Source: Capitulum mitella (lineage: Eukaryota; Arthropoda; Thecostraca; Pollicipedomorpha; Pollicipedidae). Taken from it: a DNA stretch of 64,000 nucleotides. Positions 1-64,000 of this stretch are shown here, piece by piece. Numbering within the stretch: position 1 is the first letter of the stretch; each line of letters starts with the position of its first letter. The notes beneath the pieces are model-generated. The model did no database searches and was not told the origin of the DNA. It worked only from the letters and a program-made list of their open reading frames with translations. The stretch is taken from the NCBI GenBank assembly GCA_030062745.1, contig CP099841.1, forward strand, positions 14,030,970 to 14,094,969, given 5' to 3'. The position numbers and the translations under genes were made by a program.

Positions 1-1020
1 GTTTAGCGCCCTCTAACTTTTTTGCAAAACAAGATATCTCAATAATACTTTCAGGGATTAGTGATTGTGACAGATGCAACAAATCCCCTATCTCAAATTT
101 TTCGGAATTTTCCGGGTCATTGACCTAAGGTCAAGTCCATTTTTATGACATGTCGTTCTTTCGGAAATTGATGGAATATTTCATAACATTTTTAGTGTGG
201 AGTGAAGCAGACTTCTAGTTACCGTCATTGGGCAAAGTATCAATGACTTCCAGCCATTAACCTGAGGTCAGGTCACAAATAACTGTAGTGAGCCAAAATG
301 TACCACCGTCAAAATCGACGATGAATTACTCAGAATGGGTAGAAAATGGCAGAACTAGCTTGCACAGACGTACGTCATACCAGGAACCTCAAAAAGTTTT
401 GAAAAATCACATATTTTGGAAATAAACAGGCTCTCGCGAATAAAGCTCCGCCAGCTGTGTAGATTGGTAACTAATGAATTTTTCCAAAATTTAAGCATGA
501 AAAACCATCACAAGAACCCCACTAAGATCAATAAAATTTACATAGATAGGCTTTTTTCGCGAAAATAAAGGAACGCTAAAATTAGTTCCCGGCAATTTGC
601 TACTGCATACGGCTGCGGCGCACGTCGACAGCTGGCACGACAATTGCCATGTCTTTAACTCAACGTTTCGGCGTATATATTGAACAAATCTGGGGAAATT
701 AGACGTGTATCGGCATCCGCGGACCTTTACTTGTGCGCTGGTGCCTTTACCTATGCGTTATTAGTCACAGCCCTTGAGATTCAAACCATTTCTGGGTTTC
801 ATGCAGTGGGCTATGAGAAAACATATATAGGGCGTAAATTGCTTACATATTATCTAAAACTAAAAATTAGACCAGTTTCGAGCTCTACTCGTCAGAAGCT
901 TTCCAACGGTATGTTCTATTTTCATCGTGCGACCAACCGTTCGTGAGTTAGAGGGAGGCGGCCAACTTCCCCCCCCAGTCGCGCATGTTCGAAACCGACC
1001 GACGGTCGTGCGCGGGTTAA
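1..1020. mobile_element. TTAA element, family 1, copy 1 (left end outside window)
   Basis: This stretch aligns along its whole length with 3152-4162 in the same orientation. Position 1 corresponds to about 3152, so roughly 200 bp of the left end lie outside the window. The right end is the same as in the second copy: GACGGTCGTGCGCGGGTTAA, closing with TTAA at 1017-1020. Substitutions and small indels are scattered throughout, so both copies are old. No transposase is visible. Both copies can be read as an ORF of about 90-120 codons near the right end, but the frames do not correspond over the first third, so this is not a conserved gene. It is inferred to be a non-autonomous DNA transposon of the piggyBac-like (TTAA-targeting) kind. 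Confidence 0.75.
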
Positions 1021-2639
1021 AAATATTCTTACGATACATCCGTGATCATACTTCGACATGAGGTGAAATTTCATGTTTCAGAGATAACGCTGTGTCGATA
1101 TGAATGAAGTCTGAAAACTTGCACTTGCATATAATGACTGCTTATGCCTGAGGAAGTCGAGGAAAACAGGTTTGACCCCCGCACTGACGGAATTCCGCGC
1201 CAACGTAAAACTGACGGTGGTAGGTGTCTAACCCCTGCTATTTTCTGACTGGAACGGGCCAGAGAGACCAGCGAAACGGCACGCGATAGCCCCGGAGCTT
1301 CTGAAGAGGATTTACCAAGGTCAGCTTTATGTGTAAGGTCAAGCTCAAGGCCATATCAAGTCATCTCACATTTTTTTCCAAATTTGCACTTAGCAGCCCC
1401 AAAGGTCGCTTCTGTTGCTTCATACTCGGGACATTTGTATTAACTATGTGCCCAAGATGATGCAATCAACCAATATATAAATATATATGGTGTCTGACAC
1501 AGGCCAATTTAGGTCACCAGATCCGTTTTTATCTATTAGAGGGCTTCCTGGTACGCAGAACTTGTGTCAATGATTTTGAACTGCCTTAGTCTGACATACT
1601 CGGACTGTAAGCTGCCCAGGTCAGCCTAGGCCACCGACCCAGGTGAAATTTACGTTCAAAATTTCATATACAGCTGAAAGAGCTGGAAAGATGTGAAAAG
1701 TTCATCAAAAACGGAAATTATCACAAAAGAGATTACTACCAATGACTTGAGCTGAACGTCAACCTACGTCAGTGAACTACGGCGACCTCGGGGTTGAAAA
1801 ATGCAATTTGTAAGCAGGGCAGCAATAATGACATAACAAGATGACAAAGCCGAAAGAAACGATACTGGAACGACATTTATCAACATTCCAGCGCTAGAGG
1901 TCAGCTTAGGTCAGTGAGCTTCTGTGACGCCTGGACTAAAAATGCCATTTGCAGGTGAGGCAGCTGGACGGGTTAGACAACTCGATGAAACTTAAAAAAA
2001 AACGCTACTCATCCGATTATTACCACAATTCCATACCTTAAACTCAGCCTGGGTCATTGAAATACGTCAACTCCCTAATGAGAGTTTTATGTCAGAGGGT
2101 GACAACCTTGATATACAAGTTAGGAAAACCAGGAATACTTTTAAGGGGGAGGAGGAAATTCCCGCTCGAAAATTATCGTTCCCATTGCAAATTTTCTCGA
2201 AAGGGCAAGAGGGGGAAGTGGGGAATTTCCTACCTTCAGATATTTTTCTGGAACTTTATTGACGCCTGTCTGCCAGCCCCGTCGCCCGTTAAGCCTCCCG
2301 TCGCCGGCCGGGGGTCACGTTACAGCGGCTGCGGGACGGCGGGTTGGTTCAGGAACATGAACCGAACCGGAATTCACGTTCGCGTTCATGTGGTCGTAAA
2401 TTTTTGGTGATGAATGCCAATTCCTACAACGACGCGAAGCCGCTCGTTGACGCAGACGCTGGACTTTCTGCTGTTCGGACGCATTAATAGTCCAAGCGTA
2501 AAGACAGTCGATACTATAAAATATGCGCTACATTGGGTTGACCTACGCCACATGTAGATGAGGTGATTGATAATTTTGTAGCCTAAGATACAAAGATATG
2601 CTTTTAGACAGCTTAACACATTTATTTTTCAGCATAGTC
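1021..2639. other. Non-coding, AGGTCA-rich stretch
   Basis: No gene is seen. The stretch is rich in AGGTCA-like hexamers (1319, 1620, 1901 and nearby) and carries the tandem repeat listed separately. A GC-rich segment at 2278-2345 contains CCCGTTAAGCC (TTAA at 2287-2290) and resembles the GC-rich ends of the TTAA elements. It may mark the edge of another degraded copy, but no partner end was found. Confidence 0.4.
1618..2046. repeat. Degenerate tandem repeat, three units of about 135-148 bp
   Basis: Three successive units begin near 1618, 1755 and 1899. Each opens with a GGTCA/CGTCA pair and then passes through similar blocks: TGNAATTTNNGTTCAAAAT-like or AAAAATGCNATTTG, then a CAGCTG/GGCAG segment, then AAACG. 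Divergence between units is high. The layout (units of about 150 bp headed by AGGTCA motifs) resembles the array inside the TTAA element at 36397-36860. Confidence 0.5.
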
Positions 2640-2954
2640 TAATTTTAAATTTACACCCTGTCCAGCCGTGATGAAGTTTACGGATCCCTTCTCTGAAGAA
2701 ATTGCCATTTTAGGACCTCCAAGAAATGAGCTACAGCATCGATGACATTATTATCAGGGCGAAAAATGGCGACCGCTGAGCTCCCATTTCATCTTGGGAA
2801 ACATGCAGTAATCTGAGGGCGCTAGATCAGGTGAATAGAGTGGGTGTTCGACAAGCTGAAATCCACATTCATGAAAAGCAGCAACGGCTACCATAGGTTT
2901 GTCAGCAGGAGCATTGTCTTGATGAAAGAGTTCAGCTTCCTACACCGATTTTTC
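2640..2954 (-). pseudogene. mariner transposase, C-terminal half (broken)
   Basis: On the minus strand, from 2940 downward, the translation carries the mariner catalytic-domain signatures LFHQDNAPADK, HPLYSPDLAPSDY and FPKMKWEL, followed by a recognisable C-terminal segment (AVAHFLEVLKWQFLQRR). HQDN and SPDLAPSD correspond to the second and third acidic residues of the DD34D triad of Tc1/mariner transposases. In-frame stops after SGRHFSP and RRDP show that it is dead. It is the continuation of the half at 4163-4880, separated by the TTAA element inserted at 2955-4162. Confidence 0.85.
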
Positions 2955-4162
2955 TTAACCCGCCCCCGACTGGGGGGAGGGCAGTTGACCTGAGGTTTTT
3001 CTGGGATTACGAGAGAACGAACAAACACAGAGCCACGAAACTTCGTGCACCTTTTGCTTCATCATTTTTACACCTTGCGTAAAATTTTTGACCTCAGGTC
3101 AAGTCAGGTGTATGACCTATGTGAGATCAAACGGATGTATGTCCAAACAAAGTTTAGCGCCCTGCAACTTTTTCGGAAAACAAGATATCACAATAATACT
3201 TTTAGGGATTAGTGATCTCGATAGATGTCACAAATCTCCAATCTCGGATTTTCCGGGATTTTCTGGGTCATTGACCTAAGCTCAAGCTCATTTTTAAAAC
3301 ATGTCGCCGTTTTTCGGAAATTGACGGAATTTTTCACAGCATTTTTAGTGTAGAGTGAAGCAGACGTCTAGTTACCGTCAATGGGCAAAGTATTAATGGC
3401 TTCCAGCCATTGACTTGAGGTCAGGTCACGAATAACTGTTGTGAGCCAAAATGTACCACCGTCAAAATCAGCGATGATTTACTCAGAATGGGTAGGAAAG
3501 GGCAGAACTGGCTTGCACAGACGTCATACCATGAACCTCAAAAAGTTTTGAAAATTGCATATTTTGCAAACAAACAAGCTCTCGCGAATAAAGTTCCGCC
3601 AGTTGTGTAGACTGGTAACTAATGAATTTTTCCAAAATTTAAGCATGAGAAACCATCACTAAAACCACCATGATCAATAAAAGTTACATGGATAGGCTTA
3701 TGTCGCGGAAATAAAGGAACGCTAAAATAAGTCCCAGTTAAGTTCTTACTGCGCATGGCTGCGGCGCCCGCCGACAACCGGTGTGAAAATTACCGTGTCT
3801 TTGACTCAACGTTTCGGCGTACGCATTGAACAAACCCGAGAAACTAGACGTGTATCGGCATCTGCGGACCTTCACTTGTGCGTTGGTGCCCTCTGCCTAT
3901 GCGTTATTAGTCACAGCCCTTGAGATTCATGTTGTTTCTCGGTCTTATGCAGTCGGCTATGAAAAAACATTTATAGGGCGTAAATTGCTTACACATTATC
4001 TAAAACTAAAAATGAGACCAGTTCTACTCGTCACAAGCTTTCCAACGGTGTGCTTATTTTTTATCGTGCGGCCAACCGTTCGTGGGTCAGAGGGGGCGGT
4101 CAACCGCCCCTCCCCCCAGGTCGGGCGTGATCGTCGCCGACCGACGGTCGTGCGCGGGTTAA
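2955..4162. mobile_element. TTAA element, family 1, copy 2, nested in mariner
   Basis: Both ends are TTAA (2955-2958 and 4159-4162). The termini are inverted and degenerate: TTAACCCGCCCCCGACTGGG on the left and, read inward from the right, TTAACCCGCGCACGACCGTC. The element interrupts a mariner transposase between the RQLRENI segment and the HQDN segment. Removing the element with one TTAA leaves an uninterrupted mariner frame across the junction, so this is a clean insertion with TTAA duplication, as known for piggyBac and Kolobok transposons. It is 1.2 kb long with no transposase, so it is non-autonomous. The right two thirds match 1-1020. The left 200 bp resemble the left end of the element at 25250. 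Confidence 0.88.
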
Positions 4163-4880
4163 TGTTCTCTCTCAGCTGCCTCAGGAAACCAGCGTAGTAG
4201 GACACGGCAACAGTACAAACCTTTTCCAGGTAATCCACTAACAGCACTCCTTCTGCATCCCCCCAAAAATGGAGGCCACCACCTTCCCTGCAGACATGAT
4301 TGGCTCGGCCTCCTTTGGAGCTGGAGATCCTGGATGTTTCCACTGTTTTGACTGCTCTTTCATCTCTGGTTGGAGGTGGTGAACACAAGTCCGATCCATG
4401 GTCACATGTCTCCGGAAAAACCCCTCGGGATCTGGACCAAAAATAGCAACGTTGTCCCTTGACATATTTGCCAAATCCACCTCGGTTCGGGTCTAAGGAG
4501 TTTTGGGACCCAGCGAGCAGAAACTCCGGTCATTTGGAATTCATTGCGTATCACTGTATTGCCGCGTTCCTGGGAGATACCCGGCTTGGTGGCGATGTAG
4601 GTTAGGCCAAGACCAAGACCTGGATTTTGCCAATGGTTTCTTGTGTGGTGACGGTGACAGGCTTTGTTGCACGAGGGTCATCTTCCGGGCTTTCTCTGCC
4701 TTGTTGAAATTCAGCAGCCCATTTCTTCACCATGCTACATGAAGGGGATACCCCCTTGCGTCGCCAGCATGACCTCCTGGATCTCCTTGGGTCATAGGCC
4801 TTTGATACCGAGTTACAGGATTACTGCACGATAGGCGATCCTATCCATTTGCTCAAAAAACTGCTAACTCATAAATTTCA
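4163..4880 (-). pseudogene. mariner transposase, N-terminal half (broken)
   Basis: Read on the minus strand from about 4861, the translation begins EQMDRIAYRAVIL and continues PKEIQEVMLATQGG, the N-terminal helix-turn-helix region of mariner transposases. It then gives SRDNVAIFGPDPEGFFRRHV, TMDRTCVHHLQPE (first catalytic Asp), EQSKQWKHPGSPAPK, and VDYLEK...YYAGFLRQLREN. Stops after VIL and KGL, frameshifts around 4500-4740 and near 4240, and the element inserted at 4162 make it non-functional. Mariner moves by cut-and-paste into TA sites. The intact family protein is about 340-350 residues, and the two halves together cover most of it. Confidence 0.87.
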
Positions 4881-5480
4881 GTTACTTGAAACAACAAAAA
4901 TGCAACAATTATCAACCCCAAGCTTGTTGGGTAATCATTCAAAGTGTTGAACGGTATTTGAGTTTAATAAGAACTGTTTAGCTCATCTCCTTGTACCTTA
5001 GACCATGAACTTAATCATCCCACGTATGCGACGAACAAGGGCAGGCACGCCAAATAGAAAGCAAAGTGTAGAAAGCAAGGCTTCGCAGTTTTTCTGCTGA
5101 ATGACTGCTTGGTAATTACGTAAGTCCGAGAGCGCCACACGTGGGGCTCTGCACCAGTCGTAAAAGATCCAGTTTGGGGAGGGGGCAGGACATAATGAAA
5201 ACTTATTGTTGCCCAGAACTGCTGAGTGCCAGGAAAAAAAAGATGCAGGAATAAACATTTATGGTTCTCGTAGAACTTCTGAGTGTTTTTTTTTTCATTT
5301 ACCTGATGATGCGCAGATGAATAACATGTAAGCTGACCAATGTGTGAAATTATGCACCACGATTAAAGTCGTTTCTGAAGACCTCATCACTGGCTGCATG
5401 GAGCTTGATCCCTTCAGTCTTACCTTCGGTACACATGCTTTTTCACACCTTCCCTTCCCTCTCCCTCCTTTTTTGGCCTG
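4881..5480. other. No feature recognised
   Basis: Unremarkable sequence with a T-run at 5286-5295. The mariner terminal repeat should lie in the first tens of bases but was not identified. Confidence 0.3.
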
Positions 5481-6655
5481 AATGAAACATTTCGCTGCCG
5501 AGACGCGGTGAAATGCTTGTTGTTGCGTGTCCGTCGCTCGCTCCTGTGCGGTGGCGTTGTGTCGGCGCGTTCCGATTGTTGGAAGAAGACCAGACGGTAT
5601 GGCTTGTTGCCACGAAAACGTGCTGAAACCAGCCTCGTAGTCACACTCGACATGGCTGACGTGTTTAACGACCATTTCGCGAGTGCCGGCCAGCGCATCG
5701 CAACCAAAGCGATTGGCTCTCCTGCTGATACCCAGGGCAGACATGATCGTCTTTGTCCACGCCCTTACCGAGTGTGCGCCTCTGCCGTCCTCCTCCGTCC
5801 TACCACCCTGCCTGAGCTCTCTCTCTGGCCATCAAGAGTATGAGCTTCTCTAGGGCAGTTGGTGTCAATGGTGTCTCTGTCATCGCATTCAAACCATCGT
5901 TTTCCGCCATTGGTCCACATCTTTTCCATATTATAAATCGTTCCATCCTGTCAAATGCTTTCCCTGATGACTGAAAAATTGTTCCTGTGGTGCCTGTTCA
6001 CAAAGGACGCGACCGATCCAACATAAACAACTTTCGGCCGAGTCCCTTTTGCCTGTTTTATCAAAGATCACGAAAAAAAGTTGTTTTCACACAGATCTTA
6101 TGTACCGCAAAACCATCTCCTTTCCACATCTCAGTACGCTTCCCGCCTATGCCACTCAGAAGAGGATGCCTTGCTCGACGTTGTTACCTGCGTGTCGCGA
6201 GAGGTCGACGCTGGTCGTGTTGCCTGCCTCACAGCCATCGATCTTAGCAAAACGTTCGACAGCGTTAACCACAAGATCCTCTTGACCAAGCTGGGGTGGC
6301 AAGGCAACTCCTCAGACTGATTTAGCAGTTACCTGAGTAGACGACGACAGGTTGTCACTGGTGGATCGCTCACTATTCCCCTCACACACCAAGGCTCTTT
6401 GATTGGTCAGGCGCTCTTCCTTGTCACTGTGAACGACTTCCCTTGCTTTCTAACACACGGTCAACTTTTGTCTTAGGCTGATGACACTCAACTATCGCAT
6501 TCTTCTTTTCCCGACAGCAACGGCCTTAAAGACCTCAATCCACGTATCCAGCATCCTATGCACGAGCTCCAGATCTGGTTCAAATCTAACGGTCTGAAGA
6601 TGATTCCTGGTACAACCAGTTTATTTGGCACTCCGCCCTCCCTAAAAGGACCATA
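5481..6655 (+). pseudogene. Non-LTR retrotransposon pol (endonuclease-RT linker and RT), truncated
   Basis: The plus strand encodes a decayed reverse transcriptase of the Jockey/CR1/L2-like kind. In order are seen: a linker region (ADVFNDHFASAGQRIA, then LRPTTLPELS), a finger region (SRAVGVNG, then VPVHKGRDRSNINNFRP), the palm motif AIDLSKTFDSVNHK with its catalytic Asp near 6240, SSYLSRRRQVVTGG, and the active-site box ADDT at 6477-6488. The residue before ADDT, normally Tyr, is a TAG stop. LQIWFKSNGLKM follows. Frameshifts and several further stops are present. It ends abruptly near 6655, where a thumb domain would be expected. The upstream endonuclease domain is not visible. Its normal role is target-primed reverse transcription of its own RNA. 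Confidence 0.85.
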
Positions 6656-8215
6656 CAGCTTGGGCGTGGTACGTCATGGGGTGGGGAACATGTATGAAAA
6701 AGAGGGGATTATTTTTAAGATGTCCATTATGTCTCTTTTTTTCCCCGTAAAAGGCCGGATCAAACCGATGCATCGTCGCAACATGGTAAACTAAGCATAA
6801 ATTTCGCCCTGGTTGTTCTTTATGAGCATATTCTACATTGACACAATCATTTACATTTACCAATCAATGACAGCTGCTATGTACTATTGGAGAGCAACAT
6901 AGATACATGACAGCTGCGAGTACTATTACACGTTATATTCGCCCAGGGACAGGGTATATGGCCCTGGGCAAATCCCTGGATAGCATAATCAAATTTTGTC
7001 GTAGCGACGAAAAACGCAAATAACTTGAATAGCGCTGAGTGTATAATTTAGCTCTGCAGTTTTCAATCTCCTAGGTGAGGGATGCACCGGTGGATAAAAC
7101 AAGAGACGGTTCGAGACATCGCGTAGCACGGACCAGAAGCCATGCACATGAAATACCAATATGTTTTACTGCTGTGGTGCGCACTCATTCTTAATGATAC
7201 TGAAAAGTAAGTTCCAGGTACCCCTAGTGTTCTAGCCATGGAGGCCCCCGTAGTTTTCAAGGGCGCCCCAGTGTTGTCTCCCCCCCCCCCCACTTTCTGG
7301 GACGCCCCGAAAAAAAGTACGGGCTACGCTACTGATTTGAACCGTCTCAACTGATGCTCAAGATAACTTTTTAAGTCTTTTTGTCCAAGTATTTGCATTG
7401 TGTCCTTCATGCGTGCGAGTCCGGTAAAGGTATTTCAAACGTTTGCTTTCAGACTGCAGTCCCAGTCCTCCCAGCAAATTAAACTGGATGAAGTGTTGGC
7501 GCAGATGGCAAGAAACTGGATAAAAAAGCGGTGAACATTACTGTTTCGGCGACACGTTTCGCGCACTCGGCACTCCAGACCAAACCACCTCATACCAAAG
7601 AAAGCCATGTGTGTTTGCGCACGTCCGATATATGTGCAAGACATGTGGTAAATTAAGACCTCATTACGAACCAAAAATACCGTGCCGGAGGACGGTGGGG
7701 GCTCCAATGATTCCTTCATCATCATCACCGTAATTTCGTCACATTTATTTTTTGTCATGTCTGACCTGAACCCATATCGAAGTGACCCAAATCCGAGGAG
7801 GAATCAGAATTTATGGGTACTTTAGGCTACGCCGAATGGATCGATCCGCGAACGGTTTGCCCCCGCCTCCCCCCCATCATAAAAGAGCTTCCACCGCCCC
7901 TGATTACTGCCGCAAGATTACGTATGAAAAACATAGATGGTGGGCTATATCTGTTGTCCCTGACACCAGTGTTCGTGTTGAAATGTCAGTGTGTTCGTTT
8001 TTCTTTCTGGTGATGACGTGGATACCATACGATATTGTGTATGTACATCTGCAGCCTTGAGAGTCCGCGCTGTAATATATTCCGTTCATAAAGCTATCAA
8101 ACACGCAGCAACACCAGCACTCGCGCCGGAAGACGCAACCGGTCATGTTCTAAACGGGCTTCGTGTTGGACTTCGTTGAGTATCTGTTGCTCAGCACCGA
8201 TTCCAAGCTTCAGGT
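6656..8215. other. No feature recognised
   Basis: No gene, RNA or repeat array is recognised. A poly-C tract (7281-7290) and a G/C-rich tract followed by ACGCCCCGAAAAAAAGTACGG near 7300 resemble the low-complexity edges of decayed transposons. Confidence 0.3.
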
Positions 8216-8730
8216 GTGGTCTCCTGTTACCCTGGCAACCTTCCATTAGCGTCGTCCAGCCGGCGTTTTCCTGCGTGTCTCGGCCGGGCTGGCGGCGGCG
8301 TGGTCGATCTCCGCGCAGTGGCGCGGCTCGCCGCCTCGTTAGGGTCAGTTAGTTCGGATAATGAGACCGGAGCACCGCTGCGGGACGGACAGCCTCGGAC
8401 GGCGCACCCTCTTCGGCCGCCTCCTGTCCGGCTGCCGGCCTCGCAGCTGACGCGACGGTCAGCTGGCGAACGGTGAACGCCCGGTCCACCGTCCAGCACA
8501 CGATCGCGACAAACGGCCGCAGGGGCGGCCGGCTGCCAGGACCGGGCCGACCTCGGCGGCCGACGGCGGGGCGACACGTGACGTCACAGGGCAATCGTGG
8601 GCAGCGCGGCGACGTAACCGAGACCGTGCGACGCTGGGATGACCTCCTCTGCCGGCGGGACAGCCAGAGCGGCAGCTGGTGCGCTGGCAGACGCCGCTGT
8701 CGGCAGACACAGAACGACGCTCGTTAAACT
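8216..8730. promoter_or_regulatory. CpG-rich island with overlapping E-box and CRE
   Basis: The segment is strikingly richer in G+C and CpG than its flanks (CGGCCG-rich, 8280-8600). At 8575-8586 it contains CACGTGACGTCA, in which a palindromic E-box (CACGTG) overlaps a full palindromic CRE (TGACGTCA). Both are common in proximal promoters. The long overlapping reading frames here are those expected of stop-poor GC-rich DNA. No signal peptide, domain or splice-supported exon was identified, so a promoter or unmethylated regulatory island is an inference. Confidence 0.4.
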
Positions 8731-9902
8731 GGTTCCAGCCTCAGTTGGCTTCGGTGGCACTTCAGTTTAAGATCTTTACTTCAAGGAACTTTGGAAAGTT
8801 TGTCGAGATTCTTACTTCCAGGCACGTTGGAAGCATCGGTAGTGCAATGTGACACCTACGGACATGTAGACGTTTCGCGCAATAACCGTATTGACGATGC
8901 CTGTTTTACACTGGCTATAACATGGACTCCCACGTGAAGAAAAGGGAAAGCACGACACTTCCCTTCACCTGTTGTGGAATCGCATTTTACGCCTTTACAG
9001 TTACACAGAAAGAAGCGATCCGAAACCTCAGCCTGTGGCAAAGTTCTCCAAGAATGGGTCTGTTATTGATAATTACGCTATCGGTATTACGAAAAGCATT
9101 TGCGGCTCGGAAAATGTGTTCACGTATGCGTTGAAGCAGAATGAGACCACGATACAAGAACATGAAAGCTGCAGAAAAAAATGTGGCACTAAACCCACAG
9201 GCATATGTACGGAACGGGAGCCATTTTGTCACGCCACGTGGTCGCCCTTCCGCTCTCATTCCACCCACCGCCCGCCAGCGCAGCCGATAGTCTGCGCGAC
9301 GGTTCGCCTACCGATTTCGACAGCTCCTGGTCCGGTTTCGGCGTCCCGTAGCGCCTCGTCACAGTCGTCTATGAACTGGATCCCCACGTCGGCGGAGGAA
9401 GCTCTGGGCCTGGTTCCTTGTGCCGCCGCGACGCTGAGCGTGGCGCTGGCGTCGGCCGGCGCCGGCGGCTGATAGCCGACAGTCGTCACGGCGCCCAGCT
9501 GTCGACACGGACCCAGGAGTCTTGCAGTCGCATTGTTAATTGTAGTTGATACGATTATACGCTAGGAGGGACAGGAAACTTGACGACTTTTCATTAGTTG
9601 ACACCGTGACGGTTATAGTTCAAAACCGTGTCATTGAAAGCATAATCATTACTACTAAAATACATCAGGCTTTCATTGGGCTTTCGTTTGTTTCCTGTGA
9701 CTCAATACAAACTTTCCGTCTGGTGATTTCCAAAGTATAATTGTTCTATTGTAGTCTTTATTGTACAGTCTCAGGGTCATCCACACATCTGGTGACCATT
9801 AGGCCCAGCGTCAAACATGCACAATCAGGGTAGTTATAAAAAAATGTTGTTATAAAAAATGCCTAGCGGGGAAAAAACACTCACGCACACGCACACCCTT
9901 AC
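8731..9902. other. Mostly featureless; GC-rich patch at 9245-9500
   Basis: No gene is recognised. The patch around 9245-9500 is CpG-rich like other islands in the window but shorter. 9820-9860 contains two AT-rich direct repeats (TGTTATAAAAAA). 9876-9900 is a CACA-rich run just beyond the 3' end of the retrotransposon fragment that follows. Confidence 0.3.
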
Positions 9903-10505
9903 TTAATAAACAACTTTTCCAGAAAGCGCATGTCTAAATATGACGGGCAAACGATGAACCTCGAGTGGTAGCTCGTTGAACAAAACTGGCGCGAGTCTGC
10001 AAAACACACGTCTGCCCGTCTCGGTTCTGGAGCGCGGCACATACAGCAGGCGATTTTGGCGCTTGCTACCGTCGCGCTGTGCCCGGTTGGTACGAAATTT
10101 CTCGGCTAGGGACTGGGGTTCACCAGACACCAGTATGCTGTCGAGCAGGCGGAGGGTGCGGTGACGATACACTTCGTCTGCCGCCATCCAGTCGAGTCTT
10201 TCCATCAGGTCCAAGACATGCTGAAGCTTTCCACGGCCGAAAACGAGCCGGATTGCGGAACTGATTACCCTTTCCGCTTTCCCTATTTTTTTCTTTTAAC
10301 CGTTTCTATGCACGGCAATACACTGTCGGAAATGAGGGGGAACCAAGGCACCAACGAATGTCTCGAGAGCACGACCCGGGATGTGGTGACGGATATGGGA
10401 AAGCCCAGTCAGTGCGCCGAAGCAACGACGGTGAAGAGCGGATTCGTGATGGTCCCAAGTCATGTAGTGGTCGAAAACGACACCGAGGCTTTGTTTTCTG
10501 AGCAA
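9903..10505 (-). pseudogene. Non-LTR retrotransposon pol, thumb and C-terminal end
   Basis: On the minus strand the translation reads LGVVFDHYMTWDHHESALHR, then RCFGALTGLSHIRHHIPG (about 10500-10300). After a frameshift near 10300 it continues DLMERLDWMAADEVYRHRTL (10214 downward) and ends with RSRTETGRRVFCRLAPVLFN before a TAA stop at 9903. LGV.FD..(L/M)TW..H, the RCFG.L..L..IR segment and the R.R(T/E)ETG.R.F..(L/A)..L(F/Y)N.LP ending are the standard thumb and C-terminal features of CR1/L2/Jockey-type pol. Palm and endonuclease are absent, as in a 5'-truncated insertion. It may be the same family as the fragment at 5481-6655, but the two do not overlap enough to prove it. Confidence 0.82.
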
Positions 10506-10646
10506 AGCTGGATTAAATTGTTAGCAAATTTTACGTCAACGTAAACGCAGATTTTGCTTAGCGTAACGATGGAGGCGGGAACCGTCTCCAGTCGACCGAC
10601 GGCACCCTGAGGGTCCGCCTTTTTGCTGCTGACGAAGATCTGGGGG

Positions 10647-10976
10647 GTCGACGCAGGCTCTAGAATCCGAATACTCACCGATGTCACGTGTCCTCTCGCT
10701 GGACACAGTCGATTCTATCACTGAGCTGTCACTGCCGCAAAAATGGGACCAATTTAGGACCCGACGATGGACGCAGCCAAGCTTTGACGTATAAGCCAGT
10801 AACAAAGCTATGGCAGAGCTCCTGACAATGAGCAACAGGCTGATAAGATAGATAAGATAAGATAAGATAAGATGGTCCCATTTTTGCGGCAGCGACAGCT
10901 CAGTGGTAGAATCGACTGTGTCCAGCGACAAGACACATGACATCGGTGAGTATTCGGATTTTGGAGCCTGCGTCGA

Positions 10977-10977
<1 letters not shown>
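10647..10977. repeat. Long inverted repeat (two 105-bp arms)
   Basis: The arm at 10647-10751 (GTCGACGCAGGCTC...ATGGGACCA) is the reverse complement of 10873-10977 (TGGTCCCAT...GCCTGCGTCGAC) with only scattered mismatches. The arms are separated by a 121-bp spacer that ends in a GATAA array. Transcribed RNA would fold into a long hairpin. The right arm contains CAGCTCAGTGGTAGAATCG, reminiscent of the tRNA box A, so the arms may be head-to-head copies of a tRNA-derived SINE fragment. A convincing box B was not found. Confidence 0.8.
10841..10872. repeat. (GATAA)n microsatellite
   Basis: About six GATAA/GATA units lie inside the loop of the inverted repeat, directly against its right arm. Confidence 0.9.

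Positions 10978-11019
<42 letters not shown>
10978..11019. repeat. (TA)n microsatellite
   Basis: About 20 TA units directly abut the right arm of the inverted repeat. A TATACATATACACACATA decay tail follows. Confidence 0.95.
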
Positions 11020-11023
<4 letters not shown>

Positions 11024-13292
11024 ACATATACACACATAGGCGGACGACAGAAAGATAGGTACACCAGTTTAGGCTTTATCCTTTACTTTCTGTCTGTCTG
11101 TTACATATTGCGGCCGTTCTTTTTCTTGTTATTGCCAATTTCTCTTTAAAACTGGCAGAAATTATTAACTTCCTGACGTTTTTTTTTGCCCAGATTTCGA
11201 TTTTCCCCAACCAACATTGGGGAACCCAAATTAAGATTGGCGGACGAGGGCTCTCACAAAAGAATAGAAATCGACACCACTAAACGACATGCATATCTCA
11301 CTTCAGGTACAATCCATAATCTGTTGTTTTATCTTGACCTCACAAGTAGAATGAATAGCGGAAACTGAAATAGCTGAAATCATTGCCCCCATTCGCTTGA
11401 TACCTGAATTTCGTCTCGTAACGCTCGCATGAGGCATGACCTTTATGTTCCGTTCGGCAAGCATACCATTCAGGGCATGTGAACAATGATAACATTTAAG
11501 CGCGCACTGATTACTGATGCAGCTCCACCACTTTTGGGCTTTGAAATCCAGCCGGATTAATTTCTGTTCTCCCTGTAAGGCATACCGGATTTAGTAAGAA
11601 AATTATTTGAACACAAATAGCAACAATTTGCACAAACAGAGATGAAAGTTAGATATTAGAGCCGGGATAGATAAAAAGTTTGGAAATGTGCATGAAATAT
11701 CGCTGGAGCTAAGGATTTCTAAGCAGCACTGCGCATCTTTGTTATCGTCGTTTTTTATTTGTGCACCTTAATGACAATTTGACATCAACCGTGAGGCTAA
11801 ATGGATATCTTCAGGAACCTCGTGGGAACAAGGTATAGCGATATGAATAAGAAGTGGTCTATTCATATCGTGGTTTATTACCTCGTGCACACCTCTTCCA
11901 TGTAGAATTATATACTAGTGAAAGTCTTTGGAAATCGCAAGTTTTTGAAAAGCTTGACTTCTCTTCAGCCCTGAGGTAAGGATGGCCTACGGTGGGATCA
12001 GATACCTTATCGGGATTCAAAACGTTTAGGGTTCAATGTTAATTATAATCCTGCTATAATTTGAACTGCGAAAAGATGAAGAGATTAGTACGAGGCTACC
12101 ACCATAAGACGGCCTAAGATTGGCAGCAATTCTAGACTGGTAGGTATCTGGTTGACTTGCATCTCGACTGGTTGCAGATCATTAATGTCCTCGTCAGCCT
12201 ACATTTATACCGATTCTTAACCAGTAGATGCCTCGCGAACCTGCTCTTTTGATGTCTCAGAGTAATAGTTTTTCGCGAACCAACCATAGAACCAACCATT
12301 GCCTAGATGGTATTTAGTTCAACCGGTTATGATGTATCAGAAATCTGGTATATAGCTAGTTTCTTGGTAAGACCTCATACCACCACGGTGAGTATGTTGA
12401 CGACCCTTCGGCTCGTAACGTTTCAGTTTGACACGTTCAGAACGGGCCGCTGGGTGAGCGTTTTGCTGTGGTACCGCTGCCCCCTACCCCTACCCTACTT
12501 ACCTACATTAACAGGCTGGTGTTAGGTGGATATTTTTTACCGTGATGACGTCAGACAACATGGAGGACATATCCACACGAAATGTTGGGGAGGAAGTACG
12601 CCAACAACTGATGCAGTGGAACCAGATCTACCAGGTCTGACGAATAAACAAAACAAGCATAACAATGCTTTTACAGCGTAATGTTTGCCTATTTTGCAAA
12701 AAACTAGCATCACCAAAACCTACCAAGAAAATTGGCCAAAAGGGCATTGAACTACGTGGTCATATCAATTCACCGTCGCGAAAAGGTGGCAATTATCTCC
12801 GAGCACAAGTACAGATTATTAGGCACTGTCCCCAAACTCACGAATTCCAGTCAGCCTTACTGCATTGTGCCGACACGTGCCAGCCAGTCATTCATTGCCG
12901 AAACGTTCTTTGTTAGTGACTGGTGAGTGATGACATCTTCTCCATTGATGGATGACTCATGCAGTCATTGTCAATCCCTGAATGGGATGATCTATGCAGG
13001 ATGACTGCCACTCTGAGTGACATTGCTTGCGCAGGGTGACTGCTTCTCCTCCCCGCTTCAATGGGAAGATGCTCCGTATACACTTACATTTATATGGGTG
13101 GTGACCTGTTCATAGAAAACCAATCTCACCAGAGGAGGCAGAGACAGACTTGGTTTCCTCACTGAACTGGCAGGTGACCTTTCGTGTGATGGGCCCACCA
13201 GTCGCACGCCCACACCATCGTTTTCTGAAAAGGAAATACGTTTAGGCTCCTACAATGATCGAACTGCCAGCGTAAACTGACCCACGCGGCTG
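11020..13292. other. Mostly featureless
   Basis: No repeat array or recognisable domain is seen. 11820-11880 contains a small inverted motif (GATATGAATAAGAAGTGG / TATTCATATC). The only item of interest is the short ORF at 12560-12640. Confidence 0.3.
12560..12640 (+). CDS. Short unrecognised ORF behind a CRE-like motif
   Basis: A 26-codon ORF begins ATGGAGGACATATCC and encodes MEDISTRNVGEEV, then RQQLMQWNQIYQV. It is acidic and Gln-rich, and reads more like real protein than random DNA. A palindromic TGACGTCA lies at 12546-12553, just upstream of the start. The ORF ends CCAGGTCTGA, so an exon end at CAG|GT is conceivable, although GTCTGA is a weak donor. No family is recognised and the length is far too short to be convincing. 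It may be chance. Confidence 0.15.
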   Translation: MEDISTRNVGEEVRQQLMQWNQIYQV

Positions 13293-13640
13293 GTGCCCGC
13301 CATAAACACCGAGCAATGCCGTCGCTATTACCAGAAATGTTTCCGTCTTCGCGCAAAGGAAGCGCAACTTTGTACCAGCACCATCGGCAACGGCCAGCGC
13401 CGTCCACAGGCCAACCGACCGTGTCTGCCGGCTGCCGGAATCGGATGGTCAATGGCGGCGATCCGCGGCTGCCGGGCGGCGGGACCGGCAGCGGCCGTCG
13501 GGCTGCGGTCCTCAGCGGCGCCCAGACCGTTCGCCGAGTCTGCGGCGGCAGAACACGCACAGGCACGTCAGTGCGTGGCAGATGTGCGCCGGGTTTGCAG
13601 TTGTGGCTCGCTAGGAGGGTCGTCAGAACGCAGGAAGCGT
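13293..13640. promoter_or_regulatory. CpG-rich island
   Basis: This is a GC- and CpG-dense segment (densest at 13400-13560) in less GC-rich surroundings. Overlapping open frames exist on both strands, as expected in such DNA, and none shows a recognisable domain. A promoter-type island is one reading. A GC-rich remnant of a mobile element is another. Confidence 0.3.
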
Positions 13641-14794
13641 TCGTCGAGTCTGCAGCAGGAAATCGGCACGCAAAATGTGATTGTTATTAACGCTGTCTTA
13701 GAAACTGAATGAGTTTCTAACTCAGTCATTTTATGAATCATTGAAGCGAAGCATTAGCACCTTTGCGCCCTTAGCGGAAGAGGGGGTGCCACTCGCTCCA
13801 CAAGCAGTGTTTTCGGGACCACGACAATACGGCGCAGAGCACCGCGAAATTCTGCATAGCTGACGATACATTCATTGCATGTATTTTGAAAAAAGAGTAA
13901 CCCTAGGTCATCTCAGGTAACCGAGTTATGACGCCATCATTGGAGGTTTGCAAGAGCGATTTTTTAATGTTTTAAGACAACAGATATGCATAAACGACAG
14001 ACGAAAGTCATGAAATCCGTTGAGAATGGTAGTCCACATGCGAGCAGGTCACTTTAGATAGGTTGATGACGTACACACGGTCAAATGAGGTCAATGATCT
14101 AAGGTAATCCTTTTGACCTAAGAACGTGCCTATGCGAAGTGTTGGCAATGGATATGATAAAGGAGATGATTTTAGGCCTTTGGTCCGAAATGTGTCGTTT
14201 GTAACTCCAGAAAATCAAGTTCCAGCTCCCAGCATTAAGTTTGACTTTCACTGATCTAGAGCGTCACTGGTTTACCTGACGGGGCCGAACGGGGCACCGT
14301 TGGATGCCTTGGGCACACAGCTATTGATTGCTTTTGACCTGTGGTGCTACCTCAACTAGGAGTCAAATGGCGAGGGGGTGCCTACCCCCGTCGTCGGTGC
14401 AAGTAAAAATCCCTCCCGTCCGGCCAGGGTTCAGAGTGACAGAGATAGATCTTGCGCCCGTGAGAAAACAAGCTACGATTTGTCATGGTAGACTACAGTG
14501 ATCAAAACAATCGTGATCAAGACGTGGCGATCCACTGACGATGTCAGCTACCAACCAACATAATCGCATCTCTCAAAGGTTTTGACGTCATGCCGTCCTC
14601 CTGGATCTTCATGTTGAAAAATGTGCTCTCGGTTGGCATTGCTATTTTCTTCATCGACCTTGATGCCGACTTGTCTGATATCAGGCAAGTCTTCACGCAC
14701 TTGACGCTACGCTTACTCACAGCCCGAATGAATCGGCCAGTCACTTCTGCCCGCCTTGCCGAACCGCTACTGAAACCGCAGTCCTACGCTGGGA
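13641..14794. other. AGGTCA-rich non-coding stretch, possible degraded TTAA element
   Basis: 13900-14360 contains AGGTCA/TGACC motifs at the density seen in the TTAA elements. It is followed at 14380-14432 by a GC-rich, partly self-complementary segment (GGGGGTGCCTACCCCC) ending CCGGCCAGGGTTCAG. This resembles the end of family 3 (GGGCAAGGGTTAG) with a mutated TTAA. No left partner was identified. No gene is seen. Confidence 0.35.
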
Positions 14795-16448
14795 TTAACC
14801 GTATTCATGGAGGGCTAGACGGTGTAGCCGATTTCCGGTAGGGGGGCGGATTCGGCCCCCTGAAATCTCGAGAAATACATATCCGATTTCATCGCAAGGA
14901 ACGGCAATCGATTTCCCCTGACGTAAACTACATTTTCTGTAAAAGAAGTTTCCAAAATCTTGAAAGGGGTGGATTCGGGGAAAAGTCAAAATGGGGCATA
15001 TTCTTGGACTTTTTATGCATCAACCGATTTGGATGAAATTAACATCAATGAAGAGTTTATGGATGGGGCTTTTACCATTGCTCCATAAATGTAAAATTTT
15101 GAGAAAATTCATGGGTGTTAACAGGGTTTAGAAGACGGAAACCTTGTTTTTTTTCTTCAAAAACTGGATTAACAAAAAAGTTGTACACACGTTTTTTGAC
15201 TTTTATACGTCGTGCCTTGCTGAAGAAGTACAAATTGTATTACATTGTTTGCGCAATATTAGCATGGGCTGCGCCAGGGACATGAAAAAGGGGAACTGTT
15301 ACGGTCAAATGTTCATCAGGTCAGCTTGCGACTTTTCACCTTAAATGACCTCCAACGACATATGAGTGATATGTAATGATCTTCAGTGCTTTTCATAGTA
15401 GTTGAAAACGTTTCCAATCATTTGAATTTACTATTTTCTTAAATTCCATTTCACTGCTGTCGTGATATATGTGTGCTTCGAAAGCACTTATATGTGGCAA
15501 GAACTTACTTCCCAAGGTTGACCTGAATCCATTTCATCCAGGCTGACCTGATCTGATCGTTCAAAATATTTGTGCTTGTTTTCAATGCAAATGCACTTTG
15601 TACATCCACAACTGAAACGAACTACCCCTGTGACGCCTTTCTGCATTTTTTTTTTGTTATAGAAACTGCTCTCTTATTGCATACCCCAGCTCTCCTAAAT
15701 GCAGGAAAAATAAATATCGTTGTCATTGCTAAAACAGCTTCCCACCAAATGCAAGGTTTTGATATTGCGGTCGTGCCTACCGCCCGGTATCTGTGTGGTT
15801 TACGTGAAACTGCTTTGGGGCATGGGGATCATAATATAGAAGAAATATTACATGGGCTAATGCTAAGGATTTTATGCTGCACTGTGTCTGACTAATCGTA
15901 ATGCGGCAAGCGATGCGGTAGGCACCAGAAGGACCCGACGTATAGGCGCCCCTTGACTTAGGTTGACCTTGTGTGACCTTAATATGATAGTTGCACACTT
16001 TATATGCGTGCCAGACGCATTTACGGAGTATTCTAGCCAAAACAAGTTATTGCACATTTAGAAAAACGCAACTACTGCCCTCACAAAACGACAGTTTTTG
16101 CTTCCTTTTCGCCTTTAATGAAGTGGTTAAGTTTAAACCCAAATGACGTTTTTCTGCACCATAGGGGTAAATCAGTCCTTCGTTATACTTATAACTCCTT
16201 TGGGATACGCGTACAAGCCATGGTTATCAGTGTTCTGCCAAAAATATCAGCAGAGTAATTTGGCCTAAGATCACTTCTGGTGACAGTGTCGACCTCACTC
16301 GAAAAAATATAGGTGGTTTCTTTTAGTTTAACCAAGGTAGTCCAGCGATGCTTTTGCTTTTCCGATGGGACTTGTAGTTCTCGAAATCTTGGAGGAATTC
16401 TCATGAACCCTCGACACGGCGAAGGTGGATACGGGGGCCGAGGTTTAA
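14795..16448. mobile_element. Chimeric TTAA element: family 2 left half joined to another family
   Basis: It starts with TTAACCGTATTCATGGAGGG (TTAA 14795-14798). Up to about 15475 it follows the left half of the element at 19970 and the reverse complement of the right half of 27937-29141: the AGGGCTAGACGG block, the CTCGAGAA block, and the CATGAAAAAGGG block. From about 15480 the sequence leaves family 2. It instead matches 25820-26284 (GACGTATAGGCG block) and then 27495-27790 (TTTATATGCGTGCCAGAC block). It may end at TTAA 16445-16448. It is either a recombinant element or one element inserted into another. No transposase is seen. Confidence 0.6.
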
Positions 16449-17649
16449 AGGTAGAGCACTCCCTCTAGCATTTTCAAATGCACTTCATTGTCAGGGCCCA
16501 GTCCGCATGTTGCCCACTAACCGTAAATGAGACATATTCTGCCTGTCGAGACCAGCTGCAGATGTTGCATTGGTGGCAATCGCGTCGCGTTGCCGGGGTT
16601 TTCGCCCGAGAGTCGTTTGTATACTATTTTTTTTTCTTTATCTTTCCGTCACTTCGACGGGGCATGTATCGCATACGTCAACACGTTCTGGACACTACGC
16701 AATATCTCGTTTTCATTTGCACGGTAATGAAATATTTCACGTCTCAGCTGAAGGGCGGGTTCAACTGGCTACTTGCTGACTACTTGCTCCGTTGTGTATT
16801 TTCGTTTGTCGTCTGTTGCTATACACAACTGACCTGCCGTAAGCCGTCAGTTTAGGCCAGTGAAACAGTAAAATGCATAAAAGGATAGAAAAAGAAGAAA
16901 AGAGTGAACCCGTCGCAATTTGCTAGCAGCGACATGTGCTTGCGCTGCTAAAGCTAAGCTCATATTCTGAGCAGGCAACCATCGACCATCTAAACTGCTC
17001 CACTACAGAGTGTAGACATGGAATATACCTAATTAGGAAGGATAAGGGATGGCCATAACGATGGTCTAACAGACCAATCTTTCGATCATGAACTAAGCTG
17101 CTTATCAGAAAACGAGGGCATCACCATACACATGAAATATTGCTGTCAGTATAATGAATCATCCCGTCTGTTTCGAGGCGTCCGGAGATGCATCCCGATA
17201 GATCCCGGGAAGCCAACGTAGCCTAGGCACGTTGAGGTGGGGCATGTTCAAGTCACCTGTACAGGCCAGCGTGAATTGACCAAAGGTGACCAAAGGCGAC
17301 TGATGATGCTTTTGCTATCATTGTAGCGTCCCCCACCCCCGCTTTGTCCCGCCCTGCGGCAGCTCACTGATGTGATGCAGCGCGTGAGCCGGCTTGGCGT
17401 GAGGGTGGTGACGGATGGCGTTGATCCGGCGATGGTGGAAGCCGGTCGGGTCCCGGCGCGCTCCTCTCCGGCTGTGCTCCACCGGCAGCACGCGGCGACG
17501 CTTCTTGGGCAGCTTGGAGCGTGCCTGCGGCAGACGGACGGCGCTTCACAGACAGACGACAGATGTGACGCACAGACGGGCGTCGCCGCAGATCGAGGCG
17601 TGACTATGAGTGACAACACTCCGTGACAGCACGGAGGGGTCAGAGAGGC
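16449..17649. other. Mostly featureless; GC-rich patch at 17330-17600
   Basis: No gene is recognised. 17330-17600 is CpG-rich, and its open frames on both strands have no recognisable domain. It leads directly into the minisatellite, whose unit is already recognisable around 17650. Confidence 0.3.
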
Positions 17650-18020
17650 GCGGCGTGACAGGCAGATGAGGTGTCACATAAAGACATGGTGCTGCAGGCA
17701 GACGTGGTGTGACAGACAGGGTGTCACCGACCGACGTGGTGTAACAGACAAACAAGGTGTAACCGACAGACGTGGTGTGACGAACAGACACGGTGTCGCA
17801 GACAGACGTGGTGTGACAGACGGACACGGTGTCACAGACAGACGTGGTGTAACAGACAGACAAGGTGGAACCGACAGACGTGGTGTGACAGACACGGTGC
17901 CACAGACAGACGTGGTGTGACAGGTAGACACGGTGTCGCAGACAGGCGTGGAGTGACAGACAGACGCGGTGTCGCAGACAGGCGTGGTGTGACAGACTGA
18001 CGCGGTGTCGCAGACAGACG
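17650..18020. repeat. 18-bp minisatellite (about 20 units)
   Basis: Tandem units follow the consensus GGTGTNRCAGACAGACGT with period 18. One 14-bp unit and a few variant units occur. Units alternate between endings ACGT and ACAC/ACGC, giving a 36-bp higher-order pattern. Because 18 is divisible by three, several frames on both strands stay open for 150 codons or more. These long open frames are by-products of the array, not genes. Confidence 0.93.
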
Positions 18021-19969
18021 GGACGGCGCCGGATACAGACAGGCGGAGCGGGAGCGCGATCGTGCATGGTCGGATTAAGAGTGACGGTGGCAGTGCCGCG
18101 GGGATCAATGGCGCTGAATACTGCTTGTTATATCGTGAGCAGACCAACGATCTGGCATCTCACTACTTATACGGCTCTGATTGGCGCGGCAAAGACTGGG
18201 ATATTTCGCTACCTTCCAGGGACTGGGGGGTTCAATGCCTCCCCTGTTTATCTCGAGAACCAATCATCCGATTCGGCCAATTCAAGTACCAATCGATAGC
18301 GCCGAACTTCGCGGTCCCGTGACATATACGTTTTTATTTTCCGGTCACTGGTAACGTCACAAGTCATGTCAAACACCCAGAGATGGCCATTTTCTCCAGA
18401 TGTTTATTCGCTTAGTCACACTGAAAAGCAGACTGAACTCTGCGTGGCAGATACGCTCCTGGGAGTTTCATCTCATTTTCTAAATACCAAGGTCATAAGA
18501 GGTCAATATCACAGGTAAGGTAAAATTTAAACTCCGTTAGAACATGTCACGCAATGCATGTTTCTTTGCTCATTTGACACGGAAATAACAAACATTCTCA
18601 AAGAGCCTGGAGACAAAAAAAAACTTGAAATGACCCTAGTCTGACCACAAACTGTAGTTTCAAACTCGGAGTACCACGGGCACGTTAATGGCTCCCATCC
18701 GACATCTCTGGATGATCCTACAAGCCAGTTTGTCCCATGTTGTACATTTCCACGGAATATTGCACAACATTGCAAAGGTTGATATCTCCACACAGGTCAT
18801 CCAGAACGTCAAACAGACGCCACCAGTTTACGCGCTCGGTTGAAATCGGCATAAAAACGCCAAGGCCAAATTATGAAAAAACAAGATTCGGCTATCTTTT
18901 TGGCGGTATCCACAAACCGGTTTATTCAGTCCCTTTTTTCTAAATTTTTTTGCTACTGGACCCGGAAAACGGAAAGTGCAAATTTGGCTTAGGATGACCA
19001 AGCATGAAATCACACGTGCTCCATATTGAATTCCCAGGTCAAGCTAGTCACAGTCATCATACATTGTAAAAGCACTGATAACATGGCGACGAAGTAAAGT
19101 TGAACGTCGAATCACAAAACGTGGTTGCCTTTGTGACGTCATTAAGACGTGACGAGAGATGACCTCGTTTCCATTTTTTTTTTTGCCAGTATGTGCACAA
19201 TTGGTGCAAGAAAAGGCAAGAAAAAAGGAGATATATACGAAATGCACCAAGGGGAGGGGCGTTAAACGCCTCGCTCCCCACGTCATTGGCGAGTTTTGTT
19301 ACTTCGGAGAATACGTGAGTGAAACGGGTTTGCTGTTGCAGCAGCCCAAAACACTTTGGCACAACTTCAACAACTGATGTCCTTACGGACTCAAGTCATG
19401 TAGGACTCTAAGAACGTCAAGGTCATCGTTCACGGCCTTTTCGATTGGTTTGCTGAGGGTCGGTTAAGGAGGTTCCAAACCAGGGAAGTAATGCAGCGTA
19501 TTTATTCAGCTTTGCCAGATGGGCCCATCCGTCAGCTGAAGTAAATGTCTTAAATAAGCCAGGCGGGATGAAAACTGTTATCACTCCGGCTTGTCGACGT
19601 TGCCAACAGCATGGCCGCAGCTTTCGAAATAAATAACATTTTTGGGTCTTCAGTATGGTTTGTCATTTAGTCGCGGAAACATGATTTTCTGGAGTAACTT
19701 AAGCGCCTGATTTCTGCACTTTTTCGTTTTTTTCAAGCTGGAATGTCTGTGGTAACATCTAACGTAACCATTCAAATGCGTTGGAAGCACAAAGATGTCA
19801 TGGGGGGACCCAGGTGAGTGTCTGATAATCTCACCTTATCCAGATTTGATTTTCTCAGTTGAGTCCACGTTCGACGGCATTCGTATTAGTATTTTTTGTC
19901 ATCATTTAACAAGCAACAAACCATGTACCCCTTGCTTGCGTAGGAGGTTACGATTCTGACTATGGCTCT
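18021..19969. other. Non-coding with scattered AGGTCA motifs
   Basis: No gene is recognised. TCAAGGTCA occurs at 19417-19425. A GC-rich self-complementary segment at 19249-19278 has GGCGTTAAACGCC at its core. It resembles the junction of two GC-rich TTAA-element ends, but no complete element could be delimited. Confidence 0.35.
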
Positions 19970-21191
19970 TTAATCCTATTCCCGAAGGGCTAGACGGTAT
20001 GGCCGATTCCCGGCAGGAGGGAGCGGATTCACCCCCCGCCCCCCCCCCTCCGAGATCTCGAGAACTACACATCCAATTTCATCGCAACAAACGGCAATCA
20101 GTTTGCCATGATGTAAAGTACATTTTTATGGAAAGAAGTTTTCAAAATTTTGAAAGGGGTGGATACAGAGAGAGGTGGGCATAAAAGTCAAAATGGAGGA
20201 TATTTTCGGAATTGTTAGAACTCTGTCGTTCATTGACCGGTTTTGATGAAATGGGTATGAATCGAGAAATTGTGAATGTTACGTTTATTGTTGGTTCATA
20301 CATTGCAAATTTTTAGAAAATTCATAGGCGTGCAAAGGGTTTCAGAAATAGGAAGATTAGTTTCTCTAAAACTGAGCTAACAAGAAAGTTAAAATACTTT
20401 TTTATCTTCTACTAGTCATGTTATGCCAAAGAAGTATAAATCGTATTACAATGGTTGTATAATATTAGCGTAAGCGGTGCCAGGGACATGAAAAAGGGAA
20501 ACTGTCATGGTCACATATTCTTCACATCAGCTTACGACCTTTGACGTTAAATGACCTCCAGTTACCTTAGAGTCACTTGGAATGATCTTGTGTGCATGTG
20601 ATATTATTTGAAAAAGTTTCCAATGATTTGAATCTACTCTGTTTCTAAGTCTATTTTACGGCTATTGTGATATAGCGTACGCGCATTTCATTTTAGGTGA
20701 TAACTCCGTGACCCGACCTAATATCAACATTAAACTTAGTACACAAGTAGAGGGCATTCTTTTATGTCATCTGTATTTCGGGTGTGGCGTTTGAAAAAAA
20801 TAGCGCCAAAATTATTGCTATGAAACCAATTTGACTTTTGACATTAACCTGACTTTGTAAAGTGACCTCAGATGAACAACATTGTATTTGTATGTTGCCC
20901 AGCTGTTTACCTATACATGCACATCAAGTTTGAAATCTATCTGAAAAACGCTATTTTTGGCAAACATTTTCCTTTTGCCCTTAACAGGACCAGAAATGGC
21001 TTGAGGCTCTCCCAAAATTTTGTCTGGTTTCACGCCTAAGCAGAATAAAATTCCGAAATTTCGTTGCAGTACGTAGAAAGAATAGCTAGGAAAAATGACA
21101 AAGTTTCGTGAAGCTGTGTCAAAAACCCTGGAATTGGCAAGCAAAAAACCCGAGAGGGGCGGATTCGGCCCTCTGCCGGAAATAGAGTTAC
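19970..21191. mobile_element. TTAA element, family 2, copy A
   Basis: The left end is TTAATCCTATTCCCGAAGGG (TTAA 19970-19973). The right end, read inward, is GTAACTCTATTTCCGGCAGA, so the right TTAA has mutated to TTAC (21188-21191). It matches the reverse complement of 27937-29141 end to end. Shared landmarks include the GAGATCTCGAGAACTACACAT block, the CATGAAAAAGGGAAACTGTCA block and the AAAAACCCGA block near the right end. It is 1.2 kb long with no transposase. The terminal inverted match TTAAYCCTATTCC is short and imperfect. It is inferred to be a non-autonomous piggyBac-like element. Confidence 0.82.
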
Positions 21192-21243
21192 GATTGTTAT
21201 AGAACTCAAACAGTATCTCAGCTGCATTGACGCAAACGTGGCA

Positions 21244-21743
21244 NNNNNNNNNNNNNNNNNNNNNNNNNNNNNNNNNNNNNNNNNNNNNNNNNNNNNNNNN
21301 NNNNNNNNNNNNNNNNNNNNNNNNNNNNNNNNNNNNNNNNNNNNNNNNNNNNNNNNNNNNNNNNNNNNNNNNNNNNNNNNNNNNNNNNNNNNNNNNNNNN
21401 NNNNNNNNNNNNNNNNNNNNNNNNNNNNNNNNNNNNNNNNNNNNNNNNNNNNNNNNNNNNNNNNNNNNNNNNNNNNNNNNNNNNNNNNNNNNNNNNNNNN
21501 NNNNNNNNNNNNNNNNNNNNNNNNNNNNNNNNNNNNNNNNNNNNNNNNNNNNNNNNNNNNNNNNNNNNNNNNNNNNNNNNNNNNNNNNNNNNNNNNNNNN
21601 NNNNNNNNNNNNNNNNNNNNNNNNNNNNNNNNNNNNNNNNNNNNNNNNNNNNNNNNNNNNNNNNNNNNNNNNNNNNNNNNNNNNNNNNNNNNNNNNNNNN
21701 NNNNNNNNNNNNNNNNNNNNNNNNNNNNNNNNNNNNNNNNNNN
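21244..21743. other. Assembly gap (500 N)
   Basis: Exactly 500 undetermined bases, the size often used for a gap of unknown length. Any open frame drawn across it is meaningless. Confidence 0.99.
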
Positions 21744-22682
21744 TAGTGTGTTGTGGCACTGTTCATTTTTGTCCCCTTCTACTTATTACTGATGACGTGA
21801 AGGAAAAATAAACCTAAAACAAATATTTCTGTATATACGATAAATCCAAAACAATTAAAAAATAAAGAAAAATGAACCAAAAATAATGTTGTTGTACATA
21901 TATGTGCATTTTTATAGAAATATGATGGTATTTTAATCCGGACTGATATTTTAGACGTTGATAAGCTAGTAGGTTATTATTACTTTCTGTAGTGCATTTC
22001 GTGTGCAGGCATATACCATTTTTGGAAACGCTCTTAATGAAATCGATTCCGGAAGCGACTTGCTTCATTTTGAGTCGGAATCGGTCAATACTAAAAAGCC
22101 CTCGTTGAGTCGGAATCAGAATCAAGTCAGCAAGTCATGAGTCAGGTTCAGAATCGATCCCCGCCCAAGTGGAATCAAACACAGGTCCGTCTGTAAAAAG
22201 TGTTTAGTTGTTTTGTGCCTATGATTCTTATTAACGTTCGGCTGAATTTCATTTTAACGGATTTGTCAGCCCAATAAGCTTTATTGACACGGGATGGATC
22301 AACACTAACAACCTATTCATACAAAATAAGCATCAGCATAAAACATATGCACCTGTTTAAGCAACGCCGCCATGATCTACTCGTAGAGGCCGCTAAAATA
22401 ACTCCTTCAAGTCCTGTACGTTTACGTACTGAACATCCACTTACGCGTACACCTAAGTTAAGGCACAGGTGCGTTCGGCTTTCCTTAATATTATAGATAG
22501 TTTGTGCTAGAGGTTAAGAAACAAAGCCCGAACTGAACTGAACAATGGGTTTAGGTTTCCTCTGGTGCCGTTTGCCCGCATGTACGTACATACCTGAGTC
22601 GGATGATGCCTGTCGTCTTCGACAGCTAGTCGTACTCCATTGATCTTCTCTTCATCAGCACTTCCCCGACCTCCTCGGAGGC
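21744..22682. other. AT-rich sequence with GAGTCGGAATC-type repeats
   Basis: No gene is seen. 22040-22160 contains several GAGTCGGAATC/GAATCGATTC-like motifs in loose tandem (ATCGATTCCGGAAG, GAGTCGGAATCGG, GAGTCGGAATCAGAATCAAG). A comparable cluster lies at 60050-60150. These look like fragments of a short dispersed satellite. Confidence 0.45.
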
Positions 22683-23060
22683 ATGCCTGCGTCACGCCAC
22701 GTCACTCCACCACCTCCGCAGCTCACTGGCAGCTCCAGACGAGGCACCGTCCGCGGGCCGGCCCACACCGACGGCCGCCTCCCGCGCCGCTCGGCCGCCG
22801 CAGCCGACGCCGAGCGTAAGACAGCGTCTGCGCCGGCGGGCTCTGACGCTCGTGCAACAGGTCCGACGCTTGGCGCGCCGCCGTCGGCGCCGGCGGCAGC
22901 GGCGGCGCGGCCAGCGCCGGTTCCGGTCCCGGTTCCGGCTCCGGCGCGACTTCCGGCTGCCGCGGAGCGGTGCGATGGCGAGGAGCAGAACTGCTCAGCT
23001 GGTCATGGCCGTCTGGACGCCACCATTGCTGGTCAGAAGCACACACAAACTGCCAGCGTG
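22683..23060. promoter_or_regulatory. CpG-rich island
   Basis: Very GC- and CpG-dense, with an internal GGTTCCGGTCCCGG-type short tandem pattern at 22918-22945. A 213-codon plus-strand frame (22683-23324) starts here. Its composition changes abruptly from Ala/Pro/Arg-rich to ordinary at the island edge, and it has no recognisable domain, so it is not annotated as a gene. The island may be a promoter. Confidence 0.35.
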
Positions 23061-23599
23061 ACGGGGTTAGATACCGTACTCAATGATGAGAGCTGGTTTG
23101 CATATGAGATGCAGTCCAGAAAGTGTTACGATGGGAAATCGATTCGCCTTGATGGACTTCACTTTATCTTCGATATATTTGTCGCAGCAAACAGTTTTTA
23201 TGAGGTCATCAATGCCCTAAACCGTCCCGTTTCTTTTCATGTCTTTTCTCGTGTTTGTGTCACTTGCTCAGTTTGGCTCATGGCAATTCAGGAGCACGAG
23301 GCGAAAAACAAGTTAAAACATTAGCAGCAGCAGCAAGTAGCAACATCCACTACGGATGGAACTGTCGATGGCCGTTCCTGATGCAGTAAAAGACGTAAAG
23401 AATGGCACCACTAAAAAGGCTGCGACACGAACATTCATCCGCACTAAGCAGCGGCCACAATCTATTCAGCCAGAGGTCGGTTGTTGCCCGTCGATAGTCA
23501 GTCGTCAGTCGGCTGTCCTATCTTTACAAGCCGGCAAGGAGAAGGTATATCGACTGCGCAGTGGACATCGCAACAACCAAATATGAGGATTTTCCGTTA

Positions 23600-23870
23600 C
23601 ACAATCCTCGAAAGGCACACCGCTGACCGGGAGACGGCCGGCGGCGACGTCGCTGCAAGCCATACTCGCCTGACGTCAGCACCGCGGTCGGCTCTCGGCC
23701 GGACGGAGACGCGGCTCCACGACCCAATCCGCGCGGCGAAAATAGGACGGCGCGCCTGTGATGGTGGCCCAGCACGCAGACGGCACACGCGGCGGGGAGC
23801 AGAGTGTGGGACGAGAGCGGCTGTCCTCTCAGCGAGCGACAGCGTGTATCGTGGACCCGGGTGATCGCCG
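23600..23870. promoter_or_regulatory. CpG-rich island
   Basis: A second dense CpG segment lies 550 bp beyond the previous one, peaking at 23620-23780 (GGCGGCGACGTCG, CGGTCGGCTCTCGGCC). No exon is recognised. Confidence 0.3.
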
Positions 23871-25249
23871 CTGATGGTGGCTGTGGGTGGTGTCAGGGCT
23901 TCATCTAAGCAGGCGCTTTCTCAGCAAAAATTACTGAAAAGGATGTCATGCCAAATGACAAAAACATTTGTTGTGTCGAAGTAACAAAGAATGCATCGTT
24001 CACGGCTGTGAAAAGAAATAGTGTGACTTATTGTCAATGCTGATGACACCTGGGTTGAATAACACGTGAAGAAGCTTCAGCACCTCAGGTTGTGGGGACA
24101 TCCCTGCCTTAGTACGGCATCCGTGCAATCTGGAAGCAACAAATTTTGCCTTGGGATAAGGCATGTTGACTCAGGAGGCCGGCGTCAAGGTTAGGCAGCG
24201 GCAATTCATTTATGAAAAGCGCGATAACTTAAATGTAAATATGAAGCAGATTTGCCAACATTAGCTGGTATTTGTAGATGTGAAGTTGATACCCAGATAC
24301 AAGCAAGAACAAGAACACGTATTTGAACGTTTTCGTGACAGCAACTATAAGCCCAATTTCGCTTAGCTCGAAACACTTTTATCAAGTTTCCATGAACAAA
24401 TCCTTTTTGGTTTTGTGAGCATCCCGTCATTGGGGAAAGTCATTGGGCCCCAGAATATCGACTGAACGCAACATTTGTGCGTTCAACTAAAAGGGCGTCA
24501 AAGGATATGCAGCAATACATGGGCTGTCAAACTCGCCTGGACTAATCACTTTTCATTTTATCCTCAAATAAAAATCTTTATCACTTTGCTTCGAAAACCT
24601 TGCTGCTGTATCATTACAACGAATTATTCCGTTTAGATCCTCGCAATTAAACACAAAATAGGCGCGCGCGAACAAAGCCGGTGGGAAACAAAATGCAAAT
24701 ATATTGCGAAGTGACCACACAATTCAAAATCACGAATTTATAAGACATTTTTCTGTTTTGCCGCGCCAAACAGACGATATCGCCACATAGTACAAAGCAC
24801 CGCGTCAGGTGTGACATTGAATTCAGGTCGGAATCCTCGCTTGCTGGGGCTCGCACTAGTTCTGACCACGGCGGAAAGAGTGGAAAATGTTGGCCTGAGG
24901 TCAAGATCAAGCAGTGACCCTGAGTGGAACGTCAACCCCACTCTGCTCTTGGCATTACCCGTTCATTTAAATGCCCTGAAACGAGCTTCTGTTGAGAATT
25001 ACCTCTTCTTCGCGTAAGGGTTTTCACACATCTATTGCAGTTGACGACAACACACTGCCTATTACGATACGTTCGCATAAACGATCTCAGGGCGTTCTGG
25101 AATTTACGCAAGCCGCACATGTCATAATCAGAACGTAGAACCATACCAGGGATTTTAACCCAACTCCTGGGTCGTCGCATGATAGTCATTGGTCACGTAA
25201 AAGGATGGTGCCCACCAGCGGTAGGGACAGTACAGTGTGTTGCGCCTGC
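23871..25249. other. No feature recognised
   Basis: No gene, array or element boundary is seen. A short GCGCGCG patch lies at 24661-24669. Confidence 0.3.
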
Positions 25250-27800
25250 TTAACCTTCGCCTTAACCTTAACCTTCGGACCAGAGGGTCATGAGAAATCC
25301 CTTCCAACTTTCTGAGGGGAATTAAAAAAACAAAAAAGCGCAGAGACATGAAACCTAGGTAACCTTTTCATACATCCGTTTTACATCTTGCGTCAATTTT
25401 TGAACTGAGAGTCACCTCAGGTCATTACCCTAGGTCAGGTCGAGTGGAAACATGTTCCAAAAAAATCAAAGTGACATAACGTTTTGTCAAATATATTGAC
25501 TGATAAGTAATGCGTCTTGTAATAGATAGTGACAAATAGAAAACTTCTAATGTCTCAGTTTTTTGGAAATGTCAAGGTCATTGGCTTTAGGTCAGCTAAA
25601 CTTTTGGCCTTATTTACGCTTGCTATCGAGATTGTGGGTCTGGTGCGGAGGCTTTCAAGCTTGCATATTTGCCCTGGTCCTTCCCACGTTCTGTAGACGT
25701 ATATTTGTACTTCTTGACCTGTGACCTTGGATCCAGTAATGCTTAATACCGAATTTTCGGCCCCACAACCGAATATAATTCATTCGCTTACAGCCTTAGA
25801 ATGTCCTTTAGTAGCCAAATGAGCTTCAGAACCACATAAATATGGCAAAAACTTCCAAGGGTGACCAAATCTCATCTAAGGCAGGCTGGCCTGATTTGGC
25901 CTTTGAAATATTATGCTTGTTTGCAATGCGAATACACTTTGCTTGGCCACAGCTGATATGAACTACACCATGCCTTTTTCCATGCAGTTTGTACTGCCCC
26001 AACCCTCTAATTTGTGGTCTCAAAAATATAATCCCTCGCCATCGTGAAAATAACTTCCTACTACATACCGGTCCATGACAATGACCTGACCTGCCGCAAG
26101 GCACCTGTGTGACTTACATGACAAAATGTTTCCTGGAACTGCTTTTATTAGGTGGAAGGGATATTACATGAACCGATGTTACATGCTTTTATGCTGTATC
26201 GTGTATGATCAATGGTAAAGCGGCAGATTATGCAAGAGATACCAGAAACTCCCGACGTATAGGCGTCGATATCTTTGACCGCCGTTAACCCCAATGGACC
26301 TAACCCCGTGCCCTGACGGGCATCAAAATGCCCTTCGTCATCCCGTGGGGGGAGATATCCGCCGCCCCTCCCCACAGGATCTCAGTTTCTGTGCGTCGCA
26401 CAGAAGAAACATGAAGTACTGGCAAACAGAACACATCCAGCTGAGTCGAATGAGCTTATTTTTGTTTACTTGGACCAATATTGAGGTCATCAGATCATCA
26501 GCCTGAGTTGGGGTGGAAGTGAGACTGAAAAACAAATTGTCGTTGTGATTTTCATTTTGGTGGAATACTAAGATGATTACTAACATGTCGAACACACTCA
26601 TATCACAAATGAACCAGTTAATGAATCAGGCTAGGTCAAGCGACGACCTAATTGCAAGTATGCTTATGGCACTATTATGATGTATCGCACCTCCACTTAC
26701 TCGGTGTTTTGGTAACGAGTTGGATTGCAGATGATTCCTGTAGCATAATAAAAGCCTTGGTAATCTTTTTTCACTGCCCTGAAGACCAACTTGCGTCAAG
26801 TGAGGTCAACAGGGGTCACCTACCCTTGGCGACCTGCGGTGATCTTATTTTGACCCGGGGCATCAGATAGGTCTATATTTTTGGCTAAATTTGACTTCGT
26901 CTTCTATTTCTACCAGAGGAAATAAGAAATTAGCATTTCTAGGCCGACAGTTTTGGCTTTATGCAATTTTTTGCCTCGGAAAATGGGCACACATACCGGT
27001 GATCATGACCTGAGCCAAGGTCACGAGTGTTCTGTTAATATGACGGTAGCATATGTCATAAGCCATGTTTTAGATAACCTCTGAGCATGAAAACACCGTA
27101 AAAATTCGCTGAAATTTAGGCCAAATCTCACAGAATACCTAAGTGACATGACTTCAGGTCCATGACCTTCTGGATGATCTTCATGATTTTCTGGAAAACC
27201 CGAAATATACAAGTGACTGCGCATATTACATCCCGCTATCTCTGCAAGTTTCATACAAACCCGTCATATCCTAAAAACGTTATGAGGGTTACAATTTATT
27301 TGGATGTTGATATCTTTGGCTTGACCTCGGTCAATGACCTGGCTTGTATAAAATATGAAATTTGCACACAGGATGCAAAATAGATTAGGAAAAAGTACTA
27401 AAAATTTCGCTGCGCTGCGCGCCGCCGCCTTTTTCACTACGTTGGGATTGGGCGGATTGGAGGGGGCGGATTCCCCCCTCCGGCCGGGTGAGGCTTAAAA
27501 TGGTAGTTACAGGTTTTATATGCGTGCCAGACACATTTGCGGTGCATTCAGACCAAGAGACGTTAGTGTGAATTTCGAAAAAAACGACTTCTGCCCTTAC
27601 AAAAAAAGTGATTTTTTCCTTCATTTTCAGCTTTGATTTAAGCGGTCAGTTTTGATCTTGAATCTTCTTTCCCCTGAAAAAGGTAAATCAGGCTTCCTTT
27701 ATTGCTAACCCTTTTGAAACCACGTACAAGTTTTGGTTACCAAAGTTGTTTGGTCAAAATACCAATACGGCAAATTGTATAGGCATTACCGACACTCCAC
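25250..27800. mobile_element. Older TTAA element split by a nested element
   Basis: The left end TTAACCTTCGCCTTAACC (TTAA 25250-25253) and following 250 bp resemble the left end of family 1 (the CATCTTGCGTCAATTTTTGA block against CACCTTGCGTAAAATTTTTGA at 3071). From about 25820 to 26284 it matches 15480-15970. It resumes at 27495-27790, matching 15975-16270. Between lies a complete second element (26285-27498). The right end is not resolved. TCAAGGTCA occurs at 25572-25580. No transposase is seen. Confidence 0.6.
26285..27498. mobile_element. TTAA element nested at TTAA in an older repeat
   Basis: TTAA lies at 26285-26288 and 27495-27498. The left end is TTAACCCCAATGGACC. The right end read inward is TTAAGCCTCACCCGGCCGGA and includes a GGGGGCGGATTC segment as in family 2. 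The flanks, joined at one TTAA, line up with the uninterrupted relative at about 15935-16000 (GACGTATAGGCG ... TTAA ... ATGATAGTTGCAC). The length is 1.2 kb and no transposase is seen. This is a second by-eye proof of TTAA target duplication in this window. Confidence 0.75.
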
Positions 27801-27936
27801 AGAGGTGTCATTAGTCAAGTAAGCAAAACGGTAAGACAAAAAAGACGGAGAGCCGATAAAATGATGAAAAGCATACAAACACGCAGACGCACGCAATACT
27901 AGCCACATCTAATTGCGCAAAGACCTGGCCGCGCGC

Positions 27937-29141
27937 TTAACCCTATTCCCGACAGGAGGTTGAATCGGCCCCCATCGGGTTTTTTGCTTGCCAATTCTAG
28001 GCTTTTTAACGCCGCTTCACGAAACTTGCCGACTTTTCCTAGCTATTCCTTCTACGTGCCGTGACAAAATTTCAAAATTCTATTTTACTCAGGGGCGGAG
28101 CCAGGAAACGTTTTTGGGAGGCACCTCAGGCCATTTTTAGCCATGTTAAGGGTAAAAGGAAAATGTCTGCCAAAAACAGCGTTTTTAAGATAAAACTTAA
28201 AACTTTACATGGATGTATAGCTAAACAGTTCGGCAACGTGCAAATGCAATTTTGTTCATCTTAGGTCACTTTAAAAGGTCAGGTCAAGCGTGGTCAAAAG
28301 TCAAAATTTGGTTTTATAGAAATAATTTCGGTGCTTTTTTAGATGCCAAACCCAGAATACATATGTGACGTAGAAGGGTGCCCTCGATTTGTGTATGAAG
28401 TTTCAGCTTTATATCAGGTCGGGTTACGGAGCTATGACCTAAAATGTCAGTGCGCGTACCCTACATCGCAATAGCCATAAAATGAAATTTTTGAAATACA
28501 GTGAATTCAAATGATTGAAAACGTTTACAGATAATATTAAATGCATTCGCGATCACTCCAAGTGGCCCCAAGATCACTGGAGGCCATTTAAGGTCAAAGG
28601 TCACAAACTGATCTGAAGAACGTGCGACCATGACAGCTTCTCATTTTTCATGTCCCTGGCACCGCCTATGCTAACATTATACAAACATTGTGATGCGATT
28701 TGTACTTCTTTAGCATAACATGACTAGCAGAAGCCAAAAAATGTGTTTCTGCCTCTTTTGTTCATTCAGTGGTTAGAAAATTAATCCTCCTATTTTTGAA
28801 ACCCTGTGAACGCCCATGGATTTTCTCAAAATTTCAGGTTTGTGTACCAATGGTAAAAGCCCTATCCATAATCTCTCGATTCATGCCAGTTTTATTGAAA
28901 TCGGTCGATTAAGAACGGAGTTATAAGAAATCCAAAAATGACACTGGTTTTGACATTTTTGCCCCCCTTGTATCCACACCTTTCAATTTTTTTTTGCGAA
29001 AATGCAGTTCACGTCATGGCCAATCGATTGCCGTTTGTTGCGATGAAATCGGATGTGTAGTTCTCGAGATCTCAGGGGGGCCGAATCCACCCCCCTGCCG
29101 GGAATCGACCATACCGTCTAGCCCTCCTGGAATAGAGTTAA
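27937..29141. mobile_element. TTAA element, family 2, copy B
   Basis: TTAA occurs at both ends (27937-27940 and 29138-29141). Ends: TTAACCCTATTCCCGACAGG on the left and, read inward from the right, TTAACTCTATTCCAGGAGGG. It is the reverse complement of copy A at 19970-21191 over its full length. Internal blocks: AAAACCCGATGG-side GTTTTTTGCTTGCCAATTC at 27980, CATGTCCCTGGCACCG at 28650, and CTCGAGATCTC at 29062. It is 1205 bp with no transposase. Of the copies seen here it has the best-preserved termini. Confidence 0.85.
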
Positions 29142-29462
29142 AGCATGTCAGATCTAGCAGCCTCATTTTCACGGACAAATCGTCAAGTAAACAGGCCGCA
29201 CGGCACGCAAGAGCGCTGACCTGCAGCCGTGAGCGGAGAAGGGAGGGACGCGTGGAGGCGAAGGCATTGGCCCAAGCAGGTGACACGCTCGCAGCTTCTT
29301 GCTCGACAGAAGTTTGAAATAAGGAGGCGAGATCTGCCGGTTCGGCAAGCACACGGGCTTTTTGAGCCACGAACACAGGTTGAAAATCGCACATGTGACG
29401 AGGTGTGTGAAGCTGCAGGTAATACTGCGCGCGAGACACATGGCCATTCCTCCTGAGGCCAG

Positions 29463-29641
29463 TGCACAGGCGCAGCCAAGAGCGGGGGGGGGAGTGTGGG
29501 CCCAGGAGCCCCCCGTGGGCCCGCGTTTCTTGTGAAAACCATTGCACATCGTCTTCCCAGAAGGCGGTTTTCGCATCATTTCAGTTCACACTAAACTCCG
29601 CCCCGCTTCCTTTAAGAAAATCCTGGCTGCGACCCTGGGCT
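29463..29641. repeat. Possible small TIR element (hAT-like ends)
   Basis: The left end CACAGGCGCAGCCAAGAGCG and the right end read inward (CCCAGGGTCGCAGCCAGGAT) share CAGG-(G/T)CGCAGCCA. This layout is typical of hAT-type miniature elements that begin CAGGGGCG. A poly-G tract follows the left end. No clear 8-bp target duplication is seen, so the call is tentative. If real, it truncates the retrotransposon fragment that follows on the minus strand. Confidence 0.35.
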
Positions 29642-30500
29642 AGTAACTACTCTGGTAGCAAAATGCATTACTTTCGGCAGTCTGGTGTCGTTCGAAGCTG
29701 GCCCTTGACCGAGTGCTGAAATGCTGTATCTCACACGGGAGATGACGAGATCGTGCACGACAGTCAGCAGCACTCTCTCTGAGAGCAGGTGTCTCAGGTG
29801 GCGGAGACCGGTCGGGAGGCCAGTACACTTGTGGACTATATCGCTAACGTGCGCGTCCCAGCTCAGATGGCGGTCAAATTGTATGCCTTAGTTTTTCACC
29901 GTCTGACTCTCACGAACGGTCTCCCCACCGACCCGTGCACTGATAGGTGAACGGTCTCCCCACCGACCCGTGCACTGATAGGTGAACGGTCTCCCCACCG
30001 ACCCGTGCACTGATAGGTGAACGGTCTCCCACCGACCCGTGCACTGATAGGTGAACGGTCTCCCCACCGACCCGTGCACTGATGGACGGTCGCGTATATT
30101 TTGTCTGGCGTCAGGGAGGGGTTCGGTTTTGGATGCGTCTTAGTCTGTGTGCACGGAACCAGCATAATAAGGAGGAAAGGATGGTTTCCATGGTTTGGGT
30201 GAAAGAAAGACAACTGCGTTTGACATCAGACATGACAGGATTTTGGTGTCGTCACCATAATGGGTCACATGACCGTCTGGCGCTTGCAAGCTGAGATCGA
30301 TGGCAAAACTGGTGAATAAAAGATGACCGAGGGCTGATCCCTGGAAGACTCCCACGGTATCGGAAAGTGGCCTGGAGATTATTGCTCGCAGCATAAACGC
30401 TGTACTGACACCCCCCGCCACCAGATGAGTTGGCGTGACCCCCACCGGTTTTCCCGGGATATATGCTAAACCGGTCGGCTGAATAGGCTGAGATTTCGGC
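29642..30500 (-). pseudogene. Non-LTR retrotransposon pol (RT palm and thumb) with internal tandem expansion
   Basis: On the minus strand, from about 30360 downward, the translation gives GVFQGSALGHLLFTSFAIDL (RT motif before the active site), then YGDDTKIL with the active-site box at 30245-30259. After a 35-bp tandem array (29914-30084) it resumes in the thumb: ETVRESQTVK, FDRHLSWDAHV, HKCTGLPTGLRHLRHLL and DLVISRVRYSISALG. This is the order expected of CR1/L2/Jockey-like pol. Stops and frameshifts show that it is dead. The 3' end is lost near 29642 against a possible small TIR element. The catalytic Tyr-X-Asp-Asp is retained. Confidence 0.83.
29914..30084. repeat. 35-bp tandem repeat (5 units) inside a retrotransposon pol
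   Basis: Five units begin with GAACGGTCTCCCCACCGACC and end GCACTGATAGGT. They start at 29914, 29949, 29984, 30019 and 30053. The fourth unit has lost one C (34 bp). Units are otherwise identical, so the expansion is recent or homogenised, unlike the eroded pol around it. The ancestral single unit appears to be the VHGSVGETV-like segment of the RT. Since 35 is not divisible by three, each added unit shifts the frame. Confidence 0.95.
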
Positions 30501-31337
30501 TGTATGAAACTCAAACCTTTTGACACATGGTTTGAATATTTCAAGTTGACTTCACATCGAGCACTGAGCTGTGACCTTGTCCTCGATTTGTGGCCTGCAG
30601 GTCACAAATGTCGAAAATCTGAACCATGCCGTTCTAAATAGTGCTTTCGAGGCGGTTCCAGATCAGATTGCTGTTTGCTAGTGGTTCTAGAGTTGTCAGC
30701 CAGTTATGCGGTGACCTTTTAAACACATTGAAAGAGCCGAGCCATCAAGATCATACTCACGTGGGACAACCTTCTGTGAAAATTGGTCTGCTGCGACTCT
30801 CTTTTCAAGGCGTGTTTAGAGGAATCATATGGTTTTATGGGAGCATGGTTTATGTCTGTGGCGAGTGCAAGGTCATTCAAGATCAAGGTCGTCTCAGGCC
30901 AAGTTCAGGAGGTCGTCTCAGATGATGGAATTTGATCTTTTACCATGCATCGAAACTGCTACACCACAGCGCAAGGTTGGTTTAAAGTCACTCGACGTCA
31001 AGGTCGACGTAACCCTGTATGACCTCATGTGGCATACCCCATTATGGTGGCCCAACCTGGACACCATTATGGTCAACGTAGGCCTCATAAAACTTTTGTC
31101 TCGTGTTTTGTCTTGTGAATGCCTGAAACAGCCGTGAAAAGCACGTGGAAACTGAAATTGACCTCGTTTGACTTAACCTGAAAGGGATTAAAATGACCCA
31201 AATAAAGGCTGCAGAGAATAGTCAGGACTATCTACTGTTTTTTTCTTCCAGTATGTCAGGTGTGAAAACGCGTGGGGTCACACCACCTCCCCTCGACTGG
31301 CGAAGATGGTTAAAACCAGAAACCTGGCGAGAGTTAA
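30501..31337. mobile_element. Remnant of a TTAA element (right end only)
   Basis: AGGTCA/GGTCA motifs are dense (30570-31030). The stretch ends with a GC-rich segment and CTGGCGAGAGTTAA (TTAA 31334-31337). Read inward this is TTAACTCTCGCC, identical to the first 12 bases of the element at 39689. No left end was found. The boundary with the retrotransposon at about 30500 is approximate. Confidence 0.45.
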
Positions 31338-33206
31338 ATCATTACTTATATGACTTAAAAGGCACGATGCTCATTTTAGATGTACCGAACATCTTATCTC
31401 AGTGTCCAAGTCGTTGCTCTGTTTTGGCTCCCTGCGCTGAGAATACTTACTAATGAGAACCCCGCAATACTTTCTGAGGGCCGTGGTCATAGCTAAGTAC
31501 CCGGAGTTCGGAGTACGGAGCCCCTTCAGGGCACCCTTTTGAGTCAGATAGGGCTGGGGCGCTATCAGATTCAAAAGGGTCCCGAAGGGAATCCGCATGA
31601 GCTTTGCAGGGTCTCTGTGAAAACCTGACGGGCTCCTGATGCCGTCAAGATGCCTCCGGTAGGGTTAGATGGACCGCGGAATGGATAGAAGGGTTCCGTT
31701 GACCGAAACAGGGCAGAGTTAGTCTCAACACGACAGGTCCAGGGGGAGAGAGGCGATCGCCCAATCGCCTCCCCCCCCCCCCCCACCGGATCCGCCCCTG
31801 TCCCTGCCCCTGTCCTAACTAATGGTCCGTGGCGAGGTAACTGCTTAAAATAAAAGCGTGGTTTTCTCAATGCCCCCTTGACACCTCACATGCAGCTCTA
31901 TTTCAGCTTGATATGGCGCAGCGACTCCCGCTACTTGCGCCCGCGCCGCCCAAACCCAGTTTCCACTATTCGCTCCCCGCGACCGGGCGACCTGACCTTG
32001 ACTACACATCACGTGACCCGTGACGTCTCAACCAATCCGGACCGCACATGTCCGGACTGGCGCCACGCCGGTCAAAGTGTCCTACACCCGCCGAGCGCCG
32101 ACCAGGGCAGCCGACCCCACATTCAAAGGGGAATGGAAATCTCTGAGTCGCGTGTCTGAAGCATGTCTGATTCGCGCAGCCCCCCTATCAAAAACATACT
32201 ATGAGACTAAACGCATGAGTTTAGTCCTTTGTTGAAACGTCACAAGGTTGGAGGGAAAGGGGTAGGGGGTAGGGAGGTGGCAGATTTTCAGGCGGTCGTG
32301 TCCACGGACCGCATTAGATCTTGCAGCGGCGTAGCCAAGGGGACCAAAGGGACCATCCCCCTCCCCCTGAAGGCCCAGCGGGCCTCCCTGGCGGCCGAGC
32401 GAACCCCCCTGAGGCAGAGGACCACAGGGAGACCCAAAGCTGCTTTTGATAGTGTGAAACTCTCACAGGATGCCTTACACTGTCTGAAACAGATAATTAA
32501 AGCAGAATAAGGATATTTTAATCCTTCAAGGAGACTTGCAAACGTAAAAAAGTATACTACGAATATACAAAAGGACTGTATGGATCATGAAGAGAGTTCC
32601 GTGGTCTGAATGAGCGTTTAGATGCTCCCTACTAACTTTCACAGGATTCACTGCTTGTTTGGAGGGCCCCATGCCGGCCCATAAAGGGCCGGCATGGGGC
32701 GGGTTGGTCTCTGGAAAAATCTGCTTTCGGTCTGTAAGAAGACCCCTGCTGGCCAATATAGAGGCTCTCCGCTGAGTTGTAAGGGAGTGTAAAGAGGTTC
32801 CTGCTTGTCTGCAGAGACTTTCCTGCCGACCTGACTGATGACCCTTAGAGTCGCCGTAGTTTTCTCGTCATCAGCGAACGTTTTACGCTATGATATGATT
32901 TTAACCACATGAGCCCCATTGATTACGAGGGGTCCCTTAATCCGATTTACTTCCTGCCCGGCCGAAATCCTAGCTACAGCTATGTTGATTTGTATTCTTT
33001 TGAGAGGGCCCTGAACCCCCAGTGCTGATTCGTCCCCGTGTTGGTTTGGTCCCGCTCAACATTTTCTGCTGGTTTTTATGGGAAATGGGCAATAAAAAAC
33101 ATCCTCAACGGCCGCAATAAATAAAAGATGGGCAGAAAGTACAAAACGAAGCATTTAGTGATGTCTCTATCTATCTTCCTATCTTCTGTCTATCTATTTA
33201 TCTACC

Positions 33207-33209
<3 letters not shown>
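31338..33209. other. Non-coding with transposon-end-like motifs
   Basis: No gene is recognised. On the minus strand CAGGGGCGGATCCGGTGGGG (about 31781-31800), and on the plus strand CAGCGGCGTAGCCAAGGGGA (about 32324), resemble CAGGGGCGGA/GCGCAGCCA-type termini of hAT-like elements. 31930-32120 is GC-rich. The plus-strand frame 32229-32510 has no recognisable domain. Confidence 0.3.
32666..32700. repeat. Perfect 15-bp GC-rich hairpin
   Basis: GCCCCATGCCGGCCC at 32666-32680 is the exact reverse complement of 32686-32700, with a 5-base ATAAA loop. No U-run follows and the context is eukaryotic, so it is not called a terminator. It could be the centre or end of a foldback element. Confidence 0.85.

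Positions 33210-33262
<53 letters not shown>
33210..33262. repeat. (TA)n microsatellite
   Basis: About 26 TA units, preceded by a TATC/TCTA-rich tract (33160-33208). Confidence 0.95.
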
Positions 33263-33265
<3 letters not shown>

Positions 33266-34402
33266 ATACGCATCGAGGTACCAACAATTTTTCATCCAAT
33301 AAACGGTAACAAAAAATTTTCAAACCTCCGTTGATCAAAATAAAGCGGACTAAATCCACTGGGAAACCCACATTTGGGGAAGTTTTGGTTGTCGGGCCTT
33401 CGGCTCGGCCCCGCCCCTTCCCAATTATTCGCAGAAATCAACACCCCTGTCTGGCTACATCCCTCAGTTTTTGTCTTAATGTTGGGAAGGACACAAAACA
33501 TTGCAAACACAGACTCCCCGTCTCAAGGACAAAAAGGTCACATGAGTAGCGTTTCTGGCTGCTTTGTAGGCAAGAGCGGTCTTAAATCACTCGCATTTAA
33601 ATTCTCTGAGATGAAGAAAAACGATCAAAATGACCTTAGAAAATGGAGATGATTCCAGTGACCCAGTCCATTCCGGACGTTGGCGGAACTTTTAGTTGCC
33701 TTTATTGTGTGCAGATGGCGTGGTGGGAGGGCAACATATGTCCTGCGCACCCATGCTCATTTTACAAGGTACAGAACAACTTGTAAAGCATGCAGTTTAA
33801 TGGCTTTCATAGTAACGTGGTGTTTACTGCAGTAACGTACTAACGTATACGGCGACCAGCCTGACCAGTCTGTCGTCTGTCACGCCGTGCGCGCACTGGC
33901 GGCACTGGACGTCTCTCCGAGCAGTAGTGCGTTATTTCCGACTGTTGTACGTCATTTCTGTATTCGACGTGGTGCAAAGTGCCAATGGAATTCGGTTGGG
34001 CGCTTCGAGACGAAGAGAATAATGGCAAGACAAACGCAGTTTTCTGTTTCAGATTCGTTCTTGCTACGACAATGTATGTATGTTATATTCCTGAACGTGC
34101 AAAAACTGGTAAATGCAAACCTTCATTGCAATGAAGTATTTGGAAACATTGCTCGTAACTGTTTCGCCGGGTTCACCGCGCTGACTATCGAATGGAACAA
34201 GTATAACTGCCTTAGATTAAGAGATGTGCATGTTCAGCACATCGTTAACCGGGAAATGCTTTCAGCTGTTGGCATGGCATGGTCGTGGACGTTCTGCTCG
34301 ATACTTGGTGCATGGCGAGCTGGCAGGGTCAGAGGCAGAGTCATGCTTGACTGACGGCCTGGAACATGGACAACAACCGTCCGTATTGGATGTGGTGCAG
34401 AT
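33263..34402. other. No feature recognised
   Basis: 33380-33430 has TTGTCGGGCCTTCGGCTCGG, a short hairpin-like GC-rich element. The plus-strand frame 33887-34354 (155 codons) has no recognisable domain and no codon or motif support. Confidence 0.3.
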
Positions 34403-34562
34403 GGAAGGAGAGAGAGAGGGAGAAAGAGGGAGTGAGAGAGGGAGGAAGGGAGAGAGAGATGGAGAAGAAAAAAGAAAGAAAGAAAGGAAGGAAGAAAGAC
34501 AGGAAGAATGAGAGAAAGAAAGAAGGAGCAAAAGAAAGGGAAATGGAAGGAGGCAGGTAGAG
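34403..34562. repeat. Polypurine tract (GA/GGAA/GAAA-rich, about 160 bp)
   Basis: The strand is almost pure purine, moving from GAGAGG units (34410-34460) to GAAA/GGAA units (34470-34560), with only isolated pyrimidines. It keeps several frames open on both strands. Such mirror-like tracts can adopt triplex (H-DNA) structure. They also commonly arise from slippage. Confidence 0.9.
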
Positions 34563-35440
34563 GACAGACATATGGAAATTGACAGAGCTCATATGTAACA
34601 GTAATGCCTGAAATTATGAAAAATGCCCCTATAAAAGCATAACAGTCTAAGGATATTACCTTAGTTACGCATAAATTGTAAGCTATTGCCTTAGTTACGC
34701 GTCCTTAATGCATGTAGAATGTACCAAGATGAATGTTTTCTCGGACGCTCTGTGGCTATTCTTTTGACGACGCGCCCTTGCTCAGATAACCAACGAAGAA
34801 GCACGTTTCATGATGCATTTGTATCAATACCCACGCATTACTGTGTTGGGGAAGTTCAGATTAATCGCCGACAGTTCAAAATGACGTTCAAATTGAGAAT
34901 TTTTCGACTGCTCCACCTCAGCTGACCTTGGTGGCCTGAATACCGTTCCATTAACATGACATTCGTTATATGTTTTCGATTATTTTCAGGACTGATAGAA
35001 GGGTTCGTAGACAGAACCTATTGTATGGCTAGGCTAGTAATGTCTGAATTATTCAAAATTCAAACGACATTTCGATAGCTCGATGTCAGCTTTCGCCTGG
35101 GCCAGAAGAGACGTTATTTTTTTTAGTTGCAGCTCTTAGTCGGATCAGAATGCCTATAGCGCTCGAAGACCCCATACATAATTCGGGCTAAGTTATCGTA
35201 ATGTAACCTGTGCCGATCTGATTACTATGTTTTGCCACAAGCTAGCTGTGGACGCTAGGGGCTGTTACAATACATATTTACCTTTCACCGTCTGAAGATA
35301 ACAAAATCGACACGCATTGGGTCGCTGCCATCAGTTAGTCCACTCATGGCATCCACCTCGCCTAGACATAGAAAACTCGAACAACGAACTGTGGGGAAGT
35401 AACTGATGCAATTATCTCCACGACCGGTCGGCTGTATTTG
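34563..35440. other. No feature recognised
   Basis: A short direct repeat TTACCTTAGTTACGC / TTGCCTTAGTTACGC lies at 34657 and 34686. A good splice-acceptor-like TGTTTTCGATTATTTTCAGG lies at 34972-34991, but it is not followed by a convincing exon. Confidence 0.3.
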
Positions 35441-35945
35441 TCCTTCGGACCGGCCGGCTAATATAGACTTTGGCCCAGTTCACATCGACTTTTCGGGCTC
35501 GGAAAGTCGGCTGGCCGGAGCGGACAACGCGAAAGTCACAACTGTCGCCAGACTCCCAGAAACTCCTCGGATCTGCTAAACCGGAAGTCTCTTCATGGTA
35601 ATCCAGCAGCAGTCAGCCGGAATGGCGCGATTCGCGAGGTTTTGGCGGCACGGTGCCACGGCGCCGCCGGCCAGGCTGGAGCGAACTAGCGGGACGGGCC
35701 GAAGCATCGCCATCACGGAGGAAGACGAAGATTCTGAATTGCTCATGCTACTTCTGGACGACGAATCCGCCCGACGTCGGTCAGTGTGGGTTACAGAACC
35801 CCGAGATGATCGGTCGGCCACCGGCCGGTTTGCGGCCCCATTCGCAAACGAAGGGAACCGGTCTGCGGGCACGGCTGGAGCACGAGCACAAATTACAGGG
35901 CCGCCATACCAGCGACAGAGCACATGGCCGTGACATGAAGGTGAG
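35441..35945. promoter_or_regulatory. CpG-rich island
   Basis: CpG- and CCGG-dense from GGACCGGCCGGC at 35448 to about 35930, contrasting with AT-richer flanks. It encloses the ORF at 35595-35933 and ends at ATGAAG|GTGAGA (35935-35946), which matches the 5' splice-site consensus. Confidence 0.4.
35595..35933 (+). CDS. Unrecognised acidic ORF, faint PIF/Harbinger N-terminus resemblance
   Basis: A 112-codon frame in a CpG island starts MVIQQQSAGMARFARFWRHG. Its middle part runs EEDEDSELLMLLLDDESARR, then RRSVWVTEPRDDR and GRFAAPF. An acidic, Leu-rich run followed by several Arg, a W-V core and a basic segment ending G-x-[FY] is the usual layout at the N-terminus of PIF/Harbinger-type transposases and HARBI1-like nucleases. 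No catalytic domain follows. The frame ends at a stop at 35931. A neighbouring frame runs to a good splice donor (AAG|GTGAGA). It could be a first exon, a transposon remnant or chance in stop-poor GC-rich DNA. Confidence 0.25.
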   Translation: MVIQQQSAGMARFARFWRHGATAPPARLERTSGTGRSIAITEEDEDSELLMLLLDDESARRRSVWVTEPRDDRSATGRFAAPFANEGNRSAGTAGARAQITGPPYQRQSTWP

Positions 35946-36047
35946 ATTATTTTCAGTCGGTGGTGATGAGCTCTGAGTGCGAAGCATAGCTAAGGGCGTG
36001 TTTTAACAGTGAGTTGAACAATTCAGCTTTCTGAAAAGTACCGACAT

Positions 36048-37379
36048 TTAACAAGCGCACTGGAAGGGTCTTCTGGCATAAGGGAAGGTCTTTTTGTGCC
36101 CCCCCCCCCCACCTGCTTTTCTTGAATATCTCGAGAACGGATTGGAGCTGGTTGCTGCTACTTTGTGACATTTATGAAAATTGAATAACTCGTAGAAAGA
36201 AGCAGGAAAATCGGAAATCGGCAGGAAATTTTTGAGGTTTCAAGCATTTAAAGTCAGGCAAACATGACGAAAACGACGGTTGTCGCTGACAAACGGGAAC
36301 TTTGTGAAAGAACTAACGTTCTACCTAAAATTACGGTTTGAACTCAATCAGGCGATGTCATTCGGGCATAAGTGACTGATGTACCAATACCACAGCCAGA
36401 GTCAATAAGGGTCAAGGTCATCAAAGGTCAAGGCCAAACAGCTTGTGACTTAAATAAGACTTGCTTTGCAACATGTGAGTTTGTATGAACTATGCATTCA
36501 GAGACCGTAATAAAAACACGTCTGCGCACGCTAATACACTTACATATACCGAGGTCAGAGAAAGTCAAGGTCATTAAACGTCAAAGTCAAATATCTTGTG
36601 ACCTGGCCCGGATTTGCTCTGCGACATGCCGACCTGTATGAAATATGCATTCAAAGACCCTAATAAAAACACGTGTGGGCACACGGATACGCATACATAT
36701 ATACCAGAGTCATTTCGGGTCAAGGTCATCAAAGGTCAAGGGCAACTTTTTTGTGACCTGGTCCAGATTTGCTTTGCAATATGTCGATTTGTATCAAATG
36801 TGCATTCAAAGACCCTAGTAAAACGAGTTCAACACATTGGTACTCACATGCGTGTACATATATACATGTACATACATGCATAATATAAACGCTGGAAGTG
36901 ACCAAATGTACGGATGTTGGCTCCCTTCACTGAAACTACGCCAAAAGATACATGTTGCACCCTCGTTTACTCTCAAACTGGCCCGTGTTGTTCGAAATCT
37001 GATCTGGAAACGATGAAAAATGACGCCATAGGTCAATGACCTCGACTCAAAATCCTCCGTCAAGACGCCAGATAAATGGAAGTTGTGTTCCACGTTTAAA
37101 CGGCCAGACAAACACCCTTTTCCCGTTCCGCCCGAAAAGCTGTGCAGAATGACCTGTACGGGCTGAGAAGTGCCCAAAGTTGGCCTTTTCCACCCCATTT
37201 GACCTTGAAGATATTAATCTAGGGTCATAAAAATTGCACAAAATGTAAATCATTGTAGACCTACCCAGTTCATAAAATTTCATGTTTCTAGCTTTTCCGT
37301 TGCTGAGATCGGAGGGGGCACTTTTAGACCCCCTTCCAGTGCGCGTTAGTGCGAAACCCCCTTCCACTGCGCGGGTTAA
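36048..37379. mobile_element. TTAA element, family 4
   Basis: TTAA occurs at 36048-36051 and 37376-37379. The left end is TTAACAAGCGCACTGGAAGG. The right end read inward is TTAACCCGCGCAGTGGAAGG, and the motif recurs slightly further in as AACGCGCACTGGAAGGGGGT. These terminal repeats are the longest and clearest of the window's TTAA elements. A poly-C tract (36102-36111) lies near the left end. The interior holds a 154-bp tandem array rich in TCAAGGTCA. It is 1332 bp with no transposase. Confidence 0.82.
36397..36860. repeat. Tandem repeat, three 154-bp units with paired TCAAGGTCA
   Basis: Units start near 36397, 36551 and 36705. Each begins CAGAGTCA...GGGTCAAGGTCATCAAAGG, then TTGTGACCTGG, GATTTGCT(T/C)TGCAA, TATGCATTCAAAGACC and (T/A)AATAAAAACACG. 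TCAAGGTCA occurs at 36412-36420, 36565-36573 and 36720-36728. In units 1 and 3 a second AAAGGTCAAGG follows at once. Units are much more alike than the surrounding family copies. Confidence 0.88.
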
Positions 37380-38339
37380 CTTTTGTCGGCTTCCCGTATG
37401 GTGTAAAGCACGCATTCACTTAGCATACCTACCACGGTAAAGGAGCATTAGTCGGCAATGAATTGCACACAAAGCATACAACTGTGAACATTGTGAATAT
37501 TATGCAGAATGCTAGCCGGTTACATACAACGAACTAAAGGTGCGCCAGCTGGTGTCCTACGTCTTAGTTAAAAAACTCGCATCAAAATTTTGAAACCACA
37601 TGGTGGAGACAAAACATTGCACAAGAGGACATTGTGCAAGTACATTGCGCTTACTTGCATGTTGCCAGGTTTTTGAGAGCCTTTGATATTTGCAGTACAT
37701 ACGTCATGATATATAGATAGAGCATGGACCCTAATATCAGACATCTAAGCATGACAAGGATGATCACTAGGTACAGACCAGATGGAAGAGAATCTAAGTT
37801 TTCCACTGATAGCGGCTTGCAGCAAAGCTAAAACTGGAACTGAATGATTAAGTATGGGACAAGTACGCTTGACCTAAGACACCCATTTCACCTCACCTTT
37901 CTCTACGCCGGGTCCCAGACGATGGCTAATTAGTTTGTAATATGAACATAAGACGAGAAAGTTATAGTGTAAGTTTGAGTTGTCTCATATAACTACACCT
38001 GTTTCCGCCATGTCCGCCAGGATCGTGAATGAGTAATGCAGACGGTCGGGATATTATCTTTTCAAGGAACATACCAGGCCCGAGTCGTGCGCTCTGTATA
38101 ACATTAAACTGGGCCTGGGCCTGACACGCCTTCCGAGTAGTTCCGAGGTTCCGGCTCGTGTTGGCAGTCCAGCCGTGTGGAGAACAATTCTACGTCGTAG
38201 TTTTGAGCGACGCCAAAACATTTCCCATAGATACTGCGTGAAATGGAGTGTTTGAACTCTCTCTATCACCAATGTTTAGTTTCACTGACACTAAAACGAC
38301 CTCGGACGCACATCTCGACGTAGTGTATCGTCTCCACTC
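37380..38339. other. No feature recognised
   Basis: No gene, array or element end is seen. It precedes the CpG island and may contain upstream regulatory DNA of the exon at 38906. Confidence 0.3.
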
Positions 38340-38800
38340 TGTCGGTCCTCCCAGACGTCTAGCATGTTGACTGTTCGCAGCCGCCTCCGACCTTTCCGGG
38401 AACGTTTCGATAGCGCGGCCCCAGCGGCGGGCGGGCAGCGTCTGAGCGGCCGGCGGCGGCGGCGGCGGCCGTCCGTGGTCGGCTGTCGGACCGGCAGCGG
38501 CGCACGTCTGCCGCGACAGCTCAGTTGGGCGCCAGCCGCCCGGCCGCCGCCGCCGGCCGCTCGAGCCGCTCCGAGCAGGAGACCGTCGCACCGAGATCAC
38601 AGCTCCAGGCAGGAGACGGCCGCTCCGAACAGGAGACCGCGGCTCCGAGCAGGAGGCGGCCGCTCCGAACAGGAGAGGGCCGCGACAGCAGCGACAGTCA
38701 GAGCAGGCCGCATGCTTGTCTCTGTGACGTGCGAAAAGGCACAGGCCGGTGGCGACCGCCCTGGTGAAAGACCGTGATGTGAGCGACAGCGGTACCCAGC
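38340..38800 (+). promoter_or_regulatory. CpG island / presumed promoter and 5' UTR of the exon at 38906
   Basis: A dense CpG segment (GGCGGCGGCGG at 38451-38461, CCGCCGCCGCCGGCCGC at 38544-38560) ends about 100 bp before the signal-peptide exon. TCAGTT at 38521-38526 matches the arthropod initiator consensus but has no matching downstream element, so it is only suggestive. 38568-38681 holds a 20-bp tandem pattern: GCTCCGARCAGGAGRCSGCS units start at 38622, 38642 and 38662, with a related unit at 38568. Position just upstream of a good first coding exon is the main reason for calling it a promoter. Confidence 0.5.
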
Positions 38801-38905
38801 GTCGCTCGAGGTGTGGCGTTCTGCACTCTGCGGATTTACAACGATTGCAGCCTTCCGCTGCTCTGCTGGATTTCGTGAAGCCGTGATCTGTCACCCTGGT
38901 CGGCG

Positions 38906-38978
38906 ATGATGCTCAAAATGTCGGACTCTGCTTGGATATTTGGACTTGCTCTGGCTTTCTGGGCCACACAGACGGCAG
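38906..38978 (+). CDS. First coding exon of a secreted or membrane protein (signal peptide), partial gene
   Basis: The exon starts at tandem ATGs (38906, 38909) and encodes MMLKMSDSAW, then IFGLALAFWATQTA, ending at CAG|GTGAGA with the donor GT at 38979-38980. A short, Lys-containing n-region, a hydrophobic core (WIFGLALAFWA) and a polar end with small residues (TQTA, then a Gly completed after splicing) are the layout of a cleavable signal peptide. Exon 1 ends in phase 1, as is common where a signal-peptide exon is joined to an extracellular module such as Ig, FN3 or LDL-receptor class A. It sits 100 bp downstream of a CpG island. No downstream exon was recognised to position 64000, so the first intron is either long or the next exon is unrecognisable by eye. 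The mature protein's identity is unknown. Confidence 0.6.
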
Positions 38979-39688
38979 GTGAGATAAAACATAAAGTGAG
39001 GAAACTGTAGTGTTCGTAACAAAACTTAAAAAAACAAGGGAAATTTAAATATGCATGCACGATTTGATGTTAAGGGGCCTGCATCTGCATCATATCGGTA
39101 TGGGTGTATTGGTTATATCCTAAATGGTGGGATTTTCTCTACCTGCAGTCAGTAGTCCACCGGATGTTCACAGTGATGCAGCTGGACGTTTGTGCGTTGA
39201 AGCACTTAAACATGACGATGGCTAAAGGGTTTTCTGTTCGGGGGACGAAGCCGGGCACCTGCTGGCGCACGGATTACTCGAGAAGCAAGTTAAATTGTAT
39301 TTATATGGCAGCAGCCATTCTAAATATATAGTGTCATGGTGCCCAAATATTTACTGCCGTAGGTCCTGTTAAAAGAACCTAAGGGCGGCTTAACTGCTTT
39401 CACACTTTGTGAACATGCTTCACCATGTCATTATAATTTCACCATATGGCAAAAAAACGTGACTGGAGACTTATAGGAGACTTACTTACTTACTTACAGA
39501 CTTACTAAGTACTTACAAACTTACGGAAAGTAGACGTAATTCCAACCAACATTGCCAGTTCCTTCATATCAATCAATTTCGAGAGCAGAGAGAAGCTCAC
39601 TACGTTAATTCGAACGTAGCAACTGAGTACACGTCACCAAACGTTCGGCTACTGTAAAAGCCGGACTACTGTCGGACATCCAGGCATT
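38979..39688. other. Presumed start of intron 1; no other feature
   Basis: It begins with a consensus donor. 39481-39520 has a short ACTTACTTACTTAC microsatellite. CTACGTTAATTCGAACGTAG at 39601-39620 is a small hairpin. No exon is seen. Confidence 0.35.
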
Positions 39689-41042
39689 TTAACTCTCGCC
39701 CTTGCAGGGATTTCTGCAGAACGCGGACGCATGGGGAGGCACACCACCCGTGCGGCCATTTCCACACCGTGCGTCCTACTGCGTGGCGAAAAAACAGCGT
39801 GTTGCACGTAACGAGATCTCGCGATTGGTACCGTGTTTTTAGGTTTTAGATCAACGGGCAACCTTCCACGCCTGGTCAAAGGTCAAAAATGACAGAAAGT
39901 GGTGCTTTTCGAGTTAAGCAACAAATGAAAGCCAAAGAATTAATGATAACGCACTCAATGGGTATTATAGTGTTGATCAATCCATTATGAAGTCATCTCT
40001 ACCTCACGCGATGGAATTTCACCCATGGATTCCAATCCAGGTCACGCTAGGTCAATCCTTACCCAGTGGGGTCGTTGGCTTAAATGCGTTCTCGAAGCTG
40101 CAGAAGTTTTTGTGGGCATGAATCGATGCCTAAGTCAAAACCAGCATTTCAGTTGACCAACACTATTGTCAAATGATATTTCAAGGCCGTCTTATACCAT
40201 CCGAGGTCATCCTGGGTAATTCAAAGTTACATTTGGCACGTGACCGAGCATGACCACAGTTGATGTAACAGTCGCGACTAAGATGTGTTCAAGGAATCGG
40301 AATGTATAGACTGTTTTGCGATCCATATTTCTTATTCAGGGTCATAACTTCGTAAACCATTGGTATGGAGCTTTGTATACCAAAAGAAATCATTGGTAAG
40401 GAATTCCATACCGCTATCTTGATCCATTCATGTGTTTTCTTGCTTTATAAAAAACAAAGTATAAAACGTACGTAACGTAATGCAAATGCGTTGTCATGGT
40501 TGCATTTTGGAGTCCCATGGATTTATTTTTGCATGCCAAACTTTCTCTCAATTCTGCACCCATGTTCTTATTGCATTTCCAGACGTAAAACATAACATGT
40601 TCCCCGCCGTGACGCACGACTTCACTCTCGATGAACCCGGACATGAACATAAACCTACTACATATGTGTATAGGTTTAATGAACATATAATACAAGTTGT
40701 GTTATGCATATTTTACTGCATTCGGGCAGTCTGGCCGTCTTACAGTGATCCAAAAACAAGACCGTTGCCAACCGGCCGCGTTCGAGCGCGAGAACGGCTG
40801 GCGTGGTTCTCGTTATCACGTCATAGCTCATTACCATAGTAACGTAGAGAAAAAAATCACCAGAAAAGGCGAACAATGGCAACACACAGAAAAGATTTGC
40901 ACTAAAAGATGTCAAAACGACGCCCGAGAGAGTACACCAAATTTCATCTAGATTAAATAAACCGTTAGGAATTTATCATAGGGAAACCTCAGGGAAGGGA
41001 GGGTTACTCAACCCCCCCCCCCCAGATATAGGCGAGGGTTAA
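39689..41042. mobile_element. TTAA element, family 6
   Basis: TTAA occurs at 39689-39692 and 41039-41042. The left end is TTAACTCTCGCCCTTGCAGG. The right end read inward is TTAACCCTCGCCTATATCTG, next to a poly-C tract at 41011-41023. The termini share TTAACYCTCGCC, also found in family 3 (50345, 52860) and at 31337. The interior contains AGGTCA motifs (39875-39890, 40040-40050, 40205) and no transposase. Its right end abuts a dispersed repeat (41043-41331) whose other copy (45306-45616) also stops at TTAA. It lies in the presumed first intron of the gene at 38906. Confidence 0.72.
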
Positions 41043-41331
41043 TCATAGGAATAGAAGGGGAGATCGGCTGCTGTCATTGACCAGCGCGGTATGAGCGCCG
41101 CCATCTTTGTGGTTGGCTTATGAGATTGTTTATCATTCCGGCCTATGGGGAAAACGCCTTTTTGCGAGGTGAGAATTCAGCTTTATTAGAAGGAAAATGT
41201 ACAGATGCATGCTACCGGATTTGTTCAACATTATTCTGTAAGGAATCGACTCGGCGCATTTGGATCTAACCCAGTCCGGAAATAAAATCTGGTGGCAAGT
41301 AGCGAGTACGATCATCACCAGCACTGGCACC
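41043..41331 (-). repeat. Dispersed repeat with YY1-like motif, copy 1
   Basis: It is the reverse complement of 45306-45616 with clear similarity throughout. Both contain CACTTGCCACCAG(A/T)TTTTATTTCC, GGGTT(A/G)GATCCAAATG and AAGATGGCGG. GCCGCCATCTT at 41097-41107 matches the vertebrate and fly YY1/Pho-type core (AAGATGGCGGC). Homology stops at TTAA, where family 6 begins. Confidence 0.75.
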
Positions 41332-42917
41332 TTTAGCTATCAACACACAATGCAGCATTGCGTGGTGAATAATGATATGGAGACTGGTGTGCCTTTTTGC
41401 TGTTTTCTTAGCTCATGATGTGTATGCAGTTTGCTTAAATAAAAAAATGTGGCTGATGCTGAAAAGACTTGTATTATTGCTTGGCCACGGTATGGTGAAG
41501 GCTTTAGGTAAAGGAACATCATGTATATACGGTATATAGCAAGGCTGTGCAAACAGTATGCAATATGTATAAAGAAAACGGGGTACCATCATGGTAAGCA
41601 CAAAAATATCTCATGTTAGCAAGAAAAGATACGACGTAAAACGTGATACCATATTAATTTCGTAAAGGAAAGCTTGACATTTCAAAGTTCCACGACGTTA
41701 TAAAACTTATAGCGTACTGGCTGGCTGGGTATAACTTTCCACTTGTTTCTGTGCGTACAGAATCCGAAATGCTATTTAAAATACAGAAACTGCAATGATT
41801 TTAAGTACTAATGAGTTTTCATATGGATAGGAGGACAGCAAATTTCAAGAAGAAAACATTTTCAACAAACAAAGATTTCAGCACACGATTACTTTTTTGC
41901 ATTTTGAAGCTCGGGATACTCCAACAATGAATATCGCTATGCAACAGGGAAGTGGAGACGGGACAGGGTCCGGGACGCCTCATAGCTTTATGAAATTTGA
42001 CGTTGACCCTATGACTGTTGAGTGGGAAGAAATGGTTGGAAAAGCTTTGCGACCTCCAAAAATGGAGGAGTTCCTATGTCCCTGCTGTGCAGCAACGTTT
42101 GACATAAGCAAATTTTACATGTGTAAATGTATATAAAAACAAATCCAGGTTTCAGCCATCGATAATGGAGCACAGCTGCGCCAGCGTTTCTCAGCAAGTT
42201 CTAAATGATTGGAAGCCCCTTTTTGTGGATTCTGTTGCATTCATTCAGTGTGTATACCCATACAATGAGTATAGCCAATAACCACAATCACAGGAAGCTT
42301 ACTACATAAATCTAACAAAAGCAAGCCGCATACCTGAATGGGGAGCAGCGCTATGATATCATGAAACATGAATAAAGAAACCAAGCAAGAACGAACAAAA
42401 TGTTGACCTTAAAAACAATTCTTCTGGATGTTGCCATTCATGGTTTCAGGTACAAAAGAATAGTGTCAATAGGAAAGGACAGTCATGGTGTTTCTATGCA
42501 CGTTTGTGATGCACTTATTGAAATATATCAGGACCAAATAAATATAGATAATAGTAAAATAAAGTTATGTTAATATGACAAATAGTTAATGAAAAGAGTA
42601 TTAAAAAGAGGAGCAAACAAATAAAAACAGCATGATGCATGAAATTAAGAGCAAGTCTGGTCATTGACACTTCTGCGAGTGCGTTTCACACTTCTCAATG
42701 TTTCAGAATAAATAATCTGTACTGAGGTAACTGATATGAATGTTGCAGTCCAGACCAATCATCCTGGTACGCACAAGACATCTTGAAATGAATCTGGCAG
42801 TTGATACCTGAGGGAATGTCTGACAGTTCAGCCTAGAATAAATGGAGAACCCAGTCTAGGCTTCATAAGGAATGCTGCATTTGTGACATGTAGTAATGTG
42901 TGTAAGTCATACAAGAT
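41332..42917. other. AT-rich, no feature beyond a short ORF
   Basis: No repeat or element end is recognised. The ORF at 41927 is listed separately. 42560-42720 is AT-rich and low in complexity. Confidence 0.3.
41927..42136 (+). CDS. Short unrecognised ORF with a Cys-rich end
   Basis: A 69-codon ORF begins MNIAMQQGSGDGTGSGTPHS, has an acidic middle (DVDPMTVEWEEMVGKAL) and ends LCPCCAATFDISKFYMCKCI. The five cysteines near the end could suggest a small zinc-binding knuckle, but no known pattern fits. An upstream in-frame ATG lies at 41897. There is no splice, promoter or conservation evidence. Chance is likely. Confidence 0.15.
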   Translation: MNIAMQQGSGDGTGSGTPHSFMKFDVDPMTVEWEEMVGKALRPPKMEEFLCPCCAATFDISKFYMCKCI

Positions 42918-44228
42918 TTAACCCGGCACCGCCTAGAGGGTGTCAAATAGGGTACCCCCTCGGTTTTTCGTGAATAACTTTTGGACCGTTTGAGCCAGCC
43001 CAACGAAGCTTTTCGTGCCTGCTCAATAATCGATTTCACATATTTTGACGTCAAAACCATTTCCATGCTAGATCAAGTCATGGAGATATGACGTCATGAG
43101 CTAACCCTTGCATGCATGCTTTCGCCTCTTCGGGCGATGGCGCGAACATGCTACGTTTTCTTTATATAATATTCACGATCATAATGCATGGATTATTTGT
43201 ATTTACATGGGATAAGGTTCACAAAAGACTATGCAACCGCGACATGTCAACATTAGAGGTCATGCTAAGCCACATGCATAATGACAATTGGACTGATTTG
43301 CATTGTGTGTCATAAAAGTGCTTACCGCTGGCTTTTCCCATCATTCAAGCCAGAGGAGCAAATCTATGGAAGACTCTTGGCAAGGTTCACCAAATGCAAC
43401 GTGAGATCATGTCAGGTCAGGTTACTCGCAGCCGTTTTGGTCCACGTTACCAGGGATAACAAAACGCAGTGAAATGCAACATTGTCAGTGGAGGATCGTT
43501 CAGAAGCAGCAGAGAACAATTATTGTTCCGACTGAGAAAAAAGAAAAAAATGGCTATCTGTGCTGACGTGACTTGACCTTGACCCGATAAAGAGCGCGCA
43601 GCAGATTTAATTATCGTGAATGTCATTGCAATTCTTCACTTGACACGGTTACGAACCCCACCCGGCGATGATTGCTCCTTGCCAGGAAAAGTAATGCAAC
43701 CTTATCTGGCCTGACGTAGACTGACCATGACAGGACAAAAAGCAGGTAATGCCAAACTGATCATCAGGTTTCATTTCCGTCCTTTTTGTCACGTAGATGA
43801 AAACGGCTGCCAGGAAGTATCGATCTTTGGCATATAAAGTAAAACCAATATTTCACCTGACCTGGGTTTACCTTGACCCGATATTTTTTTAACATTCTGG
43901 CATGCCTCCGATGTAGATGGTCGTGGCTTTTCGTTGGGCGCCGGAAGGCCCGGAGACCAGCATTGTCGATGATATGATGTACGAACCGGTTTTAGTTTTT
44001 TCGACGTCGTGTTACGCGTTTTACATGACGTGCGGCGTCATCATTCATGTGACCAAGGATAACATAGTATTTTCTGAATTGCAGGACTCAGGGCTGTTGA
44101 CTGGTGGTAGGACGGTTCAGATTCAATGGCTAGATCCTGATATAACTGGGGGTGTCCTTTTTGACACCTACAGACGGTCGGGGGTACAAAAACACGTCAT
44201 ATGCATTATTTAAACCGTGCCGGATTAA
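42918..44228. mobile_element. TTAA element, family 5
   Basis: TTAA occurs at 42918-42921 and 44225-44228. The left end is TTAACCCGGCACCGCCTAGA. The right end read inward is TTAATCCGGCACGGTTTAAA. Just inside both ends lie matching pieces around AGGGTGTCAAATAGGG (left) and AGGTGTCAAAAAGGAC (right, inverted), so the terminal repeats are discontinuous. The interior has repeated CTTGACCTTGACCCGATA motifs (43572, 43868) and no transposase. It is 1311 bp. Confidence 0.78.
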
Positions 44229-45305
44229 ATAGTGCGCATGTTGTAGCAACCGTGAAAATAATGGTGTTTGTTGTAGTCTTTTACTTATGAAATGATTATC
44301 GCATTGCTGATGTTGGCTGCAACACCTCCTAACAGAAGCCTGAATAGTAAATACAAATAACATTCAGGCGTTATTACTGACTACGTCAATCGCAAATGAC
44401 AGATAACTGTGTCATTTTTATTTTCTTCTGCGAAATTTGTGCTTCTGAATTAAGTCGAAATAAATCCATCTCATTTTATACCACCTACTTTTCCTAAGTT
44501 TTACCATTATTTTGCAATAAATTGCAATCTTTTCTCCACCTTAACATAGTTCAGTCAGTCCAAGTCCTAAATATAAAACGAAATATACAACTGCGATCAT
44601 TCAGTCTTGATGTGTACAACATAACTAATGTTGCTACAGCTTTTATACACATATTCTGTGAATTAGGCATCTGTATCTCACATAAATTTGACCAAGAAAT
44701 ACTTCCAATATTTATAACAGACTTGCGATAGTTGCTTGGAGCCCGTGCGGACAAATAACATGCAGAATCGTGGATTGAACCAATCAGTACCACTTGCGGA
44801 TCCAAGGGCCCGTCATAACCATTGTCCACCACTTGGCGGAAAACCTGGAACCAACATGGCTTTCCGCTCCCCGTTTTGGACAGCAAATACAGACCGTTTC
44901 TGAGACAAACATTTATTCATGTGCTTAAATTTTTGAAAATGGCGAAACAAAACAGCGAAAATCCGAGGTAAAATAAATATTTCCTTAGGCAGTTCGCTGT
45001 ACACAATACAGTGTGTTACACCTGAGAAGCCTAGTTCTTCATATGACAGATAAATTGTGCGACGTAGTGTTATTCATACTCTGCTTACGAATAATGTATA
45101 TTTTTGAATTCATTCATAAGAGGACCCGTTGCCATGTTCTTGAAGCCAATTCGGCAGGTCATAATAAATACCTTTTTCAAATCCATTCTTTATTTCAATG
45201 AAACATAGACACATTATGCGCCAGCGAAACAGCTGAAAGGCAGACCTTTCTCCGCAACACCATTTTTCACCATGTAATCCTGCGATCAGAGTGTCAATAC
45301 TTTCA
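44229..45305. other. No feature recognised
   Basis: Ordinary AT-rich sequence. No gene or array is seen. Confidence 0.3.
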
Positions 45306-45616
45306 GGTGCCAGTGGCGGAAATTATCGCGCTTGCTCACTTGCCACCAGTTTTTATTTCCGAATTGGGTTGGATCCAAATGAGCCAGCGGACTCCTTGCA
45401 AAAAAATACATATTGAATGAACCCAGTATCACGTACCTGTACGTTACCTTCCTAACATTAACTGAATTACCACCTGGCAAAAAGCACGTTTTTTACATAA
45501 GCCGTAACGATGATCAGCCACACACGTCAACCATAAAGATGGCGGTGCTCATACCACGCTGGTCATTTCCAGCCAATGGCAGCAGCCGAACTCCCCTTCT
45601 ATTTCTATGGGGTTAA
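45306..45616 (+). repeat. Dispersed repeat with YY1-like motif, copy 2
   Basis: Partner of the repeat at 41043-41331 in opposite orientation. AAGATGGCGG lies at 45537-45546. The end is CTATTTCTATGGGGTTAA, with TTAA at 45613-45616. This is where homology to the other copy ceases. Confidence 0.75.
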
Positions 45617-47813
45617 AAAATAAAAAGCAGATCCCACGTCATTTGTGAGATGGCTGCGTAGCCACTCAGAACCCTTCAGGTCTCCGTCGTCTCCATCATA
45701 ATTGTTCGTCTTTTACGCGCAAGGTTAAGATGGGTCTCTGCGTTTGCCGTTCGCCAGCCTTGAGAAAATCAATAGTGACTATGGTCGTATTCAGCACTTC
45801 CGAAACTCTTCCGCCAGAACCAAATATTTCCATTTTCAAAACTTACACAAATACTTGCTACCGGCAAACTTTCAGTCATCGGGATCCTGTATGACAAACA
45901 TTGTAAATAACTGCAAAACGAAAACCATATGCCCCTTCTTCATTTTGCGTGGTATTCATGGAGGTGCAGGTGCATAGGGTCCCGCAAAGGGTTTTCGAAT
46001 GCTGTCTGAATCTGCGATTGACGAACCGTTCCTGATTTTGGCCACTGCATCATTGGATGTCGTCTAGGTTCACTGGAATCGGGCTGTCGTTCTGAAAACG
46101 ATTAATGTCCCTTTCCCAGAATTGATGCAAAGTTTATCACGCGGTTGCGCCATTGTCTGGACGACATTCGGCCTTCAAATTACATTTCCATGACGCCAAT
46201 GCCAAAGGGTGTCCAATGCGATATTCGTGGTTTGAGCATTTCTTCCTGCGCAATGAATGTCCAAACGCTTTTTTTAAATGCATTTTTCCACAGTCTGAAA
46301 CTATGTATTGCAGCCAGGCCGTCGGTTGGGAGGTATGATATGCGGTCGCATCTAGATATCGTACCATAGTTATGTATACGCCCTTGGGAAGTCTTGCCCT
46401 TATTTCACTAATCCATAACAAAATGGAAATGGAACTCGATGTTTTTTTTTAAGTAATTTCACCCGTTTTGGATTGTTCGACATTGCAGTTAAGGGACAAG
46501 AAACATTATCTAATGTCCGACTTTTTCGCATTATTTTCAAAAGAACATTTACAGTTGGAATGCATGTGGTCTCAGAGTAAGGAGATTGAAATTAACCGTT
46601 CAGTTCATTTTTTGCTGCTGTAGCTCTAGTGCAGTGATTTGCTTCATGAGATGCATTCATCATTTCGTCATTGTCGCTCAGGTTGTCCCATTGAGAGCAA
46701 GGTTGTCCAGCAGGTGTTTAGTTTTGCGGAACGAAACGATAAGGATTTTTGAAATACATTACTTCGCAGCATTGTTACACTCATACATTCCCCAACATGG
46801 CAAAATATATTACGTCCTCTGAAACACTTCGCAACTCTGTTGAGAGTCCATCCGACAGCACATTCGGCCAGAGGACCACAAAGGAGGTTCCGGGCCTGCA
46901 GTGAGCCGAAGAAGCCCCCTCCCCTCCTCCCCGCGCTCTCCGAGGATTGACGACGCGATGTCCCAGACGAAAGAGCCACCGTATCATTAATGGGAGTGCT
47001 CTATTGGCGCACATCACGCGGCGTCGAACAGAAGAGCCCGACGAGGAGAAACTAACCACACAAACTGAAAACAAACGTTAAAACTTTGCTGCGGACGCTG
47101 CTTATCGCAAAAGTTGTGTAACCGTGCCAAGACAAATGTTCCCTTGTCTTTACGTTGTTTCCGTTTTATCACATCTTGGTTTGCGAGTTACTGATGCTCG
47201 TCCATTCATGGAAACTGTGACGCTCTGGTACTGTGCATTTCTGAAATGAATACAAAAGCGGTTTGACTGGATAACTGGGTAATTGGGTAACCGGGCAATT
47301 GCGGTAGAACGGGTAAGGTCATTTGTCATCCTCGCGCATGGGGAACTCAATGTATGTACTTTCATTGATTCCCACTTTTAGCCGTTTGGAGGCCTCGGGC
47401 GTACCTGGACAAAATTTTTTGAAGCAGTGACTTATCCAGTGTCCCGAACGTAGGATCTCTTGTAGGAATGTATTCTCTCTAATTCTCTGTAGGATGTATT
47501 TTTGCCACTAATCATTTTTTCAGATAGTCTTGCCTGAATGGGCCAGTTTCAAACATCGTGAGGCGGGCAATGGTTGCTATATTTAAGCAACATCAATGTC
47601 GGACCCAAGAAATCAAAATGAAGGAAGTGGTGAATGTAATCTGCTGAAAGCGTCACGGTTTATTCAGGAAAGCAAACTGTTTTACTCATCTTTACGTTTT
47701 TTTTTTCTTTATTTTATGTTTCCGGGGCCAGTAAATGGCAATGCATTTGTCAACATCGGCGTTCTCCGCATCTTCGCTCTATATCTTTGTCGGGTTGAAG
47801 CCAGTAGTGTAAA
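45617..47813. other. No feature recognised
   Basis: 46905-46945 is a short GC-rich segment. No domain, array or element end is recognised. Confidence 0.3.
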
Positions 47814-47900
47814 TCATTGGCATGTGTGAAGCGAAGTCAGAAGTCATTGGCATGTGTGAAGCGAAGTCAGAAGTCATTGGCATGTGTGAAGCGAAGTCAG
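47814..47900 (+). repeat. 30-bp tandem repeat (about 3 units)
   Basis: The unit contains CATGTGTGAAGCGAAGTCAG, at 47821, 47851 and 47881. The copies are identical, so this is recent. The period is divisible by three, so an open frame (ACVKRSQKSL repeated) runs through it. That frame has no other support. Confidence 0.95.
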
Positions 47901-49133
47901 CACTTTTTCCTGCAAAAGATGTCGTTCTTTATTAATTTCCTAGCATTTGAAAACATTCAGATGTTGAGTAGAATGGCTTTTAGCACGCAGGAACCACTTA
48001 TGCATAGGCGTTAGATTACTCACTGTGATATCCCCTGCATCTGCCCTTGGCAGTCTCCAGTTGTTTTATAAATCATACCGGCCCTGTGCTGAAATCAAAG
48101 TATTACCATGCCTTAGTTTGCAGCGTCAATAACTGAGCAAGCAATCTCACGTCTAATTAACCCCAAAATGGCCTGCTTGCCTCCAAGAAGCGCATTCTGA
48201 ACCCTGGCCTTGTCATTTTCAGGAGTTAAGATTTTGGTGCAATGTGTAAGAAAACACTTAAAAAATCCCTAAATTTCAGTGCGATATCGCATAGGGTTTG
48301 GCTTTGGCAGCAGAAAACCCCTGGGCATAGTGTTCAATTCGACACTTGCTGTAAAATAAGGTTGAACGTTGACGACTAAGGTAACTGCACTCTGTATTGG
48401 TCGAAATTTTCGAGTCAGGCCGTGTAGACGAACGGCAACGTCTGATTCATCTATCGACGACGAGCTGTGAAAAACACAATTGGAAATGACATGTATAACG
48501 GGCTGACATCAGGATGATGGAAATGTGGGCGTCGTCGCCATAAATCGAGCGCCAACTTTTCTCGTCAATTCGAGCAACGTTTTCTCCCATGCGAATGGCC
48601 TACAGCTGGGAGGGAAAGGAAACCATCAAGCTGACTAATGGTCTCTGTGCTTCTTTCTTCGCTGAAGCCTTGAAGGGGCGGATCTTTTCGGCGCTACATT
48701 AGGCGTTCATCACTCTGATGGTATTACAGCAGCGTCGATACCACTATTGTTGTTGGTGCCATAAGGCTCAGAAGCTCTCAAACAGAACCCAGATAAATTT
48801 CCAGGGTGAAGTTAAGAGATTGCACGCAGTCTGCTTAATCAAGATATCACTTAAGGCAATGTCGATGCCAAACCTCTCCAAACAGGTATATTTTAATATG
48901 ACATCCGCAGTATTTGCGTAGAATTTTCAGCGCATGAAGCTCGTAGCAAAATGGAGATTAGTAAGTGCCAAAAATACTACAAACATAACTTCCACCATGG
49001 AAATCGCTATCAGATTCACCCAGGAAAAAATTGTTGGTTTTTGTTCGTATCATTAGCAAAAACGAACCACTCTTTGTGTGCCTTGTAGTCGTCATCCTCA
49101 GCAAGGTGTTCTTCGCTCGCTTATTAGGACACT
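47901..49133. other. No feature recognised
   Basis: No gene, array or element end is seen. Confidence 0.3.
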
Positions 49134-50345
49134 TTAGCCGTCGTCCGGTGGGACCATTTTTACAAACTCGCCCGGCGGGGATTCTGAAACGCACCCCCCG
49201 CCACAAACTTTTGAACAAAGAGAGACAGAGCAATGAGGCAAACATTAGTACGTTGCTCGTCACATAAGCAACTCAGTGACATCCGAGTTTGTGGTTTTAT
49301 GTCAACATGTGACCTCCCAGGTCACGCCAATTACCTCAAAGCTGCCATGTCAGAATATGTCGAAGTTTTCCTAGCAATATAGTTTCCGAAGTCATAAAAA
49401 TACATCAATTCCGTATGCACCAATGTGTTGGTCATTGTCTTTGTTATCAGGATATATATCAGGTCGCGAAAATATCATCGTAACTTGAATTTCCAATGGG
49501 AGGCACGATAGTCCCACCGCACTTTTGCCTGGTTACAGGTCAAACAAACGACGACACGCGTGCCAGAATTGGTTTTCCTCGGGCTAGGAAGGGCTTGCCT
49601 ATTTAGGAGCAACGGCCACCTTAGTTCCCAAGATCACCGCCAGGGGCGCCCGTTTCGTTTCACGGAAATCGTTCCTTGCCAAAACCACTCGAGCTAGAGC
49701 CGCCAGATTTGGTGTGCAGGTAGGCGGGCAACGGTCTATCCCAGCATATAGCTGTGATGGCCGGTATATTTGCTCAAAATCACCGCTAGGGGTGCAATCG
49801 AATTTCGGATTTTAGAATTTTCGCATTTCTCTGACCAAGCGTGGCCTTGACCTGAAAATTGGCTTTGCGTTACGTCAAACGATGTTCGTCCAAATAATGC
49901 CGGCATGGTGGGTCGTAAAAAAGCATTCTTGCAAGTGTATGTATCATTTATCTGATATACAAAACTACAATCGCGTTTGATGCCAACGTCTGATATTCAC
50001 GTTTGACTTAGTTTGATCTCTGATGACCTGACCCTTCCCATACACTAAGATCAGGTCACTGACAGCAACATTGATAAAAAAGATATGAAACACAACATTG
50101 TAATGCCTTATTTCCAATAAATAAAATGTATTGTTCGATATGGTTAAAAACACAACTGACATGGCCTTGACAAAAGGGTCCCAGGTCGAGACACATTGCA
50201 TGAAAAATTCTGAAAATTCTATCCAAGGTATATAAATGTCAACGATTCAGCTACAACAAAAATCAAAAAATTCATCTGCTGTCATTAAAAAGATATTAAA
50301 GAAAAGTCGTAGTGGGGTTCCAAAACGACTCCGGGCGAGGGTTAA
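49134..50345. mobile_element. TTAA element, family 3, copy 1
   Basis: The left end TTAGCCGTCGTCCGGTGGGA (TTAA mutated to TTAG, 49134-49137) is followed by ACTCGCCCGGCGGGGATTCT. The right end is CCGGGCGAGGGTTAA (TTAA 50342-50345). Over the full length it matches the reverse complement of 52860-54100. Landmarks: AACAAAGAGAGACAGAGCAA at 49214, GCCACCTTAGTTCCCAAGAT at 49616, and the AACACAACTGACATGGCC block at 50149. It is 1212 bp with no transposase. Confidence 0.82.
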
Positions 50346-51470
50346 CACCATGGCGTGTATACGAGAGAAGTACTCAGAACAAGGTTCAAACGAATGTTTG
50401 ACAAGGCTGTATAAGAAGGGGAAATGAGTTAGTATTAGTTACGAACAAGTTTAACACTTGGATCACAACCCACTGAGAAAGGCATATCCAACGTTTGACT
50501 GGCTTCAGGGAAGCATAAATATCCTGGTCATTTCACACTGCTCAAATTTAGGTGGAGCCATGAAAAACTGATACATTTCCAACGGTTTTCGATTGTACTA
50601 TTGTTGACTGACTTTGCTTTCCTGGTATAAAGACACCTTGCCATGACGGGGAAACGCATTTTAATTTGCCGCCACAGTATCGCTGACTGACTAAAATATA
50701 CCTGGACCTAAATGTACTAAGTTTAAAAAACAGCAGTAAGTCTTGTAATTCATTGCTGCTGAGTGGGCAACGGCTCAAGGACAGTCGTCAGCCAGACAGC
50801 GAGCATGAAAAAGCAGTGGCCACAACCAGCTTCATAGCAGGGCAGACTAGAAACCACGACCCGGACATGGTCACCAGTAAGATTTTGACCGAGCGCTTAT
50901 TTCGAGGGAAAATAATCGTAGTAGTGGTTACATCGCGCTTCAAATGCAATACTGATAAGTACTACTTACCATTTCAGCCGAAAAAACCCGAAACACACAT
51001 TATTTCCCCCGAAACAGATTGCGTCGTCACGGGTATGCCAACCGCCAGATGCTCGCTTAGGGATTTTTGACGTTTCTGCGTTAAATAGTTTGTTTACGTG
51101 AGATCTCGACGCTGATTGGTTGTGGGTCGGACTCAAGGACCAATCAAGAGTAATAAAAAAGGTTCGGGAAATAACTAATGTGATATAAATTATCTTTAAA
51201 ATAAAAGAAGTTAGCCGTTGTAATAATAATTGTAATTATTATAATAATAATTATTATTATTATAAAACAATAATATTAATAACAACCAACAATAATAATA
51301 AAAAAGTAAAAATGCTACAAAGATGGAAAAGTGAAGTTGCGATTTCAAAAATACAAAAAAAAAAACAGTGAAATCAAATATCTGAAAAAGAAATCACGCA
51401 ACAAAACCGGAAAATATTAGAAAGTGAAATAAAACAATAAATAAAAATTTACCCTGACCTAACATAGTAA
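50346..51470. other. Mostly featureless; AT-rich from 51180
   Basis: 50346-51180 shows nothing recognisable. 51190-51450 is AT-rich with (AAT)n-like runs (TAATAATAATTATTATTATT at 51241-51262, partly palindromic), leading into the telomere-like array. Confidence 0.35.
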
Positions 51471-51530
51471 CCTAACCTAACCTAACCTAACCTAACCTAA
51501 CCTAACCCAACCTAACCTAACCTAACCTTA
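51471..51530. repeat. Interstitial telomere-like array (CCTAA/TTAGG)n
   Basis: About eleven CCTAA units, nearly perfect, decay on the right into CCTTAGCTAACCTAGCCCAG. TTAGG is the usual arthropod telomere repeat. Vertebrates and most molluscs use TTAGGG. An interstitial block could be a healed break, a fusion relic or a satellite. A mini-run GGTTAGGTTAGGTTAGG lies at 56588-56604. Confidence 0.9.
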
Positions 51531-51728
51531 GCTAACCTAGCCCAGCGCAATCCAACCTAGCAACCTAATGCAATCTAACGAGTATTAAACGTCATAATGT
51601 AATAATACTGATATCAGATATCCCAGCAATTATCTAATACAATAAAATAACGGCGTAATAATTCAGCAATTCCTTCAAGTTTAGTTTGTGGCAACAGAAT
51701 AGAATTTTCGTATATATGACGTCATTAA

Positions 51729-52313
51729 TTGCTTCAAGATGCATGCAGGGTCTACACATCGTTGATTTCAATAACCTTAACCTTGGCGACACTACATTTT
51801 CCGCCGCGGAATAATGTTGTTCTCCGCCAGTCGACTGCAGCACGGTGTTATTGTGTGGTACGTTATCGTTACGATTTTGTCGTTATTTTTTTAGAAAATC
51901 AAGTAGTGGAAAGTATGGTTAGAAACAGGATGATACATTCTTTACATTGGTGGCAATTATACAAAGGACTGATTGCGATTTCGTCGGGCAGAAACTTACC
52001 GCTAGCCACTCTTTCTATTTGTCAGCATGAGCTGCTAATCTATATAGCACTAGGCATGAAAATCAAGGAACGTGAATCCAAATCCAAACGGAAGGCATTA
52101 TGGTCACTTTTCCGACACACGGCACAGCTGAAAAAACGAGCAACAAATTGCGCTTGGATATGTGTGTACTTCGCGATGGTCCATTTAACAGTTCTGGTGT
52201 CGTTCACCTCGTCAACACCATTCAGTAATGCACAGCGCTCGCCCGCCGCCTGTTCAGCAGGCGTGCGAACGCCTTCAGGTGGGCTGCACACGTCGGTGGA
52301 TTTTGTCAACTGA
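51729..52313 (+). CDS. Unrecognised 194-codon ORF
   Basis: The frame starts MLQDACRVYTSLISITLTLA and ends GVRTPSGGLHTSVDFVN. It has a basic middle (KIKERESKSKRKALWSLFR) and a hydrophobic stretch (CAWICVYFAMVHLTVLVSF) that could be one membrane segment. No domain is recognised. An ORF this long is near the upper limit of what chance gives in 64 kb over six frames. No promoter, splice or duplicate supports it. Confidence 0.15.
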   Translation: MLQDACRVYTSLISITLTLATLHFPPRNNVVLRQSTAARCYCVVRYRYDFVVIFLENQVVESMVRNRMIHSLHWWQLYKGLIAISSGRNLPLATLSICQHELLIYIALGMKIKERESKSKRKALWSLFRHTAQLKKRATNCAWICVYFAMVHLTVLVSFTSSTPFSNAQRSPAACSAGVRTPSGGLHTSVDFVN

Positions 52314-52859
52314 CTGACTTGCAGCCCTCGAGATGATCGGTATATGGGTTGACGATGGCCATGCAACGGCTATGACGATTGCAATGGACTTCCGTTGCGC
52401 TTAAAATGTGTGAAGCAAAAAAAACGCCGGTACTGTCATTTCTTAATTTCGCAAGAGTACGGACAGACACCACATCGACATTTGGAAAGCTACCTCCTCG
52501 CAGGCGAAGCACATCAGCATGATTTAAGGTTTCTAGTCGGCTACCTCGCGTAGTTTTTTCTTTCACGAATATTCTATTTCTATGGTCAAGACTAGTAGTC
52601 TAGAAAGCACGGCGTTGAAGCCTGATGTTCAAAGAATGTTTCGCCAAATTTCCCCCCCATAGCCACAGACTTCTCTGAAAGTAGCCTGCAAGAAACTTGG
52701 GTATTATTTTCGTCACGAATGCCTGTTTTAGTCGGTGGTAATAAAAACTCTTAGGCGAAAGATACGTACAGTCATCTACAGATTGGCGTTAAAAGGTAAA
52801 TAAAATTGATCAGCCTTTTCAAGATCACAGCAGTACAATCCTGGGAAAGTTTCTCAGTG
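52314..52859. other. No feature recognised
   Basis: No gene or array is seen. A poly-C run lies at 52652-52659. Confidence 0.3.
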
Positions 52860-54100
52860 TTAACCCTCGCCGGGCGGGAGCAAGATCGCTGTACAGTTTT
52901 ACTTGAATAACTTTCTAATTTATGGGAGATCGGGATCGGGCGCCGATTTTTCCTATAGCTGAGCTTTCGAAAATTATACACTTTCACTAAAATCCTCGGA
53001 TTTTTTATGTTTTAGGTCGTCACGTGTGGTTTTTCGCGAAGACCATGTCAGTTACGTTGTTAACCAATTCAAGCTATACATTTCATTTGTTGGAAATTGG
53101 GTATTTCGATGTTGTACAGCATGTTCCTTGTATAAATCTTGTTGTTAATGACCTGATATCAGTGTACGGAAAGATTCAGGCTATCAGATGTCAAACTAGG
53201 TCAAACGTAAATATCAAGCATTGTCGTCAAACGCTATTGTAGTGTTGTGTACGGGATAAAATATATTTACATTCACAAAAAATGCCTTATTACAATCCAT
53301 CACGTCAACATTATTTTGACGAACATCGTCTAACATCATGTAAAAGCAATTCATAGGTCGAGGTCAAGATGTGCCAGAGAAATTCGAAAATTCAAAATTC
53401 GATTGCTCCTCCAACAGTGACCTTAAAAAAGTATCGCGGCCACCACAATGATATGCTAGGATAGACCGTGTACCCACCTACGTGAACTCCAAAGCTGATG
53501 GCTCTAGCTTGAGTTGTTTTCGACAAGAAGTCACTTCCGTAAAACGGCACGGGCGCCCCTGGCGGTGACCTTGGGAACTAAGGTGGCCGCGACCCCAAAT
53601 GGGCAACCCCCTCCGAGCCCGAGGAGAGCCGGTGTGCCAAGTTGGTCACTCGTATCGTTGCTCGTTTGACCTGTGACCCAACAAAGGTGTAGTGGGACTA
53701 TCATGCCTCTCACTATAAGATTTAGCTATGATGACATTTTCGTGACCTGCGACGTCAGCAACTGACCTGGACCCAAATACATTTTCCGACAGATAACACG
53801 ACGATCAACACGCTGGTTCTTATGGAATAAGTTTATCTTGGATCAATTTATTTTCAAAATTTTGGAAATTATATTTCTAAGGAAACTTCGACATATTGTG
53901 ACATAGCCACTTTGAGGCCATTACCGTGACCAAAACTGAGACAAAAGAAATTGGATACCGTTGAATTACGCACGTGACGAGCAACGCATTGCTTCTTACC
54001 GCGTTGCTCTACCTCTCTTTGTTCAAAAGATTGTGAGGGGTCGTTTTAGAATCTCCCGCCGGGCGAGGGTGTAAAAAAGGCCCCGTCGGGCAAGGGTTAG
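52860..54100. mobile_element. TTAA element, family 3, copy 2
   Basis: The left end is TTAACCCTCGCCGGGCGGGA (TTAA 52860-52863). The right end read inward is CTAACCCTTGCCCGACGGGG, with TTAA mutated to TTAG at 54097-54100. It is the inverted counterpart of 49134-50345. CGCCCCTGGCGGTGACCTTG at 53551 and TTGTTCAAAAGATTGTGAGG at 54018 are shared. A second internal GGCGAGGGTG sits 30 bp inside the right end, as in copy 1. No transposase is seen. Confidence 0.82.
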
Positions 54101-54214
54101 CTTCTCAGACATTGTGTGTCATTTGATCAGGCGCTTTCCGCTTCTCCATTTGCAAGATTGGTGTACAAAAAAAAACGCCGTGGACCTTGCTTGTCAAGGA
54201 TCTCACATCACCTT

Positions 54215-54420
54215 TTAACGCTTGTAAACTTTACACAAAACATAGAAATAGAACAAGTTTGCGATACGCAAAACCAGAATTTTGCAAAATGTTTGTAAAT
54301 TCTGCACTAGAAATAAGAACAAAAACAAGTCTGTGACGAGTGGAAGCGAAGTCCCGTTAAACATTTGTAAATTTTGCAGTAAAAACAGGAATAAAAACAA
54401 CCATGTGATGCGCAATACCA
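54215..54420. repeat. Degenerate tandem triplication, period about 69-73 bp
   Basis: Three related segments contain GCTTGTAAACTTTACAC (54221), GTTTGTAAATTCTGCAC (54290) and ATTTGTAAATTTTGCAG (54363). Each is followed by (A)AAATAGAA/AATAAGAAC, CAAG or CAAC, and TTTGCGATACGC / CTGTGACGAG / ATGTGATGCGC. Confidence 0.65.
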
Positions 54421-55161
54421 AAAGTATTTTCTGCAGTGCCAGCGAAGTTTTGGCTATCAAAGATGGCAGAGAAAATGCATATCAAAACTGTGTGAAGTCC
54501 CAGGTGGAACATCAGAGTGAGGTGTGCATAATCATAACTTGAAGGTTTCCAGTCAATACCAGTCCTTACCTCAAATCATGGCCGAAATCTTCTAAAAATT
54601 ATCGGGCTCTCGTGAGGATTTCAGACAACGTATTTTTGGTGATGGCCACAGGCCTAATGGTAATAACTCTGAGAAGACGTGATCTGGGCGCTCCCAGCCT
54701 TGTCTCAGGATCTGCAGTCATGCCTTGAACCAAATCTATTTCACTTTCGCAAGGTAAGTGGAGTGAGACACTGAACAGAAAAGCATCAGCATTTGAGGTG
54801 CATACCTTTCGCTTTTACCTTGGAAATTCTCGTGATCCTGCCAATGACGCCTTCCAAGAAATGGCCACGGCTTTCGCCTGCACCGCAACTGTTTCACGTT
54901 CAAAAATGGCGTCAGTGCAGCGGCTGGGTTTTCGTGTGCACATTGACTGTTGTTGGTTACCTGACGAAGTTTACCTTACTTGTCTGCTGTGGAATAAGAA
55001 GGCAATGTCGTCATTTTATCAGTGTACGCATATCATTGCACTCAGTCGTTAAGAGGGATTCCATTTGAAGTAACTTCAGGTCAACTTGCATTGACCAGTT
55101 ATTCGTACATAATGAAACAAACTATAAAAAGGCGTATGACCATCGTCTGTGGTACTTCTTC

Positions 55162-55457
55162 CATTTGTTTTGCTACCAATCAGTTTATTACGAATGCTGG
55201 ACATCGTCAGTTCTCTCAGTATTGGCTACGACGGATATTATACCCTGCATCACCCGAAGAAGGAAAGAAATTTAGACTGTGTGTGATTAGCTGTAGTGCA
55301 GAAAGGGCATTTGTTTTGCTACCAATCAGTTTATTACGAATGCTGGGCATCGTCAGTTCTCTCGGTGTTAGCTATGATGGATATTATACCCTGCATGACC
55401 CGAAGAACGAAAGAAGTTTAGACTGTGTGTGATTAGCCGTAGTGCAGAAAGGGCATA
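55162..55457. repeat. Tandem duplication, two units of about 147 bp
   Basis: Units start at 55162 and 55308 with CATTTGTTTTGCTACCAATC and end GTGCAGAAAGGGCAT. The copies are very similar, with a dozen or so differences, so the duplication is fairly recent. The unit length of about 150 bp recalls the arrays at 1618 and 36397, but the sequence is unrelated by eye. Confidence 0.92.
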
Positions 55458-55914
55458 CTGATAATCAAGACCCATTTTTGCAGTCGGTAGAGCAAAGATA
55501 TCTGTCATGTGAATACGTCTCCCACCGCCGACTTCGTTCATCAGTGATGCACTTTTCAGCGTCTTGAAACGGGTTGAATTGCACAGTCTAAGTTATGGAA
55601 ATGTCAGAGCAACTGCAACTATGTGCCAAAAAGTGATCCAAAACATCAGAGGGTTTTCAGCTTCTGTATCTCCCTCGTGGGCAAGGAGGTACAGTGATTG
55701 CAAACAGTACTATTCTGTTGCAAATACGTGTGAAAAATCAACATGGTTTTCCCGTGATTGCTTGTCACCCTTACCAGCGACTCATCAGCATTCTGTGTCT
55801 TTGAGCCCGCTATGCTCGGGGCTCCGAGCTACGGTTGATCTTCTTTTAGGCGAGCTTGAGCTGCACGGGCTCATGACCGAAACCCCTTAGCAACTCTGAA
55901 CTATGAAAAACAAG

Positions 55915-55997
55915 TCTGGTTGGTTACCGGACAAAATGTCGTATGGCGGAATGTCGATGGAAATAATTTCGAAAGCAAAATATGAAGTATGATAATG

Positions 55998-56051
<54 letters not shown>

Positions 56052-57010
56052 AGCATAAATAATGATTTCAAAACATGAAAGAAAAATAAAATGTCGTACA
56101 GGATAAATACCGGCCAATGTGAATATCGAACCATGGAGCATATAGAACCTCACAATATCGAGTAATGATAAACATCAAATTGGGATATTTATTGGAATAG
56201 AAAAACATCCTGGGACAAAATATCAAATGGGAAAATAACGAAAGAAAAATGTTGAACAGCAAAAATGATGACCATGATCATCGGGGAAATGGCAAAATGT
56301 CAACTGGCAAAATATCATCAGAAGAGCGGAAGGTGTGGTGCAGGAAAGGACATAGAAGGCCAACTTCTTCGGTTTGTCCTAAGAGTAGTAGTCAGTTCGC
56401 CGTAGCTGAAGTGATCGGTTTGTCGTATGAGTAGTTATCGGTTTTCCTCAGTCAGAAAATTCTGTTCTCCGTTGGCGTAGTAATTGTTTTGTCCCACGCG
56501 TTTTGATTGCTTTGCCGTAGACATAGCAATCGGTTTGCCATAGGCGTTGCAATCGGTTTGCCGAAGAGTAGTAATCGGCTTATCTTAATGGTTAGGTTAG
56601 GTTAGGATTGTTTACCTTTATGATAAGCAGTATTGCCATATGTCCTTGACTGCGGTATAAAAACTTGACCCTGTCTGCAACAATATACGTTGCCGTTATT
56701 ATTCTGTCCGTTTTTAATCCGTTTACTGCATGCTGTCAGTCGATATTTTACTCATATCGTAAATAGCACGCTGATATTTATCTATTTGATATTTCCGCTT
56801 CATATTTTACGTTTCATATTTTTGGCATTCGATATTCCGTCCATCGAAATTTTCCCTTCCAATATTTATCCCTGTTCGATATTTTATGTAAAACATTTTC
56901 CCGTTCGATGTTTGTACCATATTTACCACGTTCGACAGTTTGCGTTCGATATCTTGCTTTTGATATATTTTCATTCAATATTCCGCCATACATTATTTTT
57001 TGGTTCTGTA
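55915..57010. mobile_element. Foldback-like element with satellite-built inverted arms
   Basis: The left arm (about 55925-56310) and right arm (about 56740-57005) are inverted copies of a degenerate satellite of about 20-23 bp with core RAAAATRTCGAACGG. The outer ends share GTATGGCGGAAT: 55941-55952, and inverted at 56982-56993. The left arm is interrupted by a (TA)n run. The spacer (56330-56590) holds another tandem pattern of 22-23 bp (GCAATCGGTTTGCCATAGGC). Long inverted repeats made of short tandem units are the hallmark of Drosophila FB-type foldback elements. No transposase is seen. Confidence 0.55.
56001..56049. repeat. (TA)n microsatellite
   Basis: About 24 AT units inside the left arm of the foldback-like element. 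Confidence 0.95.
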
Positions 57011-57149
57011 GTCCGTCTAGTAGGGGACTGTCTCCTGAAAAGCAATCGTAATTTCAGAGAACGAGCAAATTAGCAGCCGATGTGTGGCATCTAAGTCCAA
57101 CATAATTGTTTGGCATGTTTCCATCCAGGTGAGATGGTGCAAATGCTAT

Positions 57150-58308
57150 TCTCAGTTCTTCGTCAGATTTTTTTCCGAACATGGGACTCTCGCGAAAATC
57201 ATCTCAGCCAACAAACCGGGCCATATATAACATTTTTTAAACATATTTACTGACGTACCAAGTTTCAAATCGATGTCAGATCAGGTCACGGACAGATGAC
57301 CACAAATATGTTCGCGCATATCCCTTTTCTCCAGAGGCTACGCAATGAAACACAGCCAGTTTCTGTTTCAGTGCTTAATTCAACGCTAAAATGGCTAAAA
57401 AGGCTAAAAACAATTTCGGGATGCCCGAACACACATTCTTATGACTTTAATCTCTTTTAGGTTATCTGAGGTGACTGGCCTAAGATGAACGTTTTTGAGC
57501 TCAGCACGCCTTTTTCTGGGAAAAACCTGGTGTCTAGCGTATTTTTATGCTTTTTTTTAAATTCAGCAACCAAAATTACCTAGGTGTGGTACACTTTATG
57601 GACAGTAGGTATCATAGAGAAATGGATCAGATGGTTCTGCCTGCGGCCTAGCACTCCGTGCCGTGTCCGCGTATTGTTCCGAATAAGCTGAAGGATACAA
57701 ATGAATTTTGTACTCGCCAGTACTTAATACTTCATTTGGCGGCAAAATTGTGTCGCATGACAAGAATTGCCTCTGAGAGGCATATCTTCGCGATTCTGGC
57801 ATTTTTTGGTCACTGACCGAAATGTGACATTTAAGGTAATTTTGGGCGGCAAATTCGAATTCAGCGTCAAAATCTACCTCCGAAAGACCACAAAACAAGG
57901 TAAATGACACTTAATGAAGTTACAGTCATACGGCTTAAGTTAAGCTGAAGTTCAAATTTAAGCACAAGTACCGAGCCGAGCATCCCAGATTATGTACTTA
58001 CTATTGCAGTTTGATGTGCCCTACAAAAATGGGTCATACATCTTAGGATTGTGACCAACCGTCTCCGCGTTACAAGCAAATGTCTGGCGAGTCGCACCGA
58101 ATTTGACCCTCTTTGACCTCATTTCTCCAGGAAGGTCACGCTCTAGACACGTCAGACTGTTATACGAGAGATTTATGCAGGGATCCATCACGTCTGCAAA
58201 TTGGTGGCTCTATCCTCATGAGTTTTTGAGATGTTAGGGAGCGGTCAAATTGACACCCTCCCCCAAACGAGCGCGTTATGTTTGACCGGCCACCCATGCG
58301 AGTGTTAA
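57150..58308. mobile_element. Probable TTAA element, family 7 (left end unresolved)
   Basis: AGGTCA/GGTCA motifs and a GC-rich end (GACCGGCCACCCATGCGAGTGTTAA, with TTAA at 58305-58308) fit the pattern of the other TTAA elements. Read inward the end is TTAACACTCGCATGGG. No matching left end was found near 57100-57200, so the start is approximate. No gene is seen. Confidence 0.45.
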
Positions 58309-58404
58309 TATGAACGGGCTAATTTGTTTATTGAAACACGCTTGCGCGCGCCCTGAGGATGTCGCTGGTACAAGCACAATGCGGTAGAAGCAAAGGTCTG
58401 GCGA

Positions 58405-58600
58405 GTCGCACCGAATTCGATCTTCTTTGATCTCATTTGACCTTGAAGATCACGCTCTAGCAACATCGAACTTCTGTAGAGAGTTTTGCAGGGTTCCATC
58501 ACCCCTGCAAATTGGTTGCTCTAGCCTCATTGCTTTTTGAGATCTTAGGGGAGTCACATTGGCCCCCCACCTCCACCACCACCCGATCGCGTTGTATTTG
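58405..58600. repeat. Second copy of the terminal segment of family 7
   Basis: It matches 58079-58285: GTCTGGCGAGTCGCACCGAA, GATCACGCTCTAG and TTCCATCACCCCTGCAAATT, ending in a GC-rich CCACCACCACCCGATCGCGT. The copies are offset by about 327 bp, so the right end of the element exists in tandem. TTAA of the first copy lies between them. The second copy's expected terminus is decayed. Confidence 0.75.
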
Positions 58601-59033
58601 TGCGGCCTGATGCTTTGGTACTTTCACGTCCTAAATAGTACGGAAGCGGTGTACGATGCGCGATGCCATTTCTCACAAGCGGCGTAGAGTAATCTTGAAT
58701 AATGGAAGGGACGGAAAAGCAACTTAGTAAGACGTCCCGGACCATGGGCCTACATTGCTTGATGGGTATAAATTTTGGTGGCATGGTAGCACCTGTTGAT
58801 AGTTATCGCCCGTCAGCAATCTGCAACATGAGCACCAAATCGTCAAAAACGAATTTTGCTTACCAGAAGTATGCGTTGACTGGATAAGAAAGATGAAGAC
58901 CAAAGAAACGAAACATTTGGTTTTTCTTAAAATGTCATGATTGATTTTAAATGCTTGCTGTTGCATATTCGGCAACATTGTACGTTTCGAAGCATTCATC
59001 GCCTAACGCATCAGAAATCTGAATCGCCTACTG

Positions 59034-59151
59034 AAAAAAACTACCGGAGTAGCTATAGGTCGTTGAACCCCACGTAAGGGTGCGAGATGTTAACATCTCA
59101 CACGTTTCTGTGAGGTTCAACGACGCCTATGGTTAATCTGGTAGCTTTTTT
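59034..59151. repeat. 118-bp near-perfect palindrome without spacer
   Basis: The two arms meet at GAGATGTTAACATCTC (59084-59099). Outward they pair GTCGTTGAACC with GGTTCAACGAC, TATAGG with CCTATG, GGTAG with CTACC, and A7 with T6 at the rims. Mismatches are few. It has the form of a miniature foldback or MITE, or of an RNA hairpin. No target duplication is evident. Confidence 0.88.
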
Positions 59152-59851
59152 AAATCAGAACAGAGTTATCCTTTTTCCTACTGTTTGCTTAGATGGGCTT
59201 TTGGTCGAGGGTGCTTGTCGTTCATAGCACTCTCACTTCGTCGTGATTCCGGCGTTGTCTATCCTTTGGGTCTCGAATTTCCTTTGTCTGCTTTGGAGGC
59301 TGGTAAGTGCCCCTCAGATGTTGTTTTCATTACGATTCGGAGATATTTTGGGGCTCCTTAGAGCATATCAAGGCCTTCGAGAAGTTTAAGGAAACCCTCG
59401 AACCTTGATGGAAGTCCTTGAGACCCTCTGGAGTGACTTCTAACGTCTGGCTTTTAGTGACAGCCAGACCAGATTCCTTCCGGCTCATTAAAGTCTCCTG
59501 GATGACCATTTAGACACTGCGAGGTCAGCACAGTCTTCACCCTATTTTCATGCGGTGGATTCGCTTGAAATCCATGTACGGAAAGGACGAAATTGGCACC
59601 CAAGAACCATCATTATACTGAACCGATTTGGCCGAAACAGATTAAACGAAAACTTGTGAAATACATTGACTTTCAGTCTAAAGAAAAGCAAAAAAACGTC
59701 AGTGGTGCGTTGAGGAGAGCAAATAAGTAAACAAACTGCCAGTTCTCGTCCCCCATCACGGACGCTCGAAGCGCTGTGTTTGATTTTCATATCACTTTGA
59801 TTCCGATTTTCACTTTAGCTGGCCTCAAATGATATTTGACGATGTCGATTG

Positions 59852-59887
59852 AATGAATGTTACGGCACCCAGGCCGTAACATTCATT
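59852..59887. repeat. Perfect 15-bp hairpin, 6-base loop
   Basis: AATGAATGTTACGGC at 59852-59866 is exactly inverted at 59873-59887 around the loop ACCCAG. ATTCATT is repeated just beyond. Confidence 0.9.
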
Positions 59888-61179
59888 ATTCATTAACATG
59901 CATTAGGTTTATTGAGCCGCACATTGTTTTTAGTTCGTGGGGTCCACTTTTACATGTGGTTGCTTCCTCCCTCTAATATCTTCTGTTTTTGCCATTCAAA
60001 GACTTCCGACGTTTAATGGCCTTTGAAGATGGCAGGTTCGTGCCTCCTCCTAAATCGATTCTGAATCGATCCATATATTTAGCATTTTTGCCGTGAATCA
60101 GAATCGAAGTCGATTCAGTTGAAAACCAGTGAACAGAGTCGGAACTGAATCACCTACTGATCCTAAGAACCACCCATGAATCGTATCACTAGAAAAAAAT
60201 TTTCGAAGCACATCCACGAAGTCGATAACGAAGTGTGTACATTACTCAAATAAATATGAAGCGACTCAACATTATTTACCTGTCTGATCTGCACAACTTC
60301 CTCATTACACTATTGATATGTTACAAGTAATGTGACTAAAAAACTGAACATTGAAATGAATCATTGGTTCGCCAGAGTTAAAGTACCGTTGGCTAAAAAA
60401 GTAAACACTCGTTTGAAACGATGACAAAATCTCGTGACATGCCTGTCGCAAATTCCTCCTGGAATCATTTGTGTTTTGAATAAGACGTTCATATCTCATC
60501 ATAGTGTGTGAAAAGAGCACGGAGCAAACGCCACAAAGTATCAGCGCAGTAGTGCAGGCTTTGGCGTCGAAAAACCACGTTGGGGTAAGATGATCACCTT
60601 CCGCGTGAAAATGAGTGCCAAAACACCGGTATACACAACACTTGATGTTTCTCCGCGTGACAGATATGATTCTGTGCTTACCACGGACTCCTACCGCGTC
60701 ATAAAACTGACGTATTCCTTCAGACCAATCATAATTTTTCAGGCATAAAAACATAGTGTCGTCCCACCACCACGCGCTTATTTGGATAAGACGACATTGC
60801 CCCTTCCCTCATCGACCGTCCCAAACGCAGAGCCGTATGTCTGCCGGAAAGCAATAAGCGCCTTTTTTCTATAGCCATAAGGCTGCCGAATAACAATTAC
60901 TTCCTTTCTCTACAACAATAAGGGTGCCATATACCAATAAGGTCCATTTCTTTGTCATGCAAATCAGATGCAAGCTTAACGCCTACAATGTGATTTAGCC
61001 TACCAGTTAGGTTAATCTGTGCTGCATTTCACCGCTTCCCACATGCTTTCGTTATCCCTCCGCAGCGTTTCTACTTAGCGTCCACATAACAACCGTTTAT
61101 GTTACGGTATCATCGCCTCCCGTGATCTTTCATTGTCTCCATCTGGCACGATAAATATTCACGGAGCGCCTCATTTTCC

Positions 61180-61400
61180 TCTGGGTTGATTTGCGCCCGT
61201 GTTTTCGCCTTAACGGAGCGCCGGACCGTCCCACCGCCTCCTCCGGTCGTCGTCGTCGTCGTCGAGGGCTCCTCAGCGTGCTTCAGCGGCCGCGGGCGTC
61301 CTCGTTCCGTCGGGTCCGGCCCGCTGAACGCGGAGAGTTTAAATGCAAATGAGGCGGCGACGTCGCGTAATTTACAGATTTGACGGCTGAAGTGACGGCG
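61180..61400. promoter_or_regulatory. CpG-rich segment with octamer motif
   Basis: Dense CpG from 61195 to 61330, with a (GTC)n run at 61246-61264. Immediately downstream lies TTTAAATGCAAATGAGG, with the POU-factor octamer ATGCAAAT at 61343-61350. GC-rich DNA followed by a TTTAAA/octamer segment could be a promoter, but no exon with recognisable content follows. Confidence 0.3.
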
Positions 61401-64000
61401 GAAAATCCCTTGAAAATGGGTGGAGTGTCTGCGGGGACCGTTCGTGTATAGCGACCCTGGCGTCGTCCGTTTGTTGTCCGAAATTCAGAACAAAATGAGC
61501 CGATCCCGCTTGCGGTAAAAGTCAGAATATGAGCTGGAGATAGGAGTTCCATTTAAGATTATTAGTTGCAATAAGTGACGCGACCTGGCCCAGGCCAGCC
61601 GGCCAGCATCCTTTTCAGGGCCTCTGTCTCAGCATGACTGCTTACACATGGCCATGATGTGTGTTTTCGCAACGTAAAGGGATGAAACGGACTTCGTCAC
61701 GTCTCCACGCTGCGTGACCCCAGGGTCACTCGCGAGGATCCACGACAGTGTGGTCTTCCCGTATTTCCTAGCGACAGCCAACTCGCCGCGAGGCACTCGA
61801 GATTGTCAGAACACAACGCGCACACCACCTCCAAGTTCCATGAAACGGACAACTCAGTGCGGTACTAAGTCAGATTGCATTACTAGAGTTCAAAGAAGGC
61901 CGCGAGAAATTCAGTTCCAGCCCTCAGCAACTTTTGACCGCGTCGCAATTCCACCAGAGCTCAAGCTCGCTGGCCAGGCACTTGGACACCCTTTTTACTG
62001 ACGCGAATACAAAACGCGGATGTCTCTTTGAGTCATGGGAGAGCCAAAAGCGGAATCTTACCTTGATTCCGTCCGAGACCAGGCAACTTTGCTTCAGTAA
62101 TGAGGGGGCTGTGTGTTAAAGGAAGCATCCATTGCACTGCACTATTGCTTTACCGCCGTATTGTTGCGTAACTGATTGTTGGATCTTTCGTGGTTGTCAA
62201 GTGTACGATGTTCGCGTTTCGGCCAGCGGCGTATCCGGTCACCGTCAGTCGGTAGTTGATCCTGAGGGTTACTTTTCACGGTTTTAATCGCTTTTAGCCG
62301 TGGATGTGGCACAGCTCGAATGCAAGAGTGGAATAAAACATGCGATGCTCTGTGAAGCCATTATCCGATACTGGCTGTGAGCGCATGGTCATGGTCATAA
62401 TAGGTGGTCATGGTAACAGCACGCTGGGATTTCCACGCATGATTGGCTATTCTGTGCGCTGAATCGTAATGTTCGAAATGAAGGAGTGATCTGAAAAGAA
62501 GGACCTGAAATCGCAGCGGACAAAAACCGCACACGAACATGCACTGATCGACAGAAATGAAAAAAATGCAAATGGTGAAAAATGGTTAACGGGCCATTGT
62601 CAACCATCGTGTCAGCAGGAAAAGCTTCATTGAGCTATTTTTGTAGGCACCTTGTCACTGGTGAACTCTAGCCATTCATTTAAAGGCTTTGTTTATTTCG
62701 TGTTGACCCAGTGGTTGGAGAACGACTCCTGGTCGTGTGGCAGAGTCACGCTTGCGTTAAACTTTCAAATAACTGACAGAAGGCAAGGCAGGCGAAGTCG
62801 AATCATTCGGAAAGGTCGTTTCCCTGGACTGATGGTAATATGATCATTGGCCACGTTATTTGACTTTTGGTAGTAACGGAACATCGGGGGACTGTCTTGA
62901 CATTTAGCACACCGGTCTAGCAGGACATGTGTAGCTCGACAGCCGAATTCATGGGAGCTTTTAGGCATAACTGATCGGATTTACTTTGTGATGGCGCACC
63001 TACGGATGACTACCATCCTCTCAGAACTCGACTTGACTTCGGGAGGGGGGGGGGGCTGAGCGAATGCAGTGTGGCGACAGTTCCCGAGTCTCATGCCGCC
63101 TACCAGGAGAGGACTGGGTCGGCCAGTTCTGATTGGGAACGTCAGGGTGCGGCGAGACGACGCTCGTCTGATTTCAGATATAGAGGTTTCCGCGGTTCCG
63201 TCCCGATGAAAGAGAGAGGGAGAAAGAAAGAGAGAGAGGCTCCCAGAGCCACCGACTTTAGGAAGTGGGACGAAAGGCATGCCCTCGCTTGGCTCAGCGT
63301 ACTCATGGGGTCGTACAGAATTCATTAAAGTATCCAATAAATTAAATGAAATCAATTAAGGTTAATGACCCATTAAAATTAAAGGTGGGTTGCCACGGAC
63401 TAATTAACGGGGAACGGTCAGTTGAAGTTTTGAAGTGCGCAACAGTGGCATGATAAAGGAAGGGAAGGTAGTGCAGAAGAACAAGTGTCGTAAGAGAATG
63501 TCGCCGTAAAAGAATCAGGCACATGTTTAGGATTTCTCATCAAGAGGGGTTCTCAAGTTCTCTGGGTGACCTAACTGACGATGTAAATGCAACTGTGAGG
63601 CAAACGCTTAAGTGCGATATTCTACCACCAGTTTTCATGGAATCAGAAAGGTTTTATTTTATCGTCAGATGACGTTCGCAGTGTTTGAGTATACATTGAA
63701 CATGCTGTATGCGAAGGCGATGTGTGGCACTAAGATGCGGAGCGGTATACGAATGTGCTTGATCTACGTCCACGCACACCGAGACGATTCCACCTTACCA
63801 GTGGTTCTCTGGCGTATTTGAATTCCCTGGGAAATTTCTGAGATCAGGGGCTGAGCGCTGTTCACGAGAAACATCCGTTCTGTGTGGACATTCTCGTTCC
63901 TAGCGTTGCCAATCATTCGCACTTTTAGAATTTTTTCCTTGGGAACGTTTCGCTACTAGTCATGAGCAAGTTGTCAATATCCCCGTGATGTATTACTTGC
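61401..64000. other. No feature recognised
   Basis: 63043-63055 is a poly-G-rich run and 63208-63240 a GA-rich run. No gene, RNA, element end or array is seen. Confidence 0.3.

Follow-up and report, generated by a model that had tools for sequence, protein, structure and literature searches.

The TTAA-bounded elements in the window, the whole 64,000-nucleotide stretch of Capitulum mitella DNA that was analysed, are probably parallel families of piggyBac MITEs that derive from a diverged autonomous clade, and their near-uniform length is probably the sum of the non-coding flanks of that clade. The elements would be non-autonomous members of the piggyBac superfamily, that is, large MITEs, and the families would have arisen in parallel as autonomous piggyBac-like elements from a diverged clade lost their transposase-coding middle. 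The flanks of this clade appear to be long and non-coding (about 0.75 kb and 0.4 kb in the case of family F), and the lengths would be nearly uniform because each derivative retains nearly all of both flanks. The size constraint put forward in the original prediction is thus not needed separately. The copies may then have been raised to as many as thousands by transposases that work in trans on TTAA targets, perhaps by one shared among families as the prediction suggested. We infer the same origin for families A, B, C, and G and, more tentatively, for D and H. Movement may depend on a diverged end box and on clusters of AGGTCA, which could, for instance, be bound by the transposase or a host factor.

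A recount of the window gave nine complete elements of 1205–1354 bp from seven families (A, B, C, D, F, G, and H) and a tenth copy, A2 of family A, cut at the window start (Table 1). TTAA or decayed TTAA bounded all ten copies, apart from the cut side of A2. The ten copies occupied 12.3 kb (19.4% of the window), and inclusion of the related pieces X, X2, B3, and I brought the total to 16.1 kb (25%), which agrees with the predicted nine elements, seven families, and quarter of the window. The blast queries J, K, M, and Y were left out of the family counts for AGGTCA sites, cluster gaps, and coverage (19.4% here and 9.4% in the 200 kb sample of the genome described below) and were included in the masking used for AGGTCA spacing outside the families. 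The counts for family I used the span 18190–19300. The copy B2 (19968–21191) lies near a 500-N gap, and an Rfam scan of the window gave zero matches at the gathering threshold.

Table 1. Elements, related pieces, and internal features in the window.
Feature	Position	Strand	Remarks
Family A, second copy (A2)	1..1020	+	left end lost to window start; 85% identity to 3152-4162; ends GCGGGTTAA
Family A, complete, 1208 bp	2955..4162	+	TTAA at both ends; inverted end match
Family A core box	2995..3110	+	40 bp inward of TTAA; nhmmer E 2.7e-18; E 1.7e-9 with A left out
Family B, partial copy	14795..15471	-	72.7% to B; adjoins X-family piece
X-family piece with empty site of element C	15472..16331	+	blastn to 25820-26265 and 27494-27637
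Family I, diverged	18190..19265	.	left end approximate; matches in L019, L015, L025; 5 AGGTCA sites
Family B, second copy (B2), about 1221 bp	19968..21191	-	77% to B over its length; one TTAA decayed
X-family element, left part	25155..26284	+	starts TTAACCC; interrupted by element C
X core box	25309-25424		E 7.3e-17; E 1.1e-8 with X left out
Family C, complete, 1215 bp	26285..27499	+	inserted in X; TTAA duplicated
Family B, complete, 1205 bp	27937..29141	+	TTAA ends; inverted end match
Family F, complete, 1332 bp	36048..37379	+	17-bp inverted end match with mismatches
Tandem units in F (three, ~155 bp each)	36359-36821		
Family H, complete, 1354 bp	39689..41042	+	inverted end match
Family G, complete, 1311 bp	42918..44228	+	inverted end match
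G core box	42963-43080		E 1.5e-17; E 6e-4 with G left out
Family D, second copy (D2), about 1212 bp	49132..50343	-	70% to D; left TTAA decayed
Family D, complete, 1241 bp	52860..54100	+	right TTAA now TTAG

The five highest inverted-end scores among 793 TTAA pairs spaced 900–1700 bp apart belonged to F, A, B, G, and H, and control pairs compared in direct orientation scored lower than these five. When the window and the 200 kb sample were combined, 7 inverted pairs and 1 direct pair with YY inside both TTAAs scored ≥6.5. Element C is inserted in one X copy, and the other X copy (15472–16331) has a single TTAA at that site. The A and B copies in the 200 kb sample, including three full copies of A, had TTAA ends and unrelated flanks. 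The TTAA bounds, the empty site of C, and the unrelated flanks of the A and B copies bear out TTAA as the target. Elements of the piggyBac superfamily are expected to have CCC or CCY tips and terminal inverted repeats of about 12–19 bp. CCC was present at one tip or more in each of the seven families. The terminal inverted repeats matched at 12 of 12 bp in two sample copies of B, were short and imperfect in A, D, G, and H, and comprised 17 bp with mismatches in F. The longest open frame in the A and B consensus sequences was 108 aa, in line with the predicted lack of transposase coding. A shared terminal GC hairpin was plausible by eye and was rejected: the 14 end sequences folded no more stably than dinucleotide shuffles (z from -1.5 to 2.0; six interior pieces, -0.6 to 1.6). 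The pattern TTAACYCN10GC, with 3917 matches against 3194 in reversed controls, was too unspecific to count elements.

We determined the lengths of genome-wide copies from the best 40 candidates per family, and the lists are biased toward full copies because only these were scored. Full length was found in 31 of the 42 listed genome matches of family A (1203–1253 bp) and 38 of the 41 of family B (1205–1232 bp), and 39 of the 45 of family F were nearly full (1258–1332 bp). The predicted near-uniform length therefore holds to within a few percent for the best-scored copies of A, B, and F, the candidates of which number in the thousands (10,828 first-look candidates genome-wide for B). Families C and D, with 443 and 606 first-look candidates and identities of 68–76% and 70–76% among the matches listed, respectively, are older and rarer than A, B, and F. 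The 200 kb sample also contained a TTAA pair of 644 bp whose tips, TTAACCCTCGCC, resemble those of D and H (L016:792-1435), so such tip pairs are not always 1.2–1.35 kb long.

In regards to family F, we found a parent-like element of 3,893 bp with TTAA at both ends (C15:17039243-17043135). Its left side is collinear with F positions 1–19 and 36–774 (76% over 36–774), and its right side matches F positions 945–1317 (68%). The middle carries, in one frame, the piggyBac domain DDE_Tnp_1_7 in three consecutive pieces with stops between them (whole-domain E 5.4e-41; the third piece is just below the curated cut-off). Five AGGTCA sites lie in the left flank, none in the ORF, and five in the right flank. 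We looked for a TTAA pair with matching tips inside this locus (L059) and found none, which makes a simple nested insertion improbable. Because F flanks bracket a broken piggyBac transposase, F is best read, from its sequence, as an internal-deletion derivative of a piggyBac-type element. The original prediction had set a deletion origin aside; for F, the flanked element supports it. A two-sided parent-like element was seen for F only, as a single old copy.

Two relatives of this transposase adjoin other families. The one on C8 (40% identity) has D2 positions 688–1134 and D up to position 1196 of 1241 on its 5′ side, in collinear order, and the one on C14 (47% identity) has H positions 169–3, the left end of H, on its 3′ (downstream) side. 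Both links are one-sided, with a tip that lacks an intact TTAA, and may be due to chance because the families occupy 9.4% of bases and are present in 15 of 20 stretches in the 200 kb sample. Family matches were absent at L064 and L067 (two of the four first probes) and in the rest of the C8 3′ side. An autonomous-type relative with the same ends and DDE_Tnp_1_7 was thus found for F and on one side for D and H. The search covered 25 transposase loci, 8 of them viewed as two flank pieces only, and turned up no autonomous element whose ends match A, B, C, or G. The prediction of many families and of a piggyBac-type source is supported. The outcome that would count against the prediction, families being pieces of one larger autonomous element, is partly borne out: F looks like a piece of such an autonomous-type element, although every family would apparently require a separate diverged parent.

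The genome also contains two young autonomous piggyBac families with open frames, PB1 (tips TTAACCCATTAACGCCCAG, about 2.91 kb) and PB2 (tips TTAACCCTTTAGTGCCCA, 2.58–2.72 kb). They were not supported as mobilisers, as their tips differ beyond CCC and AGGTCA occurs 0–2 times per element (six counted). The box profile hits at L053 and L057 fall within neighbouring pieces of X and B, outside the PB elements. Two further loci were rejected as parents: L037, in which A is fused to a transposase piece, because the joint lacks both the right end of A and the end of the transposase, and L056, in which the B ends on either side of a transposase point the same way, the wrong arrangement.

The interiors had been described as unrelated, and most family pairs indeed scored at shuffle level; however, A–X (132), C–X (72), A–C (70), and B–I (54) exceeded the maximum of 38 in 60 shuffled pairs, and AGGTCA clusters occurred in nine of nine families tested. 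Moreover, the ends of several families contain a common diverged box of ~120 bp. The box profile gave 25 hits at E<0.01, including the 7 training ends, and 0 in reversed sequence. Leave-one-out searches recovered five of the seven ends (A, C, G, H, and X), though diverged; B was not found, and F appeared at E 4.2 only. D was outside the training set and contained no match to the profile. The shuffle-level interiors, together with the tight lengths among the best copies, would suit the capture of unrelated templates between piggyBac-like ends, with lengths kept near 1.2–1.35 kb because the transposition complex limits element size. We consider this very unlikely in view of the common box, the AGGTCA sites in all nine families, the partly alignable A–X–C and B–I interiors, the transposase flanked left and right by F sequence, the 644-bp pair, and the insertion of piggyBac elements of 2.58–2.91 kb in the same genome. 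Kolobok and Sola3 are other TTAA-specific superfamilies, and either could have moved the swarm if the F-flanked piggyBac locus were a fortuitous nest. The lack of autonomous elements with A, B, C, or G ends among the 25 loci agrees with such a source, but it is very unlikely given the CCC tips, as in piggyBac, the collinear two-sided F locus, which has TTAA at its tips but lacks a matching pair inside, and the one-sided D and H matches within the same transposase clade.

AGGTCA/TGACCT occurred 69 times in the nine families, compared with 4.9 times in shuffles. The nearest spacings were mostly 5 or 10 bp, and the clusters were often ~155 bp apart, with 17 of 31 gaps at 140–172 bp. These gaps and the ~155-bp tandem units in F would fit a common origin of the families in a single old tandem array with ~155-bp units, the clusters being functionless remains. 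This is a real possibility, though on balance an unlikely one, as AGGTCA must then have persisted amid mostly changed surroundings: the hexamer is conserved and the sequence around it hardly so. Alternatively, the clusters might form a cis code read by the DNA-binding domain of the clade transposase or by a host nuclear receptor, a speculative and rather doubtful reading of the sequence pattern. Outside the families, 4 of 51 AGGTCA pairs in the 200 kb sample were 140–172 bp apart, with no peak (control hexamers, 176 of 2477); the missing peak counts against the tandem-array reading but is compatible with shared descent too. AGGTCA decay was 7.3% in family A (9.6% elsewhere) and 7.8% in B (10.1%), only slightly slower than elsewhere, and we therefore make no claim of conservation after insertion.

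The families resemble mPok1 and mPok2, MITEs of the piggyBac element Pokey in Daphnia (~750 bp, 90–110 copies, end similarity over 160 and 350 bp, TTAA targets, and a 28S site preference; PMC3849761), in being unusually large crustacean piggyBac MITEs at TTAA targets and, probably, in being parallel derivative lineages of parallel autonomous lineages. They differ in number, with candidates in the thousands from seven or more families instead of two lineages, and in having an AGGTCA array and a many-family box, which the sections of that report drawn on here do not describe. CMITE of Acropora corals, one family of which is tied to a piggyBac-like element, shares the TTAA and CCC tips and combines differing TIRs with a common conserved inner region; however, CMITE is ~100 bp long with a well conserved 75-bp core (PMC2872659), whereas the present elements are 1.2–1.35 kb with a strongly diverged box. 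Our account, which is testable, is that large MITE families seem unrelated yet equal in size by retaining the flanks of diverged parents.

Repeated motifs are also found at the ends of known elements: the piggyBat transposase binds a repeated subterminal motif, GCGGGA, and palindromes, with left-end sites within ~120 bp of the tip (PMC11707139), and the piggyBac CRD binds TGCGT (PMC8086355). The AGGTCA sites instead span the interior, whereas the piggyBat left-end sites are subterminal. Alu elements likewise spread AGGTCA-type nuclear-receptor half-sites, as DR2 retinoic-acid response elements (PMC1785376), although Alu is a retrotransposon with a defined DR2 and the present families are many DNA elements with spacings mostly of 5 or 10 bp. 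Binding of AGGTCA by a transposase or nuclear receptors would imply that selection acts on sites inside non-coding transposons, and nuclear-receptor binding would make the elements a bulk source of receptor sites for the host. If a host receptor reads AGGTCA, movement or expression of the swarm would be linked to hormone signalling. The 200 kb sample contained 112 AGGTCA sites; by extrapolation, the genome would then be seeded with a few hundred thousand half-sites for the receptor, in many cases at a spacing close to one nucleosome.

Self-comparison of the window and the scoring of element ends gave nine complete elements in seven families (A, B, C, D, F, G, and H; TTAA-bounded, non-coding, 1.2–1.35 kb) plus one cut copy, in agreement with the original prediction. 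These covered 19.4% of the window, and the counting of related pieces raised the coverage to 25%, the predicted quarter. F, A, B, G, and H had the five best inverted-end scores among the 793 TTAA pairs lying 900–1700 bp apart in the window. Contigs 1 and 2 supplied a 200 kb sample (twenty 10-kb stretches picked independently of these elements), in which A, B, F, and H and the related families X and I occupied 18.8 kb (9.4%) in 15 of the 20 stretches, and no match to C, D, or G was found there. From these coverages, the window is approximately two to three times richer in the swarm families than the sample.

Three full copies of A in the sample were 1217, 1224, and 1222 bp long and three of B were 1210, 1214, and 1229 bp long, all with TTAA tips and unrelated flanks. 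We searched the genome (477,042,490 bases in 16 contigs, the window being C3:14030970–14094969) and scored the top 40 candidates of each family. Among the matches listed, 31 of 42 were complete or nearly so for A (1203–1253 bp), 38 of 41 for B (1205–1232 bp), and 39 of 45 for F (1258–1332 bp); the predicted uniformity of length thus holds for these families among the best-scored copies. First-look candidates, which are not confirmed copies, numbered 9,059 (A), 10,828 (B), 3,929 (F), 443 (C), and 606 (D). C and D look older, because the matches listed for them, the window's own copy excepted, showed 68–76% identity. A 644-bp TTAA pair (L016:792–1435) with TTAACCCTCGCC tips resembling those of D and H is a possible shorter relative.

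The interiors of the families had been described as unrelated, which did not hold for A–X, C–X, A–C, and B–I: their whole-element comparison scores were 132, 72, 70, and 54, respectively, against a maximum of 38 in 60 shuffled pairs. The real pairs scored outnumbered the control pairs, and scores of 38–46 were therefore left unclaimed. When 170-bp ends were compared, 7 of the 128 cross-family pairs scored ≥36, and none did so with one end reversed or reverse-complemented. A profile of seven ends gave 25 matches at E<0.01 in 264 kb, including the seven and their family copies, and none at this threshold in the reversed 264 kb. Matches in the ends of other families included L025:3837 (E 1.1e-5) and L019:6646 (5e-7), with TTAAYY 76 and 45 bp outward, respectively; weaker matches lay in L015 (0.011) and at L014:3601 (0.088), and D gave no match. 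Leave-one-out profiles recovered A, C, G, H, and X (E 1.7e-9 to 0.0033), whereas B was missed and F reached only E 4.2; in the reversed controls, the best matches were 0.049 to 0.0041. From these profile searches, a diverged core box of ~120 bp near the ends is supported in A, C, G, H, and X; it is less sure in B and F, and D showed no sign of it. Terminal hairpins in the elements were not supported.

The piggyBac transposase domain gave 118 matches in the genome, some of which are pieces of one gene, and tips were checked at 25 transposase loci, each covered in whole or in part. PB1 (about 2.91 kb, TTAACCCATTAACGCCCAG tips) was recognized by its tips at L029, L030, L031 (with decay of one outer tip), L036, and L038/L039, and PB2 (about 2.67 kb, TTAACCCTTTAGTGCCCA / TTAACCCATTAGTGCCCA tips) by both ends in ten loci and one end in three. 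Several copies contained stop-free frames of 557–613 aa, and PB1 and PB2 appear to be two young autonomous piggyBac families. L061 had other tips, and no tips were found at L035, L040/L041, L056, and L060. At another locus (L037, C3:255300–257700), an A interior was joined to a piggyBac-type transposase piece, with a B element nearby.

In regards to the piggyBac-like transposase with swarm ends that was to be looked for, the PB1 and PB2 tips did not match those of the swarm beyond CCC, whereas a broken candidate was found at C15:17039243–17043135 (L059, a piggyBac transposase locus, and its neighbours). This stretch has TTAA at both limits, with 759 bp of F-like sequence on its left side and 387 bp on its right. 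Between these flanks lies one frame of ~630 codons, broken by stops at at least four places, of which three pieces match PF13843 positions 32–171, 180–243, and 288–349, the last slightly below the curated cut-off. One piece of the L059 protein gave 44 matches in the genome. On the 5′ side of the relative on C8, D sequence ran in order to ~45–80 bp from the D end (blastn), and the D tip itself was seen by eye, without TTAA; on the 3′ side of the relative on C14, H sequence adjoined a D end, with the TTAA decayed (by eye). Other probes beside the L059-protein matches found no swarm family. Several MITE families probably arose from a single clade of long-flanked autonomous elements; sequence supports such an origin for F and suggests it for D and H, and for A, B, C, and G it is assumed. 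The regularity of length likely has an ordinary mechanism, namely the flanks of diverged parents.

AGGTCA (complement TGACCT) occurred 361 times in the window and sample against 117 expected and was the top-enriched hexamer, leaving out simple and GC-only repeats. In the window, 80 of the 126 sites fell within the elements (16.1 kb in total), a density of 5.0 per kb vs 0.97 outside, and in the sample the density was 4.74 per kb in masked homologs vs 0.70 outside. One representative each of nine families contained it 69 times (4.9 in shuffles), and no other hexamer had ≥3 copies in every one of the nine. The F-like locus on C15 carried five sites in the left flank, none in the coding frame, and five in the right flank; six PB1 and PB2 elements counted had 0–2 each. 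The flanking bases were hardly conserved, and substitution within A and B was only slightly lower in the motif than elsewhere. Where sites lay close together, direct repeats with spacings of 5 and 10 bp were commonest. Clusters were often spaced ~155 bp apart (140–172 bp in 17 of 31 gaps), and the peak in the 145–170 bp band, which was picked after the positions were viewed, was matched by 0 of 2000 random placements. The strongest single period was 76 bp, about half of this spacing (p 0.0065 when all periods are considered and 0.0075 with F excluded). Given the post hoc choice of the band, the relatedness of A, X, and C, and the lack of a ~155-bp peak among sample sites outside the families, the spacing may reflect descent.

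Published reports describe large MITEs in Daphnia whose parallel lineages derive from parallel lineages of the piggyBac element Pokey (PMC3849761), coral MITE families with differing TIRs and a common inner region (PMC2872659), and subterminal motif arrays bound by the piggyBat transposase (PMC11707139). Among the best-ranked open-licence PMC literature, we noticed no report of barnacle piggyBac MITEs or of AGGTCA arrays in piggyBac elements. The swarm belongs to a known kind, that of large piggyBac MITE families arising in parallel; what is unusual here is the interior word common to the families, and the array is the part of the system that deserves experimental attention.

C sits inside a copy of repeat X, and the other X copy (15472–16331) has a single TTAA at the matching place. 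The H end at 41042 abuts sequence whose inverted relative extends to 45609, and therefore the end of another repeat probably also served as a target. The related, inverted pieces at 41044–41423 and 45209–45615, one of which ends CCCCTTCTATTTCTATGGGGTTAA and the other of which abuts H, are possibly a further TTAA family. PB2 elements were found inside or beside older copies of B (L032, both sides) and D (L058, both sides; L046, one side), and swarm elements therefore act as TTAA targets.

Example loci of PB1/PB2 (others exist) and other features of the window
Feature	Position	Remark
PB1/PB2 example	C15:16133668-16136573	L029
PB1/PB2 example	C13:711733-714645	L030
PB1/PB2 example	C14:7029806-7032475	L032
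Non-LTR reverse transcriptase piece, broken	window ~6230-6330	candidate, by eye
Two 105-bp inverted arms, 93% identical	window 10647-10977	~120 bp apart, beside TA repeat
Array of 18-bp units	window 17623-18028	
~Five near-identical tandem copies of 35-bp unit	window 29914-30083	
AACCT/AGGTT runs	window 51468-51535 and 56590-56606	chromosome-internal; similar to the arthropod telomere unit
Tandem pair of 146-bp unit	window 55162-55456	93% identical
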